A stretch of DNA of 64,000 nucleotides. Origin: Globodera rostochiensis (taxonomy: Eukaryota; Nematoda; Chromadorea; Rhabditida; Heteroderidae). This document shows, piece after piece, positions 1 through 64,000 of the stretch. Under the pieces are notes generated by a model. The model was given only the letters and a program-made list of their open reading frames with translations, ran no database searches and was not told the DNA's origin. Position numbers and translations under genes: made by a program. Position 1 is the first letter of the stretch, and each line of letters opens with the position of its first letter. The stretch lies in assembly GCA_018350325.1 (NCBI GenBank), contig JAEVLN010000005.1, positions 4,376,393 through 4,440,392 on the forward strand. The letters are read 5' to 3'.

Positions 1-320
1 AACTTCTACAATTTAAATGGGCATTCATATAAATCATATTGTTTAATTCACCCGAATCAATTCCTGACATCTCATAAATATTTTTCCTAAGCCTTTTGAA
101 CCGGGACCAAATCAATTTCGTAAATATTTTTCCTATAATAATAATTAGGGCTGGGATTTTTATTGACTAAAAAAACGTAGATATTAACCAAAAACCTTAA
201 AAAGTGCAATAAATATTGATTAAAAAATGCGATAAAACTGACTCAATCCAATCAATTTGTGCGTCCTTTTCGACGTATGTTACATCCTTGAATGCACAGA
301 TTTAAGCTTTCTCAGATCGG
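1..320 (-). promoter_or_regulatory. Conserved upstream block of the HTH-repeat family (its gene lies off-window)
   Basis: This is the block found upstream of most family members. It contains a GGGCATTCATATAAATCATAT segment, CACCCGAATCAAT, CCTGACATCTCATAAATATT, GAACCGGGACCAAATC and a TTACATCCTTGAATGCACAG stretch. Its orientation matches the minus-strand genes, so the gene it belongs to should lie left of position 1. Promoter function is inferred from recurrence; no core element is proven. Confidence 0.55.
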
Positions 321-427
321 CAAGATCTCAAATGATGAGTTGGTCACTTGGAAGGAGACTGATCAGACAGTCGTTTCCCCCGTGGGTGTCCCCAATTGTC
401 AATGTTCAATTCATGAGAAGATTGTTT

Positions 428-840
428 GGCGAGTGGGTTACAATTGAGGAGAAAATTGCTAATCATTTAAATGTCAATGGTTCAAAAATATATAAATGGA
501 AAAAAAGAATTAAACTTAAGCCAAAAAGTGTTCAATAAAAAAGAAGAACGTAAACATTTTGTAGAGAAATTTAATAAAATGAAAGCCGAGTTAAAGCGGG
601 GCGGATTCAAAAACTCTTATCATCACGAAATTGATGATTGTCGCGAAAGATTTGGGTGTCACTTTTAGAACAATTTCTAATTGGAAAAATGAACTTGGCC
701 AAACCAGTGAGTTTTTCGACCTAATTTTATTTATTTATTTTAATTAAAATTATTTAACAGAACTAAATAAACACTCCGACAGCGAACAAAAAAAATTGAT
801 GAAACGTTATATGAAATTAAGGACCAAAATCCTATGGGCT
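428..840 (+). pseudogene. Decayed family member: modules 1 (partial), 2 and 3, frameshifted
   Basis: Reading starts inside module 1 (EWVTIEEKIANHL, then SKIYKWKK). The frame breaks near 500 and again near 640, and a third 1-nt loss near 810 breaks module 3. The splice signals survive: donor GTGAGT at 707 and acceptor TTAACAG ending at 760 (54-nt intron), followed by a recognisable HSDSEQKKLMKRY. There is no signal peptide. Homology ends abruptly at about 835-840, where the sequence joins a fragment of the GC-rich palindromic repeat (CTTATCGGCACCGCC). It cannot make the full protein. Confidence 0.8.
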
Positions 841-1129
841 GTAAGTCTTGGGATGCGCTTATCGGCACCGCCGGAGCACTCTGCCCCTCATTCCGGTTCT
901 CAGCTGGATTTGGCTCGGAATTCGCGCTCAAGGACTTCATTGCTAGTGCACAGACGTGTGTGGGTCGTGTGCAAAGATTCTGAAAAAAATGTTGTTTTGT
1001 TTCCTTTTTGCGAGGTTTTACATTTAGTAAAACTAAAAACGGAGTCCAGATTCGTGATCAGCGCATCAAATTTAGTGGGAAAAGACTTTTTCCGGCTGAT
1101 TTAGGTTTAAAATGTTGCCATGAAATTTT
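841..1129. other. Unique, GC-richer sequence with a palindromic-repeat fragment
   Basis: This stretch begins with a fragment of the dispersed GC palindrome (858-876) and continues into unrecognised GC-richer sequence up to the satellite. Short open frames exist on both strands, but none shows a recognisable domain or splice structure. Confidence 0.4.
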
Positions 1130-1970
1130 GGTGCATTCTGTATTTCCAGAACACCAAATAACAAATTCTGGTTCATAACTTTCCGGAAAGCCTAATTCTG
1201 GTTCATAATTTACCGGAAAGCCTAATTCTGGTTCAGATGGCTTTCTGGAGCAGATTCTGCTGCATTCTGTATTTTCAGAACACCAAATAACAAATTCTGG
1301 TTCATAACTTTCCGGAAAGCCTAATTCTGGTTCATAATTAACCGGAAAGCCTAATTCTGGTTCAGATGGCTTTCTGGAGCAGATTCTGCTGCATTCTGTA
1401 TTTCCAGAACACCAAATAACAAATTCTGGTTCATAACTTTCCGGAAAGCATAATTCTGGTTCATAATTAACCGGAAAGCCTAATTCTGGTTCAGATGGCT
1501 TTCCGGAGCAGATTCTGCTGCATTCTGTATTTCCAGAACACCAAATAACAAATTCTGGTTCATAACTTTCCGGAAAGCCTAATTCTGGTTCATAACTTTC
1601 CGGAAAGCCTAAATGGTTCAGATGGCTTTCCGAAGCAGCAGATTCTGCTGCATTCTGTATTTCCAGAACACCAAATAACAAATTCTGGTTCATAACTTTC
1701 CGGAAAGCCTAATTCTGGTTCATAATTAACCGGAAAGCCTAATTCTGGTTCATAACTTTCCGGAAAGCCTAATTCTGGTTCATAATTAACCGGAAAGCCT
1801 AATTCTGGTTCAGATGGCTTTCCGGAGCAGATTCTGCTGCATTCTGTATTTCCAGAACACCAAATAACAAATTATGGTTCATAACTTTCCGGAAAGCCTA
1901 ATTCTGGTTCATAATTAACCGGAAAGCCTAATTCTGGTTCAGATGGCTTTCCGGAGCAGATTTTGCTGCA

Positions 1971-2830
1971 TTCTTCTTAACTTTCCGGAAAGCCTAATTC
2001 TGGTTCATAACAAATTCTGGTTCATAACTTTCCGGAAAGCCTAATTCTGGTTCATAATTTTCCGGAAAGCCTAGGCTTTCCGGAGCAGATTCTGCTGCAT
2101 TCTGTATTTTCAGAACACCAAATAACAAATTCTGGTTCATAACTTTCCGGAAAGCCTAATTCTGGTTCATAATTAACCGGAAAGCCTAATTCTGGTTCAG
2201 ATGGCTTTCCGGAGCAGATTCTGCTGCATTCTGTATTTCCAGAACACCAAATAACAAATTCTGGTTCATAACTTTCCGGAAAGCCTAATTCTGGTTCATA
2301 ATTAACCGGAAAGCCTAATTCTGGTTCAGATGGCTTTCCGGAGCAGATTTTGCTGCATTCTGTATTTCCAGAACACCAAATAACAAATTCTGGTTCATAA
2401 CTTTCCGGAAAGCCTAATTCTGGTTCATAATTTTCCGGAAAGCCTAATTCTTGTTCAGATGGCTTTCCGGAGCAGATTCTGCTGCATTCTGTATAAACCA
2501 AATAACAAATTCTGGTTCATAACTTTCCGGAAAGCCTAATTCTGGTTCATAACTTTCCGGAAAGCCTAATTCTGGTTCAGATGGCTTTCTGGAGCAGATT
2601 CTGCTGCATTCTGTATTTTCAGAACACCAAATAACAAATTCTGGTTCATAACTTTCCGGAAAGCCTAATTCTGGTTCATAATTAACCGGAAAGCCTAATT
2701 CTGGTTCAGATGGCTTTCTGGAGCAGATTCTGCTGCATTCTGTATTTCCAGAACACCAAATAACAAATTCTGGTTCATAACTTTCCGGAAAGCCTAATTC
2801 TGGTTCGTAATTAACCGGAAAGCCTAATTC
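1971..2830. repeat. Higher-order unit inside the array, copied at 4023
   Basis: The segment starting at the rare junction TTCTTCTTAA (1971) recurs 2052 bp downstream (4023), with the same order of variant units. The match fades near 4880, where the second copy enters a decayed patch. Confidence 0.75.
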
Positions 2831-5650
2831 TGGTTCAGATGGCTTTCCGGAGCAGATTCTGCTGCATTCTGTATTTCCAGAACACCAAATAACAAATTCT
2901 GGTTCATAACTTTCCGGAAAGCATAATTCTGGTTCATAATTTTCCGGAAAGCCTAATTCTGGTTCAGATGGCTTTCCGGAGCAGATTCTGCTGCATTCTG
3001 TATTTCCAGAACACCAAATAACAAATTCTGGTTCATAACTTTCCGGAAAGCCTAATTCTGGTTCATAATTAACCGGAAAGCCTAATTCTGGTTCAGATGG
3101 CTTTCCGGAGCAGATTTTGCTGCATTCTGTATTTCCAGAACACCAAATAACAAATTCTGGTTCATAACTTTCCGGAAAGCCTAATTCTGGTTCATAATTT
3201 TCCGGAAAGCCTAATTCTTGTTCAGATGGCTTTCCGGAGCAGATTCTGCTGCATTCTGTATAAACCAAATAACAAATTCTGGTTCATAACTTTCCGGAAA
3301 GCCTAATTCTGGTTCATAACTTTCCGGAAAGCCTAATTCTGGTTCAGATGGCTTTCTGGAGCAGATTCTGCTGCATTCTGTATTTTCAGAACACCAAATA
3401 ACAAATTCTGGTTCATAACTTTCCGGAAAGCCTAATTCTGGTTCATAATTAACCGGAAAGCCTAATTCTGGTTCAGATGGCTTTCTGGAGCAGATTCTGC
3501 TGCATTCTGTATTTCCAGAACACCAAATAACAAATTCTGGTTCATAACTTTCCGGAAAGCCTAATTCTGGTTCGTAATTAACCGGAAAGCCTAATTCTGG
3601 TTCAGATGGCTTTCCGGAGCAGATTCTGCTGCATTCTGTATTTCCAGAACACCAAATAACAAATTCTGGTTCATAACTTTCCGGAAAGCATAATTCTGGT
3701 TCATAATTTTCCGGAAAGCCTAATTCTGGTTCAGATGGCTTTCCGGAGCAGATTCTGCTGCATTCTGTATTTCCAGAACACCAAATAACAAATTCTGGTT
3801 ATAACTTTCCGGAAAGCCTAATTCTGGTTCATAATTAACCGGAAAGCCTAATTCTGGTTCAGATGGCTTTCCGGAGCAGCAGATTCTGCTGCATTCTGTA
3901 TTTCCAGAACACCAAATAACAAATTCTGGTTCATAACTTTCCGGAAAGCCTAATTCTGGTTCATAATTTTCCGGAAAGCCTAATTCTGGTTCAGATGGCT
4001 TTCCGGAGCAGATTCTGCTGCATTCTTCTTAACTTTCCGGAAAGCCTAATTCTGGTTCATAACAAATTCTGGTTCATAACTTTCCGGAAAGCCTAATTCT
4101 GGTTCATAATTTTCCGGAAAGCCTAGGCTTTCCGGAGCAGATTCTGCTGCATTCTGTATTTTCAGAACACCAAATAACAAATTCTGGTTCATAACTTTCC
4201 GGAAAGCCTAATTCTGGTTCATAATTAACCGGAAAGCCTAATTCTGGTTCAGATGGCTTTCCGGAGCAGATTCTGCTGCATTCTGTATTTCCAGAACACC
4301 AAATAACAAATTCTGGTTCATAACTTTCCGGAAAGCCTAATTCTGGTTCATAATTAACCGGAAAGCCTAATTCTGGTTCAGATGGCTTTCCGGAGCAGAT
4401 TTTGCTGCATTCTGTATTTCCAGAACACCAAATAACAAATTCTGGTTCATAACTTTCCGGAAAGCCTAATTCTGGTTCATAATTTTCCGGAAAGCCTAAT
4501 TCTTGTTCAGATGGCTTTCCGGAGCAGATTCTGCTGCATTCTGTATAAACCAAATAACAAATTCTGGTTCATAACTTTCCGGAAAGCCTAATTCTGGTTC
4601 ATAACTTTCCGGAAAGCCTAATTCTGGTTCAGATGGCTTTCTGGAGCAGATTCTGCTGCATTCTGTATTTTCAGAACACCAAATAACAAATTCTGGTTCA
4701 TAACTTTCCGGAAAGCCTAATTCTGGTTCATAATTAACCGGAAAGCCTAATTCTGGTTCAGATGGCTTTCTGGAGCAGATTCTGCTGCATTCTGTATTTC
4801 CAGAACACCAAATAACAAATTCTGGCTCATAACTTTCCGGAAAGCCTAATTCTGCTGGTGTAATTAACCGGAAAGCCTAATTCTGGTTCAGATGGCTTTC
4901 CGGAGCAGAAATTCTGCATTCTGTATTTCCAGAACACCAAATACCAAATTCTGGTTCATAACTTTCCGGAAAGCCATTCTGGTTCAGATAGCTTTCGAGT
5001 AGCAATTCTGCTGCATTCTGTATTTTCAGAACAAAATAACCAATTCTGGTTCATAACTTTCCGGAAAAGCCTAATTCTGTTTCATAACTTTGGAAAGCCT
5101 AAATGTTCAGATGGCTTTCCGCAGCAGCAGATTCTGCTGCATTCTGTATCAGAACACCAAATAACAAATTCTGGTTCATAACTTTCCGGAAAGCCTTAAT
5201 TCTGGTTTAATTAACCGGAAGCATAATTCTGGTTCAGATGGCTTTCCGGAGCAGATTCTGCTGCACTGTATTTCCAGAACACCAAACAAATTCTGGTTCA
5301 TAACTTTCCGGAAAGCATAATTCTGGTTCATAATTTTCCGGAAAGCCTAATTCTGGTTCAGATGGCTTTCCGGAGCAGATTCTGCTGCATTCTGTATTTC
5401 CAGAACACCAAATAACAAATTCTGGTTATAACTTTCCGGAAAGCCTAATTCTGGTTCATAATTAACCGGAAAGCCTAATTCTGGTTCAGATGGCTTTCCG
5501 GAGCAGCAGATTCTGCTGCATTCTGTATTTCCAGAACACCAAATAACAAATTCTGGTTCATAACTTTCCGGAAAGCCTAATTCTGGTTCATAATTTTCCG
5601 GAAAGCCTAATTCTGGTTCAGATGGCTTTCCGGAGCAGATTCTGCTGCAT

Positions 5651-7930
5651 TCTTCTTAACTTTCCGGAAAGCCTAATTCTGGCTCATAACAAATTCTGGT
5701 TCATAACTTTCCGGAAAGCCTAATTCTGGTTCATAACAAATTCTGGTTCATAACTTTCCGGAAAGCCTAATTCTGGTTCAGATGGCTTTCCGGAGCAGAT
5801 TCTGCTGCATTCTGTATTTTCAGAACACCAAATAACAAATTCTGGTTTATAACTTTCCGTAAAGCCTAATTCTGGTTCAGATGGCTTTCCGGAGCAGCAT
5901 TTCCAGAACACCAAATACCAAAATCTGGTTCATAACTTTCCGGAAAGCCTAATTCTGGTTCAGATGGCTTTCCGGAGCAGATTCTGCTGCATTCTGTATT
6001 TTCAGAACACCAAATAACAAATTCTGGTTCATAACTTTCCGGAAAGCCTAATTCTGGTTCATAACTTTCCGGAAAGCCTAATTCTGGTTCATAACCATTC
6101 GTAAAGCCTAATTCTGGTTCAGATGGCTTTCCGGAGCAGCAAATTCTGCTGATTCTGTATTTCCAGAACACCAAATACCAAATTCTGGTTCATAACTTTC
6201 CGGAAAGCCTAATTCTGGTTCAGATAGCTTTCGAGTAGCAAATTCTGCTGCATTCTGTATTTTCAGAACACCAAATAACAAATTCTGGTTCATAACTTTC
6301 CGGAAAGCCTAATTCTGGTTCATAACTTTCCGGAAAGCCTAAATGGTTCAGATGGCTTTCCGAAGCAGCAGATTCTGCTGCATTCTGTATTTCCAGAACA
6401 CCAAATAACAAATTCTGGTTTATAACTTTCCGGAAAGCCTAATTCTGGTTCATAATTAACCGGAAAGCATAATTCTGGTTCAGATGGCTTTCCGGAGCAG
6501 ATTCTGCTGCATTCTGTATTTCCAGAACACCAAATAACAAATTATGGTTCATAACTTTCCGGAAAGCCGGTTCATAACTTTCCGGAAAGCCTAATTCTGG
6601 TTCATAATTTTCCGGAAAGCCTAGGCTTTCCGGAGCAGATTCTGCTGCATTCTGTATTTTCAGAACACCAAATAACAAATTCTGGTTCATAACTTTCCGG
6701 AAAGCCTAATTCTGGTTCATAATTAACCGGAAAGCCTAATTCTGGTTCAGATGGCTTTCCGGAGCAGATTCTGCTGCATTCTGTATTTCCAGAACACCAA
6801 ATAACAAATTCTGGTTCATAACTTTCCGGAAAGCCTAATTCTGGTTCATAATTTTCCGGAAAGCCTAATTCTGGTTCAGATGGCTTTCCGGAGCAGATTC
6901 TGCTGCATTCTGTATAAACCAAATAACAAATTATGGTTCATAACTTTCCGGAAAGCCTAATTCTGGTTCATAACTTTCCGGAAAGCCTAATTCTGGTTCA
7001 GATGGCTTTCTGGAGCAGATTCTGCTGCATTCTGTATTTTCAGAACACCAAATAACAAATTCGGGTTCATAACTTTCCGGAAAGCCTAATTCTGGTTCAT
7101 AACCATCCGTAAAGCCTAATTCTGGTTCAGATGGCTTTCCGGAGCAGCAAATTCTGCTGATTCTGTATTTCCAGAACACCAAATACCAAATTCTGGTTCA
7201 TAACTTTCCGGAAAGCCTAATTCTGGTTCAGATAGCTTTCGAGTAGCAAATTCTGCTGCATTCTGTATTTTCAGAACACCAAATAACAAATTCTGGTTCA
7301 TAACTTTCCGGAAAGCCTAATTCTGGTTCATAACTTTCCGGAAAGCCTAAATGGTTCAGATGGCTTTCCGAAGCAGCAGATTCTGCTGCATTCTGTATTT
7401 CCAGAACACCAAATAACAAATTCTGGTTCATAACTTTCCGGAAAGCCTAATTCTGGTTCATAATTAACCGGAAAGCATAATTCTGGTTCAGATGGCTTTC
7501 CGGAGCAGATTCTGCTGCATTCTGTATTTCCAGAACACCAAATAACAAATTATGGTTCATAACTTTCCGGAAAGCCGGTTCATAACTTTCCGGAAAGCCT
7601 AATTCTGGTTCATAATTTTCCGAAAAGCCTAGGCTTTCCGGAGCAAATTCTGCTGCATTCTGTATTTTCAGAACACCAAATAACAAATTCTGGTTCATAA
7701 CTTTCCGGAAAGCCTAATTCTGGTTCATAATTAACCGGAAAGCCTAATTCTGGTTCAGATGGCTTTCCGGAGCAGATTCTGCTGCATTCTGTATTTCCAG
7801 AACACCAAATAACAAATTCTGGTTCATAACTTTCCGGAAAGCCTAATTCTGGTTCATAATTTTCCGGAAAGCCTAATTCTGGTTCAGATGGCTTTCCGGA
7901 GCAGATTCTGCTGCATTCTGTATAAACCAA
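5651..7930. repeat. Higher-order segment A of the array (copied at 11676)
   Basis: The order of variant units from TCTTCTTAAC at 5651 matches that from 11676: the offset is 6025 bp at first and 5926 bp after loss of one 99-bp unit. Rare private variants such as CCGAAAAGCCTAGG at 7620 are shared with 13548, so the duplication is recent or an assembly artefact. Confidence 0.75.
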
Positions 7931-10900
7931 ATAACAAATTATGGTTCATAACTTTCCGGAAAGCCTAATTCTGGTTCAGATGGCTTTCCGGAGCAGATTC
8001 TGCTGCATTCTGTATAAACCAAATAACAAATTATGGTTCATAACTTTCCGGAAAGCCTAATTCTGGTTCATAACTTTCCGGAAAGCCTAATTCTGGTTCA
8101 GATGGCTTTCTGGAGCAGATTCTGCTGCATTCTGTATTTTCAGAACACCAAATAACAAATTCTGGTTCATAACTTTCCGGAAAGCCTAATTCTGGTTCAT
8201 AACCATCCGTAAAGCCTAATTCTGGTTCAGATGGCTTTCCGGAGCAGCAAATTCTGCTGATTCTGTATTTCCAGAACACCAAATACCAAATTCTGGTTCA
8301 TAACTTTCCGGAAAGCCTAATTCTGGTTCAGATAGCTTTCGAGTAGCAAATTCTGCTGCATTCTGTATTTTCAGAACACCAAATAACAAATTCTGGTTCA
8401 TAACTTTCCGGAAAGCCTAATTCTGGTTCATAACTTTCCGGAAAGCCTAAATGGTTCAGATGGCTTTCCGAAGCAGCAGATTCTGCTGCATTCTGTATTT
8501 CCAGAACAACACCAAATAACAAATTCTGGTTCATAACTTTCCCGGAAAGCCTAATTCTGGTTCAATTAACCGGAAAGCATAATTGGTTCAGATGGCTTCC
8601 CGGAGCAGATTCTGCTGCATTGTATTTCCAGAACACCAAATAACAAATTATGGTTCATAACTTTCCGGAAAGCCGGTTCAACTTTCCGGAAAGCCTAATT
8701 CTGGTTCATAATTTTCCGGAAAAGCCTAGGCTTTCCGGCAGATTCTGCTGCATTCTGTATTTTCAGAACACCAAATAACAAATTCTGGTTCATAATTCCG
8801 GAAAGCCTAATTCTGGTTCATAATTAACCGGAAAAGCCTAATTCCTGGTTCAGGGCTTTCCGGAGCAGATTCTGCTGCATTCTGTATTTCCCGAAACCTA
8901 ATAATACAATTGTTCATACTTTCCGGAAAGCCTAATTCTGGTTCATACTTAACCGGAAGCCTAATTCTGTCAGATGGCTTTCCGCACAGCAGATTCTGCT
9001 GCATTCTGTATTTCCAGAACACCAAATCAAATTATGGTTCATAACTTTCCGGAAAGCCTAATTCTGGTTCATAATTAACCGGAAAGCCTAATTCTCGTTC
9101 AGATGGCTTTCCGGAGCAGATTCTGCTGCATTCTGTATTTCCAGAACACCAAATAACAAATTCTGGTTCATAACTTTCCGGAAAGCCTAATTCTGGTTCA
9201 TAATTAACCGGAAAGCCTAATTCTCGTTCAGATGGCTTTCCGGAGCAGATTCTGCTGCATTCTGTATTTCCAGAACACCAAATAACAAATTCTGGTTCAT
9301 AACTTTCCGGAAAGCCTAATTCTGGTTCATAATTATCCGGAAAGCCTAATTCTGGTTCAGATGGCTTTCCGGAGCAGATTCTGCTGCATTCTGTATAAAC
9401 CAAATAACAAATTATGGTTCATAACTTTCCGGAAAGCCTAATTCTGGTTCAGATGGCTTTCCGGAGCAGATTCTGCTGCATTCTGTATAAACCAAATAAC
9501 AAATTATGGTTCATAACTTTCCGGAAAGCCTAATTCTGGTTCATAACTTTCCGGAAAGCCTAATTCTGGTTCAGATGGCTTTCTGGAGCAGATTCTGCTG
9601 CATTCTGTATTTTCAGAACACCAAATAACAAATTCTGGTTCATAACTTTCCGGAAAGCCTAATTCTGGTTCATAACCATCCGTAAAGCCTAATTCTGGTT
9701 CAGATGGCTTTCCGGAGCAGCAAATTCTGCTGATTCTGTATTTCCAGAACACCAAATACCAAATTCTGGTTCATAACTTTCCGGAAAGCCTAATTCTGGT
9801 TCAGATAGCTTTCGAGTAGCAAATTCTGCTGCATTCTGTATTTTCAGAACACCAAATAACAAATTCTGGTTCATAACTTTCCGGAAAGCCTAATTCTGGT
9901 TCATAACTTTCCGAAAAGCCCAAATGGTTCAGATGGCTTTCCGAAGCAGCAGATTCTGCTGCATTCTGTATTTCCAGAACACCAAATAACAAATTCTGGT
10001 TCATAACTTTCCGGAAAGCCTAATTCTGGTTCATAACTTTCCGGAAAGCCTAAATGGTTCAGATGGCTTTCCGAAGCAGCAGATTCTGCTGCATTCTGTA
10101 TTTCCAGAACACCAAATAACAAATTATGGTTCATAACTTTCCGGAAAGCCGGTTCATAACTTTCCGGAAAGCCTAATTCTGGTTCATAATTTTCCGGAAA
10201 GCCTAGGCTTTCCGGAGCAGATTCTGCTGCATTCTGTATTTTCAGAACACCAAATAACAAATTCTGGTTCATAACTTTCCGGAAAGCCTAATTCTGGTTC
10301 ATAATTAACCGGAAAGCCTAATTCTCGTTCAGATGGCTTTCCGGAGCAGATTCTGCTGCATTCTGTATTTCCAGAACACCAAATAACAAATTCTGGTTCA
10401 TAACTTTCCGGAAAGCCTAATTCTGGTTCATAATTTTCCGGAAAGCCTAATTCTGGTTCAGATGGCTTTCCGGAGCAGATTCTGCTGCATTCTGTATAAA
10501 CCAAATAACAAATTATGGTTCATAACTTTCCGGAAAGCCTAATTCTGGTTCAGATGGCTTTCCGGAGCAGATTCTGCTGCATTCTGTATAAACCAAATAA
10601 CAAATTATGGTTCATAACTTTCCGGAAAGCCTAATTCTGGTTCATAACTTTCCGGAAAGCCTAATTCTGGTTCAGATGGCTTTCTGGAGCAGATTCTGCT
10701 GCATTCTGTATTTTCAGAACACCAAATAACAAATTCTGGTTCATAACTTTCCGGAAAGCCTAATTCTGGTTCATAACCATCCGTAAAGCCTAATTCTGGT
10801 TCAGATGGCTTTCCGGAGCAGCAAATTCTGCTGATTCTGTATTTCCAGAACACCAAATACCAAATTCTGGTTCATAACTTTCCGGAAAGCCTAATTCTGG

Positions 10901-11675
10901 TTCAGATAGCTTTCGAGTAGCAAATTCTGCTGCATTCTGTATTTTCAGAACACCAAATAACAAATTCTGGTTCATAACTTTCCGGAAAGCCTAATTCTGG
11001 TTCATAACTTTCCGGAAAGCCTAAATGGTTCAGATGGCTTTCCGAAGCAGCAGATTCTGCTGCATTCTGTATTTCCAGAACACCAAATAACAAATTATGG
11101 TTCATAACTTTCCGGAAAGCCGGTTCATAACTTTCCGGAAAGCCTAATTCTGGTTCATAATTTTCCGGAAAGCCTAGGCTTTCCGGAGCAGATTCTGCTG
11201 CATTCTGTATTTTCAGAACACCAAATAACAAATTCTGGTTCATAACTTTCCGGAAAGCCTAATTCTGGTTCATAATTAACCGGAAAGCCTAATTCTCGTT
11301 CAGATGGCTTTCCGGAGCAGATTCTGCTGCATTCTGTATTTCCAGAACACCAAATAACAAATTCTGGTTCATAACTTTCCGGAAAGCCTAATTCTGGTTC
11401 ATAATTTTCCGGAAAGCCTAATTCTGGTTCAGATGGCTTTCCGGAGCAGATTCTGCTGCATTCTGTATAAACCAAATAACAAATTATGGTTCATAACTTT
11501 CCGGAAAGCCTAATTCTGGTTCAGATGGCTTTCCGGAGCAGATTCTGCTGCATTCTGTATAAACCAAATAACAAATTATGGTTCATAACTTTCCGGAAAG
11601 CCTAATTCTGGTTCATAATTTTCCGGAAAGCCTAATTCTGGTTCAGATGGCTTTCCGGAGCAGATTCTGCTGCAT

Positions 11676-13860
11676 TCTTCTTAACTTTCCGGAAAGCCTA
11701 ATTCTGGCTCATAACAAATTCTGGTTCATAACTTTCCGGAAAGCCTAATTCTGGTTCATAACAAATTCTGGTTCATAACTTTCCGGAAAGCCTAATTCTG
11801 GTTCAGATGGCTTTCCGGAGCAGATTCTGCTGCATTCTGTATTTTCAGAACACCAAATAACAAATTCTGGTTTATAACTTTCCGTAAAGCCTAATTCTGG
11901 TTCAGATGGCTTTCCGGAGCAGCATTTCCAGAACACCAAATACCAAAATCTGGTTCATAACTTTCCGGAAAGCCTAATTCTGGTTCATAACTTTCCGGAA
12001 AGCCTAATTCTGGTTCATAACCATCCGTAAAGCCTAATTCTGGTTCAGATGGCTTTCCGGAGCAGCAAATTCTGCTGATTCTGTATTTCCAGAACACCAA
12101 ATACCAAATTCTGGTTCATAACTTTCCGGAAAGCCTAATTCTGGTTCAGATAGCTTTCGAGTAGCAAATTCTGCTGCATTCTGTATTTTCAGAACACCAA
12201 ATAACAAATTCTGGTTCATAACTTTCCGGAAAGCCTAATTCTGGTTCATAACTTTCTGGAAAGCCTAAATGGTTCAGATGGCTTTCCGAAGCAGCAGATT
12301 CTGCTGCATTCTGTATTTCCAGAACACCAAATAACAAATTCTGGTTCATAACTTTCCGGAAAGCCTAATTCTGGTTCATAATTAACCGGAAAGCATAATT
12401 CTGGTTCAGATGGCTTTCCGGAGCAGATTCTGCTGCATTCTGTATTTCCAGAACACCAAATAACAAATTATGGTTCATAACTTTCCGGAAAGCCGGTTCA
12501 TAACTTTCCGGAAAGCCTAATTCTGGTTCATAATTTTCCGGAAAGCCTAGGCTTTCCGGAGCAGATTCTGCTGCATTCTGTATTTTCAGAACACCAAATA
12601 ACAAATTCTGGTTCATAACTTTCCGGAAAGCCTAATTCTGGTTCATAATTAACCGGAAAGCCTAATTCTGGTTCAGATGGCTTTCCGGTGCAGATTCTGC
12701 TGCATTCTGTATTTCCAGAACACCAAATAACAAATTCTGGTTCATAACTTTCCGGAAAGCCTAATTCTGGTTCATAATTTTCCGGAAAGCCTAATTCTGG
12801 TTCAGATGGCTTTCCGGAGCAGATTCTGCTGCATTCTGTATAAACCAAATAACAAATTATGGTTCATAACTTTCCGGAAAGCCTAATTCTGGTTCATAAC
12901 TTTCCGGAAAGCCTAATTCTGGTTCAGATGGCTTTCTGGAGCAGATTCTGCTGCATTCTGTATTTTCAGAACACCAAATAACAAATTCTGGTTCATAACT
13001 TTCCGGAAAGCCTAATTCTGGTTCATAACCATCCGTAAAGCCTAATTCTGGTTCAGATGGCTTTCCGGAGCAGCAAATTCTGCTGATTCTGTATTTCCAG
13101 AACACCAAATACCAAATTCTGGTTCATAACTTTCCGGAAAGCCTAATTCTGGTTCAGATAGCTTTCGAGTAGCAAATTCTGCTGCATTCTGTATTTTCAG
13201 AACACCAAATAACAAATTCTGGTTCATAACTTTCCGGAAAGCCTAATTCTGGTTCATAACTTTCCGGAAAGCCTAAATGGTTCAGATGGCTTTCCGAAGC
13301 AGCAGATTCTGCTGCATTCTGTATTTCCAGAACACCAAATAACAAATTCTGGTTCATAACTTTCCGGAAAGCCTAATTCTGGTTCATAATTAACCGGAAA
13401 GCATAATTCTGGTTCAGATGGCTTTCCGGAGCAGATTCTGCTGCATTCTGTATTTCCAGAACACCAAATAACAAATTATGGTTCATAACTTTCCGGAAAG
13501 CCGGTTCATAACTTTCCGGAAAGCCTAATTCTGGTTCATAATTTTCCGAAAAGCCTAGGCTTTCCGGAGCAAATTCTGCTGCATTCTGTATTTTCAGAAC
13601 ACCAAATAACAAATTCTGGTTCATAACTTTCCGGAAAGCCTAATTCTGGTTCATAATTAACCGGAAAGCCTAATTCTGGTTCAGATGGCTTTCCGGAGCA
13701 GATTCTGCTGCATTCTGTATTTCCAGAACACCAAATAACAAATTCTGGTTCATAACTTTCCGGAAAGCCTAATTCTGGTTCATAATTTTCCGGAAAGCCT
13801 AATTCTGGTTCAGATGGCTTTCCGGAGCAGATTCTGCTGCATTCTGTATAAACCAAATAA
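11676..13860. repeat. Higher-order segment B of the array (copy of 5651)
   Basis: This is the partner of the segment at 5651 and lacks one 99-bp unit relative to it. Its opening part recurs a third time from 14613. Confidence 0.75.
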
Positions 13861-16333
13861 CAAATTATGGTTCATAACTTTCCGGAAAGCCTAATTCTGG
13901 TTCATAACTTTCCGGAAAGCCTAATTCTGGTTCAGATGGCTTTCTGGAGCAGATTCTGCTGCATTCTGTATTTTCAGAACACCAAATAACAAATTCTGGT
14001 TCATAACTTTCCGGAAAGCCTAATTCTGGTTCATAACTTTCTGGAAAGCCTAAATGGTTCAGATGGCTTTCCGAAGCAGCAGATTCTGCTGCATTCTGTA
14101 TTTCCAGAACACCAAATAACAAATTCTGGTTCATAACTTTCCGGAAAGCCTAATTCTGGTTCATAATTAACCGGAAAGCCTAATTCTGGTTCAGATGGCT
14201 TTCCGGAGCAGATTCTGCTGCATTCTGTATTTCCAGAACACCAAATAACAAATTCTGGTTCATAACTTTCCGGAAAGCATAATTCTGGTTCATAATTTTC
14301 CGGAAAGCCTAATTCTGGTTCAGATGGCTTTCCGGAGCAGATTCTGCTGCATTCTGTATTTCCAGAACACCAAATAACAAATTCTGGTTATAACTTTCCG
14401 GAAAGCCTAATTCTGGTTCATAATTAACCGGAAAGCCTAATTCTGGTTCAGATGGCTTTCCGGAGCAGCAGATTCTGCTGCATTCTGTATTTCCAGAACA
14501 CCAAATAACAAATTCTGGTTCATAACTTTCCGGAAAGCCTAATTCTGGTTCATAATTTTCCGGAAAGCCTAATTCTGGTTCAGATGGCTTTCCGGAGCAG
14601 ATTCTGCTGCATTCTTCTTAACTTTCCGGAAAGCCTAATTCTGGCTCATAACAAATTCTGGTTCATAACTTTCCGGAAAGCCTAATTCTGGTTCATAACA
14701 AATTCTGGTTCATAACTTTCCGGAAAGCCTAATTCTGGTTCATAATTTTCCGGAAAGCCTAATTCTGGTTCAGATGGCTTTCCGGAGCAGATTCTGCTGC
14801 ATTCTGTATTTTCAGAACACCAAATAACAAATTCTGGTTTATAACTTTCCGTAAAGCCTAATTCTGGTTCAGATGGCTTTCCGGAGCAGCATTTCCAGAA
14901 CACCAAATACCAAAATCTGGTTCATAACTTTCCGGAAAGCCTAATTCTGGTTCATAACTTTCCGGAAAGCCTAATTCTGGTTCATAACCATCCGTAAAGC
15001 CTAATTCTGGTTCAGATGGCTTTCCGGAGCAGCAAATTCTGCTGATTCTGTATTTCCAGAACACCAAATAACAAATTCTGGTTCATAACTTTCCGGAAAG
15101 CATAATTCTGGTTCATAATTTTCCGGAAAGCCTAATTCTGGTTCAGATGGCTTTCCGGAGCAGATTCTGCTGCATTCTGTATTTTCAGAACACCAAATAA
15201 CAAATTCTGGTTTATAACTTTCCGTAAAGCCTAATTCTGGTTCAGATGGCTTTCCGGAGCAGCATTTCCAGAACACCAAATACCAAAATCTGGTTCATAA
15301 CTTTCCGGAAAGCCTAATTCTGGTTCATAACTTTCCGGAAAGCCTAATTCTGGTTCATAACCATCCGTAAAGCCTAATTCTGGTTCAGATGGCTTTCCGG
15401 AGCAGCAAATTCTGCTGATTCTGTATTTCCAGAACACCAAATAACAAATTCTGGTTCATAACTTTCCGGAAAGCATAATTCTGGTTCATAATTAACCGGA
15501 AAGCCTAATTCTGGTTCAGATGGCTTTCCGGAGCAGATTCTGCTGCATTCTGTATTTCCAGAACACCAAATAACAAATTCTGGTTATAACTTTCCGGAAA
15601 GCCTAATTCTGGTTCATAATTAACCGGAAAGCCTAATTCTGGTTCAGATGGCTTTCCGGAGCAGCAGATTCTGCTGCATTCTGTATTTCCAGAACACCAA
15701 ATAACAAATTCTGGTTCATAACTTTCCGGAAAGCCTAATTCTGGTTCATAATTTTCCGGAAAGCCTAATTCTGGTTCAGATGGCTTTCCGGAGCAGATTC
15801 TGCTGCATTCTGTATAAACCAAATAACAAATTCTGGTTCATAACTTTCCGGAAAGCCTAATTCTGGTTCATAACTTTCCGGAAAGCCTAATTCTGGTTCA
15901 GATGGCTTTCTGGAGCAGATTCTGCTGCATTCTGTATTTTCAGAACACCAAATAACAAATTCTGGTTCATAACTTTCCGGAAAGCCTAATTCTGGTTCAT
16001 AATTAACCGGAAAGCCTAATTCTGGTTCAGATGGCTTTCTGGAGCAGATTCTGCTGCATTCTGTATTTCCAGAACACCAAATAACAAATTCTGGTTCATA
16101 ACTTTCCGGAAAGCCTAATTCTGGTTCATAATTAACCGGAAAGCCTAATTCTGGTTCAGATGGCTTTCCGGAGCAGCAGATTCTGCTGCATTCTGTATTT
16201 CCAGAACACCAAATAACAAATTCTGGTTCATAACTTTCCGGAAAGCCTAATTCTGGTTCATAATTTTCCGGAAAACCTGGCTCATGGCTTTCTGGGCAAA
16301 TTCTGGTGCATTCTGGATACACAATTTGGCGAG

Positions 16334-16830
16334 TATCAGGGCTGTGTCGAAAGAAAAAAAAAGTCGAAATCGAAAATCGAAAGGAAAAAACGTCGAAAAT
16401 CGAAAGTCGAAATCGAAAGCAAATCGAATTTTTTTTTCAAAATTTTACCAAAATTGAGCATTTTGCTTCGGAATTTAGGAATTTTTTTAAAAAAAATTAC
16501 GCAAGAGTGGAGGAGTTCGGCGGCGCCTGTCGGCGCCGCCGGGGAAATTTTTCGAACATTTAATGATATTTGTTAAGAAAATGAAAGCAAAAATTCAAGA
16601 AGATGTGATTAATTTATTTCAAAAATTCTTTTTTTTTGTGCGCATTTTAGTTTAAAAATATATGAAAATCATTAAAAATGTTCCGTTAATGGTGGATAGA
16701 ATGTGTTGGCCGAAGAAAAGTTAAAGAAAATGATCGCACTGAAGCGGGTTCGAACCCAAAAACAACATAGAAAAGACAAACCACTGTGCTATATGATTAT
16801 CTGGAGGAGACGTGTACAAAGGTTTGAGAT
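16334..16830 (-). mobile_element. SINE-like element with GC stem-loop and tRNA-like head, beside a CAGGG terminus
   Basis: Read on the minus strand, a tRNA-like head (A-box-like TAGCACAGTGGTTTG near 16790, B-box-like GGGTTCGAACCC near 16750) is followed by an AT-rich body and then by a near-perfect GC palindrome at about 16519-16546 (GGCGGCGCC, TGTC, GGCGCCGCC). At the left edge, CAGGGCTGTGTCG plus GTCGAAA 'words' (16334-16420) resemble a hAT-like terminus whose partner I do not see. The same body and head recur split at 47690-48300. Confidence 0.55.
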
Positions 16831-17161
16831 TTTGTCAAAAAGTTGGCAAGACCCACTGCCCTTCCTTGCCAAAAATTTAAAAAGCGGGACCTCCGACTTC
16901 ATTTTGTGATTCCTCTAAATTAAGCGCAGTCCACACCAAATGGCAAAATATGAAACATTTATTCAAAATATTTTGCCAGAATTTGCTCAGACAGAACGCC
17001 AGACGATTCGCAACAGCGGCATTTAAATTTTGAATGGGCTTCCATTTTAAAAAGCAAAAAGGTGGACGGAAGTTTGGGCCAGGCGGCCCACAAATTAAAT
17101 TTCGGGGTCGGTGTTAGAATGTCTGCTCTCATCGGCACAGATTCGATCATTGACCATTCAT
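16831..17161. other. Intergenic; conserved 3' flank of the family at its right end
   Basis: No gene is seen. Bases about 17085-17161 match the sequence after the stop codon at 49863 (on the opposite strand), including GAATGAATGGTCAATGATCG, so the duplicated unit extends past the coding region. Confidence 0.5.
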
Positions 17162-18169
17162 TCAAATGTTCTCCAAATTCGTGTTCTCAATTTCTTCAAC
17201 ATTTGCCGCGGCATTCTCTTCGACAGAATCGACAGAATTTGGATGGAATTGCCGACTTTTAAATTGCTTTTTCCATCTAACCAAAGTGGCTCTTCTAATT
17301 TTCAACATTTTGGTAATATTCCCAACACTCATTTTAGGACTTTGGTCTTTAATTTCATAATAACGTTTCATTAATTCCTTTTGTTCGCTGTGGGAGTATT
17401 TATGTTGTGGTTCTGTAAAAGAATTTTTAATTAATATAAATAAATTAATACAATAAATGCTCACTGGTTTGGCCAAGTTCACGTTTCCAATTGTAAATTG
17501 TTGTATCACTTATGCGCAACTTTTTCGCCACAGTTTCATCAATTTCTTGCTTATATGAATTTTTGAATCCGTCCCGCTTTAACTCGGCTTTCATTTGATC
17601 AAATTTCTCTACCAAATGTTTTCTTTCATTTTTTGTCTTTTTTTGACTTAGGCCAAATTCTTTTTCCATTTATATATTTTTGAGCGAGTGACTTTTAAAT
17701 GTTTAGCAATTTTCTGCTCAATTTGATTTCTTTCTATTTTAGAATATTTTCCTTTTTGCTTAAATTCGTCTTTCATTGCGTGGAATTTGTCGATAATTTT
17801 TCGTTTTCGCTCGTCTTCAGCATTATCATAGTGATCAGACTCTGTGATGGGAAGATTCTGATCAGTTGAATTGGGTTCAATTTGTCCAAGCTGATCAGTT
17901 GAATTGGGTTCAATTTGTCCAAGCTGATCAGTTGAATTGGGTTCAATTTGTCCAATTTGGGTGTTCTGTCGGTCGATTTGATGATGGACATTTTGTCCAA
18001 AGTTTGTTGGCGCCGGCATTTTCAAATCTTCGGCGGCTTCACCTTTGTCCCACCAGCCTTCTCCGAATATTTCATCAAATGTTTTGAGTTCCAATTTTAC
18101 AGCTTCGGCTTTGTTCAATAAATTTGTTGCAAAGAATGCCGCCAAAATTAAAATCCCAACTTTTTCCAT
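17162..18169 (-). pseudogene. HTH-repeat family member with one homopolymer frameshift
   Basis: Exon 1 is 18169-17465 and exon 2 is 17412-17162, with a 52-nt intron (GTGAGC donor at 17464, TTTACAG acceptor ending at 17413). The product would carry a signal peptide, the FDEIFGEGWWD segment, three IGQ/LGQIEPNSTDQ repeats and three HTH-like modules. Exon 1 is one nucleotide short of phase 1: the run after TATAAATGG has five A instead of the six seen in sister copies, so the frame breaks between module 1 (KIYKWKK) and module 2. All else is intact. It is either a very young pseudogene or a homopolymer sequencing error; in the second case it would encode a protein of about 318 residues. Confidence 0.8.
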
Positions 18170-18420
18170 TTTCGCACAAATTTTCTTAAATAAAAATAAT
18201 AAAAATCACAAATTTTTTAATATTAATAAATATTCAGCTTTGATTAAAAAATGATTGAAGTAATAAATGACAGCCCAATTGAAATGGGCATTCACATAAA
18301 TTATATTCTTTAATCATATTTCACCCAAATCAATAATATTTCTGGCATCTCAAAAATTTCTTAAATAATAACCATTTTATAAAAATTGGCGATCGATTGT
18401 GAATAGCCAAAAATGAGAGC
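18170..18420 (-). promoter_or_regulatory. Conserved upstream block of the family copy at 17162-18169
   Basis: The minus-strand flank contains the family signature (AATAAATGACAGCCC, GGGCATTCACATAAAT, TTTCACCCAAATCAAT, GGCGATCGATTGTGAATAGCC). These occur in the same order upstream of other members. Regulatory function is inferred. Confidence 0.55.
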
Positions 18421-18477
18421 TGTAGTCAGTGGGATTTAAATAAATAAAAAGTTGAGTTTTTTTAAATTTTATAAAAA

Positions 18478-18600
18478 TCCCAAATTTTTCCATTTTCGCA
18501 CAAATTCTTAAATAAAAATAATAAAATAATCACAAATTTTTACAATATTAATAAATATAATTTGGCTTTGATAAAAATGATTGAAGTAATAAGTGAAAAA
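18478..18600 (-). pseudogene. Duplicated 5' end of a family member
   Basis: This segment repeats the start region at 18160-18265 about 320 bp further upstream: TTTTCCATTTTCGCACAAATT (an ATG on the minus strand at 18493) and the same AT-rich leader. After about seven codons (MEKFGIF) the similarity ends, so it is a duplicated promoter/start fragment without a coding body. Confidence 0.6.
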
Positions 18601-19060
18601 AAGTTGAAATATTTTTTTGTTTTCAAATGCCTTTAGGGAGCAAACCCCCCGAAGGCAGCTCGATGGCACCGTTTACATTTAGTGAATAAATAATCACATT
18701 CCAATCGTTTCCAAAAACGAGATTCTCAGCACGGAACATTGTCGGCAGCTTCCTTTTTGTTTTTTACAAAAAATATTTAATGATTTACGTCAGTTGTTAT
18801 GATATGTATCCGATAAATTCAAAGTGCCGTAGGCAAGACAGGGAATAAAATTGCACAAATTAATGACCTCAGACTTGATGAATAGGGCGCGGATTTTTAT
18901 TTTTAAAATGTAAAAAGTATCTTTGTCGGGGGTTCGGAATTGGTTGAAAAGGAAGTCAAATATGGATTCTACGCTCCCGAATACCCCTAGAAACACTTTT
19001 TTCACTTAAAAAAATGATTCTGGTTCATTCTGGAGTTTCAGAAAACATTGTTAAAATCCT
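18601..19060. other. Intergenic, no gene seen
   Basis: AT-rich sequence with short open frames only. CCCGAATACCCCTAGAAACAC near 18974-18995 is a piece of the dispersed palindromic element seen intact around 31590-32705. Confidence 0.4.
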
Positions 19061-19112
19061 TAAAAAAATTTCTCCGGCGGCGCCTATCGGCACCGCCGAC
19101 CCTTCCATTTCT
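19061..19112 (+). repeat. Dispersed GC palindrome (SINE 3' stem-loop)
   Basis: The core CGGCGGCGCCTATCGGCACC, flanked by TTAAAAAAATTTCTC on the left and C-rich sequence on the right, matches many other sites in the window and can form a strong hairpin. Confidence 0.7.
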
Positions 19113-19386
19113 AAAAACCTTTTAAAAACACCACCATTTTTTAGTAATTTTCTTTGGGCCAAGTTTTATGATAAAAATTTTCTCCACCCCCGTGCTTTTT
19201 TTCTCAAAAAATATTGCCAGCTGAAGTATGGAAATTGGGTAATTAATTTTTTGCTAATTTATTAGGTTTTTTTGACCTGAGCCAAATCTAAATGTTTGTT
19301 AATTTCTTCCCAGAATCAAAGTCAATTATAAAACGGCAACAAGTAATTCAAGTTTTTCTAATGAATTTTTCCAAATCATTGACTAT

Positions 19387-19605
19387 TCATTCAAATACTT
19401 CCCGAATTTGAATTATCAATTTCCTGAATATTTGCCGCGGCATTGTTGGCGCCGGCGTTTTCAAATCTTCGGCTTCACCTTTGTCCCACCAGCCTTCTCC
19501 GAATATTTCATCAAATGTTTTGAGCTCCAATTTAACGGATTCGGATTTGTCCAGTGAATTTGTCGCAAAGAATAAAAACAAAATTGAAATTGAAAAGTTT
19601 TCCAT
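19387..19605 (-). pseudogene. Internally deleted family member: secreted N-terminus only (72 aa)
   Basis: The 72-residue frame keeps the signal peptide (MENFSISILFLFFATNS) and the SVKLELKTFDEIFGEGWWD and DLKTPAPT segments. It then jumps directly into DNA that encodes the family C-terminal tail, read in the wrong frame (MPRQIFRK instead of NAAANIQE). The linker, all three HTH-like modules and the intron are gone. A small secreted peptide could still be made, but the shape is that of a deletion derivative. The junction lies near 19442. Confidence 0.75.
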
Positions 19606-19609
19606 TTTA

Positions 19610-19870
19610 TTTGGGCAAAAAACCTCTGAATTTGGGGGACTTTATAGAAGTACAATTAATTTATCATTTTTATTTAGTATTAAGGAATTATCTCAAAATT
19701 TTCTTATATTAAAAAAATCAAAAAAATTCATTGAAACTAATAAATGACAGCCCACAATTGAAGGTCCGAAACCAATATTCCTGACATCTCATAAATTTAT
19801 ATTTTTGAGCAGGGACCAAATCAATATTCTTGACGTTGCGTAAATATGTTTCCTGCAATAATTACTCTTT
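19610..19870 (-). promoter_or_regulatory. Conserved upstream block of the copy at 19387-19605
   Basis: The block contains AATAAATGACAGCCC, AATATTCCTGACATCTC and GGGACCAAATCAATATTC in the family order. It is close to the flank of the gene at 22887-23834, and the similarity continues to about 19990. Confidence 0.55.
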
Positions 19871-19968
19871 TTTTCATTGTCTCTGAATTTCCAATAAATG
19901 AATATTTAATTTAATTTTATTTTTATCGATAAATGGTTTAATTACTAAATTACTGGACCATACAACTT

Positions 19969-20169
19969 TTAGCGTCCATCGCCACAATAATAGGCAGTAT
20001 CTGGTGTGGTCCCGTGCAGGTGCTTTAAGCCCTGCCTTAAAGCCTCCAAGTGGCTTTGATGCCCCTGGGTATTATTGACTTGTGAGTTTATTGGACCTAC
20101 AAAAAGTACAACTGATGGTTCAACTATTTTGTCGCAATAATTGTTCAAAAGCATTAAATCATATCTCAA
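19969..20169 (-). CDS. Hypothetical coding remnant upstream of a family copy
   Basis: A 66-codon minus-strand frame (MRYDLMLLNNYCDKIVEP...). I recognise no domain. Its last 30 bases (GCGATGGACGCTAAAAGTTG, then a TATGGTCC stretch) match the end of the coding-like segment at 24175-24375, so both are probably the 3' end of one unrelated gene copied with the family unit. The start is arbitrary and the fragment is probably not functional. Confidence 0.3.
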   Translation of the reverse strand: MRYDLMLLNNYCDKIVEPSVVLFVGPINSQVNNTQGHQSHLEALRQGLKHLHGTTPDTAYYCGDGR

Positions 20170-20569
20170 TCACTTTTGATCAGTACTAAACAAACTTTTT
20201 TTGTTTAGCTCAGTTTTTTAAGCTGAATTTAATTATACATAATTTATTTTATAAAATTTAAAATTTCAAAATTTAGTTTTTTTAATTTTTGGTGAATATT
20301 GATCATACCGTAACTCGATCAGTTTTGATCAGAAATAGTCAAACTTTTTTTCTTCGACTCAGCTCATCGAGCTACGTCTAAGTATGTATGCAAGCATTGC
20401 ATAAGGCAAAATTCGTACTTTTCCTTTTTTCGCCCCAGCCAAATAGGTATAGGCATAAATTGGTTAGACCCCCAATTTCGACCTGATTTTTGGGGGGGGG
20501 GTGTAGACTACGGATTCTGCGTGGCCGCCGTAGTCGAGTATGCGGTACTTTGCAACAAGTTTCTTTAAT
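20170..20569. other. Intergenic, no gene seen
   Basis: AT-rich sequence. Two similar TGATCAGT/TGATCAG segments near 20176 and 20318 are followed by related ACTTTTTTT...GACTCAG text, and a G9 run lies near 20490. No coding signal is seen. Confidence 0.35.
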
Positions 20570-20650
20570 AATTAACTCACCCGAATCAATATTCCTGACA
20601 TCTCATGAATATTTTTCCTAAATAATAATCATTTATAAAAATGGTGAAAG
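20570..20650 (-). repeat. Orphan copy of the family upstream block
   Basis: The sequence CTCACCCGAATCAATATTCC, then TGACATCTCATGAATATTTTTCC, is the upstream signature, but no family gene follows on the minus strand. It points to a lost gene or a dispersed flank. Confidence 0.6.
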
Positions 20651-20765
20651 GATCTTAATCAAAATATGTTTAGGGCACAAATGGGAGGCTTCCCCAATTC
20701 GAGCGGAGAAGTAATCACATATCGGCCAATGTGCGTAGAATGAATTGGGTCAGGAAGGACGGAGG

Positions 20766-21133
20766 ACGATTCGTTCCCGGCCGATTCATTCACCCCCGAT
20801 TCGTTCCCCTTTTCAGAAGTTTTTTCGTTATAACTTCTTTCAAGTCTAACCAAATCAAACATTTTCGATATCATTCGAAAGCTTAAAACTAGTAGAAGCT
20901 TACAAAAGCAAAAGCTAAGTGATTGGCCAAATTTCAAAAAAGTTATGGCCAATTGTGGCCAAAAAAACGGTTTCTGGCCATAATTTTTTTGAGATTTGGC
21001 CAATCGCTTAGCTTTTGCCTTTGAAAGCTTCTACTAGTTGTAAGCTTTCGAATGATACCAAAAATGTTTGATTTGGTTAGCTTTGAAAAGAGAACGAATC
21101 GGGGGTGAACGAATCGGCCGGGAACGAATCGTC
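20766..21133. mobile_element. Foldback (palindromic MITE-like) element
   Basis: Two arms of about 150 bp are inverted copies: GACGATTCGTTCCCGGCC at the left end mirrors GGCCGGGAACGAATCGTC at the right, and inner segments (CATTCGAAAGCTT, AGTAGAAGCTT, GATTGGCC) also pair. The loop is about 40 bp around 20950. No transposase is encoded. Confidence 0.8.
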
Positions 21134-21289
21134 TTTTTACCGGTCAGGAACAGAGGTAAGAGTTGAGAGAAGGGAGGGACCGCCCCTTTGGGATTAACTT
21201 GTGGACGACAGTGATCGATGGGAGCCCCTGGGCAAAGCATGAGTGTGATTAAATTATATGTGTCATCCTTTACTAAATTTAATACTTGC

Positions 21290-21460
21290 AGGATCCGCAG
21301 TCAAATTTGCGGATCCTGTTGCAGGATTGGAATTCAAAATTGTTTGCAGGACCGGATTGCAGGATTAATCCTGCAAATCCTGCAAAAGCCCAAAAAGTGC
21401 AGGATTGCGGACCGGATTTTGCAAATCCTACGCAGGATCCGGTCCTGCCCCGCACTCTAG
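21290..21460. repeat. Degenerate word repeat (GCAGGAT / GGATCCG)
   Basis: Irregular head-to-tail and inverted iterations of GCAGGATTGC and GGACCGGATT, ending in CCCGCACTCTAG. It resembles the word-rich interiors of the hAT-like elements in this window, but no matched terminus or target duplication was found. Confidence 0.5.
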
Positions 21461-21465
21461 TTCAG

Positions 21466-22145
21466 ATATGGACAGTATGGGACTGTTGGACTCCATCAGA
21501 AGAACCTTAAAGGTAAGTTTGAGGACAAAAAGGTCCAGGAGATGAGCGCTAAAATAACGCCATCGGCGCTGTTTGGCACGTCCGAGAGAGTAAGCAATGA
21601 AAGGGCCATCGACCGAACGCGTGCGACGAGAAAACCCTTCGCTTTGGGAGCGAATGTAATTGCTAGCTGACGCAGGTCGCAACCATGGTGTGCCGGTGCG
21701 GTACCGCCACGAGATGATGTACTACATCAAATTCCCCGATGGTACGACCAGCAGGTTCTATGTGAGCCGGGTCCAAGAACTTCAACCGGATACGAACGAC
21801 GAAAACATTGAATTTCTTCTCGACAGGTTCGGCTTGGTGCATGCCCAGCAAGAGCGTGTGGAAACCGATCGCCCTCAAATTCTCGTTAGTGATTTAAATC
21901 CTTTGGCCTGAGACGCGGCAGAAGGCTCTCCAGAGGAAGCCTTGGGCCAGATGGACGAAAGGAAGACACTTTTAAGAAGGGAGGTGATTGGGACGGGACC
22001 CAATTGACCGCCCTCATGTTATCATCTTTGTTTTCCCCATATTTTCCGCTCATAAATATCCGACCTTTTGACTCTTCCTCGTCATTTGCTTTTCATTCTC
22101 ATTTATTCCACATTTGCCTTGTTCCCCCAAATAAATGTATTTGTA
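21466..22145 (+). pseudogene. GC-richer coding-like remnant, possibly from a retroelement
   Basis: The open segments look coding: a frame reading MDSMGLLDSIRRTLK up to a GTAAGT at about 21511, one reading EMSAKITPSALFGTSERV, and 21660-21911 (VRYRHEMMYYIKFPDGTTSR). They lie in different frames, separated by stops. The KFPDGTTSRFYVSRVQEL part resembles the small beta-barrel at the end of some integrases, but this is a weak resemblance. A C-terminal pol fragment is one option; an unrelated pseudogene is another. Confidence 0.3.
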
Positions 22146-22699
22146 TTTGTAGTCGGATTTGACTTTGAATAAGTCACCGGCGCAACTGTATGCTTATATT
22201 GGTCCATATGGGAACTTCAATCATGGTGACCATATTACCTGCTTTAGCAAGTTTTTCCTGCTTTTTAAAGGTTTTCTGCTAAATTTCTGTTTTTTCACTT
22301 TGGTCTGCTTTTGTCTTTTGGACTTTTTTCCTGCTTTTAAATTTTCTACAAATTCTCTTTTAAAAATGTCCAAATTTCTAAAATTTTCAGAGTAATTTTC
22401 TTACCAAACATTGTGCACAAAAAAATTTTTCCGACGGCGCCTGTCGGCACCAGGGTTGTTCCGGGTCGAGAAGAATATCGGGGCGGGTTTTGGCTCTGGT
22501 CGACACAAAAAACCTCGGAACGCGTCTCGGGAGCCGTGTTTCGGCTCTTGGGTTTTGGGTAACCGGAGAAACCATTCGAAATCGGCAGGCCGATCATGCT
22601 TTTTCAACGGCAAATCCTGTTTTTTTGTGTTTTGCCGGTGGTCACGCGGACTCCAATCCCCGAGTCAGCCGGACTCAAATTTTTCCAAAACAAATTAGG
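22146..22699. repeat. Word-repeat and GC-palindrome debris
   Basis: A terminus-like GGTGACCATATTACC at about 22229 is followed by CCTGCTTTT words. Similar ends are at 27299-27322 and 27548. CGACGGCGCCTGTCGGCACC at 22432 is the dispersed palindrome. An AGGGTTGTTCCGGGTCGAG stretch (22453) resembles the TAGGGTTG hAT-like termini. No gene is seen. Confidence 0.45.
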
Positions 22700-22840
22700 T
22701 TTGGCAACATTAAGCGATATAAATATTACCTCTGGACCAAATCCAATATTCTACATTTCGTAATTATTTTAACTATTTAATAAATATTTTATAATAAAAA
22801 TGGTGATCGATTTCGCAGTAAACTATACAAAATCAACAAG
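22700..22840 (-). repeat. Degenerate orphan upstream block
   Basis: TGGACCAAATCCAATATTC, ATTTCGTAATTATTTT and AAAAATGGTGATCGATT match the family upstream signature in order, but no family gene lies to the left. Confidence 0.5.
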
Positions 22841-22886
22841 TGAAAAACAAGTTTTCATAAAGAATTTTTCAAAATATTGACCATTT

Positions 22887-23834
22887 TTAAATACTCCCCA
22901 AATTTGAGTTGCCAATTTCCTGAACATTTACCGCCGCATTCTCTTCCCCAGAATGTCCATTGACAAAATTTGGATGAAAATGTTGTTTAAATTGCTTTTT
23001 CCATCTAAGCAATGTGCTTGTCCCAATTTTTAACATTTTGGCAATGTCCTCGTCACTAATTTTAGGACTTTGGTCCTTAATTTCATAATAACGTTTCATT
23101 AATTCCTTTTGTTCGCTGTGGGAGTATTTATGTTGAGGTTCTGTAAAAGAATTTTAATTAAAATAAATAAATAAAAAATTGGACTCAAAATACTCACTGG
23201 TTTGGCCAAGGTCACTTTTCCATCTGTAAATTGTTGTCAAACTGAGGCCCAACTCTTTTGCGATAGTTTTTTCAATTTGATTTGAATAAGAGTTTTTGAA
23301 TCCGGCCCGATTTAACTCGGCTTTCTTTTGATCAAATTTCTCTAACAAATTTTTTCGCTCATTTTTTCGATTTTTTGGGCTTATTCCAAATTCTTTTTTC
23401 CATTTATATATTTTTTTGCGATTGACTTTTAAATGCTTTGCAATTTCATTCTCAACTTTAGTTCTTTCTTTTTTCGAAGATTTCCCTTTTTTCTCAAATG
23501 AATCTTTCATTGCGAGGAATTTCTCGACAATTTTACGTTTACGCTCATTTTCAGAATTATCATAGTGATCAGACTCTGTGAGAGGAGGATTCTGATCAGT
23601 TGAATTGGGTTCAATTTGTCCAATTTGGGTGTTCTGTCGGTCGATTTGGTGATGGACATTTTGTCCAAAGTTTGTTGGCGCCGGCGTTTTCAAATCTTCG
23701 GCTTCACCTTTGTCCCACCAGCCTTCTCCGAATATTTCATCAAATGTTTTGAGCTCCAATTTAACGGATTCGGATTTGTCCAATAAATTTGTTGCGAAAA
23801 ATGACACCAAAATTAAAACCCAAAATTCTTCCAT
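22887..23834 (-). CDS. Secreted HTH-repeat family protein, 296 aa, intact
   Basis: Exon 1 is 23834-23198 and exon 2 is 23140-22887; the 57-nt intron has GTGAGT at 23197 and TTTTACAG ending at 23141, phase 1. Residues 1-18 are a signal peptide (MEEFWVLILVSFFATN). Residues 22-41 are the conserved SVKLELKTFDEIFGEGWWD segment. An acidic linker holds one IGQIEPNSTDQ repeat (71-81). HTH-like module 1 spans about 97-150 (ends KIYKWKKEFG), module 2 about 159-210 (TIYRWKSDLG) and module 3, in exon 2, about 221-262 (TLLRWKKQFK). The tail ends EENAAVNVQEIGNSNLGSI. Secretion is predicted from the N-terminus. DNA binding is inferred from the module shape, which resembles transposase or homeodomain-like HTHs. 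The start is the ATG opening the signal peptide. Confidence 0.85.
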
Positions 23835-24115
23835 TTTATTTGGGCAAAAAATCTTTGAATTTGGGGACTTTATAGAAGTTCCAATTAATATATAATTTTT
23901 ATTTAGTATTAAGGAATTATCTAAAATTTTCTTATATTAAAAAAAATCATTGAAACTAATAAATGACAGTCCACAATTGAAGGCCCGAATCCAATATTCC
24001 TGACATCTCATAATTTTATATTTTTGAACAGGGACCAAATCAATAATCTTGACGTTGCGTAAATATGTTTCCTGCAATAATAATCATTTTGTTCATTTTT
24101 TTTTATTGTCTCAGA
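23835..24115 (-). promoter_or_regulatory. Conserved upstream block of the gene at 22887-23834
   Basis: The flank carries AATAAATGACAGTCC, AATATTCCTGACATCTC, GGGACCAAATCAATAATC and CGTAAATATGTTTCCTGC. It is closely similar to 19610-19870, and the similarity runs on to about 24215. Confidence 0.55.
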
Positions 24116-24174
24116 ATTTCCAATAAATTTATATTTACCTAATTTTATTTTTTTATCGAGAAATTTTTTAATTA

Positions 24175-24375
24175 CTAAATTACGGGACCATACAACTTTT
24201 GCGCGTCCATTGCCACAAATAAGTAGGTAGTAACTCCGACGAGACTCCGCCCGGTTGGCGTCACACACAGAAACCAGTCGCCGAGCAGTTCGTTGTAGGC
24301 GTCTTCCTTTTCCCGGACATACGGCGGTGGAAGCCAAATGATTTTGACGGAAGGGAAGCGACGACAGATTTTTTT
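24175..24375 (-). pseudogene. Coding-like 3' exon of an unrecognised gene
   Basis: The minus strand is open for about 60 codons, with residues such as VKIIWLPPPYVREKEDAYNE and LLGDWFLCVTPTGRS, ending AMDAQKLYGPVI and a stop at 24175. Composition is GC-richer than the flanks and looks protein-coding. I do not recognise the family. The upstream part runs into the GC-palindrome repeat at 24376-24440, so the gene is truncated. Its 3' end is shared with 19969-20000. Confidence 0.4.
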
Positions 24376-24394
24376 TGAGATTCTGCTTCACTTT

Positions 24395-24560
24395 TAGGGG
24401 GGGGGTCGGCGGTGCCGATAGGCGCCGCCGGAGAAATTTTTACAAAAATTGGCAATCTTTGTTGAGGAAATTTAAGCAAAAATTCAGAAATACGTGACTC
24501 AAAAATTCTTGTCTCTATTCTTTTTTTGCGCGCATTTTGAATTAAATATGCCATCGACTT
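24395..24560 (-). mobile_element. SINE-like 3' part with GC palindrome
   Basis: GGTCGGCGGTGCCGATAGGC at 24402 is followed by a body segment (AATTGGCAATCTTTGTT, AAGCAAAAATTCAG, TTTGCGCGCATTTT) shared with 16560-16660 and 47690-47765. The tRNA-like head is missing. Confidence 0.6.
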
Positions 24561-24604
24561 ACTTGGGAGCCATAAGTAAAAATGTTGCAATTGTCGCTCA
24601 ATGA

Positions 24605-24746
24605 TGCCATCATTAGGGGGTGTACATTTTAGTCCCACCAAAAAACCGGGACCGGGACTTTCAGTTTTTAAATCTCGTCCAAACCGGGACCTGAAAACCC
24701 CGGGAAATCCCGTCCCGGTCCCGGTCCCGTGCCACCCTACTTACGA
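24605..24746. repeat. GGGACCGGGAC word repeat
   Basis: CCGGGACCGGGACTTTC, CCCCGGGAAATCCCGTCC and related words occur between TAGGGGGTG and CACCCTA ends. Possibly a hAT-like element, but no target duplication is visible. Confidence 0.45.
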
Positions 24747-24850
24747 TGAAAAACGACAACGGTCGCAGAACATCAACAATTTTCCAGGCTATAAACTGAC
24801 AAAGTCTTTTTTTGGTGCCTTCGTTTGTGGCGGCTAATTAAACTATCTTT

Positions 24851-24980
24851 AGCGTTGTGAACAAAATTAAGGCACGGGAACAGATTAACGATTTGAATCC
24901 GGCCAAATTGAAACTGATTTCGAGACGTTAAAGCTGGTTACGCTTAGGGAACTCGAGGCCTATGTCAAGGCGTGTTCCCA
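24851..24980 (+). pseudogene. BET-protein ET-domain fragment, frameshifted
   Basis: The translation starts VVNKIKAREQINDLNPAK and, after a shift at about 24905, continues IETDFETLKLVTLRELEAYV and KAC. This matches the pattern of the extra-terminal domain of BET bromodomain proteins (LR-x-SNP-x-EIEIDFETLK-x-x-TLRELE-x-YV). Only the end of the domain is present, with no bromodomain nearby, so this is a dead fragment, perhaps moved by a transposon. Downstream (to about 25080) an open frame continues without recognisable homology. Confidence 0.6.
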
Positions 24981-25080
24981 ACCGATGACAAAAAACGGAA
25001 CAAGGCCTCATACCGTCGTTAGTTTTGTCCGTTGTTCAATCAGTGCGCGCGCCCTTTGTTTAAATTAACGACGATCAAGT

Positions 25081-25750
25081 ACTTGCTTTCGCAGGGGAGC
25101 AATCGAACACTGCACGAATCGCTTTGATCATTCCCGAGTGACTATTATTCGTAATAGAGCCAAAATTATGCCAATGCCTTTTGCTTTTCGTAAATGCCAA
25201 CAAATTCTCTCGCGTCCCCTCCACTCTCTTCGCTGGCAATGCTATTTTTAAACAATGGCACTACCGCATAAAAGCAAGGAAAATGCAGCAAAAGGCATAA
25301 TTCAAAATTTTTTTATTGTAATTGCCTCAAAATGCGCACCTTTCTCTTATTTCATCATTTCAGTTTATGGTGACTAAAAAAAATTGATATACATATCGAG
25401 AAAAAAAAATTGTAAAAACAAAAGCAAAAACTCGAAAAAGGACCAGTTGATGTACTTTTACAAAAAATTCTTGTTGGGAGCCCTGATTTAACAACTCACA
25501 TTTATGCCAAAATAAATGTTTATCAGATTTTAGAATGTTTTAAAAGTTTGTTCTTATTTGCCGTTAGGCATCACCGGTGAAATATTTTAGATTTTAACGA
25601 TATCACATTTAGTGAATTTGGGCATTTTAGCATAAAATGCTTATTTCGCTTATTTTTATGCTTCTTATGGGTGCATGTGTAGCAGAATGCGGCGGCGGCG
25701 CGTCAAAAGCTGACGCAGACGAATGGGACACCACAGAACAAAAGTAAAAG
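25081..25750. other. Intergenic, no gene seen
   Basis: Unique AT-rich sequence, slightly GC-richer before 25250. No coding frame with a domain and no tRNA-like motif was found. Confidence 0.35.
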
Positions 25751-25751
25751 T

Positions 25752-26446
25752 CCAAATAAATCCATATTTTGGCTTTTTTGAGAATAAATCCATATTTTGG
25801 CTTTTTTGAGAATAAATCCATATTTTGGCTTTTTTGAGAATAAATCCATATTTTGGCTTTTTTGAGAATAAATCCATATTTTGGCTTTTTTGAGAATAAA
25901 TCCATATTTTGGCTTTTTTGAGAATAAATCCATATTTTGGCTTTTTTGAGAATAAATCCATATTTTGGCTTTTTTGAGAATAAATCCATATTTTGGCTTT
26001 TTTGAGAATAAATCCATATTTTGGCTTTTTTGAGAATAAATCCATATTTTGGCTTTTTTGAGAATAAATCCATATTTTGGCTTTTTTGAGAATAAATCCA
26101 TATTTTGGCTTTTTTGAGAATAAATCCATATTTTGGCTTTTTTGAGAATAAATCCATATTTTGGCTTTTTTGAGAATAAATCCATATTTTGGCTTTTTTG
26201 AGAATAAATCCATATTTTGGCTTTTTTGAGAATAAATCCATATTTTGGCTTTTTTGAGAATAAATCCATATTTTGGCTTTTTTGAGAATAAATCCATATT
26301 TTGGCTTTTTTGAGAATAAATCCATATTTTGGCTTTTTTGAGAATAAATCCATATTTTGGCTTTTTTGAGAATAAATCCATATTTTGGCTTTTTTGAGAA
26401 TAAATCCATATTTTGGCTTTTTGAGAATAAATCCATATTTCGCCAT
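25752..26446. repeat. 28-bp minisatellite, about 25 copies
   Basis: Near-identical units AATAAATCCATATTTTGGCT plus TTTTTGAG run head to tail. The last units are one base shorter and then degenerate. The minus strand is open in all three frames only because a 28-bp unit without stops cycles through the frames, so the long lysine-rich frames there are not evidence for a gene. Confidence 0.95.
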
Positions 26447-27100
26447 TTTTCCATAATAAATCCATTTTTTGGCCTTCTTTGGTCAAAAATTCAAGAAAAT
26501 TCGGACTTTTCCCCTAAATTTCTTAAGAAAAATGCAATAAAAAAGAAAAATACCCCATTAAAAGTCAAAAATTTTTTTAAACTAAAAATGCACCCCTAAA
26601 CAAAGACTTTTTCTTGGACTAAAAATCCACCCCCAAAGATCGTCATTTTCCCTAAAATTTTTTAATGATATTTTTATAAAAGTTTCAAAAATATTATATT
26701 TACAATTTAAGAAGAAAATTAATAATGACTGATGGATTTTAAAGGTTTTAATGCAAAAATTGACTGGATTTAGTCTGTTTTAGCACTTTTTTAGTCCCTA
26801 TTTTGCCACTTTTTGGGGCTTTTTGTCAATATTTTGGGGGGACGGTTTTATTTTAAAAAAAAATTAAAAATTAAATTAAAATTGTTGAATAAGTTGAAAG
26901 AAAGCATTAGTTGCGATTAAATGCTGCAAATATAACTGTATGCGCAAATATCTTCAAACATTTGTTATTTTATATCGCCTCTAAAAAATTTTTTGGGCTA
27001 CAATGGTAGTGAACACTGAAGTTTATAGCGAAAGTTGTCTTTCTGTTGACAGTAACCGCGTATGAGCAGACAACGATGATTTACGATTTTTCAAAAATGT
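26447..27100. other. Intergenic, no gene seen
   Basis: AT-rich sequence with a few decayed copies of the 28-bp unit at the left edge and AAAATGCACCCCTAAA-like words near 26590. No gene signal. Confidence 0.35.
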
Positions 27101-27600
27101 AATTTTTTTGCGAATTCTGCTTAACTTCTGGGGCGGGTGGGTCGGCGGTGCCGATAGGCGCTGCTTTATAGAAATAGGAGGGACCCGGCGGCGCCGGGGA
27201 TTTTTTTTTGAAGAATCGGCCATTTTCATGAAAATTTCCAAGTTTTTAAAAAATCAGGCAAAATCAGGCGACAATGTAAAATCAGGAAATCCCTGATAAA
27301 TAAGGTATTATGGTCACTCTGCATACATTTGCGCAATAAAATTATGGTTGTAACATTTATTCGCACCTAATTATTAACTTATTCAACAATTTTAATTCAT
27401 TTTTAATTTTTGTTAAATTTTTTTTCAAATAAAACCGTCCGCAAAAGTCTGTCCGCAAATGTCCGTCCGCAAATGTCGCACCGCGTTTTTAGTCCCTAAA
27501 ATCCGACCCTAAAAATCACAATACCCCAGTTTTCTTTGCAAAAAGTATACAGAGTGACCAGAGTATCTAATTTGTCAGGGTTTTCCTGGTTTCCCATTGT
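27100..27600. repeat. GC palindrome plus word-repeat termini
   Basis: GGTCGGCGGTGCCGATAGGC at 27141 is the dispersed palindrome. AATCAGG words end in GGTCACTCTG at 27321, and CAGAGTGACC starts at 27548: these are two outward-facing hAT-like ends. Tandem GTCCGCAAATGT words at 27437-27485 match the ends of the foldback at 39805-40454. Confidence 0.5.
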
Positions 27601-27769
27601 TGACTGTTTTTTAAAAAATTTGGGAGTTTTTCAGTGAAAATCATATCTAAAAATTTGTAATGGCAATCGAATTGAATGCCAAAAATTGTTTTATTCCTTG
27701 TCGTATTTTGTTGGTAATGTTTTAAATTCCGTTAAAGTTGCTTAATTTCATTTATTTTCTTACAAATGC

Positions 27770-28561
27770 TTGATTTTAGGTATGAATTTTCTAATTAAAC
27801 GTGTGGAAATTTTCAGGGAGTATGACCGTTATTTAAACGTCGCTGTAAAGTTTTGCAAAAAATTCAAATTTGAAATTTGTGCCACTAAGAAGTATGTCAC
27901 ATCGAAATGGATTTTCCCCTGCAAATGGAAAATCAAGAAAAGCAACAACTCCAGTTCTGCCCTCAAGCCTGAGAAGGGAAGATGCACCAACTCCAGTTCT
28001 GAGATCATCAAGCCTAATTGCACCAACTCCACTTCTGAGATCATCAAGCCTAATTGCACCAACTCCACTTCTGAGATCATCAAGCCTAATTGCACCAACT
28101 CCACTTCTGAGATCATCAAGCCTAATTGCACCAACTCCACTTCTGAGATCATCAAGCCTAATTGCACCAACTCCACTTCTGAGATCATCAAGCCTAATTG
28201 CACCAACTCCAGTTCTGAGATCATCAAGCCTAATTGCACCAACTCCACTTCTGAGATCATCAAGCCTAATTGCACCAACTCCACTTCTGAGATCATCAAG
28301 CCTAATTGCACCAACTCCACTTCTGAGATCATCAAGCCTAATTGCACCAACTCCACTTCTGAGATCATCAAGCCTAATTGCACCAACTCCACTTCTGAGA
28401 TCATCAAGCCTAATTGCACCAACTCCAGTTCTGAGATCATCAAGCCTAATTGCACCAACTCCACTTCTGAGATCATCAAGCCTAATTGCACCAACTCCAC
28501 TTCTGAGATCATCAAGCCTAATTGCACCAACGTCAGTTCTGAGACCAAGCCTAAGAAGTGA
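27770..28561 (+). CDS. Possible protein with 12-residue repeats (low confidence)
   Basis: The plus frame opens after a TTTTAG acceptor-like site and encodes about 70 non-repetitive residues, then about 15 copies of a 12-residue repeat (NSTSEIIKPNCT, two N-glycosylation sequons each) and ends KPKK. The DNA is a 36-bp minisatellite (27985-28550), so a second plus frame and two minus frames are open too. The degenerate edge units (NNSSSALKPEKGRCT, NVSSETKPKK) keep the residue pattern of this frame, which mildly favours it. There is no signal peptide or domain. Confidence 0.3.
   Translation: MILGMNFLIKRVEIFREYDRYLNVAVKFCKKFKFEICATKKYVTSKWIFPCKWKIKKSNNSSSALKPEKGRCTNSSSEIIKPNCTNSTSEIIKPNCTNSTSEIIKPNCTNSTSEIIKPNCTNSTSEIIKPNCTNSTSEIIKPNCTNSSSEIIKPNCTNSTSEIIKPNCTNSTSEIIKPNCTNSTSEIIKPNCTNSTSEIIKPNCTNSTSEIIKPNCTNSSSEIIKPNCTNSTSEIIKPNCTNSTSEIIKPNCTNVSSETKPKK
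27985..28550. repeat. 36-bp minisatellite, about 15 copies
   Basis: The unit ACTCCACTTCTGAGATCATC plus AAGCCTAATTGCACCA repeats with a few CCAGTTC variants. The edge units share a different ending (AAGCCTGAGAAG, AAGCCTAAGAAG), suggesting that the inner units were amplified later. Confidence 0.95.
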
Positions 28562-28740
28562 AGATAAGCAAACGGTGTTTTGCATGGATTTGTTTGTTAC
28601 TTTCATTTTGCTAGAATTGTTATGCTTATTGTTGATAAAAAAGTTATCAGAAAATTGATGTTTTTAATAATGTCTTTCCAACTTGGTCAGGGCGTAATAA
28701 ATTCCCTCTCGTCGGGTGGAGAAGCAATATCCAATATAGG

Positions 28741-29276
28741 CAGGGCTGCGATTTCAAAATTTTTAAAATCCGCATCGGAACATCAAAAAATTCTCATTTG
28801 TTACCTAAAATCCGCATATTCGACATTTCTTCATTAAACCCACAAAATTTAAGTAAACATAGCTTTATTCGTTATATTTCTAGTTACCAACATCGACTTA
28901 AGCAACTTCCTGCCACATAAGAGCATTTTTAGCAACCAGAAAACCCCTCATTTTTGAAAATTTAGGCCTCATTGTCCCTCAAAAAAACCACAAAATGAGG
29001 CTAGCAACCAAAATTTTTAAAATAGTCTTTTTTTTTTGAAGCTTTTTAGCAATGAAAGAGGTCCGGTGGCGCCGATAGGCGCCGCCGGGAAAATTTTTTA
29101 AAAGATTTTAACGATTTTGTTAAGAAAAAATGCTTTTTATTGTCATTTTTCCCAAAAAACCACAAAAAGCTCACAAGGATCTCAAAAGACCACAAAAATC
29201 CGCATCTCAAAAAAATCCTCATTGGCCTTTCCAAAAACCACAGAATGAGGAAAAATCCGCAGATATCGCAGCCCTG
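28741..29276. mobile_element. hAT-like non-autonomous element, 536 bp
   Basis: The ends are inverted: CAGGGCTGCGAT on the left, ATCGCAGCCCTG on the right. Flanks AATATAGG and AAAATAGG match at 7 of 8 positions, as expected for an 8-bp hAT target duplication. The interior has words such as CCACAAAATGAGG and AAAATCCGCA, and carries the GC palindrome at 29064. No transposase is present. Confidence 0.75.
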
Positions 29277-29793
29277 AAAATAGGGGACTCGGGATAACTC
29301 TGATCCGGACCCGAACGTTTCACAATTTTGATTTATTAAAACCAAACGCTGACCAACCGAAGACAATCAAACAAAAATATCCCCGAAAAAAGACCCGAGT
29401 GAGCAACTGAAAGCAAAAAAGGGAATCATTTGAGAAACAATTTGGGATGTGATGTCAAAGGCAATATGCCATTGAAATCGCTTTCCCATCCCATCAGATG
29501 CATTTTAACACAATTTTATTTTTAATGGAATAAACTAATAATAAATAAAAATTGAATTAATTTTAGCAAATGAATTTGCTCATAATAAACCTTTTAATTG
29601 CCGTGACGCGGCATTTGCTGGCCCCGGCGGAGCGTAATATTATTAAAACAACTAAATTTTAAATAAATAAATAAAATGCCTTGAAGGCATTTGCTGCCCC
29701 TGAGCGTACTATTAATTGAAATCATTAATTATATAAATAAATAAATGTTATGAAGACTCCTTTAGAATTCTTTAAGCTAAAGTCTGTTGGGGG
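29277..29793. other. Intergenic, no gene seen
   Basis: AT-rich sequence. Two related segments, CGGCATTTGCTGGCC (29610) and AGGCATTTGCTGCCC (29685), suggest a small local duplication. No coding signal. Confidence 0.35.
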
Positions 29794-30203
29794 CAGGGCG
29801 GCCAAAATGCCTTATTTTTAAGGCAAATTCCATAATTTTGGGAATTTGCCTTATTGTTTGCCATATTTCCACACTTGCCATAATTTTGCCATATTTTTGA
29901 ACTTTGTGAAATTTCTTATTTTTAAGGGAAAAAAGAGAATTCCCGAAAGCTCTTTGATTCTTACAATTTGAAGTTTTTGGTTGCAAATCTCTTAACAAAT
30001 AAGAGTAAAAAACAGCCTATCTGCGCTGCCAACCCCCCTCCCCGCAGTAGTAAAACAGAATTCTAAAAAAAAATCGCCTTTTTGAAAAGTTCTTAAGCAA
30101 ACTGCATATAAAAATACTATATTTTTGACCCCTCGATGCCATAAAAATGCCATATTTTTGGAACCGGTTGCCATACTTTCTCGAAGGTGGGTTGGCCGCA
30201 CTG
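29794..30203. mobile_element. hAT-like non-autonomous element, 410 bp
   Basis: Terminal inverted repeats are CAGGGCGGCCAA and TTGGCCGCACTG. The 8-bp target duplication GTTGGGGG is exact on both sides (29786-29793, 30204-30211). The interior is made of TTGCCATATTTTTG words at both ends and a degenerate GC-palindrome relic near 30015. Confidence 0.85.
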
Positions 30204-30450
30204 GTTGGGGGAAAAAATAGCAGAGAATTCGACCGGAATAAATTGCCATCGAATTTAATGCCGCCGAATTTATTCGTTCCCCCTGAGACACGTCGGAAAG
30301 CACTGGTAGCTGAGGCCGATGCCTAACGGACCGCAGCCTCTGGTCTCAGTGCCATCGCAGTCGCAGCCCAACTTTCCTAGCAAACATTTGATTAAGCCTA
30401 GCGATTGATTTTTTGAAAGTATTTGGTTAAGCCTATCGTTTAAATTTTGA

Positions 30451-30564
30451 TTAAGCCTTTGACCAGCCTTCTCCGAATATTTCATCAAATGTTTTGTGCT
30501 CCAATTTTACGGATTCGGTTGTTGCAACGAATGCCACCAAAATTAAAATCCAAAATTCTTCCAT
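30451..30564 (-). pseudogene. Truncated family member: signal peptide and core only (37 aa)
   Basis: From ATG at 30564 the frame reads MEEFWILILVAFVATT, then ESVKLEHKTFDEIFGEGW, and leaves family homology at SKA-stop (30451). Relative to sisters, the NSLDKA-type residues before ESVKL are deleted. The downstream DNA to about 30270 is unrelated, with AAGCCTA-type words. Linker, modules and intron are all absent. Confidence 0.75.
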
Positions 30565-30930
30565 TTTATTTTGTCAAAATAACTTCTGTAGTGAGAAAGG
30601 TAAATTGATGGATATCAAAAATTTTTGTTTTTTTTTTATTTATGCCAATCGACTCCTCTCGTCGAGAGAAATCGAATGGAGTCAAAATAATTGTTGGGAT
30701 TTATAGGAAAATTTGTAAATGAGTGAAATAACTATTTTAAAAACTGTAGCTCCATGGTTAGAGTTGACAACGGTTTCAATTATTTGGTGTTAAAGAATTT
30801 TTGTCAATTTTTATAAATATTCAAATTTTTGTACAATATTATTAAATATTATTTAGAGTTGATAAAAAATTATTAAAAGTAATAAATGACAGCCCACAAT
30901 AGAAATGGGCATTTATAAAACAACCCGAAC
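30565..30930 (-). promoter_or_regulatory. Proximal half of a family upstream block
   Basis: The flank holds AATAAATGACAGCCC at 30881 and AAATGGGCATTTATAAAACA up to the hAT-like insertion at 30931. The block resumes at 33130 (TCCCGAACTAAATCAATATTC). Confidence 0.55.
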
Positions 30931-31159
30931 CAGAGCTGGACGAAACTGTTTCGTTTCGTGTTTCGTGTTTTTCGTGACTTTTTGGGTGTTTCGTGTTTCG
31001 TTTCGTATTTCGTTTCGCAGAAAATTTTTTGTTTCGTTTCGTTTTCGTTTCGTAAAATGAAATTTAACTTTTTTCGTTTCGTTTCGTTTCGTAAAAGCCA
31101 GTTTTCCACGAAAAAAGACGAAAAAGCACCCCTAAAGATCGAGGTTTTTGGTAAGAATT

Positions 31160-31560
31160 TCATTCTAGTGGTGGTTTAGTGGTTAGAGCTTGGAGTTGAA
31201 GTGGACGTGGAGTTTCAGATCCCCGACTGTGTAAAACATTTTTTTGTTTTCTCTGAAGATTTACAGTGTTGTAAACACTTCTAAAATTCTTTTAACTTTT
31301 TTCAATTTAAAAAACAAATATTTAGATGACAATTCACAATTTTGATTTTATTTTTTGGTCTGACGAAATCACAAACCATAAGGGAGACCCTTTTGTTGTG
31401 CTAATTTGTAATTTTTGGACCAATTTTCTCAACAAATCTTGTTATTTTTAAAATTTTGGCTGCAAATTTCTTAACAAATTAAGTCAAAATTTTCCCCGGC
31501 GGCGCCTATCGGCACCGCCAACCCCCACCCCAAGAGAAAAGCGGATTTTCAAAATTGCTG
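31160..31560 (+). mobile_element. SINE-like element: tRNA-like head, body, GC stem-loop
   Basis: The head has GTGGTTTAGTGGTTAGAGC (A-box-like) and GTTTCAGATCCCC (B-box-like). The body runs through GATGACAATTCACAATTTTG and a CAAATTAAGTCAAAATT motif. The 3' end is the palindrome CGGCGGCGCCTATCGGCACC at 31495, followed by a C-rich tract. The same order recurs, inverted, at 36740-37215. Confidence 0.6.
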
Positions 31561-31589
31561 ATGATGCAATCGATGTTAAAGACAACAAG

Positions 31590-32705
31590 GAAGATGATTT
31601 CGAATATGATATCAGATTTATCATACGACATCATCTAATCTATGATTTCAACATCTAAGATTTTTGAAAAAAATCAAAAAATTTTCAAAGTCGCTAAAAG
31701 AGTGTTTCTAGGGGTACTCGGGCACGTAGAATTCGAATCTGACCACTTTGTTGTAGTTTTGTGCTTTTTTGAATGATATTGAAGCCAAAATTAATTTTTG
31801 AAAATTTTTATTTTTTTTTGTAAAATTGTTCGATTTCGGTTTCGGCGTTCGAATTGGTCGAAATGGAGCTCAGATTCGAATTCACGTGCCCGAGTACCCC
31901 TAGAACAGGGTTCGTAACTGTCCTTATTTATAAGATTTGTCCTTATTTGAGGCCTCCGTCCTTATTTTGTTCTTATTTTTCGAATTTTGTGAAGATTTTC
32001 ATAATATTTGGATCCAATTTTTAAAATTAGAAAATTTCGAAGCGAATTGGACCAATTTTCATTAAAAATTGAGTCAAAATTCCAAAAAAATTTCTCGGCG
32101 GCGCCTATCGGCACCGCCGACCTCCCTCTCAGAACCCAAAAATTGTAAAAATTCTGACAATTTTTCTTTACAAATGTCGTTAATTCTTGTCCCGGCGGCG
32201 CTTATCGACGTCGCCGGACCATTCCTATTCCTAAAAAGCTTAAAAAATTGCCGTATTTTTTAAATTTTTGTTGCAAATCCTTTAACAAATTGAGTCAAAA
32301 CTTTCTCGGCAGCGCCTATCGGCACCGCCGACCCCCCCCCCCCTACTAGAGCGGAATTCGCAAAAAAATTGCTTTTTTGAAATGGGAGCAATTTCCAAGC
32401 CCAAATTGTTGAAAAAAATTGTCGGTGTCGATAAATAAGGTTAAAAAACTCACATTTCAGGATAAAATAAAAATTTACTGCATTTTTGAACATTTTATAA
32501 AGTGTCCTTATTTTTGCAAGCAAAATGCCAGCAAAATCTTATTTTTGACCTTCACTGTCCTTATTTTGAAAAATTTTAGTTACGAACCCTGCCCTAGAAA
32601 CACTCTTTTAGCGACTTTGAAAATTTTTTGATTTTTTCAAAAATCTTAGATGTTGAAATCATAGATTAGATGATGTCATATGATAAATCTGATTTCATAT
32701 TCGTG
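31590..32705. mobile_element. Palindromic foldback element split by a hAT-like insertion
   Basis: The left arm (about 31590-31745) pairs with a right arm interrupted at 31905 and resumed at 32600-32705. CTAAAAGAGTGTTTCTAGGG mirrors CCTAGAAACACTCTTTTAGC, and GTACTCGGGCACG mirrors CGTGCCCGAGTAC. With the insertion and one target copy removed the two arms would be continuous. Fragments of this family occur near 18980 and 56660. Confidence 0.75.
31906..32591. mobile_element. hAT-like non-autonomous element, 686 bp
   Basis: Terminal inverted repeats are CAGGGTTCGTAACT and AGTTACGAACCCTG, with an exact 8-bp target duplication CCCTAGAA (31898-31905, 32592-32599). TGTCCTTATTT words sit at both ends, and three GC palindromes (32093, 32192, 32305) lie inside. 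It is inserted in the right arm of the foldback at 31590-32705. Confidence 0.9.
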
Positions 32706-33129
32706 ATCAGCGACCTCAATAACCCCGAGTACTTCTCGGAATTGCTTAAAACCTTCATTTAAAACAAAAAAAAAACGGGACCAGTAAAAGACAGGATTAC
32801 CAATTTTGGTACCCCTTTGACCATTACAAAAAAAAATTCTTATTGCCAGTCCCGATTTGATGATCTTGTTAAACATCAATGTTGGCAAAAAAACAAGACT
32901 TTAAAAAAAAAAATTTTATTTCGTTTCGTTTCGTTTTATTTCGTGTTTCGTTACTTTTTGGGCGTTTCGTGTTTCGTTTCGTTTCGTAGAATTTTTGCTG
33001 TTTCGTTTCGTTTTCGTTTCGTAAAATGAAAATTAATTTTTTTCGTTTCGTTTTCGTTTCGTAAGTTGAAAAAAATAATTTTTTTGTTTCGTTTCGTCGG
33101 AAAAAAATTTTGAGTTTCGTCCAGCTCTG

Positions 33130-33235
33130 TCCCGAACTAAATCAATATTCATGACATTTCGTAAATATCTTTCCTACAATAAAATTTTATAAAGCAATCA
33201 ATTGTGAATAGCCCAAATAAAATATATTTTAAATA
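33130..33235 (-). promoter_or_regulatory. Distal half of the split family upstream block
   Basis: CCCGAACTAAATCAATATTC, TGACATTTCGTAAATATC and AATTGTGAATAGCCC continue the block interrupted at 30931. Confidence 0.55.
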
Positions 33236-34150
33236 ATTTATGATTAATTGTAGGATTGTCACGCTGACCCCGTCCCCGTCCCTGACTCCACAAATTTAGG
33301 CCATTTTTCGAGGATATCCCCGATCCCGACACTTCCAACCCCGTAAACCCCGAACCCTATCCCCGACTCGGGGTCGGGGTTCCCTTTGCACAATTTTATA
33401 GATTAAAGTATAGAAACATCTAAGTTTCGAACTGGGTTTAGAAAATTCAAAATTTCTTATGTCAAAGGAAGCCTAAGCCTAAGGAGCCTAAGCCGGCGCA
33501 GTAAATCGGCACTGAAATGAACAGGCACTGCAGTGCACTGAAGTGTAGGCACTGAAATGGAAATATATCGGAGCCCAATCAACTTTTAGGTATTCGTTTT
33601 TATAAAGATGCTCTAATTCGAATTGACCAGATCCGACCCACCCGGGATTTGAGGTCTGATCAATGGCAAAGAGTTTAGCCTTCTTTCTGATCAATCAATT
33701 TTTGGATTTGGTTGTTCGAAATATGCTATTTGATTAGGGTTTGATCAAGTCTGATTAGGTTCAATCCCTTTTTTTGATTCGCTTAAAAAGAATGAAGTAA
33801 TGAGGAGGCTTTTTTTTGTCTGGTCTGTTCAGTCTTAATCAGCGTGTTTGGATTTACGGATTCGATCAGTGTCAAGTTTTTTGCGGGTCGCTTTTTTGAA
33901 ACGATCACCGGGTGCTAGAAGCCAAAGCTCGAACCAAAGCTCAATTTTTTTAAAGCACAAAGTTCGAAGCCCAAAATACATTTATGCTATTTTTCAAACC
34001 AACGACCCAGGTACAAATCACATTCGAATTTTTTGTGATGACAAAAATGGCCAAAATATTTTTGCCACATATGCTAAAATATAGGTCTTGAGTGCGGGAA
34101 TGTATGGTTTTTAACATCAAAAGATTTTAATGTATTTAAAATCATTAAAT
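33236..34150. other. Intergenic with CCCCG word repeats; no gene seen
   Basis: CCCCGTCCCCGTCC and CGGGGTCGGGGTTCC words occupy 33265-33385. GGCACTGAAATG-like words occur near 33510-33560. The remainder is unique and AT-rich, with short unsupported frames. Confidence 0.4.
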
Positions 34151-34262
34151 GTAAAACAGTATTTTCAAAATCATAGACTCTTCATTCAAATGCTCTCCGA
34201 ATTCGACTTTTCAATTTCCTGAATCTTTCTGGCGCTTCATCAACAGAATTTAGATGCAATTT

Positions 34263-35176
34263 CTATCGTTTAAATTGCTTTTTCCATCTAACCAAAGTGG
34301 CTCTGCCAATATTCAACATTTTCGCTATGTCCGCGTCACTAATTTTAGGGGTTTTGTCTTTAATTTCATAAAAACGTTTCATCAATTCCTTTTGTTCGCA
34401 GTGGGAGTACATATGGTTTGGTTCTGTAAAAAAATTTTATAATCTAAAAATAATAAATTTGGCTCGAAAAACTCACTGGTTTGGCCAAGTTTTCGTTTCC
34501 ACTTGTAAATTGTTGCAAAATTGAGGCCCAACTCTTTTGCGACAGTTTTATCAATTTCATTGTGATAAGAGTTTTTGAATCCGGCCCGCATTAACTCGGC
34601 TTTCATTTGATCAAATTTCTCTAACAAATTTTTTCGCTCATTTTTTTCTTTCCCGAAGTTATGCCTTTTTTGACTTAGGCCAAATTCTTTTTTCCATTTA
34701 TATATTTTTGAACGACTGACTTTTAAATGTTTAGCAATTTTATTATCAATTCGAACCCATTCTTTTGCCGAATATTTTCCTTTTTGCTTAAATTCGTTTT
34801 TTATTGCGAGAAATTTGTTGACAATTTTACGTTTTCGCTCATTTTCAGCAATATTTTCGTTTGAAGAAACTTCGTTCAGGTCTTCGCCATTTTTGGAGTG
34901 ATCAGAGTGATCAGACTCTGTGAGAGGAGGATTCTGATCAGTTGAATTGGGTTCAATTTGTCCAATTTGGGTGTTCTGTCGATCGATTTGGTGATGGACA
35001 TTTTGTCCAAAGTTTGTTGGCGCCGGCATTTTCAAATCTTCGGCTTCACCTTTGTCCCACCAGCCTTCTCCGAATATTTCATCAAATGTTTTGAGCTCCA
35101 ATTTTACGGCTTCGGCTTTGTCCAGTAAATTTGTTGAGAAGAATAAAACCAAAAATAAAATCCAAAATTCTTCCAT
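34263..35176 (-). CDS. Secreted HTH-repeat family protein, 286 aa, early stop removes the tail
   Basis: Exon 1 is 35176-34477 and exon 2 is 34423-34263; the 53-nt intron has GTGAGT at 34476 and TTTACAG ending at 34424, phase 1. It has a signal peptide (MEEFWILFLVLFFSTN), the FDEIFGEGWWD segment, one IGQIEPNSTDQ repeat, a longer linker (NGEDLNEVSSNENIAENE) and modules 1 and 2 (KIYKWKKEFG, TIYKWKRKLG). Module 3 is complete to RWKKQFKR, where CAG of sister copies is TAG. The usual tail of about 30 residues (QQFHPNSVD...) is therefore lost, though its DNA continues to about 34170. Whether the shortened protein works is unknown; an in-frame upstream ATG exists, but the signal peptide fixes the start chosen. 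Confidence 0.75.
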
Positions 35177-35199
35177 TTTATTTGGGAAAAAAACTTCTG

Positions 35200-35480
35200 A
35201 ATAAGTCATGATTTATATGAAATTCCAATTAATTTAATAATTTAAAAAGAAAATTGTGTTAAAGATTCTCTCAAAATTTTCAAATTTTTTACAATATTAA
35301 TAAATATTTTTAGCTTTGAAAGTAATAAATGACAACCCCAATTGGAATGGGCATTCATATAATTCATATTCTTTAATAATATCTCACCCAAATCAATATT
35401 CCTGACATTTTGTAAATATATTTTCGATAATATATTCATTACTTTACAAAAATTAAATTGTGAATACCAAATGAAAAAAT
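35200..35480 (-). promoter_or_regulatory. Conserved upstream block of the gene at 34263-35176
   Basis: GTAATAAATGACAACCCC, GGGCATTCATATAATTC, TCTCACCCAAATCAATATTC and AATTGTGAATACC follow the family order. Confidence 0.6.
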
Positions 35481-35659
35481 ATTTTAATATAGTTTATAAT
35501 TAATGGCCCTGGAGGAAAAATGACTTTTCGCCACAGACGAAGACAATCTTTTTTTTTGTTGTTGCTTTTCCTCCAATTTTGCGATCGGAGCTTTTTGAAC
35601 ACAAATGGGCACCAGGGAGCTGCGTACTCAAATGTCTAATGTTCAAAAGACCCACTCTG

Positions 35660-35850
35660 TTGAGAATGTCCATCGAAAGAATTTGGATGAAATTGCTGTC
35701 GTTTAAATTGCTTTTTCCATTTATACAAAGTGTCTCTTCCAATTTTCAACATTTTGGCAATGTCTCCGTCATTAATTTTAGGATTTTTGTCTTTAATTTG
35801 ATAATACGTTTTTTTGTTCGCTGTCGGAGTGTTTATATTGTGGTTTTTGT
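35660..35850 (-). pseudogene. Orphan exon 2 (module 3) of the family
   Basis: The minus strand reads TPTANKKTYYQIKDKNPK, then INDGDIAKMLKIG, then TLYKWKKQFKRQQFHPNS, a clear module 3, ending in unrelated SQQSGSFEH. No exon 1, intron donor or module 1/2 lies upstream; homology stops at the left edge of the exon near 35850. Confidence 0.75.
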
Positions 35851-36246
35851 CAATTTCTGGTGCTAAGCAATCCTTTTTTGAGCTGGGCAAGCCTTTTTCA
35901 ATTTTATTAAACTTCAATTTAATTTTTGTATTTATTTTAATGTGACCAATTTGTTCACCCTTAACACATTTCTCTAACACAATTGTTTTATGGGTTTGCA
36001 GAAGATTTAATTTTCACTTAACAGCATCCTAGTTAGGTGACAAATCCCCCTATTTTACTAATATGGACATTCAATTTGGTCCGAATGCATTTGAATTTTC
36101 TGATTTTGTCACCCGACTATGCCATACTATTAATGAATTGTATTTTTGCCCAGAGCATTTTGCACTAATTATTTTTGATAGAACAGAGTGTGAATCACCG
36201 AAAACTTTCTTTATTGGATCCATTGCCTGATGTTGATAGGTTATAT

Positions 36247-37415
36247 TAGGGTTGCTCCCCGACCCCTCGGGGGTGGAAAAGTCGGGGTCGGGGTTGGCAA
36301 TGTCGGGGTCGGGGACGACCAAATTTTTTGGGGTCGGGGTTCGGGGTTGAAGAAAATTATTTTGTTCATATTTTTCATAAAAATTTCAGCAATGACTTCA
36401 CTAGGCAAGCATAAAACATAATTTTTATTTTTAAATCCGTTCATCATCTTTAAAAATCTCGAAAGTGAAGGGAATTTTGTAATTTCTGAAAAAAAATTTG
36501 AAGGAGTTTCTCGTCATGTTTGACTTGGCCCAACAACTCAGAATAATAAAAATCACCACATTTTTTCGAAAGGCGAAAACTTCTCCAAAAATCTCGGTGT
36601 GGCCAAGTTTAACTTTTCTGAGCAATTTTCTAAAAAAATTTGAGGGGAGGGCGGATTGGCGCCTGAGAATTTTAGAATTTTTGTTGGGATTTGCAAGCAA
36701 AAAGTTAAAAAAATGGTGGTGTTTTTACAAGCTTTTTAGGAATAGGGGAGTCGGCGGTGCCGATAGGCGCCGCCGGGAAATTTTTTTGAAGATTTTAGCA
36801 ATGTTTGTTAAGAAAATTGCTTCAAAATTAACGAAATTCGGCTAACACTTCTTAAATTTTGGAAGTTTTTAGTGAAAAATTTAGACTATAACTTGTTGAA
36901 TTCTCAAAATTTTAAAGAAATAGTAAATGAAATTAAATTGTGCTATTTTTTTCTACAATTTATGACACTAAAAAACTTATCATTCAGCTTTGAACAAAGT
37001 AATAAATACATGTTTTAAATAGTCGCCCAATTTTGCTGACCAAAAGAGTAAAAATGATCTGAATTCGCATCAAAAATATTTTAAAAAACACGGGAACAAT
37101 TTTAAAAATTGTTTCCTGCGTCATTGGCATTATATAAAGTAGTAAAAACTCAATTACGCATCGGGATCTGAACCCCAACTGACCCGTCACCCAGACTCAA
37201 CCACTCACCACTACAACACAAATACACGCATGCTTACATTTTCAAAAGTACTTATTGCTAAAAAAGTCAATCTTTAGGGGTGTTTGTTCACCCCCGATCC
37301 ACGACCCAAAAAAAGGTCGGGATCGGGGTCGGGGAGGCCGGGGTTGGCACTGTCGGGGTCGGGCTCGGGGACGACCCCTTTTTTGGGCTCGGGTCGGGGT
37401 CGGGGAGCAACCCTA
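36247..37415. mobile_element. hAT-like element with GGGGTCGGGG word ends, 1.17 kb
   Basis: TAGGGTTGCTCCCCGACCCC and its inverse GGTCGGGGAGCAACCCTA are the ends. Flanks GGTTATAT and GTTTATAT match at 7 of 8. GTCGGGGTCGGGG words fill both ends (36250-36345, 37280-37410). A minus-strand SINE-like element sits inside. No transposase was found. Confidence 0.8.
36740..37215 (-). mobile_element. SINE-like element with tRNA-like head and GC stem-loop
   Basis: On the minus strand the head reads TAGTGGTGAGTGGTTGAG and GGGTTCAGATCCCGATG (37215-37150). The body follows, and the GC palindrome (plus strand GTCGGCGGTGCCGATAGGCG) is at 36750. The order equals that of 31160-31560. Confidence 0.6.
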
Positions 37416-38080
37416 GTTTATATGATAAAAATAGTCCTGGATATGACTGACCCAACAAGGCTTGCATTGATTCACAATGGGATTTGCGAACTCACAACCG
37501 GCTTTTTGACGTCAGATTTTGTTATACAAATTGTTAGTCCATCTGGCCAATCAACTCCAAAATAAATAAATCTTTTTTTATTATCTAAATTTTAAAAAAA
37601 CTTCGTGAAGCTTATAAAAAAGGTGAAGAGATAGAAGTCATAGGAAGAGAGGAATAAATACGAGAGACTGTTGATATTTTATCAAAATTAATAAGTAATA
37701 ATCCATTGTTGATAGTGACGCAATTAATTGTGCTTTATTCTGAATCCTATTTGTTCAATAATTGTTCTTTATTATGTTAGATTTTTTTTTAGTAACCTAT
37801 TAAATTTTTTCAATAAAAAAACAAAAATTTGACCTCTAAAATTTTGAGAAAATTTTCAACCCCGCACGTGGGGTTTCAACCCAGGCCAAACTGACGGAAT
37901 TAATTGTGGGTTTTTTGTTTCTATTTGTTCAATAATTGTTATTTATTGTTGCCCAATTTAAAGCCACTCAACTTGCAATTATGATGTTTTGAGATATTGA
38001 CGGAGTAGTTATTTGGGTTGAGCATGTTATAATATGTTTCACGTTTAAATTCCGTCATTACTTCGTTTTTTGCATTTGGC
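37416..38080. other. Intergenic, no gene seen
   Basis: AT-rich sequence. ATTTGTTCAATAATTGTT occurs twice (37747, 37922) together with related text, suggesting a small duplication. No coding signal. Confidence 0.35.
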
Positions 38081-38084
38081 TATT

Positions 38085-38358
38085 CACAAAAATGATGATT
38101 ATTATCGAAAACATATTAAAATGTCATTTAATATTATTGATTACGAGTGGGATAAAAATTATTAAAGAATATGATTTATCTGAATAAATGCCCATTTCAA
38201 TTATAGGCTGGCATTTATTACTTTCAATCATTTTTTATAAAGCTGTATCACAAAAATAATTGACAAATTTTTCCATCGAATTTTCCTTTAAATTTTATTA
38301 AATTAACTCTAATTAAACATAAATCTCTCTAAATTCAGAAGTTTTTTGCCCAAGTAAA
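38085..38358 (+). promoter_or_regulatory. Conserved upstream block of the gene at 38359
   Basis: GGCTATTCACAAAAATGATG, TAAAGAATATGATTTATCTG and TGGCATTTATTACTTTCAAT occur in the family order, on the plus strand. The last match lies about 130 bp before the start codon. Confidence 0.6.
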
Positions 38359-39305
38359 ATGAAAACATTTTCGGTTTTAATTTTTGTGGCATTCTTCTTC
38401 GCAACAAATTCACTGGATAAAGCCGAATCCGTAAAATTGGAGCTGAAAACATTTGATGAAATATTCGGAGAAGGCTGGTGGGACAAAGGTGAAGCCGAAG
38501 ATTTGAAAACGCCGGCTCCAACAAACTTTGGACAAAATGTCCATCACCAAATCGACCGACAGAACACCCAAATTGGACAAATTGAACCCAATTCAACTGA
38601 TCAGAATCCTCCTCTCACAGGGTCTGATCACTCTGATAATGCCAAAGCTGAAGATGAGCGAAAACAAAAAATTGTCAGCAAATTCCACGCGATGAAAGAA
38701 GAATTTAAGCAAAAAAGAAAATATTCAAGAAAAGAAATGAATCAAATTGAGGAAAAAATTTCTAAACATTTAAAAGTCAATCGCAAAAAAATATATAAAT
38801 GGAAAAAAGAATTTTGCCTAAGTCAAAAAGTGTCCTATGAAAAAGAAGAACGTAAACATTTTGTAGAGAAATTTGATCAAATGAAAGCCGAGTTAAAGCG
38901 GGCCGGACTCAAAAACTCTTATAAGCACGAAATTGATGAAACTGTCGCAAAAGAATTGGGCATAACTGATAGAACAATTTACAGGTGGAAACGAAAACTT
39001 GGCCAAACCGGTGAGTATTTCAACCCAATTTTATTAATTAAATTCTTTTTACAGAACCAAAACATATGCAACCCCACAGCGAACAAAAGGAATTGATTAA
39101 ATGTTATTATGAAATAAAGAACAAAAATCCTAAAATGAGTGTTGGGGACATTGCCAAAATGTTGAAAATTGGAAGAGCTACTTTATATAAATGGAAAAAG
39201 CAATTTAAACGACAGCAATTCTATCCAAATTCTGTCGATTCTGTGGAGAATGCCGCGGCAAATATTCAGGAAAAGAGGCCTCGAATTTGGGGAGTATTTG
39301 AATGA
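38359..39305 (+). CDS. Secreted HTH-repeat family protein, 300 aa, intact
   Basis: Exon 1 is 38359-39010 and exon 2 is 39055-39305; the 44-nt intron has GTGAGT at 39011 and TTTTTACAG ending at 39054, phase 1. Residues 1-19 are a signal peptide (MKTFSVLIFVAFFFATNS). Then come FDEIFGEGWWD (32-42) and one IGQIEPNSTDQ repeat (72-82). Module 1 is about 101-152 (KIYKWKKEFC), module 2 about 163-215 (TIYRWKRKLG) and module 3 about 227-268 (TLYKWKKQFK). The last 15 residues differ from the family tail because a small indel after ANIQE changes the frame (KRPRIWGVFE instead of IGNSNLG). It is the only one of the intact plus-strand copies with a short linker. Confidence 0.85.
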
Positions 39306-39795
39306 ATGGTCAATGAAATGCCCCGTGTTGTTGTTGTCGCTATTTTATTGTCATTTTAACCCTGCCTATTAATTATATTCCTTTAAATTTGATGCTTTTC
39401 CTTTTTTCGGAATGCTTGTTGCAATTGATATAAAAATGTTCTGAACGGGCGAATCGTTTCCATTTCCCAGAAAGGGGGTACGGAGAATTACGCACCGACA
39501 GTTTTCGGAGAATTGTTTAAATAATACTTCTCACAGGTTGCCAGCCTTTCATGATTTCCTTTGCTCTTTTTTTATTTCATCAATATCAAGTAAGAAGTTT
39601 TCAAAGATTTAAAATATGTCCTTGTCCAGGGGCATTTTCCCGTAATTAAAACAAAATTTATGAAAAGAATTTTCTCTTCGTAATTGACTGGCAACCTGTG
39701 AGAAGTATTATTTTAAAAAATTTTTTCGGTTCTCGTTATTATAGAAAGCTATAATCGAAAAATTGATTTTAATAACATTTTGTTGGTTGATCATT
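39306..39795. other. Intergenic; short inverted segment
   Basis: AATACTTCTCACAGGTTGCCAG at 39523 is mirrored by CTGGCAACCTGTGAGAAGTATT at 39688, a foldback of about 190 bp. GTGCGCAATTCTCC-like text also appears near 40910. No gene is seen. Confidence 0.5.
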
Positions 39796-39804
39796 ATTTT
39801 TATG

Positions 39805-40454
39805 GTACCACGACAAATGCGGATTTAACAAATGCGGACGACACATGCGGACGACATTTCCGGATAACGACATTTGCGGATTGGACATTTGCGGATCGAG
39901 CGACACTTGCGGACGATCACGAGAAAACGTCATTTGCGGACGACGTTTGCGGACTAGAATAAAAAAATTTTGAGATCAAAACTTTTATATTTTAAATGGA
40001 ACGGAGGACGGGCTCGTCAGTGCGAGCCCTTCCTCATATCCATAAAAGCATTATTTGTGTTGGCCCTTTAATCGCAGACACACGGAACTAAATAAAGCCT
40101 TTTTTTTTGCATCAAAATTGCGTATATGAAAAGTAGTCCCATCTCATCCTCTCCCTTACGAAACAATGTTATGCTTTTCATATGCTTTTGTTTCTGCAGT
40201 GGCTTTAATTTAGTTCTGTGTGTCTGCGATTAAAGGGCCAACACAAATAATGCTTTTATGGACTATGAGGAAGGGCTCGCACTGACGAGCCCCGCCCTCC
40301 ATTCCATTTAAAATATAAAAGTTTTGGTATCAAAATTTTTTATTTTTACAGATCGAGTCCGCAAGTGTTGCCATCCGCAAATGTTGTATAATCCGCAAAT
40401 GTCGTCCGTAAGTGTCGTTCCGCAAATGTCGCTATCCGCAAGTGTCGGGACACG
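39805..40454. mobile_element. Mutator-like foldback element, 650 bp
   Basis: Long inverted arms of about 290 bp: GTTGGCCCTTTAATCGCAGAC on the left is mirrored by GTCTGCGATTAAAGGGCCAAC on the right, and GGGCTCGTCAGTGCGAGCCC mirrors GGGCTCGCACTGACGAGCCC. The outer parts are GCGGACGACATTT words. An exact 9-bp direct repeat ATTTTTATG flanks it (39796-39804, 40455-40463), the size typical of Mutator-like insertion. The loop (about 40105-40195) encodes nothing. Confidence 0.85.
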
Positions 40455-40494
40455 ATTTTTATGACTTATTTGATTAAAAAAAAAATTGTTGAAT

Positions 40495-40745
40495 AGAAGA
40501 GGATTCGAACTTTCACAGACAAAAAGAGAATTGAGAACATAACCACCAGGACACACCAGCACTTGAGTGCCTGTAGTCTTTTGTCGTTAAATGAAAATTC
40601 AAAAACTTTGAGGGCCTATATCTCGTTCCCCAGGCCTCCTTAGCAAAAATGAATGTCACTTTGTGGTAGAAATGTGGTGGTGATCTATCTCTGTGCCAAG
40701 TTTCATCCCGAAACTCCGCGGACACTTGGGGGCCCTCCCTTTGTT
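40495..40745 (-). repeat. tRNA-like dispersed repeat, copy 1
   Basis: On the minus strand a segment with GTGTCCGCGGAGTTTCGGG and GATATAGGCCCTCAAAG precedes a tRNA-like part (CCTGGTGGTTATG, GTTCGAATCC). The same order recurs at 41465-41705, so it is a family of about 250 bp. Confidence 0.55.
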
Positions 40746-40799
40746 AGGCTTAAGCCTAACGAACCCCAACCCAGTGTGGTTTAAACCACTTTAAATTCT

Positions 40800-41074
40800 C
40801 AATTTAATTTTCAATTGACGAATTCGTAATCAGCGTATCAAATAACATAATTTCAGACAATTTTGTATAAAAAATTTTTTCAAAAATTTTGACCCGTGGT
40901 GCGCAATTCTCCGGGTTGGTGCGCAATTTTTGGTGCGCAATTCTCCGAAAACTGCCGGTGTGCAATTCTCCTAGCGCCCCAGAAAGCGGGCTAAAATCAA
41001 AACTACCATAAAAATCAAACAATTTTCCACCCCTAAAAAAGGGATTTTTGGGGCCTTGAGCAGCTTGATGTTGG
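40800..41074. other. Intergenic, no gene seen
   Basis: TGGTGCGCAATTCTCC words occur three times near 40895-40975. There is no coding signal. Confidence 0.35.
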
Positions 41075-41127
41075 TATAGTGGTGAGTGGTGGAGGCAGTT
41101 GAACTTTTGGTGTGTGTTCAGGGGATC
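41075..41127 (+). mobile_element. 5' head of a SINE-like element, split by a Mutator-like insertion
   Basis: GTATAGTGGTGAGTGGTGG and TGTTCAGGGGATCAGG are the tRNA-like head. The matching body and GC palindrome resume at about 43140 (ATGACAAATCACAAGTTTTC and CGGCGACGCCTATCGACAG). Confidence 0.55.
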
Positions 41128-41464
41128 AGGGGCGCCACTACAACTCGCCTATGTAACATTTCGCCTACAAAGCCAAAAAGCAACACTTTGCCTCGCAACA
41201 TTTCGACTATTTACATTTCGCCTACCAAGTCAAAAGCAACATTTCTCCTACAAATTTTAATATCTTTTTTTTAAAATTTTCTTTGACAAACGATTAAGCA
41301 TTTTGCAATTGTTTTTGTGCTTCAAACATTTTTTTGAAAATTATCATATGTGTGAAAATCAATAAAAATTTTAATATAATAAAAAAAATTTGTATAAAAT
41401 TACAGAGGAATCTGGTTTGAGTTATAATTCATCGAAAAGCACAAAAAACATTGAAAAAAAAATA

Positions 41465-41705
41465 TTTGCACCGCGGGGATTCGAACCTGGGAAGGGCAAA
41501 AAAAGAATTCAGAGCACAGTCACTGTGCCACGAAAGCAGACAAACGGCTTACATTAAAAGATGAATTTATTGCAAATATTTAAAGTTTAAAGCCTCATAT
41601 CTCTTCCCCGGAGGGTATTTGGCAAAAAATGACAACAGTTTATTTAAGAACCCAGGGGTGCTCTATCCACCCACCAAGTTTTGTTCGGATCCGCCACGGA
41701 CACCC
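41465..41705 (-). repeat. tRNA-like dispersed repeat, copy 2
   Basis: On the minus strand: GTGTCCGTGGCGGATCCG, GAGATATGAGGCTTTAAAC, then TCGTGGCACAGTGACTG and GGTTCGAATCCCCGCGG. The layout equals that of 40495-40745. Confidence 0.55.
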
Positions 41706-42220
41706 GAAGACCTTCCTTTGTGAGCATGTAACCCGACCAAGTACCCTTTGATCTGGAGTCCGAGAAGGGTAACAACTTGCAAAAGATCGATGTCAGTTCC
41801 ATATTCGGCATCCTGGAGTGTGGTCATGATCGCTTGTTCCTAAAAAACAAATTGCTTGTGACGATGCTGACTGTTTAGATGTAGCCGGGCTGAGCGATAG
41901 GCGCCATGTCATTTGGGCACCGAGCCTTTAGGGCACCGAGTCATTTGGGCACCGATTCCGGATTTTTAAAAAAATAAACTACGAAATAGTATAACAAATT
42001 GTGATTTAAATTTAATAATTATTCCAATGTATATTTAGTAAAATTATATTGTGAACTTGTAATATAACGATAATTACTGAATTATTTGTTATTACTGCAA
42101 ATAAACAACTTGTTTTTATCTATATGAAACTAATTTGCATTTAAATGGGTAAGCAAAGAGGTTGAATAATAACATCATCTTCGCACACACCCTCCCCCCC
42201 CCCCCCCAACCGAGGGCAAA

Positions 42221-42674
42221 ATGCCAATTCCTCAAGCTGCTGATCCCGAACTAAACAATGGACGTGGAGTTGATCGATGGATCAGAGGATGGCTTGAGAA
42301 TGCAGCGATTGCTCAACAACGAGCAGCATTTCCACCTGAACTTTGGAATACTGCGAACCGTCTTCAGAACGGCATTAGTACATAGAACTAATAAAAGCTT
42401 TGAAGCATGGCATCATCACTGGAATGTCAGATTTCGAGAAAATTCACCACTTTTGAGCCGCATTATTAGAGGGATAATGGATGAGGCGAGAATTTTTATA
42501 ACAATGGTGGAAGAAATATGGTAGCTCCAGCTAATGGAATACGAGGACGTGGAATGAAGAGAAAGGCTGACCATGTCAGACAGAATCAAAATCTCCTCGC
42601 ATTATTAAATCAGCGCTTAACACATGAGGAACTCAATTATTTGCGTGCGATTAGCTATCATTTGCCGGAGTAAT
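42221..42674 (+). pseudogene. Mutator-like (MULE) transposase C-terminal remnant
   Basis: Three frame-shifted segments: ADPELNNGRGVDRWIRGWL ... FPPELWNTANR; RTNKSFEAWHHHWNVRF with SPLLSRIIRGIMDEA; and ANGIRGRGMKRKADHVR ending in HLPE. The TN-x-x-E-x-W/F-H pattern is typical of the region after the MULE catalytic domain. The catalytic core itself is missing. It is consistent with the enclosing terminal repeats. Confidence 0.65.
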
Positions 42675-42705
42675 ATGTTGCAATGTTTTTTTAAAAATCC
42701 GGAAT

Positions 42706-42870
42706 CGGTGCCCAAATGACTCGTGCCCAAATGACTCGTGCCCAAATGACTCGTGCCCAAATGACTCGTGCCCAAATGACTCGTGCCCAAATGACTCGTG
42801 CCCAAATGACTCGTGCCCAAATGACTCGTGCCCAAATGACTCGTGCCCAAATGACTTGTGCCAAAATGAC
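42706..42870. repeat. 15-bp tandem repeat, about 11 copies
   Basis: Units of GACTCGTGCCCAAAT run head to tail, forming the sub-terminal part of the inner Mutator-like element. The open frames across it are by-products of the 15-bp period. Confidence 0.95.
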
Positions 42871-43139
42871 CGGCTCCGTATTCTGCATCATCCGAAACAG
42901 CTCGCAAAAAGTCCCACAAAGCGGGATGGTTATTCAATTCGCGCTAGAAATACAGTTAGAAAACCCTGGAATTTTAGGTAATTGTTGTCAAAAATACGCC
43001 TTCAATTTGTCAAAAGAAATGTTAAAATCGAATTTTTAAAAATCGAATTTTTAAAATTTGTAGGCGAAATGTTGCTTTTTGGCTGTGTAGGCGAAAGGTT
43101 GGGTATGCGAAATGTAACTTTTTAGTTTTAAATTTTTTT

Positions 43140-43400
43140 TTTAAATCCCATTTTTAAAAATATTTTACATGACAAATCACAAGTTTTCATTTCATTTTTT
43201 GATTGTACAAATTCGCTGAATATTTAAAAAATTTATAACTTTGTTTAAAGTGAGTGATCGTAAATTACTTTAGTGCCATAAAATGCAGAAAAGCCAATTT
43301 TCTTAACAATATTCGTTAAATTTTCAAAAAAATTTCCCGGCGACGCCTATCGACAGTGCTGACCCCCTCTCCCCAGCAGAAGTAAAGCAAAGTTCTCAAA
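43140..43400 (+). mobile_element. 3' part of the split SINE-like element
   Basis: The body ATGACAAATCACAAGTTTTC and the palindrome CCCGGCGACGCCTATCGAC at 43337, followed by a C-rich tract, complete the head at 41075. Confidence 0.55.
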
Positions 43401-44100
43401 AACCTTTATTGCTAACAAATTAGACGAGAGGAGTTTAATGCTAATAATTATGCATATCGGAGTGAAGCACAAATAAGATAGAAAAACCTTTTTTTTTGTT
43501 TATCAGAAATGCAAAAATTTCCTTGAAAAATTTTCGGGTTTCGGGTTCCGGAAAAATTTCGGAATTTTCGTGAATTCGGATTTCGGATAGAATCCTTTCG
43601 GAATTTCGGATTTTATTTTCCGATTTTGCATATCCCTGATGTTCAGCTATTTTAGGCGCCTAGGATTTTTTAGGGCCTAAAATCCAGGCAGACTAGTTTT
43701 TATAGGGTTCGGATTTGTATTTAACAATTTTGCCAAAATATGCTAAAATATAGGTCTTGGAGTGCTGGGATTTTGAAATTTACCGGTTTTTGGAATTTTT
43801 GCAAGCCGGAATTCCGGATTCCGGCCCTTTTTTTTTGGTTTCCGGTTACATTCCTGATACACATGAACCAAATAGAAAGCATTGGCACTGGCATAATTGG
43901 GCCAATTCCACGTCAACTCCACCGGCAAAAAGCGGAAGTTGGGCAATATAAAGACTGGAGTTTTTTTATGCATTTTGTTTGAAAAAACTCGAATTTCGTA
44001 TAAAGCATTTTGAATGATTCTTCTTGAAGCTGAAAACAGAAAAATTCTGGTGAGGGTATTAAAATGATCTCAAATACGTTCTATAGAGCAAACTTTTTTT
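43401..44100. repeat. Word-repeat debris, no gene
   Basis: TTTCGGATTTCGGAATTTTC words at 43535-43625 and GGAATTCCGGATTCCGG words at 43775-43830 resemble hAT-like interiors. No coding frame with support was found. Confidence 0.45.
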
Positions 44101-44119
44101 GAAAAACTAAATACAAAAA

Positions 44120-44315
44120 CTTTTCTGAACATTTGCCGCGGCATTCTCTTCCACAGAATGCCCATCGACAGAATTTGTGTAATTGATTTTTTCCATCTAT
44201 GCAAAGTGCGGCCTCCAATTTTAACATTTTGGCAATTTCCTTGTCACTAATTTTAGGATTTTGGTCATTAATTTTATAATAACGTTTCATCAATTCCTTT
44301 TGTTCGCTATGTTTT
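44120..44315 (-). pseudogene. Orphan, frameshifted exon 2 (module 3) of the family
   Basis: The minus strand reads EQKELMKRYYKINDQNPK and SDKEIAKMLK, then shifts at the position of KIGRRTL. The tail DNA (GAATGCCGCGGCAAATGTTC) is recognisable. It has no exon 1 or acceptor; homology ends right of 44315. Confidence 0.75.
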
Positions 44316-44449
44316 GGATTTCTTCGGAAAGTGGCTCTTCCAATTTGCAGCCTTTTAACTCGGTTTCGGTTTTTGGACCAAAAAAAGCCGCTTTCGGTTT
44401 CGATATAAAAATACAGAAACTGTCTGTGGAAGTCACAACAAACTGATTA

Positions 44450-44600
44450 GAGCCCGGACTTGAGCTTCGAGCGAGATCTCGAGTCGTTATTTTTCGAGAT
44501 CTCGAGTCGAGATTTTTCGAGATGTCGAGATCGAGATTCTGGAAAAAGCCGAGATTCTCGGAAAAATCTTGGGAAATTTCTTCGAGCGAGATCTCGAGTC
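44450..44600. repeat. GAGATCTCGAGTC word repeat
   Basis: Degenerate GAGATCTCGAGTCGAGATTT words follow TAGAGCCCGGAC. Related TCTCGAGTCTCGG words lie at 45955-46040, on the other side of the gene at 44753-45706. Whether the two blocks are ends of one element is unclear, because no matched terminus was found. Confidence 0.5.
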
Positions 44601-44752
44601 GAGATTTTTTGATTTATAAATTTTACTTTATTTGAATGATTCTTTTATACTTTTAAAAAGATTAAAGAAACAAAAACATTTTCAATAACCCCGATCCCAA
44701 AAAAATAATAACATTTTCTTAAGGGGGCGCCTACAAAGTCCGTATATTATTT

Positions 44753-45706
44753 TTAAAAATTCTTAATTTCTTTTCTAAATTGAGCTTTCCATCTTTTTAA
44801 ACTGCTTCTAGAGATTTTCAACCAATCAGCGATGTCACAATCGCGCATTTTCGGATTCTTTCCTTTTATTTTGGCATATTTTTTCATTTTTTCAATTTTT
44901 GTTTCATCAGAAATATTATTGCTGACATAAAGCCCAAATTTGCGCTTCCAATAATAAATTGAGCTGAAACAAACGCCCAATTTTTTTGCAATTTTCTCAT
45001 TCAGTTCACTGATTAAAATGTTTTTGAGTTTTGCCTTCTGACATTTGCTTTTTATCTTATCAAATTGTTTCAAAATTTCACGTTTTTCAAACTCCGAAAA
45101 CTTTGATTTGGTTTCTTTTTTTAAACCAAATTCTTTGATCCATTTATAAATTGTTGTGCGACCAATACCCAAATCATTTGTTATTTTGTTTTCAATTTGA
45201 ATGTGTTGATAGGTGGAATATTTTCTTTTTTTAGTATAATTTTCTTTAATTTCACGAAATTTTTGAATAATTTCCCATTTTCGCTGATCAGACTCAGTTT
45301 TTTCACCTTCATTTTCAACCCTCTCGTCTTGATCAGTTGAATTGTTTTGATCAGACAAATGTTTAGCTTCCTTAGAATGATCAAGATCATCCGCTGATGG
45401 TGCTGAAGTGTTTTCGTCTTCCGACCAATTTTCAGCATAAATTTCATCAAATTTCTGTTTCAATATTTCAGCCTCAATATTTTTCTGATCAGAAGTGTTT
45501 GTAGCTTGTACGTCTTGATCTTCTTCTTTAACATGACGACAGTTCAAGTCTTTTGAATCATTATTTTCATTATCCCATCCTTTTCCAAATATTTCATCAA
45601 ATGATTTGTAAAGTTTTGGCCCTTGTCCGCGTTCGCCCACCAAATTAGCATTTTTGATCAAATTTATTGCAAAGAATGAAATAAGAATTAATAGCCAAAA
45701 TTTCAT
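44753..45706 (-). CDS. Divergent, intronless HTH-repeat family member, 317 aa
   Basis: One open frame. Residues 1-20 form a signal peptide (MKFWLLILISFFAINLIKNA). The core motif occurs twice: SFDEIFGKGWDNE (35-47) and KFDEIYAENWSED (85-97). The acidic linker (98-140) has two sequons but no IGQIEPNSTDQ array, although NNSTDQ at 121 is related. Module 1 is about 141-194 (TIYKWIKEFG), module 2 about 204-258 (SIYYWKRKFG) and module 3 about 268-311 (SLKRWKAQF). The intron found in every other full copy, between modules 2 and 3, is absent, and protein similarity to the others is low. It could be an old branch or a retrocopy that lost the intron. It lacks the usual upstream block. Confidence 0.8.
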   Translation of the reverse strand: MKFWLLILISFFAINLIKNANLVGERGQGPKLYKSFDEIFGKGWDNENNDSKDLNCRHVKEEDQDVQATNTSDQKNIEAEILKQKFDEIYAENWSEDENTSAPSADDLDHSKEAKHLSDQNNSTDQDERVENEGEKTESDQRKWEIIQKFREIKENYTKKRKYSTYQHIQIENKITNDLGIGRTTIYKWIKEFGLKKETKSKFSEFEKREILKQFDKIKSKCQKAKLKNILISELNEKIAKKLGVCFSSIYYWKRKFGLYVSNNISDETKIEKMKKYAKIKGKNPKMRDCDIADWLKISRSSLKRWKAQFRKEIKNF

Positions 45707-46515
45707 GTTTATTGTCTAAAATTTATTTATTAAATATTCACAAGAAATCTTTTTTGCATAAAAATTAATTTATAATGTTCAAAAAAATCATTCGCATGGA
45801 AAATTATCAAAATTTTCCGACTTTTACGACAGATTTGAGACAATTTTCTCGCCGCTTTTGGACCAATTTTCTTAAAAATTATTGCTAAAATCTTCAGAAA
45901 AAGCTTAGAACCCGTATTTTAAATTGTTTTTTTGGTTGCTGGCTAAAATTTTCAATTTCTCGAGTTTTTGAGCTAACATTAACCGGTCTCGGGGTCAAGT
46001 CTCGAGTCTCGGTAAATTTTTGGTCTCAAGAATCACTACGCAAGTGATTGAACCACTTAAAACAGAACACTAACGGAACAGATCCAAACTTGTTGGAGCA
46101 GGAAAACACTGATAGGTCAAATTAAATTTTGCGTTTCAAAATCAAATTTTTTGCAAAAATAATATTTTAGTTTTCTATAATTTATCTGAAATAAAAATTA
46201 TTAATAATTTTTTAACATTTATGTAAACGCTATTTGTAAAAATAAATTGGTTGGGATGAGGAGATGCCTGCCTGAATCGACAGAATAAAATCAATGACAT
46301 AAAATGGAAACATTAGGAAAATTTATGTTATTAGATTATTAGACGTTGTCGTTTACAAATGGGGCCTATTTCAATTGTATCGTATCTTCGATATGATCTA
46401 ATAATATGATTATTTCTTTAACAAGCTTGTCAGATTCCATTCAAATTTTTTGTTTAAATTATAATTAGAATTTCTATAAATGCCCATAAATTCAGAGATT
46501 ATTTTGCTAAAATAA
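45707..46515. other. Intergenic, no gene seen
   Basis: AT-rich sequence with CTCGAGTCTCGG words near 45955-46040. No upstream block of the family was recognised here, unlike around other copies. Confidence 0.4.
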
Positions 46516-46517
46516 AT

Positions 46518-46865
46518 TAGTTTTGTTTTTTAATTTTTGTGTCATTTTTTGCAACAAATTCATTGGACAAAGCCGAATCGTAAAAGTAAAAATGGAGGAA
46601 ACTTCACTCAAAACATTTTACAACAATTATCTTTTGGAAACTTAACTTGGCCAATCCATGAGTCAATTAATTTATTTAAGCTAATTAAATTATTTAACAG
46701 AACCACAACATAACCATAACGAGCAAAAAGAATTAATGAAACATTATTATGAAATTAAAGACAAAAATCCTAAAAAGGAAATTGCCAAAATGTTGAAAAT
46801 TGGATAAATGGAAAAAGCAATTTAAACGACAACAATTACATCCAAATTCTGTTTTTGATGTTTCT
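46518..46865 (+). pseudogene. Heavily decayed family member
   Basis: Pieces in order: a signal-peptide-like FVSFFATNSLDKAES; a gap with loss of linker and modules 1-2; GNLTWPIHESI at a ruined donor (CATGAG); an acceptor TTTAACAG ending at about 46700; and NEQKELMKHYYEIKDKNPK with module 3 interrupted at KIG-stop. Multiple frameshifts and losses rule out function. Confidence 0.75.
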
Positions 46866-47275
46866 GTTTCCTCTTGCTTTTCTATCAACTGTCGATATTT
46901 GTCGACATATTCCGAAAAATGTTCAAACAAAACAGCTTATTTATTTCAAAGATATCGACCCAAAAGCTATCCAATGGCAGAAAAAATTGTGCTTTTATAA
47001 ATCTGGGGTTGGAAGCAATTTTTTCCCGATTATTAGTGATCATTTGAGTCAACCTAACCGTTTAAGTTTTTGGAAAGTGTTATTCGGGCAAAATTCTTGC
47101 CGAGCGCCCAGTTGAACGATTCCCATTTAGTTGCTGAAAAGCTCATTTTTAATGGGTATTATTTATTAATATTGAAATTGAATATTTTACTATTTTTTAA
47201 TTTAAGAATATTTTTGAGAGAAAATCTTAACACAAAAATATTGTCAAATTTTTTCCATATCGAATTTTACGTTAA

Positions 47276-47727
47276 ATGGAAAAATTTTGGGTTTTAATTT
47301 TGGTGGCATTTTTTGCAACAAATTCATTCGACAAATCCGAATCCGTTAAATTGGAGCTCAAAACATTTGATGAAATATTCGGAGAAGGCTGGTGGGACAA
47401 TGACAAAGACAAAGAAGGGCATAAATTAACGCTTGAACAAAATGTCCTTTACCAAATCGACCGGCAGAACACCCAAACCAGTGAGCATTTATTGTATTAA
47501 TTTATTTATATTAATTAACAATTCTTTTTACAGAACCACAACATAAATACTCCCACAGCGGACAAAATGAATTGATGAAACGTTATTATGAAATTAAGGA
47601 CCAAAATCCTAAAATGAGTGTTGGAGACATTGCCAAAATGTTTAAAATTGATGCAAGCACTTTGTATAAATGCAAAAATTGGCAATCTTTGTCAAGAAAA
47701 TCAAAGCAAAAATTCAGAAACATGTGA
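47276..47727 (+). CDS. Internally deleted family member: secreted N-terminus plus truncated module 3 (132 aa)
   Basis: Exon 1 is 47276-47480 and exon 2 is 47534-47727; the 53-nt intron keeps GTGAGC and TTTTTACAG signals and phase 1. The product has a signal peptide (MEKFWVLILVAFFATNS), SVKLELKTFDEIFGEGWWDN, then KLTLEQNVLYQIDRQNTQ. It jumps straight to the donor, so the linker repeats and modules 1-2 are missing. In exon 2 the frame is open through SGQNELMKRYYEIKDQNPK to TLYKCK, where dispersed-repeat DNA replaces the end of module 3 (tail NWQSLSRKS...NM). The deletion joins CACCCAAA to CCAAACCAG across a shared CCAAA. It is open and spliceable, but whether it is expressed or functional is uncertain. 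Confidence 0.55.
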
Positions 47728-47868
47728 TGAATTTTCAAAATGCTTTTTTTTGCGCACATTTTACATATTAAAGAAATATTTTGAAGTTTAAATGTTCCGT
47801 TAATGGTCGAGAAAATGGTCCAGGCCGAAGAAAGGTAAACAAATGGTTGCACTCAAGCGGGTTTGAAC

Positions 47869-48054
47869 TAGAGATCGGACACGGGCCGGGGTCCGTACGG
47901 GTTTTTACGGACCCCGTGGCCCGTAACCCGTGTTTTTTTGGGCCAACAAGGGTTTACACGTGTTCACGGGCATTAGTGGGTTTCTAGCCCGTGTAGCCCT
48001 TGCCCGTGTAGGTCGGCGATCCTTATCTGTGTCATATGAAAATCCCGATCTCTA
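47869..48054. mobile_element. hAT-like mini-element, 186 bp
   Basis: Ends TAGAGATCGG and CCCGATCTCTA are inverted repeats (one mismatch). The exact 8-bp target duplication is GTTTGAAC (47861-47868, 48055-48062). The interior is made of ACGGGCCCGT-like words. Confidence 0.8.
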
Positions 48055-48062
48055 GTTTGAAC

Positions 48063-48239
48063 TAGGGTTGGTCCCGAGGGGGGGGGGGGGGGGGGGATCC
48101 CCGGTCAAACCGGGGACGAAGATTCCGGGGACGGAAACCCCGTTTTCGGGGATGGTCAAACCGGGGAACGGGGACGTGGATGAGAATGGCCGGGGATCCC
48201 CGGTTTTCCCCGTCCCCGCCCCCCCCGGGGCCAACCCTA
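48063..48239. mobile_element. hAT-like mini-element, 177 bp, abutting the previous one
   Basis: Ends TAGGGTTGGTCCC and GGGCCAACCCTA. The left flank GTTTGAAC is the target copy of the first element; the right flank GTTTGCCC matches it at 6 of 8. The interior is CCCCGGTCAAACCGGGGA words and a long G tract. Confidence 0.7.
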
Positions 48240-48299
48240 GTTTGCCCAAACCACGACATGAAACTTGTCGAAAAGACAAACCAACTAGGCCATGTATTT

Positions 48300-48385
48300 A
48301 CTTTGGTGCACCGAAGCCCTGTTGTGGTTAGCCTAGAAATTGGCTGGGAGGGAGTTCGAATCCCAACTGTGTAAACGACTGAATG
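48300..48385 (+). repeat. tRNA-like segment
   Basis: TTGTGGTTAGCCTAGAAATTG and GGAGTTCGAATCCCAACTG look like A- and B-box regions of a tRNA-derived repeat. No complete cloverleaf is evident. Confidence 0.35.
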
Positions 48386-48459
48386 CAACACTTTTTTCAA
48401 GAGACAATTATAATTATTACAAAATTTCTTCATTTCTCTATTACAATTAATCGCTATTT

Positions 48460-48823
48460 TCATAAAATGATTATTAAATATTTATGAGATGTCAGGAATA
48501 TTGATTCGGGTGAGATAATTATTAAAGAATATGATTTACCTATGTGAATGTGCATTACAATTGTGGGCTGTCATTTATTACTTTCAATAATTTTTTTATC
48601 TAAAATTAAATAAATGAAAAGTTTGAAAATTTGAGAGAATTCTTTAAACAAAAATTATTGACAAATTTTCCATATCGAATTTTATTGTTTTGAGCTAAAA
48701 TTACAACTGGTGGGTGGAGTGAATTTGTTATTATTTGCATTTATTTGGGCTAAAAATCTCGCCATTTTAGTTATTTTATTTCATTTACAAATATTCTTAT
48801 AAATCCCAACAATTATCCTTAAA
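48460..48823 (+). promoter_or_regulatory. Conserved upstream block of the gene at 48824
   Basis: ATTTATGAGATGTCAGGAAT, TTGATTCGGGTGAGAT, AAAGAATATGATTTACC and GGGCTGTCATTTATTACTTTC are the clearest plus-strand version of the block. It lies about 220-340 bp before the ATG; the intervening leader is AT-rich. Confidence 0.6.
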
Positions 48824-49863
48824 ATGAATGAGTTTCGGCTTTTAATTTTGGTTTTATTCTTTCCAATAAATGCACTGGACAAAGCCGACTCCGTTAAATT
48901 GGAACTCAAAACATTTGATGAAATATTCGGAGAAGGCTGGTGGGACAAAGGTGAAGCCGAAGATTTGAAAATGCCGGCGCCAACAAACTTTGGACAAAAT
49001 GTCCATCACCAAATCGACCGACAGAACACCCAAATTGGACAAATTGAACCCAATTCAACTGATCAGCTTGGACAAATTGAACCAAATTCAACTGATCAGA
49101 TTGGACAAATTGAACCCAATTCAACTGATCAGATTGGACAAATTGAACCGAATTCAACTGATCAGCTTGGACAAATTGAACCCAATGGACAAATTGAAGA
49201 AAATATTGTCGAAGATGAGCGAAAACGTAAAATTATCGACAAATTCCACGCAATAAAAGACGAATTTAAGCAAAAAGGAAAATATTCGGCAAAAGAATGG
49301 ACTAAAATTGAGAATGAAATTAGTACAAATTTTGGAGTCAAGCGCCGAAAAATATATAAATGGAAAAAAGAAATTGGCTTAAGTCGAAAAGCGTTCTATG
49401 AAAAAGAAGAACGTAAACATTTAATAGAGAAATTTGATCAAATGAAAGCCGATTTAAAGCGGGCCGGATTCAAAAATTCTTATCCCAATCAAATTAATAA
49501 AACTGTCGCAAAAGAATTGGGAGTAAGTGATACAACAATTTACATTTGGAAAAGTGAACTTGGCCAATCCAGTGAGTATTTTGATTTTATTAATTTAATT
49601 TAATTTAACTAAAAACTTTTACAGCACCAGACTATAAATACCCCCACAGCGAACAAAAGGAATTGATGAAACGGTATTATGAAATTAAAGACAAAAATCC
49701 TAAAATTAATGACAAGGAAATTGTTAAATTGTTGGAAATTGGAATTACCACTTTGGTTAGATGGAAGAGACAATTTAAACGACAGCAATTTCATCCAAAT
49801 TCTGCCAAGAATGCCGCGGCAAATGTTCAGGCAATTGGGAACTCGAATTTGGGGATTATTTGA
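48824..49863 (+). CDS. Secreted HTH-repeat family protein, 328 aa, intact
   Basis: Exon 1 is 48824-49571 and exon 2 is 49625-49863; the 53-nt intron has GTGAGT at 49572 and TTTTACAG ending at 49624, phase 1. Residues 1-18 are a signal peptide (MNEFRLLILVLFFPINA). FDEIFGEGWWD is at 31-41. Four perfect and one partial IGQ/LGQIEPNSTDQ repeats span 71-123. Module 1 is about 132-185 (KIYKWKKEIG), module 2 about 196-246 (TIYIWKSELG) and module 3 about 258-299 (TLVRWKRQFK). The tail NAAANVQAIGNSNLGII is complete. The 3' flank (GGTCAATGATCGAATCTGTG) is shared with the copy at 17162. Confidence 0.85.
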
Positions 49864-50260
49864 ATGAATGGTCAATGATCGAATCTGTGCCGATGAAAGC
49901 AGACATTTTAATCCCGACCCCGAAATAGCATTTTTTAACTTTTTGAAATATAAAATTTTAAAATGGTTCTTTGTTTATAAGTCATTTTGAAATAAATTTG
50001 CAATAATTATAATTTAAAGGATTTTGATAATCAATACTTCACTACCAGTGCTACCGATCATTTTTTAAATTTAATTTCTCTTATTACATCAATTAAGAAA
50101 TCTTGCCCATTTTTTGCTTAATTAGACGTTAAACGGAAAAAAAATTATGTATTTTGCGTATTTGTGTACTAAAGTGCCATTTTCGGTGCGTATTTACTAT
50201 TTCGGCAGGGCAAACACCAAAAATTCCAAAAGGGAGGGGATGGGCGAAGGAAGACTTCAA
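49864..50260. other. Intergenic after the family gene
   Basis: The first 70 bp are conserved family 3' flank. The rest is AT-rich with no gene signal. Confidence 0.4.
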
Positions 50261-50261
50261 C

Positions 50262-50460
50262 CCTTTTCCAACAAATTCCCAGTTTGGTGGATGGCTTGAA
50301 CAGACTGATGATCTGTTTCCAACAAATTCCCAGTTTGGTGGATGGCTTGAACAGACTGATGCCAACAAATTCCCAGTTTGTTGGATGGCTTGAACACAAT
50401 GATGATCTGTTTCCAACAAATTTCCAGGTTGGTGGATGGCTTGAACACACTGATGAACTG
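50262..50460. repeat. 51-bp tandem repeat, about 4 copies, with an inverted unit at 50620-50690
   Basis: Units of CCAACAAATTCCCAGTTTGG plus TGGATGGCTTGAACAGACTG run head to tail with drift (one copy lacks the GATCTGTTT part). A reverse copy (CAATTTGTTGGAAACAGATC, GTTCAAGCCATCCACCAA) lies at 50625-50675. Confidence 0.85.
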
Positions 50461-50487
50461 GGTCCGGAATTTGTCCTTTATATGTTT

Positions 50488-50690
50488 TTAAGAGAAGCTC
50501 AAGTTCTTTGGCCTAGCTTTTGACCATCTCCAAATCCTTGCCTCGCGAAAAACCGGCCATCCTGATGAGGAAGGCCAGCGGTCCAGCAGCTCCTCACCAA
50601 GTCGCTCCTTTAGCTGGTTGACAATTTGTTGGAAACAGATCATCAGTCTGTTCAAGCCATCCACCAATGCTGGGACCAGCGATGGGTTTG
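50488..50690 (-). pseudogene. Coding-like fragment containing one repeat unit
   Basis: The minus frame reads LVDGLNRLMICFQQIVNQLK, then ERLGEELLDRWPSSSGWPVF and a few more residues to a stop at 50488. It is GC-richer and looks protein-like, with the repeat unit as its first third. I do not recognise it. The tandem repeat at 50262 may derive from this exon. Confidence 0.35.
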
Positions 50691-51032
50691 GCCGGCCCTC
50701 CCCAAGCACGAATGTCAATGTGCCGTTTTTTATTCGGGGGGAGGGATTACATAATATGGGGAAAGTTCCCCCGATTCGGGTAGGGAAGTGGGGAGGGGAA
50801 TTGATTGATCGGGATCCGGATCCGATTAGAAGTGATTGGGGGGTGATCAGAGGTGTTGGGTAACATCCCAAAAGGTGGACGGGACCGGCCCCGGGACAGT
50901 TGTTAATTGGGGAAAACAATTGAGTGGGGGGGGGGAGAAGAATGATCGTTGGCCAGCACCATTTTGATTTTTTGATTATGCAATTTGCATTAAAATTCGG
51001 AATTTTTCATTCAAATACGAAGCCAAATGAGG
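50691..51032. other. Intergenic, G-rich tracts, no gene seen
   Basis: GC-richer unique sequence with GGGGAGGG-type stretches, GATCGGGATCCGGATCC near 50807 and a G10 run near 50927. No supported coding frame. Confidence 0.35.
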
Positions 51033-51305
51033 TCAACAAATGGTCACATCTTTGACAAAAATGGGCAAGGGTGATTTTGGTAGAATGTTGATTGGGCATC
51101 GTTCTCGCGCCCGTGTCAGTTGTTTCGGGTTGATGCTGATTTGAGTTAGCATTTCCATCACCATTGAGTCGGTTATCTGCTCGATGTAGATGTCCGGCTT
51201 CAAACGTCTGGCAGCGTTTGTCGCCATGTCCGAAAACCGTCGTGTTGCCTTGATATGGACACAGTCCGATCTGGCTCTGTGGATGAAGCACCGCCCGGTC
51301 CAAAA
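51033..51305 (-). pseudogene. Coding-like fragment of an unrecognised gene, joined to a family flank
   Basis: The minus strand is open for about 90 codons: CFIHRARSDCVHIKATRRFS, DMATNAARRLKPDIYIEQIT, DSMVMEMLTQISINPKQL, ending VKDVTIC-stop at 51033. Composition and residue pattern look like a real exon. There is no recognised family, no start and no signal peptide. At 51306 it meets ATTTATGAGATGTCAG, the edge of a family upstream block, so it is probably a transposed or duplicated fragment. Confidence 0.4.
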
Positions 51306-51632
51306 AATATATTTATGAGATGTCAGAATTTGAAAGTCCCGGTTTTCCGGTCCAGTCGGGACTAACCGGTACTAAATTTACACCTCCTAATGATGACATA
51401 ATCGAGAGACAATTTCAATCTTTTATACTTGTGTTCCTTTGGCAATCATCACTAGGGTGTATATTAACAAAGATTGGACCCGGCGGCGCTTATCGGCACC
51501 GCCGGACATCCCCTCCACTCTTCCGTAAAAACCAATTTTTTCTAAAAATTATTCCAAAATTACGAAGAGTTAAAGATCTTATCAAAAATGTCTCTTTAAA
51601 TTAAAAAAAAATCTTCAATATAAGCGAATTTG
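51306..51632. repeat. Upstream-block edge, CCGG words and GC palindrome
   Basis: TATTTATGAGATGTCAG at 51308, TCCCGGTTTTCCGGTCC words, ATGATGACATAATCGAGAG (shared with 24600 and 58655) and the palindrome CCCGGCGGCGCTTATCGGC at 51479. No gene. Confidence 0.45.
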
Positions 51633-52771
51633 TCAAATGCTCCCCAAATTTGAGTTCCCAATTTCCTGAACATTTGCCGCGGCATTCTCTTCCACAGAAT
51701 GTCCATCAACAGAATTTGGATGAAATTGCTGTCGTTTAAATTGCTTTTTCCATCTAACCAAAGTGGTTCTTCCAATTTTCAACATTTTGGCAATGTCCTT
51801 GTCCCTAATTTTAGGGTTTTGATCTTTAATTTCATAATAAAATTTCATTAATTCATTTTGTTCGCTGTGAGAGTGTTTATGTTGTGGTTCTGTAAAAGAA
51901 TTTTTAATTAATTTAATTAAATAAACAAAATTGGGCTCGAAAACTTACTGGTTTGGCCAAGTTCACTTTTCCAATTAGAAATTGTTCTAAAACTGAGGCC
52001 CAACTCTTTTGCAACAGTTTTATCAATTTCTTGATGATAAGAGTTTTTGAATCCGCCCCGCTTTAACTCGGCTTTTCTCTGGTAAAATTTCTCTACCAAA
52101 TGTTTACGTTCTTCTTTTTCATATAACACTTTTTGATTTAGGCCAAATTCTTTTTTCCATTTATATATCTTTTTGCGATTTACTTTGAAATGTTTAGCAA
52201 TTTCTTTCTCAATTTGAATCCATTCATTTTTTGAATATTTTCCTTTTTGCTTAAATTCGTCTTTTATTGCGTGGAATTTGTCGATTATTTTACGTCTTGC
52301 ACCTTCAACAAGATTTTCGTTTGAAGACATTTCTTTCTGTTCTTCGCTTTTTTTGGCATTATCAGAGTGATCAGACTCTGTGAGAGGAGGATTTTGATCA
52401 GTTGAATTTGGTTCATTTTGTCCATTGTGATCAGACTCTGTGAGAGGAGCATTCTGATCAGTTGAATTGGGTTCGATTTGTCCAAGCTGATCAGTTGAAT
52501 TAGGTTCAATTTGTCCAAGCTGATCAGTTGAATTGGGTTCAATTTGTCCAAGCTGATCAGTTGAATTGGGTTCAATTTGTCCAATTTGGGTGTTCTGTCG
52601 GTCGATTTGGTGAAGAGCATTTTGTTCAAGCGTTAATTTATCCCATTCTTTGGCTTTGTCATTGTCCCACCAGCCTTCACCGAATATTTCATCAAATAAG
52701 TCTACGGATTCGGATTTGTCGAATGAATTTGTTGCGAAGAATGACACCAAAATAATCCAAAATTTATCCAT
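51633..52771 (-). CDS. Secreted HTH-repeat family protein, 359 aa, intact
   Basis: Exon 1 is 52771-51949 and exon 2 is 51889-51633; the 59-nt intron has GTAAGT at 51948 and TTTTACAG ending at 51890, phase 1. Signal peptide MDKFWIILVSFFATNS. It has the second N-terminal type, SVDLFDEIFGEGWWDNDK then KLTLEQNALHQIDRQ. Four IGQ/LGQIEPNSTDQ repeats span 63-106, followed by a diverged NGQNEPNSTDQ at 116-126 inside a duplicated PPLTESDH spacer. Module 1 is about 158-210 (KIYKWKKEFG), module 2 about 221-272 (TISNWKSELG), and module 3 lies in exon 2 (TLVRWKKQFK). The tail VEENAAANVQEIGNSNLGSI is complete. It has the longest linker in the cluster. Confidence 0.85.
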
Positions 52772-53335
52772 TTATTATGCAAAACAACCTCTGAATATAT
52801 ATGGGCATTTTAAACGAAAAATTCGATATTGAAATATTTGCTTTTCAAATTACGAAAGTAATTAATAGGCTGGGATTTACTTAATGTTAGCTTCAACACT
52901 TCGAGATCTTTCGAGTGGTGTTTAAGAATTTATGAATCGGTTAAAGTTGAAGCATGCCCCGATCTTGATTGGTGGATGAGTTGGGTTTAACCCTTTGAAT
53001 GGAGAATAAAATGCCCACTTTTTGGTCACAAAAAATGTCCATTTATTTATTTGAAAATTTGGAAAAGTCGATTTTTAGTGGTTTTTCGTTTTAATTGCAT
53101 TTTTTCTTAAAGAATTTTTTGAAAAGCCGAAATATTATAAAATCATATTTTATGTGCTAATCCCCAAAATATGTAAAAATGTTTTATAACTCAATTAAAA
53201 ATGTCCAAATCAATATTCCCTGACATCTCATAAATATATTTTTTGAACCGGGACCAAATCAATATTTCTGACATTTTCGTAAATATATTTATAAAAATGA
53301 CGATTGATTGTGAATAGCCAAATGAAAAAAAAAAT
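52772..53335 (-). promoter_or_regulatory. Leader and conserved upstream block of the gene at 51633-52771
   Basis: The block proper is at 53205-53330 (CAATATTCCCTGACATCTC, GAACCGGGACCAAATC, GACGATTGATTGTGAATAGCC). Between it and the gene is about 430 bp of unrelated AT-rich DNA, so the block here sits unusually far from the ATG. Confidence 0.5.
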
Positions 53336-53838
53336 GTGACATCATTGTATGCAAAATTTTATTTTAGATTTAACTGACACAAAATTTTATATATTTTTTT
53401 ATTGCATCTTTTTCTTTCCGCTTTTAAATCATTTAAAATTTTGGCTTCAAGGGGTCATTTGAATTTGAACCCCCCCCCCCTCGGTCAGTCGAATTTGTAG
53501 CGTCAGAAGCGTAGGCCATACGTACTTATTTTTGGTTTAAAAGCTATTCGGATTTCATCCGCCCAGCCATTAATGGAATTGTACCGACCCGAAGCATTTC
53601 GTTTAACCGAACCGAAAAAGGTTTTTGGTTCGGGTTGAAACCGACAGCCTTAGTAGGGTTGTTCAAGTGCGGTTAAGAAGCGGAACCCCGCTCCACACCC
53701 GGTTCACGGAACCGGGTTTTCGCCCAAAAATCCGGCTAGGTTCCGGTTAGGTAACCGTTTTTGAACAACCCTAATTTTATAAACGTTATCATTTTGAATT
53801 ACATTCCCTTAGGCTATTTTATTCGGAGTCCCCTGAAG
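53336..53838. repeat. Word repeats, no gene
   Basis: ACCGAACCGAAAAAGG and TTTTTGGTTCGGG words at 53595-53640, and TAGGGTTGTTCAAGTGCGG to TTGAACAACCCTA (53654-53773), are hAT-like in shape. No convincing target duplication is present for either. Confidence 0.45.
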
Positions 53839-54479
53839 TAGGGTTGGAGCCGGGGGGGGGGGGGGGGGGATCCCCGGTCAAACCGTGGAACGGGGATACC
53901 GGGGACGGACAACCCGAGAATCCCCGTTTTCGGGGATGAGCAAACCGGGTAACGGGGACCCCCGTACGGGGATGGCCAAAATCCACTTTTAGGGGTGCAT
54001 TTTTTGAAAATTTTTTTAAAAATCAAATTTTTGTTAAACTTAAAATTCACCTTTAAAAAAGACTTTTTCTTAAGCCAAAAATGCACCCCCATAAGATCGT
54101 TTAATTTTTTTTACATAGTAAGGGCCCGACGGTGCCGACAGGCGCCGTCGGGAAAAAATTTGGGATTTTTGTTAAGAAATTTTACCAAAATTTTCGTAAA
54201 ATTAAGCATGTTGATTTGGAGTTTCGGAAAGAAATTTTTACAAAAATCGGCAATCTTTGTTAAAAAAATTCAAGCAAAAAATCAGAAAGATATGATAATT
54301 TGTAATTAAAAAATATTTAAAATTTTATGCAAAAAATCGCAATATTTTTTGTTTTTGGTGTACATCAACTAAATAAAAAAATTTAATTTGGAGAACTGAT
54401 TAATAAATTACTGCAACTTATGTGGAAGGAATGGCCGGGGATTCCCGGTTTTCCCCGTCCCCGCTCGGCTCCAACCCTA
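53839..54479. mobile_element. hAT-like element with CCGGGGA word ends, 641 bp
   Basis: Ends TAGGGTTGGAGCCGGGG and CGGCTCCAACCCTA. Flanks CCCTGAAG and CCCTCAAG match at 7 of 8. Sub-terminal words include GGGGATCCCCGG and GGGGATTCCCGG. The GC palindrome at 54126 and the SINE body (CGGCAATCTTTGTT) are inside. No transposase. Confidence 0.8.
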
Positions 54480-54579
54480 CCCTCAAGAATAGAATATAAA
54501 TTAAACAAAAAAAGATTTTAAAATATGTATAATAAAAATTCGTTTCAAATTCAAACTATTCCAAACATTAATCGATCGC

Positions 54580-54872
54580 CATTTTTATAAAAAATGTAAT
54601 AAAAATATTTACATACATATAATGTCTGGAATATTGATTTGGCCCTGGTTTAAAAGGCGAATATTAATTCATATGAAATTGTGGGCTGTCATTTATTACT
54701 TTCAATAATTTTTTAAAGCTAAATAAATTTTTAATATAGTAAATAAATTGTAGAAATTTAGCCAGAATTTCTTTTAAACAAATAAATTGACAAATTATCG
54801 AATTTCCCTTTAAATTTATAATTATTCAAAATAAATATTAATCTTTCTAAATTCACAGGTTTTGCCCTATAA
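54580..54872 (+). promoter_or_regulatory. Conserved upstream block of the copy at 54873
   Basis: AATGTCTGGAATATTGATTTGG, ATTCATATGAAATTGTGGGCTG and TCATTTATTACTTTCAATAA occur in family order. The last match lies about 165 bp before the ATG. Confidence 0.55.
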
Positions 54873-55849
54873 ATGGAAGAATTTTGGATTTTAATTTTTG
54901 TGTCATCCTTTGCAATAAATTCACTCGAAAAAGCCGAATCCGTTAAATTGGAGCTCAAAACATTTGATGAAATATTCGGAGAAGGCTGGTGGGACAAAGG
55001 TGAAGCCGAAGATTTGAAAACGCCGGCGCCAACAAACTTTGGACAAAATGTCCATCACCAAATCGACCGACAGAACACCCAAATTGGACAAATTGAACCC
55101 AATTCAACTGATCAGCTTGGCAACTGATCAGCTTGGACAAATTGAACCCAATTCAACTGATCAGAATCCTCCTTTCATAGAGTCTGATCATAAAGATGAG
55201 CGAAAACGTAAAATTATTGACAAATTCCACGCAATTAAAGACGAATTTAAGCAAAAAGGAAAAAATTCAAAAAAAGAATGGAATCAAATTGAAAGGAAAA
55301 TTGTTAAACATAAAAGTCAGTCGCAGAAAAATTTTTGAATGGAAGAAAGAATTTGGCCTAAATCAAAAAGTGTTTTATGAAAAAGAAAAACGTAAACATT
55401 TAATAGAGAAATTTGATCAAATGAAAGCCGAGTTAAAACGGGACGGATTCAAAAACTCTTATCCCAATCAAATTAATAAAACTGTCGCAAAAGAATTGGG
55501 CATAAGTGATACAACAATTTACAGGTGGAAAAGTGAACTTGGCCAAACCAGTGAGTATTATTATTATTTTTATATTCATTTAAATTCTTTTACAGAACCA
55601 AATAAACATTCCCACAGTGAACAAAAGGAATTGATGAAACATTATTATGAAATTAAGGACAGAAATCCTAAAATTAGGGACGAGGACATTGCCAAAATGT
55701 TAAAAATTGGAATAGCCACTTTAATTAGATGGAAAAAGCAATTTAGACGACAGCAAATGCATCCAAATTCTGCCAAGAATGCAGCCGCAAATATTCAGGA
55801 AATTGGGAACTCAAACAAAGATTTTCAAAATTTTGTTACAATCTTTTAA
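54873..55849 (+). pseudogene. Nearly complete family member with two frameshifts
   Basis: Signal peptide (MEEFWILIFVSSFAINS), FDEIFGEGWWD and one repeat are in the first frame. A partial repeat unit (CTTGGCAACTGATCAGCTTGG at 55117) shifts the frame after TDQLGN. Module 1 is read in the second frame until a 2-nt loss near 55309 (AAACATAAAAGTC) shifts again to VSRRKIFEWKKEFG. Module 2, the intron (55551-55595, 45 nt, free of stops) and module 3 (TLIRWKKQFRRQQ) are intact. The last residues come from dispersed-repeat DNA (NSNKDFQNFVTIF). Both shifts lie in repeat or A-rich sequence, so an assembly error cannot be excluded. Confidence 0.75.
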
Positions 55850-57010
55850 CAAATTAAGTCAAAAAATTGAAAATTGGCGCCTATTGGCACCGCCACCCCC
55901 CCCCCCTCCATAAGACAAATTCTCAAAAAAAGGAGGCTATTTTCGACGACTGGTATAATACTCACAGATTTGAAGAATCCTTTAACAGCATAAAACTGGA
56001 CAAAAAGTGTTTTGTACCATTATTTATAATTAGAGAACGGATTTTTAGGGACTAAAAAACGTGAAAAGAGGGGCATATAATAGGGACTAAAAAATCGCTT
56101 TAATTCAAAAATTTTTCAAAATTAATGCTTTTTTTGGGCTTCTCTCGTCAAACCCTGTTCGCAACAAAAAAAAAGGTTAAACCCTAAAAATCCGCTCTCT
56201 ATTTATGATTTTACATATAATTTTGATTTTTTTTGATTAATATTTTGAAGAAAAAATTTTGATCTTGATGTACTTTTAGCGTCGCTCTGTAAATAGGCCG
56301 CAGCAATTCGCATAGTTGACCAACTTTCATTGTGGAATTCCCGCCTCATTCTGGAGAGATAAGAATTCTGCGTTCAAAACACGAGACTTCCGGATTTTTT
56401 GAATAGACTTTTTTTTCTGTTTCCTCATTTTTGTAAATTCCGCATATTTTTCTGGATGATGGTTTTAAAGAAGAACACGCAAAAGCATGTTTTTGGGCAA
56501 GTAGTTATGTTTACTTTTATGTCCCATTTGAAAATAACTGAAAAGAAAATTATATAGTGCGCCTTCTTTTTTTATAACAATTATTTATAATTTGGCGTAC
56601 GGTTATAGCAACTTTCAAATGTGCGGCGTTCGGAATTGGTTGAAAGGGAGTTCAGATTCGGATTCTACATCCCAAAATACCTTTAGAAAAACCTTTAAAA
56701 ACAAAATTTTTGTTTAAAAAAAAGGGGGGGGCACAAACCCGACTATTACAAGAAAATTGCTCAAAGGGCAATATTTTTTGTCCCATTATGAAAAAAACAG
56801 AAAAAATCTCTTGCCTAAAGGGGTGCCGATGAATTGAATTTGAAGAAGCCCTCCCTAACCCTTAAAACTAACGGGAAAACAATTTAAGAAAAGCTTGAAA
56901 TTGTTCAAAAGTTTATGAAAATAGGCGAACACATCCGGAAAAATAGAAAAAAGTCGTTAACAGAATTGGTGTTTTCAAATCATTGACTACTCATTCAAAT
57001 CTCCCCGAAT
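55850..57010. other. Palindrome relic, then intergenic; no gene seen
   Basis: GGCGCCTATTGGCACCGCC at 55876 is a degenerate GC palindrome. AGATTCGGATTCTACATCCC near 56652 is a piece of the palindromic element of 31590. The final 20-30 bp are family 3' flank. No other coding signal was found. Confidence 0.4.
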
Positions 57011-58153
57011 TTAGTTGCCAATTTCCTGAACATTTGCCGCGGCATTCTTTTCAACAGAATTGACAGAATTTGGATTAAATTGCTTTTTCCATCTTCGCAA
57101 AGTGCGTGATACAATATTCAACATTTTGGCAATGTCCTTGTCACTAGTTTTAGAATTTTTGTCCTTAATTTCATAATAATGTTTCATCAATTCCTTTTGT
57201 TCACTGTGGGAATGTTTATTTGATTCTGTAAAAGAATTTTAATTAATTGTAAGGATTTGAGTGTTCCGCTGGTTGGACGAGACGGTTAAAACGCCTATGG
57301 CGGGGGCAAAAGATCATCCATAAAGAAGAAGGCTAATGGGTCGCCCCGGTAGCTCAGTTGGAAGAGCTTCCCACGGATTGGGTGGAGGACGTGGGTTCGA
57401 GTCCCACCCGGCGCTAACATTTTGCCTATTCTTCTTTACTTAATATAAATTAATAATAAAATTAGGCTCAAAATACTCACTGGTTTGGCCAAGTTTACGT
57501 TTCCACCTGTAAATTGTTACAAAATCGAGGCCCAACTCTTTTGCGACAGTTTTATCAATTTGATTTGAATAAGAGTTTTTAAGCCCGGCCCGCTTTAATT
57601 CGGCTTTCATTTGATCAAATTTCTCTACCAAATTTTTTCGCTCATTTTTTGGATTTCTTTGAGTTAAGCCCAATTCTTTTTTCCATTTATATATTTTTTT
57701 GCGATTGACTTTTAAATGCTTTGCAATTTCATTCTCAACTTTAGTTCTTTCTTTTGCCGAATATTTTCCTTGTTGCTTAAATTCTTCTTTTATTGCGTGG
57801 AATTTTGCAACAATTTTACGTTTTCGGTGATCTTCCGCAATATTTTCATATGAAATTATTTCTTTAATTATTTCATTCTCTCCATCATTTTTGCCATTTA
57901 AGTTATGATCAGACTCTGTGAGAGGAGCATTCTGATCAGTTGAATTGGGTTCAATTTGTCCAATTTGGGTGTTCTGCCGATCGATTGGGTGGTGGAAATT
58001 TTGTTCAAGCGTTAATTTATCCCATTCTTTGGCTTTGTCATTGTCCCACCAGCCTTCACCGAATATTTCATCAAATAAATCTACGGATTCGGATTTGTCC
58101 AGTAAATTTGTTGCGAAGAATGACACCAAAATTATAATCCAAAATTTAACCAT
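57011..58153 (-). CDS. Secreted HTH-repeat family protein, 295 aa, with a tRNA-like insertion in its intron
   Basis: Exon 1 is 58153-57481 and exon 2 is 57225-57011. The 255-nt intron keeps GTGAGT at 57480 and TTTTACAG ending at 57226, and phase 1; it is five times the family length because it holds about 200 bp of foreign DNA. The product has a signal peptide (MVKFWIIILVSFFATN), the second N-terminal type (SVDLFDEIFGEGWWDNDK), one IGQIEPNSTDQ repeat, module 1 (KIYKWKKELG), module 2 (TIYRWKRKLG) and module 3 (TLRRWKKQF), then a 4-codon-shorter joint (NPNSVNSVEK). The tail stops early at QEIGN. An upstream in-frame ATG (MHNK) adds only four residues. Confidence 0.75.
57340..57415 (+). tRNA. 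tRNA-like sequence inside the intron, probably not a functional tRNA
   Basis: GCCCCGGTAGCTCAGTTGG and GTGGGTTCGAGTCCCAC carry A- and B-box sequences and D- and T-arm stems. The 7-bp acceptor stem (GCCCCGG with CCGGCGC) has one C-C mismatch. The spacing gives the usual length of about 73 nt, but the anticodon arm pairs poorly and position 33 is not T, so no anticodon can be named. It is antisense to the host gene. Flanks AAAGAAGAAGG and TATTCTTCTTT are roughly inverted. Confidence 0.45.
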
Positions 58154-58460
58154 TTTATTGTGCAAAACAACCTCTAAATATGGGCATTTATATGAAATTC
58201 AATTTTTATTGAAATTTTTGCTTTCAAATTATGAAAGCAATTAATAAAAATGTAAAAACATATAAATCCATGCGCTAGCAATTTAGTGACAGCCCAGAAT
58301 TGAAGGACCAAATCAATATTCCTTACATCTCATAAATATATTTTTTGATGACATCTCATAAATATATTTTTTGATGACATCTCATAAATATATTTTTTGT
58401 GACATCTCATAAATATATTTTTTGAACCAGGACAAAATCAATGCAAATATTTTTCCTACT
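58154..58460 (-). promoter_or_regulatory. Upstream block with 4 tandem copies of its ATCTCATAAATATATTTTTT core
   Basis: GACAGCCCAGAATTGAAGG and CAATATTCCTTACATCTC begin the block at 58288. The GACATCTCATAAATATATTT core is then repeated four times (58326-58424, unit about 31 bp), then GAACCAGGACAAAATCAAT. The repeat is unique to this copy. Confidence 0.55.
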
Positions 58461-58818
58461 TATGGTGTCCCATAGAAAATGAGAAAATTAATTGTTTTAA
58501 AAATCATTTCAGATCAGTTTATTGTCTTATTGTTGAATTCTTGTTCATCGATATACCAGGCGCGGGCACGGGCATCCGGATATCCGTGGATATATTCGGA
58601 TACGAAATGTCATCAGTAGGCATGCATAATTTTAATCATTTTTACTTGAGTTCCCTTATTGATGGCATAATGGATTTGTCTTTTTGGCAATCATCACTCT
58701 AGGGTGTATATTATTAACAAAGAAATCAAAGTGAATTTGTCATTTCTGAACAGATCCAAATAATCCTGGGCTCGTGTCAAAAAATTTCTGGGTTTTCCCA
58801 AATCATTGACCAAGTAAT
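58461..58818. other. Intergenic, no gene seen
   Basis: CGGATATCCGTGGATATATTCGG words near 58575, and TTTTTGGCAATCATCACTC near 58680 which is shared with 51440. No coding signal. Confidence 0.4.
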
Positions 58819-60318
58819 TCAGTTCGTGTTCCCAATTTCCTGAACATTTGCCGCGGCATTCACTTCAACAGAATCGACAGAATTTGGATTCAATTGCCGT
58901 CGTTTAAATTGCTTTTTCCATTTAAACAAAGTACCACTACCAATTTTTAAGATTTTGGCAATGTCCCCAACACTCATTTTAGGATTTTTGTCCTTAATTT
59001 TATAATAACATTTCATTAATTCCTTTTGTTCACTGTGGGCGTATTTATGTTGTGGTTCTGTAAAAGAATTTTTAATTAATATAAATAAATTAATACAATA
59101 AATACTCACTGGTTTGGCCAAGTTCGCGTTTCCAAGCGTAAATTGTTCTAACACTTAGGCCCAATTCTTTTGCGACAGTTTCATTTATTTCTTGCTTATA
59201 TGAGTTTTTGAATCCGGCCCGTTTTAACTCGGCTTTCATTTGATCAAATTTCTCTACCAAATTTTTTCGCTCATTTTTTGGATTTTTTCGGCTTAAACCA
59301 AATTCTTTTTTCCATTGTTTTATTGTGCCAACATTTACCCCAAATCTTTCAACGATTTCGTTGCATGATTTTTTGTTGTCACCGGAATGTGCACTTTCCA
59401 TTTGCATTAACTTTTTCACAATTTCAACCTTTTCATCGTCCGAATAATTTGTCCCTAAAAAAAGCAAAAACTTCAAAAAATGTAAATTATTTTTGTGTTT
59501 GATTTGAAAACAATTTTATCCACCTAACATTTAACCTATTTTAGCAAACATTGAGAATAAATCTTACCGATTTTGCCAAGTTCACTTTTCCAATTGTAAA
59601 TTGTTGCCAAACCAAGGCCCAACTCTTTTGCGACAGTGTCATCAATTTCGTGCTTATAAGAGTTTTTGAATCCGTCCCGCTTTAACTCGGCTTTTCTTTT
59701 ATCAAATTTCTCTATTAAATTAATTCGTTCATTTTTTGGATTTCTTCGGCTTAAGTCTAATTCTTTTTTCCATTCAAATATTTTTGTGCGACTGACTTTT
59801 AAATGTTTAGCAATTTTCATTTCAATTGTAGCCCATTCTTTTGCCGAATATTTTCCAATTTGCTTAAATTCGTCTTTAATTGCGTGGAATTTGTCGATTA
59901 TTTTACGTTTTTCGTTTGAAGTAATTTCTTCCATTGTATTGCTTTGTTGTTCACTATTTTTGGCATTATCAGAGTGATCAGACTCTGTGAGTGGAGGATT
60001 CTGATCAGTTGAATTGGGTTCAATTTCTCCAAGCTGATCAGTTGAATTGGGTTCAATTTGTCCAAGCTGATCAGTTGAATTGGGTTCAATTTGTCCAAGC
60101 TGATCAGTTGAATTGGGTTCAATTTGTCCAATTTGGGTGTTCTGCTGGTCGATTTGGTGAAGATTTTGTTCAAGCGTTAATTTATGCCATTCTTCGTCTT
60201 TGTCATTGTCCCACCAGCCTTCTCCGAATATTTCATCAAATAAGTCTACGGATTCGGATTTGTCGAATGAATTTGTTGCAAAAAACAACACAAAAATTAA
60301 GATCCAAAATTTATCCAT
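58819..60318 (-). CDS. Expanded HTH-repeat family protein: three exons, five modules, 444 aa
   Basis: Exons 60318-59568, 59454-59110 and 59057-58819. Intron 1 (113 nt) has GTAAGA at 59567 and TTTTTAG ending at 59455; intron 2 (51-52 nt) has GTGAGT at 59109 and TTTTACAG ending at 59058. Both are phase 1 and the summed coding length (1335) is divisible by three. Signal peptide MDKFWILIFVLFFATNS; FDEIFGEGWWD at 27-37; four repeats at 63-106. Module 1 is about 136-190 (KIFEWKKELD), module 2 about 197-248 (TIYNWKSELG), module 3 about 255-304 (a distinct type, SCNEIVERFGVNVGTIKQWK), module 4 about 312-363 (TIYAWKRELG) and module 5 about 376-417 (TLFKWKKQFK). Exon 2 is an extra two-module exon. Alternatively the two halves are separate genes, but the second half then has no signal peptide or upstream block. 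Confidence 0.75.
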
Positions 60319-60640
60319 TTTATTTGGGCAATCTGAATTTAGGCAAATTATTGGAAATTCAATCAATTTTATATTTAAACGGAAAAACAATATTGAAAAA
60401 TTTGTTTTCAAATTATTGAAAGTAATAAATGACAGTTCCTGACATCTCATAAATATTTTTCCATAACCTTTTGAACCGGGACCAAATCATATTCCAGACA
60501 TTACGTAAATATTTCTCTTATAATAATAATAATAATAATCATTTATAAAAATGAAATAGCCAAATCCAAAAAAATATGTTATATCCTTGTATGCACAGAT
60601 TTTAGGCTGTTGCAGAATTTACTGACACAATGTTTTAGAA
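60319..60640 (-). promoter_or_regulatory. Conserved upstream block of the five-module gene
   Basis: GTAATAAATGACAGTTCCTG, ATCTCATAAATATTTTTCC, GAACCGGGACCAAATCAT and TTATATCCTTGTATGCACAG occur in family order. An (AAT) run lies at 60520-60537. Its closest match is the block at 1-320. Confidence 0.6.
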
Positions 60641-60960
60641 GCTTTTTTTGGAAAAGACTTTCATCGTTTTATTAGAGCTCGGACCGGATCGGCTCGGGTT
60701 TCCGTGTCCCGCCTTTTTCAAAATTCCATTTTCTTTTTTTCTTTTTTTGCATTTTTCTTAGTACAAATCTTCACTAATTGGTGATGCTCTGACATGAGTA
60801 GGCATTCAGCATCAAGTTTGAGATCATCAATTTGAGTGATTTTATTCCGTCTTAGCTCCCGGCACTTTGAATTTATCGGATACATATCACAACAATTGAC
60901 ACAAATCATAATTAAACATTTTTGAAAAACAAATAGGAATAAAAAGGAAGCTTGCCGACC
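60641..60960. other. Intergenic, no gene seen
   Basis: TTAGAGCTCGGACCGGATCGG at 60673 looks like a hAT-like word block. The rest is AT-rich and without coding support, apart from a fragment around 60840 (CGGCACTTTGAATTTATCGG) shared with 18810. Confidence 0.35.
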
Positions 60961-60969
60961 CACATACTT

Positions 60970-61145
60970 ACGGTGTCCGGACATTTCGCCCATTGGACAT
61001 TTCGCCCGGTAACGAAAAAACGGACATTTCGCCCGGTAGTGGGAAAACGGATGTTTCGCCCATAGGACATTTCGCCCATAGGACATTTCGCCCGTCGGAC
61101 ATTTCGCCCAGTAACAAAGGACGTTTCGCCAATAAATTTCGCCCA
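60970..61145. repeat. GGACATTTCGCCC tandem words
   Basis: About ten drifting copies of GGACATTTCGCCCAT/GTA, like the sub-terminal words of the Mutator-like elements at 39805 and 41128. No inverted partner is visible in the window. Confidence 0.8.
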
Positions 61146-61186
61146 CATTTAATAAAAGCTTGTAAAGTATTTTAAATCGATGTACT

Positions 61187-61960
61187 TAGGGTGTAACATA
61201 AGTTTTGTCGCAAAATTTTTTAAATATTTCAAAAATTAATAACTCGTTTTCCAGCGGATTACCTTACTCTCTGTTTTAAATATTTGCAATTTATTCTCTT
61301 TTTATTGATTTTTTTATGGCGCTTCTTTTGAGCATGCCAAAAACTGACATTCGCGCACTAATTTCCCACGAATTTTCGCTGAGTCAAAATCTAATGCACA
61401 AAACATTAGTTAATCGAAGGGCCCGGGAGTTGTCTTGCACCACACGGTAAAGCGGAGGTGCGCAAAATTACGTTATGGCCATGCAAACTTCAAAGATCAG
61501 CTGCGGCCCGGGAGCCCGTTGCCCGCTTTTGAGGATTCCTATCTCGGGGGCTTTGAGACTAATCAAGCCCAGTTTATGCTTTTTGGGAGCTTAAACATTG
61601 CTTATCAAGCATGCAAATTTAAAGATTTTTTGTTCAGCAGAAAATTTTCTATGGCATTCAAATTTTGCCTGAACCTTTACCCATCTATGTTCTCACTATC
61701 CAAAACTTCAAATTACGATAATCTTATACTGTATAAGAAAAATAGAGTCTCAAACAGAGTAGCTTCAAAAAAAGCAAAATTTGGTTTTTAGCTCATAGCT
61801 CAGCTCCATTCTAATTGTGGACAAAAATATGACCAGAAAAAAAGCAACATTTTATCGATCATAAAAGTGAATATTTCAAATTATGATAATATTTTGTTGA
61901 ATTTAAACAAATAAATTTCCTTCAAAAAAATTTTTGCGTCAAAACTTATGTTACACTATA
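61187..61960 (+). mobile_element. Mariner/Tc1-like element remnant
   Basis: Inverted ends GGGTGTAACATAAGTTTTG (61189) and CAAAACTTATGTTACACT (61939) are flanked by TA. The length is only about 770 bp and the interior retains a transposase N-terminal fragment; the rest is lost or replaced. Confidence 0.7.
61335..61560 (+). pseudogene. Mariner-like transposase N-terminal remnant
   Basis: One frame gives MPKTDIRALISHEFSLSQNL, a mariner-like opening. After a shift near 61440 the frame CAKLRYGHANFKDQLRPGSP resembles the W-F-x-K/R-F-R-x-G-x-x-x-x-x-D-x-P-R-x-G-R-P motif between the two HTHs of mariner transposases. The catalytic D-D-D region is absent. Confidence 0.55.
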
Positions 61961-61990
61961 AATATTATTTGAAATTAAGCCAAAGTTAAA

Positions 61991-62436
61991 GAATGTCGAA
62001 TAGAACAAAAACTGTCCCAATGTCGAAAGTTTTCATTCTACTTTTTGAGTATTACCTAATTCTTTTGTACAAATGTCACATTTAATCTTTTTGTGTGTTA
62101 TTTTTGAGATGAATTTACGTGAATTATTAATTGATGCGAAGGCAAAACCAATTTACAACTTTTTTCAAACAAATATCCGCAAGAAAAAATTTTGAATTCT
62201 TCGAATATTTCTTAATAGGATTGTTGGCGGTCGGTTAACCGAACCACACTCCATCGAAGTTCTTAAGGAACTGAAGAACGCACCCGGCGGCGACATTTAT
62301 CCCACGCATTTTTTTCGATCTCAAAAATTATAAAAATTATATTTAATAAAGTTTTATGACAATTTAAAAATGGTTTTTAATAGGTTACTGGTAAGTTTTT
62401 TTGTCGAATTCGAGCTTTTTGTTCTATTCGACATTC
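61991..62436. mobile_element. MITE-like element, 446 bp
   Basis: GAATGTCGAATAGAACAAAA at the left end is mirrored at the right end (62416-62436). The interior has a short GC-rich core (ACGCACCCGGCGGCGAC) and no open frame of note. Target duplication not determined. Confidence 0.7.
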
Positions 62437-63337
62437 GTATAATTTTTGAATAAATAATCGATCGAAATTGTGAAAAAATAAATTTGATCAGAAAGTCTCT
62501 ATTTGAACTTCCCCTAAATTCCACATTTTTCTATTAGCCAGTCTCAAGTTATAAAAATTTAAAATAAGTGATTTATGGCCCTTTTTTTACTTTGACGAAA
62601 TTTATTAAAAGTTAATAATAAAAGATTTTTAAAACTAACCTGAATTAAATGTAACAATTGTAAACAGTCACCCTTGACTTTGAAATTTAACTTTTGACTA
62701 TGAACTTTTATTTGGTATTTAAAATTTTATAAATGATGATTATTATCGGAAACATATCCATATTTCAGCAATTTTTATGGATTCTTAAGAAAAATGTAAT
62801 ATTTTAGGCACTTTTCACATTAAGGAAACTGCAATAAAAACAAAAATGTACCCTTAAAAATCAAAAGTTTTTGGACAAAAAATGCATTCCTAAAGATTGA
62901 GATTTTCCGAAAATTTATTATTTTTGTTATTTAAAAAAAATTCCAAAACATGTGAAAAATAGTACATTTACTTTTAGAGTAATAAGATTGACGAATTATG
63001 AAGGGTTTACGCATAAAATGACCGAATTTGGTAAGTTTTAGTAAGGATTTTACATTGGAACCAAAAATAAAGATTTTAGGGCTAAAAATTCTGGTCCGAC
63101 CTAGAAAACAGAACAGGAACAGAACAGAGTAAACTGTTCTTAGACTGTTCCAAATCAAAATAATTTTTTTCAAGCGAAATTCAGTCTGAAATTTTAATTG
63201 ATGATGCATTGGACAAAGTGTTCATTCACTTTCAAGTGATGCTCGAGACCTAAATTTATTGAGACTTGACCCAGAGACTCGAGATTGACCCACAAAAACA
63301 CGAGACTTTTACGAAAATATTTTAATTTAGGTTTATA
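62437..63337. other. Intergenic; small upstream-block fragment
   Basis: AAATGATGATTATTATCGGA at 62731 matches 38090 of the family upstream block. AAATGCATTCCTAAAG words near 62880 resemble 26590. GAGACTCGAGATTG words at 63280 match the 44450 repeat. No gene. Confidence 0.4.
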
Positions 63338-63500
63338 AGGTTGCTCCCCGACCCCCTGGGAGCCGGGGACGTCGGGGTTGGCCATGTAGAGGGTCGGGGA
63401 CTACCCATTTTGGGGCTCGGAGAGCAGCCCTAATTCAAAATTTTTTGAGAATTCTGCTTTACATCAGGGGGGGTTGGCGGTACCGATAGGCGCCACCGAA
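63338..63500. repeat. TCGGGG word block and GC palindrome
   Basis: AGGTTGCTCCCCGACCCCC at 63338 and GGAGAGCAGCCCTAATT at 63419 resemble the ends of the 36247 element. GGCGGTACCGATAGGCGCC at 63475 is the dispersed palindrome. Confidence 0.5.
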
Positions 63501-63617
63501 AAAATTTTGGATTTGAAACTTAATTTGTTAAGGGATTTGCAACAATTTTTTGAAGCTTTAGAAATGGGCCCGGGTAATTTTTTTGAAGATTTTGATGGAA
63601 TTGTTAAAAAAATTGGT

Positions 63618-64000
63618 TATTAGAGGTTGGAGGATTATTTTTCAATCTACTCAGGGGGTGGGGGATTATTAGAGGTTGGGGGATTATTTTTCACTCTACT
63701 CAGGGGGTGGGGGATTATTAGAGGTTGGGGGATTATTTTTCAATACTCAGGGGGTGGGGGATTATTAGAGGTTGGGGGATTATTTTTCAATCTACTCAGG
63801 GTGGGGGATTATTAGAGGTTGGGGATTATTTTTCAATCTACTCAGGGGGTGGGGGATTAAGAGGTTGGGGGATTATTTTTCAATCTACTCAGGGGGTGGG
63901 GGATTATTAGAGGTTGGGATTATTTTTCAATCTACTCAGGGGGTGGGGGATTATTAGAGGTTGGGGGATTATTTTAATCTACGGGGGTGGGGGATTATTA
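63618..64000. repeat. G-rich minisatellite of about 50 bp, reaching the window end
   Basis: Units of GGATTATTAGAGGTTGGGGG plus ATTATTTTTCAATCTACTC and AGGGGGTGGG repeat with small indels; at least seven are visible and the array continues beyond 64000. Open frames across it are by-products of the repeat. Confidence 0.9.

Follow-up and report, generated by a model that had tools for sequence, protein, structure and literature searches.

A large family of leader-bearing helix-turn-helix array proteins in Globodera rostochiensis: candidate secreted effectors with diversified recognition helices

The TAL effectors of Xanthomonas and Ralstonia, as outlined in one account (PMC12886408), carry repeated modules of a DNA-binding type in which variable residues are set on a constant scaffold; these proteins are thought to enter plant cells, include an acidic segment that is a possible activation region, and are exported by type III secretion. 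Among the cyst nematodes, GLAND4 (Gr-1106) is described as a secreted DNA-binding effector, reported in plant nuclei and linked to gene suppression, with 10 paralogues reported in Gr-Line19. In Globodera, the HYP effectors combine constant ends with a variable middle and have been described as loci of one gene each, with motif shuffling inside a domain (PMC11228951); somatic editing of an effector gene distinct from those described here has already been proposed for the genus. The genome of G. rostochiensis also harbors the very large SPRYSEC family, defined by the SPRY domain (150 matches scored of 429 candidates).

The family described here shares with the TAL effectors the repeated modules, the variable residues on a constant scaffold, the presumed entry into plant cells and the acidic, possibly activating segment, but in place of TALE repeats with repeat-variable di-residues it has three-helix helix-turn-helix (HTH) modules of 46-56 residues, and in place of type III secretion a classical leader; it occupies hundreds of loci, and its reading of DNA is predicted. 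Compared by description, it is a candidate of the GLAND4 kind with 503 core-motif places rather than 10 paralogues, and it resembles the HYP effectors in genus, constant ends, variable middle and variation made by shuffling but differs from them, again by description, in its many loci, nucleotide-scale mosaics and HTH modules. Like SPRYSEC, it is very large, but the SPRY domain is absent among the Pfam families listed for eight of its proteins. The modules have the fold of the Pfam families HTH_28, HTH_23 and HTH_Tnp_1, from which the family is set apart by the leader, the tandem modules and the occurrence of only Globodera among the matches listed. With the HTH_Tnp_1-type transposases it has the HTH in common, whereas no catalytic DDE or other transposase domain was found among the Pfam families listed for the eight proteins (E up to 1; for one protein, the best 25 of 27 families).

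The window, that is, the whole analyzed stretch of 64,000 nucleotides, contains 17 family loci between 428 and 60318, as detected by tblastn with five family pieces as queries:

428 to 1104, plus strand: truncated at the beginning of the window; partial module 1 at 431-517, module 2 at 546-720 with frame slips near 640-665, tail-like frame at 748-1104
17165 to 18169, minus strand: reads open from the leader through core, linker and module 1 up to a stop; module 2 lies in a different frame; tail present
19420 to 19605, minus strand: truncated copy, just leader and core
22890 to 23834, minus strand: open exon 1 with two modules, open tail
30463 to 30564, minus strand: truncated copy, just leader and core
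34239 to 35176, minus strand: open exon 1 (modelled with AlphaFold), stop close to the tail end
35648 to 35812, minus strand: orphan tail module
38359 to 39272, plus strand: open exon 1, open tail
44120 to 44311, minus strand: remnant of an orphan tail
44753 to 45706, minus strand: subfamily B copy in a single, fully open frame; leader, FDEIFGKGW core, three modules, and an additional second motif, FDEIY..NWSEDE
46521 to 46895, plus strand: remnant with one leader piece and one tail piece
47276 to 47676, plus strand: short form, leader and core followed by the tail, without modules 1 and 2
48824 to 49860, plus strand: open exon 1 with two modules, open tail
51636 to 52771, minus strand: open exon 1 with two modules, open tail; intron read directly
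54873 to 55816, plus strand: linker interrupted by a frameshift, with modules and tail read in different frames
57014 to 58153, minus strand: open exon 1 with two modules, open tail
58822 to 60318, minus strand: open exon 1 with two modules, a further two-module stretch at about 59099-59455 and an open tail; up to five modules in all

Exon 1 and the tail appear to be fully open in seven of the 17 loci, and nine are frameshifted, cut short, reduced to orphan tails, devoid of modules 1 and 2, or cut by the window edge. The copies share a layout of hydrophobic leader, near-invariant acidic-aromatic core (FDEIFGEGWW), acidic linker with sequons, HTH modules, short intron and tail. Thus, both the number and span of loci and the shared architecture proposed in a first-pass annotation, made from the sequence alone, were borne out. 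Its tandem modules of about 52 residues also stand, with the length broadened to alignment spans of 46-56 residues. The intron that it held common to the copies is found in most: a GTRAG donor lies one base past the last Thr codon in 34 of 42 two-module copies (GTGAGT in 31), and the intron is 50-59 nt long in 25 of 41 when the nearest downstream [CT]AG is taken as the acceptor. The copy at 44753-45706 belongs to a second, apparently single-exon subfamily.

The N-terminus is leader-like and is predicted to be a secretion signal: judged by hydrophobicity as the sole criterion, a Kyte-Doolittle mean of at least 2.0 over 8 residues is reached within the first 25 residues in 80 of the 82 copies whose start codon is in the customary position (93 copies were examined, 13 from the window and 80 fetched). 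The modules are nearly free of cysteine (22 among 7055 residues) and positively charged, with mean net charges of +10.4, +4.5 and +6.8 for modules 1, 2 and 3, and runs of four basic residues occur in 15 of 45 copies compared to 4.3 in shuffled sequences.

The cluster in the window is a minor portion of the family. Across the genome of G. rostochiensis, the FDEIFGEGWW core has 350 exact matches and a sister core of the same family another 153, with none for either reversed pattern, so that the frequency of the core is far above chance and the counts add up to at least 503 loci. Of 80 fetched core loci (drawn from places 1-81 of a list of 100, on contigs C2-C19, with one C3 place omitted), 49 begin at the usual start and keep two or more modules in frame, and by this criterion 31 are not intact.

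That the modules are HTH units of the DNA-binding type is indicated by both profiles and structure prediction. In five of the eight proteins scanned, a Pfam HTH family scored above the cut-off, the profiles matched being HTH_28, HTH_23 and HTH_Tnp_1, with several HTH families scoring alike on the modules. AlphaFold models of the subfamily B protein and of exon 1 of the copy at 34239-35176 both contain three-helix modules, with pLDDT of about 80-97 over most module stretches and some lower patches; the acidic linker is of low confidence and pTM is low in both models (0.35 and 0.41). A Foldseek search of the PDB with the B model gave no match at E 0.001 or better. Of the suggestions in the first-pass annotation, the HTH modules, a leader-like N-terminus and the amplification are supported, the amplification extending far beyond the window. 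That annotation had named dN/dS near 1 or a fold other than HTH as arguing against its proposal of secreted nuclear effectors, and neither was obtained: in every region, dN/dS is below 1 (0.33 in the core, 0.42-0.70 in the modules). The transposase or host origin that it put forward for the module stays conjectural, given the similar scores of several HTH families and the lack of a catalytic domain in the Pfam listings on the one hand, and the matches listed, all from Globodera, on the other.

The distribution of amino acid variation within the modules is a new result. We defined by structure a set of face positions, the N-cap and positions 1, 2, 5, 6 and 9 of helix 3, and compared their nonsynonymous rates with those elsewhere in 45 subfamily A copies (38 fetched, 7 from the window); the set was picked after the variation in A had been seen, so that subfamily B alone provides an independent test. 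In module 2, mean beta is 1.70 at face positions compared to 0.43 elsewhere (permutation p 5e-5), and polar-consensus positions outside the face set are slow (0.38); in module 3, the respective values are 1.59 and 0.70 (p 0.012; 44 copies), with p 0.029 against polar positions only. Pairwise comparisons agree: piN/piS is 1.21 at face positions versus 0.43 elsewhere in module 2 and 1.65 versus 0.57 in module 3, with piS about level (0.327 versus 0.277 and 0.290 versus 0.305, respectively), although the tree-based silent rate is also raised in the module 2 face set (mean 2.46 versus 1.18). In subfamily B (22 copies chosen among high-scoring hits), the top three positions for variability in module 2 (of 55) and in module 3 (of 46) all belong to the face set. 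Variation in modules 2 and 3 thus peaks at those recognition-helix residues that are predicted to face DNA, and the second subfamily repeats the pattern. Other residues of this helix, namely T, I or L, W and K, are close to invariant in both modules, and acidic residues are scarce at variable face positions, at 3.7% versus 8.8% at other variable positions in module 2 and 1.5% versus 22% in module 3. The 45 copies have 24, 43 and 44 distinct face signatures in modules 1, 2 and 3, and modules 2 and 3 combined distinguish all 45.

In module 1, an excess at face residues is not clearly present. Beta is not raised in subfamily A (p 0.29), subfamily B shows no face-set excess either, and the fastest sites lie outside the face set, helix 2 among others; the face-set piN/piS of 1.76 (0.70 elsewhere) is high largely because piS is low. 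Support of at least 0.9 for beta exceeding alpha was obtained for 1, 1 and 2 of the 6 face sites in modules 1, 2 and 3, compared to 6, 4 and 3 sites outside the set, by tree-based methods that are weakened by the recombination found among the copies.

For site pairs at least 12 bp apart, r2 was 0.028, compared to 0.027 after permutation and 0.57-0.70 in simulations on recombination-free trees, and all four gametes were present in 327 of 327 pairs. Linkage equilibrium thus prevails among the paralogues at distances above about 12 bp; they are therefore mosaics, most likely produced by gene conversion. SPRY exons retain somewhat more linkage at the same distances (r2 0.108 versus 0.053 permuted in 20 exons, compared to 0.062-0.069 versus 0.055 in 20 A copies).

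Dorsal-gland effectors have been reported to carry a mean of 2.54 DOG boxes (ATGCCA) within 500 bp upstream, and two or more boxes serve as a prediction rule for such effectors (PMC4901422). None of the 38 intact A copies has two or more boxes in that interval and 15 have one; the mean of 0.39 exceeds that of shuffled sequences (0.12), is lower than that of a downstream control (0.61), and is far below the dorsal-gland level, which counts against the effector reading. Another point against that reading is that exposed residues devoid of function could vary freely as well.

The best reading of these observations is that of secreted, diversified DNA-binding candidate effectors. In full, and with a confidence that we would put a little short of even, the proteins are most likely secreted, with entry into host cells predicted, and would bind DNA through tandem HTH modules with diversified recognition helices. 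The leader would route the protein into the secretory pathway and the basic clusters could mediate import into the plant nucleus; judged from sequence, host nuclei are the likely site of action. Short-tract gene conversion among paralogues would reshuffle the modules and supply variants, while selection would preserve the HTH fold and favor new recognition residues. Module 1, with its less variable recognition helix, may be an anchor, modules 2 and 3 may be the variable readers of DNA, and the acidic-aromatic core might recruit host transcription machinery.

Possible, albeit unlikely, is that the secreted proteins have reused the HTH fold for binding plant proteins or vary under recognition by plant immunity, in which case the face would change through exposure and not through DNA reading. 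The acidic linker and its sequons, which would be glycosylated in the worm, would suit extracellular life, a hyper-variable effector family, HYP, exists in the same genus (PMC11228951), and nuclear entry is a prediction; however, the scarcity of acidic residues on the variable face, the near lack of cysteine and the slow polar positions outside the face set in module 2 do not fit this explanation well. Distinctly less probable is relaxed constraint, whereby a formerly DNA-binding helix has lost its function and, subject to gene conversion, shows neutral drift on its face: the face piN/piS only slightly over 1 (1.21-1.76) and the thin strong support at individual sites are compatible with such drift, but the near invariance of T, I or L, W and K in the same helix of modules 2 and 3 and the continued rarity of acidic residues at variable positions argue against it.

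Fast-changing DNA readers aimed at mobile DNA exist in other animals, and the family could act within the nematode, for instance in eggs or on the worm's own mobile DNA, with a leader that serves internal routing or does not work. The promoter motif below the dorsal-gland level is in line with this explanation, which we nevertheless consider improbable given the strongly hydrophobic leader of nearly all copies, needless for a nuclear protein of the worm. Finally, core copies in the hundreds, the 31 non-intact loci among 80, the HTH_Tnp_1 matches and the name "Transposase" given to many members in UniProt would all be expected of a spreading genetic element or debris without a cellular role. 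That appears very improbable: dN/dS is below 1 in every region, introns are retained, no catalytic transposase domain was seen among the listed Pfam families, the sequence common to the copies has faded into unique flanking DNA at about -450 and +1250 relative to the start codon, and the longest exact flanking inverted repeats hardly exceed those of shuffles (mean 10.4 versus 9.5 bases, maximum 16; 38 copies).

Under the preferred reading of secreted DNA-binding candidate effectors, the worm would likely send a large, shuffled set of predicted DNA-reading proteins into plant cells. A bolder version, which we offer tentatively and as more apt to fail than to hold, is that a plant-parasitic animal has its own counterpart of the TAL effectors, with hundreds of secreted HTH arrays whose helices are reshuffled by gene conversion, each copy bearing a distinct signature, and which would reprogram host genes through module 1 as anchor, modules 2 and 3 as readers and the core as activation segment. 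Should the proteins read DNA, they would be a model of an animal addressing many plant genes, and their varied recognition helices a natural library for mapping HTH sequences to DNA targets. Even without DNA reading, linkage equilibrium at about 12 bp among paralogues is a striking case of diversity from inter-locus exchange, within what is, by core-motif count, a very large leader-bearing family of a nematode that is a major pest of potato.

Database relatives of these proteins come exclusively from Globodera among the matches listed, and the second subfamily is sparsely represented, one relative of the copy at 44753-45706 being P0121 of Globodera pallida (68% identical). By eye, the database model P0052 resembles the copy at 38359-39272 minus module 1.

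The proposal of about 17 copies of one protein family between window positions 428 and 60318, made in the first-pass annotation, was borne out: 17 loci of a single family lie across that span, of which 7 appear to be fully open. A typical open copy starts with a hydrophobic leader (about 22 residues), followed by the core FDEIFGEGWW and an acidic linker, frequently with GQIEPNSTDQ repeats; exon 1 then encodes two HTH modules and is followed by a phase-1 intron, and exon 2 supplies a third module and a conserved end. The donor reads GTRAG in 34 of 42 copies examined and, under a simple rule for the intron end, intron size is 50-59 nt in 25 of 41. By eye, the database protein P0052 resembles the copy at 38359-39272 with module 1 skipped by splicing, which may reflect alternative splicing or else an error in the gene model. 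In the fetched loci L048 and L059-L062, the linker repeat is hugely lengthened, and the sequence fetched contains no module in the same frame; one such long-linker copy contains 27 exact GQIEPNSTDQ units, and L062 runs for 767 residues without a stop.

In the 92.6-Mb genome, where the window sits on contig C45, the FDEIFGEGW (E-type) pattern has 350 matches and FDEIFGKGW has 153, counts of motifs rather than of genes, compared to 0 for each reversed control. From a listing of 100 E-type places we sampled the first 81 (contigs C2-C19) except for one on C3, which gave 80 loci. Of these, 69 have a start at the usual place, and in 54 the frame then stays open for 200 residues or more; 49 combine the start with at least two in-frame modules, and the other 31 lack this combination. 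At least three subfamilies are apparent. Subfamily A, with two exons, accounts for the majority of the window copies; subfamily B has a single open frame with three modules, the FDEIFGKGW core and a second motif, FDEIY..NWSEDE; and a group on contig C2 reads through as many as eight HTH modules in one frame. This last group comprises L009-L022, has long and short module types, and includes a 620-residue reading (L010). Among the matches listed (120 of 280 and 120 of 294), all relatives are named Globodera, nearly all G. rostochiensis. The complete list for the B copy holds just 6 proteins, 4 from G. rostochiensis and 2 from G. pallida, although the B-type core is frequent in the genome. When 57 copies were compared with 150 database proteins, a single exact match was found, the 232-residue exon-1 product of L054, which is identical letter for letter to a stretch of a G. 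rostochiensis protein; the database may derive from a different line or from other gene models.

Both AlphaFold models, one of the B protein (317 residues; mean pLDDT 71, pTM 0.35) and one of an A exon 1 (233 residues; mean pLDDT 73, pTM 0.41), have three helices per module; confidence is good over most module stretches and low for a large part of the linker. A Pfam HTH family scored above the cut-off in 5 of 8 scanned proteins, and the modules are basic and almost cysteine-free.

The copies are mosaics. At 27 sites with two common alleles (minor allele at least 30%) in 45 A copies, r2 is 0.298 for pairs closer than 12 bp and 0.028 for more distant pairs (permuted, 0.027), and all 327 of these more distant pairs show four gametes. 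In trees simulated without recombination, r2 was 0.57-0.70 and 35-55% of pairs had four gametes; sites with two common alleles hardly arose in star-like trees. In subfamily B the decay is slower: r2 is 0.356 for pairs up to 11 bp apart and 0.049 for those at least 166 bp apart, against a permuted value of 0.057. A control of 20 SPRY exons, which is small and includes near-identical pairs, gave r2 of 0.107-0.108 at distances of 12 bp and above (permuted, 0.053), compared to 0.062-0.069 for 20 A copies (permuted, 0.055). Short-tract exchange among paralogues is the simplest account of these patterns and, because such exchange weakens tree-based tests, the pairwise measures are the ones relied on here.

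Among the 13 nearest disjoint pairs from 27 A copies, pairwise dN/dS is 0.51 in the leader, 0.33 in the core, and 0.70, 0.42 and 0.58 in modules 1, 2 and 3. The entropy table suggests that modules 2 and 3 vary most in the recognition helix (helix 3). Among the 55 module-2 positions compared over 22 nearest pairs, the five that change fastest (44, 51, 43, 48 and 42) all fall on this helix or its cap. The N-cap and helix-3 positions 1, 2, 5, 6 and 9 are textbook contact positions and, located from the structure models, constitute our test set. In a tree fit to 45 A copies, or 44 in module 3 after removal of one stop-containing row, the amino-acid rate in the set versus outside it is 1.70 vs 0.43 in module 2 (p 5e-5) and 1.59 vs 0.70 in module 3 (p 0.012), and is not raised in module 1 of the 45 copies (1.05 vs 0.87, p 0.29). 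The piN/piS values for modules 1-3 are 1.76, 1.21 and 1.65 in the set and 0.70, 0.43 and 0.57 outside, that is, ratios of 2.5, 2.8 and 2.9, with all intervals above 1; the module 1 ratio is mostly a product of low silent diversity. A plain mutation hotspot is disfavoured in modules 2 and 3, where pairwise silent diversity is approximately level between the set and the outside positions, although the tree-fit silent rate in the module-2 set is 2.46 vs 1.18 outside, driven mainly by site 51. Of the 6 set sites per module, 1, 1 and 2 in modules 1, 2 and 3 have support of at least 0.9 for an amino-acid rate above the silent rate, as do 6, 4 and 3 sites outside. Neutral drift of an idle helix face is a less likely explanation of the variation. 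In module 1, alignment positions 26, 30 and 34, among its fastest amino-acid sites, lie on one face of helix 2, possibly another interface.

Because the variation in A was known before the set was chosen, B copies serve as the check (n=22, the window copy and 21 chosen from high-scoring matches). With the Trp numbered 8, the B set is 1, 2, 3, 6, 7 and 10. The three most variable positions are helix 2, 7 and 3 in module 2 (of 55) and helix 6, 2 and 3 in module 3 (of 46), all within the set; by hand calculation, the chance of three out of three in a six-position set is about 0.0008 and 0.0013, respectively. The effect is again absent from module 1 of the 22 copies. Distinct helix strings number 86 of 93 in module 2 and 136 of 149 in module 3 of the database proteins, and the 31 database modules that a rough pattern assigned to module 1 varied too (29 distinct). 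Similar positions are variable in the C2 group.

Leader, core, linker and basic HTH array form the layout expected of a secreted DNA-binding regulator. Such a protein would be delivered into plant cells and imported into the nucleus, where the HTH modules would bind DNA; from its composition, the acidic-aromatic core might act as an activation segment. A second strongly hydrophobic stretch is absent in 43 of 57 open copies, and runs of four basic residues occur in 15 of 45 copies, compared to 4.3 expected from shuffles. The protein may instead have an apoplastic role, which the sequons would allow, the nuclear signal being putative. The dorsal-gland promoter motif (DOG box, ATGCCA) falls below the level reported for effectors, with one motif in 15 and two or more in 0 of 38 copies; the mean is 0.39, vs 0.12 in shuffled sequences and 0.61 in the downstream control, and the average given for dorsal-gland effectors in the part of PMC4901422 drawn on is 2.54.

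No description of the family was found in the titles and abstract starts of the open-licence PMC articles that the searches listed; the family may already be familiar to specialists under a different name. The effector-family table, in the part of PMC8359618 drawn on, has no entry described as HTH. The literature used comprised parts of PMC8359618, PMC4901422, PMC10946958, PMC12886408, PMC11228951, PMC2640417 and PMC4927581.

The window also contains other repeats:
1125-16278, 15 kb of arrayed, related units (30 bp and 129 bp), whose repetition accounts for the many open frames
25755-26481, about 26 repeats of a 28-bp unit at 97% identity, with three frames of one strand open
27746-28561, 15.6 repeats of a 36-bp unit (98%), crossed by a 271-residue open frame whose putative, sequon-rich product reads CTNSTSEIIKPN
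42708-42870, about 11 repeats of a 15-bp unit, within open frames of both strands
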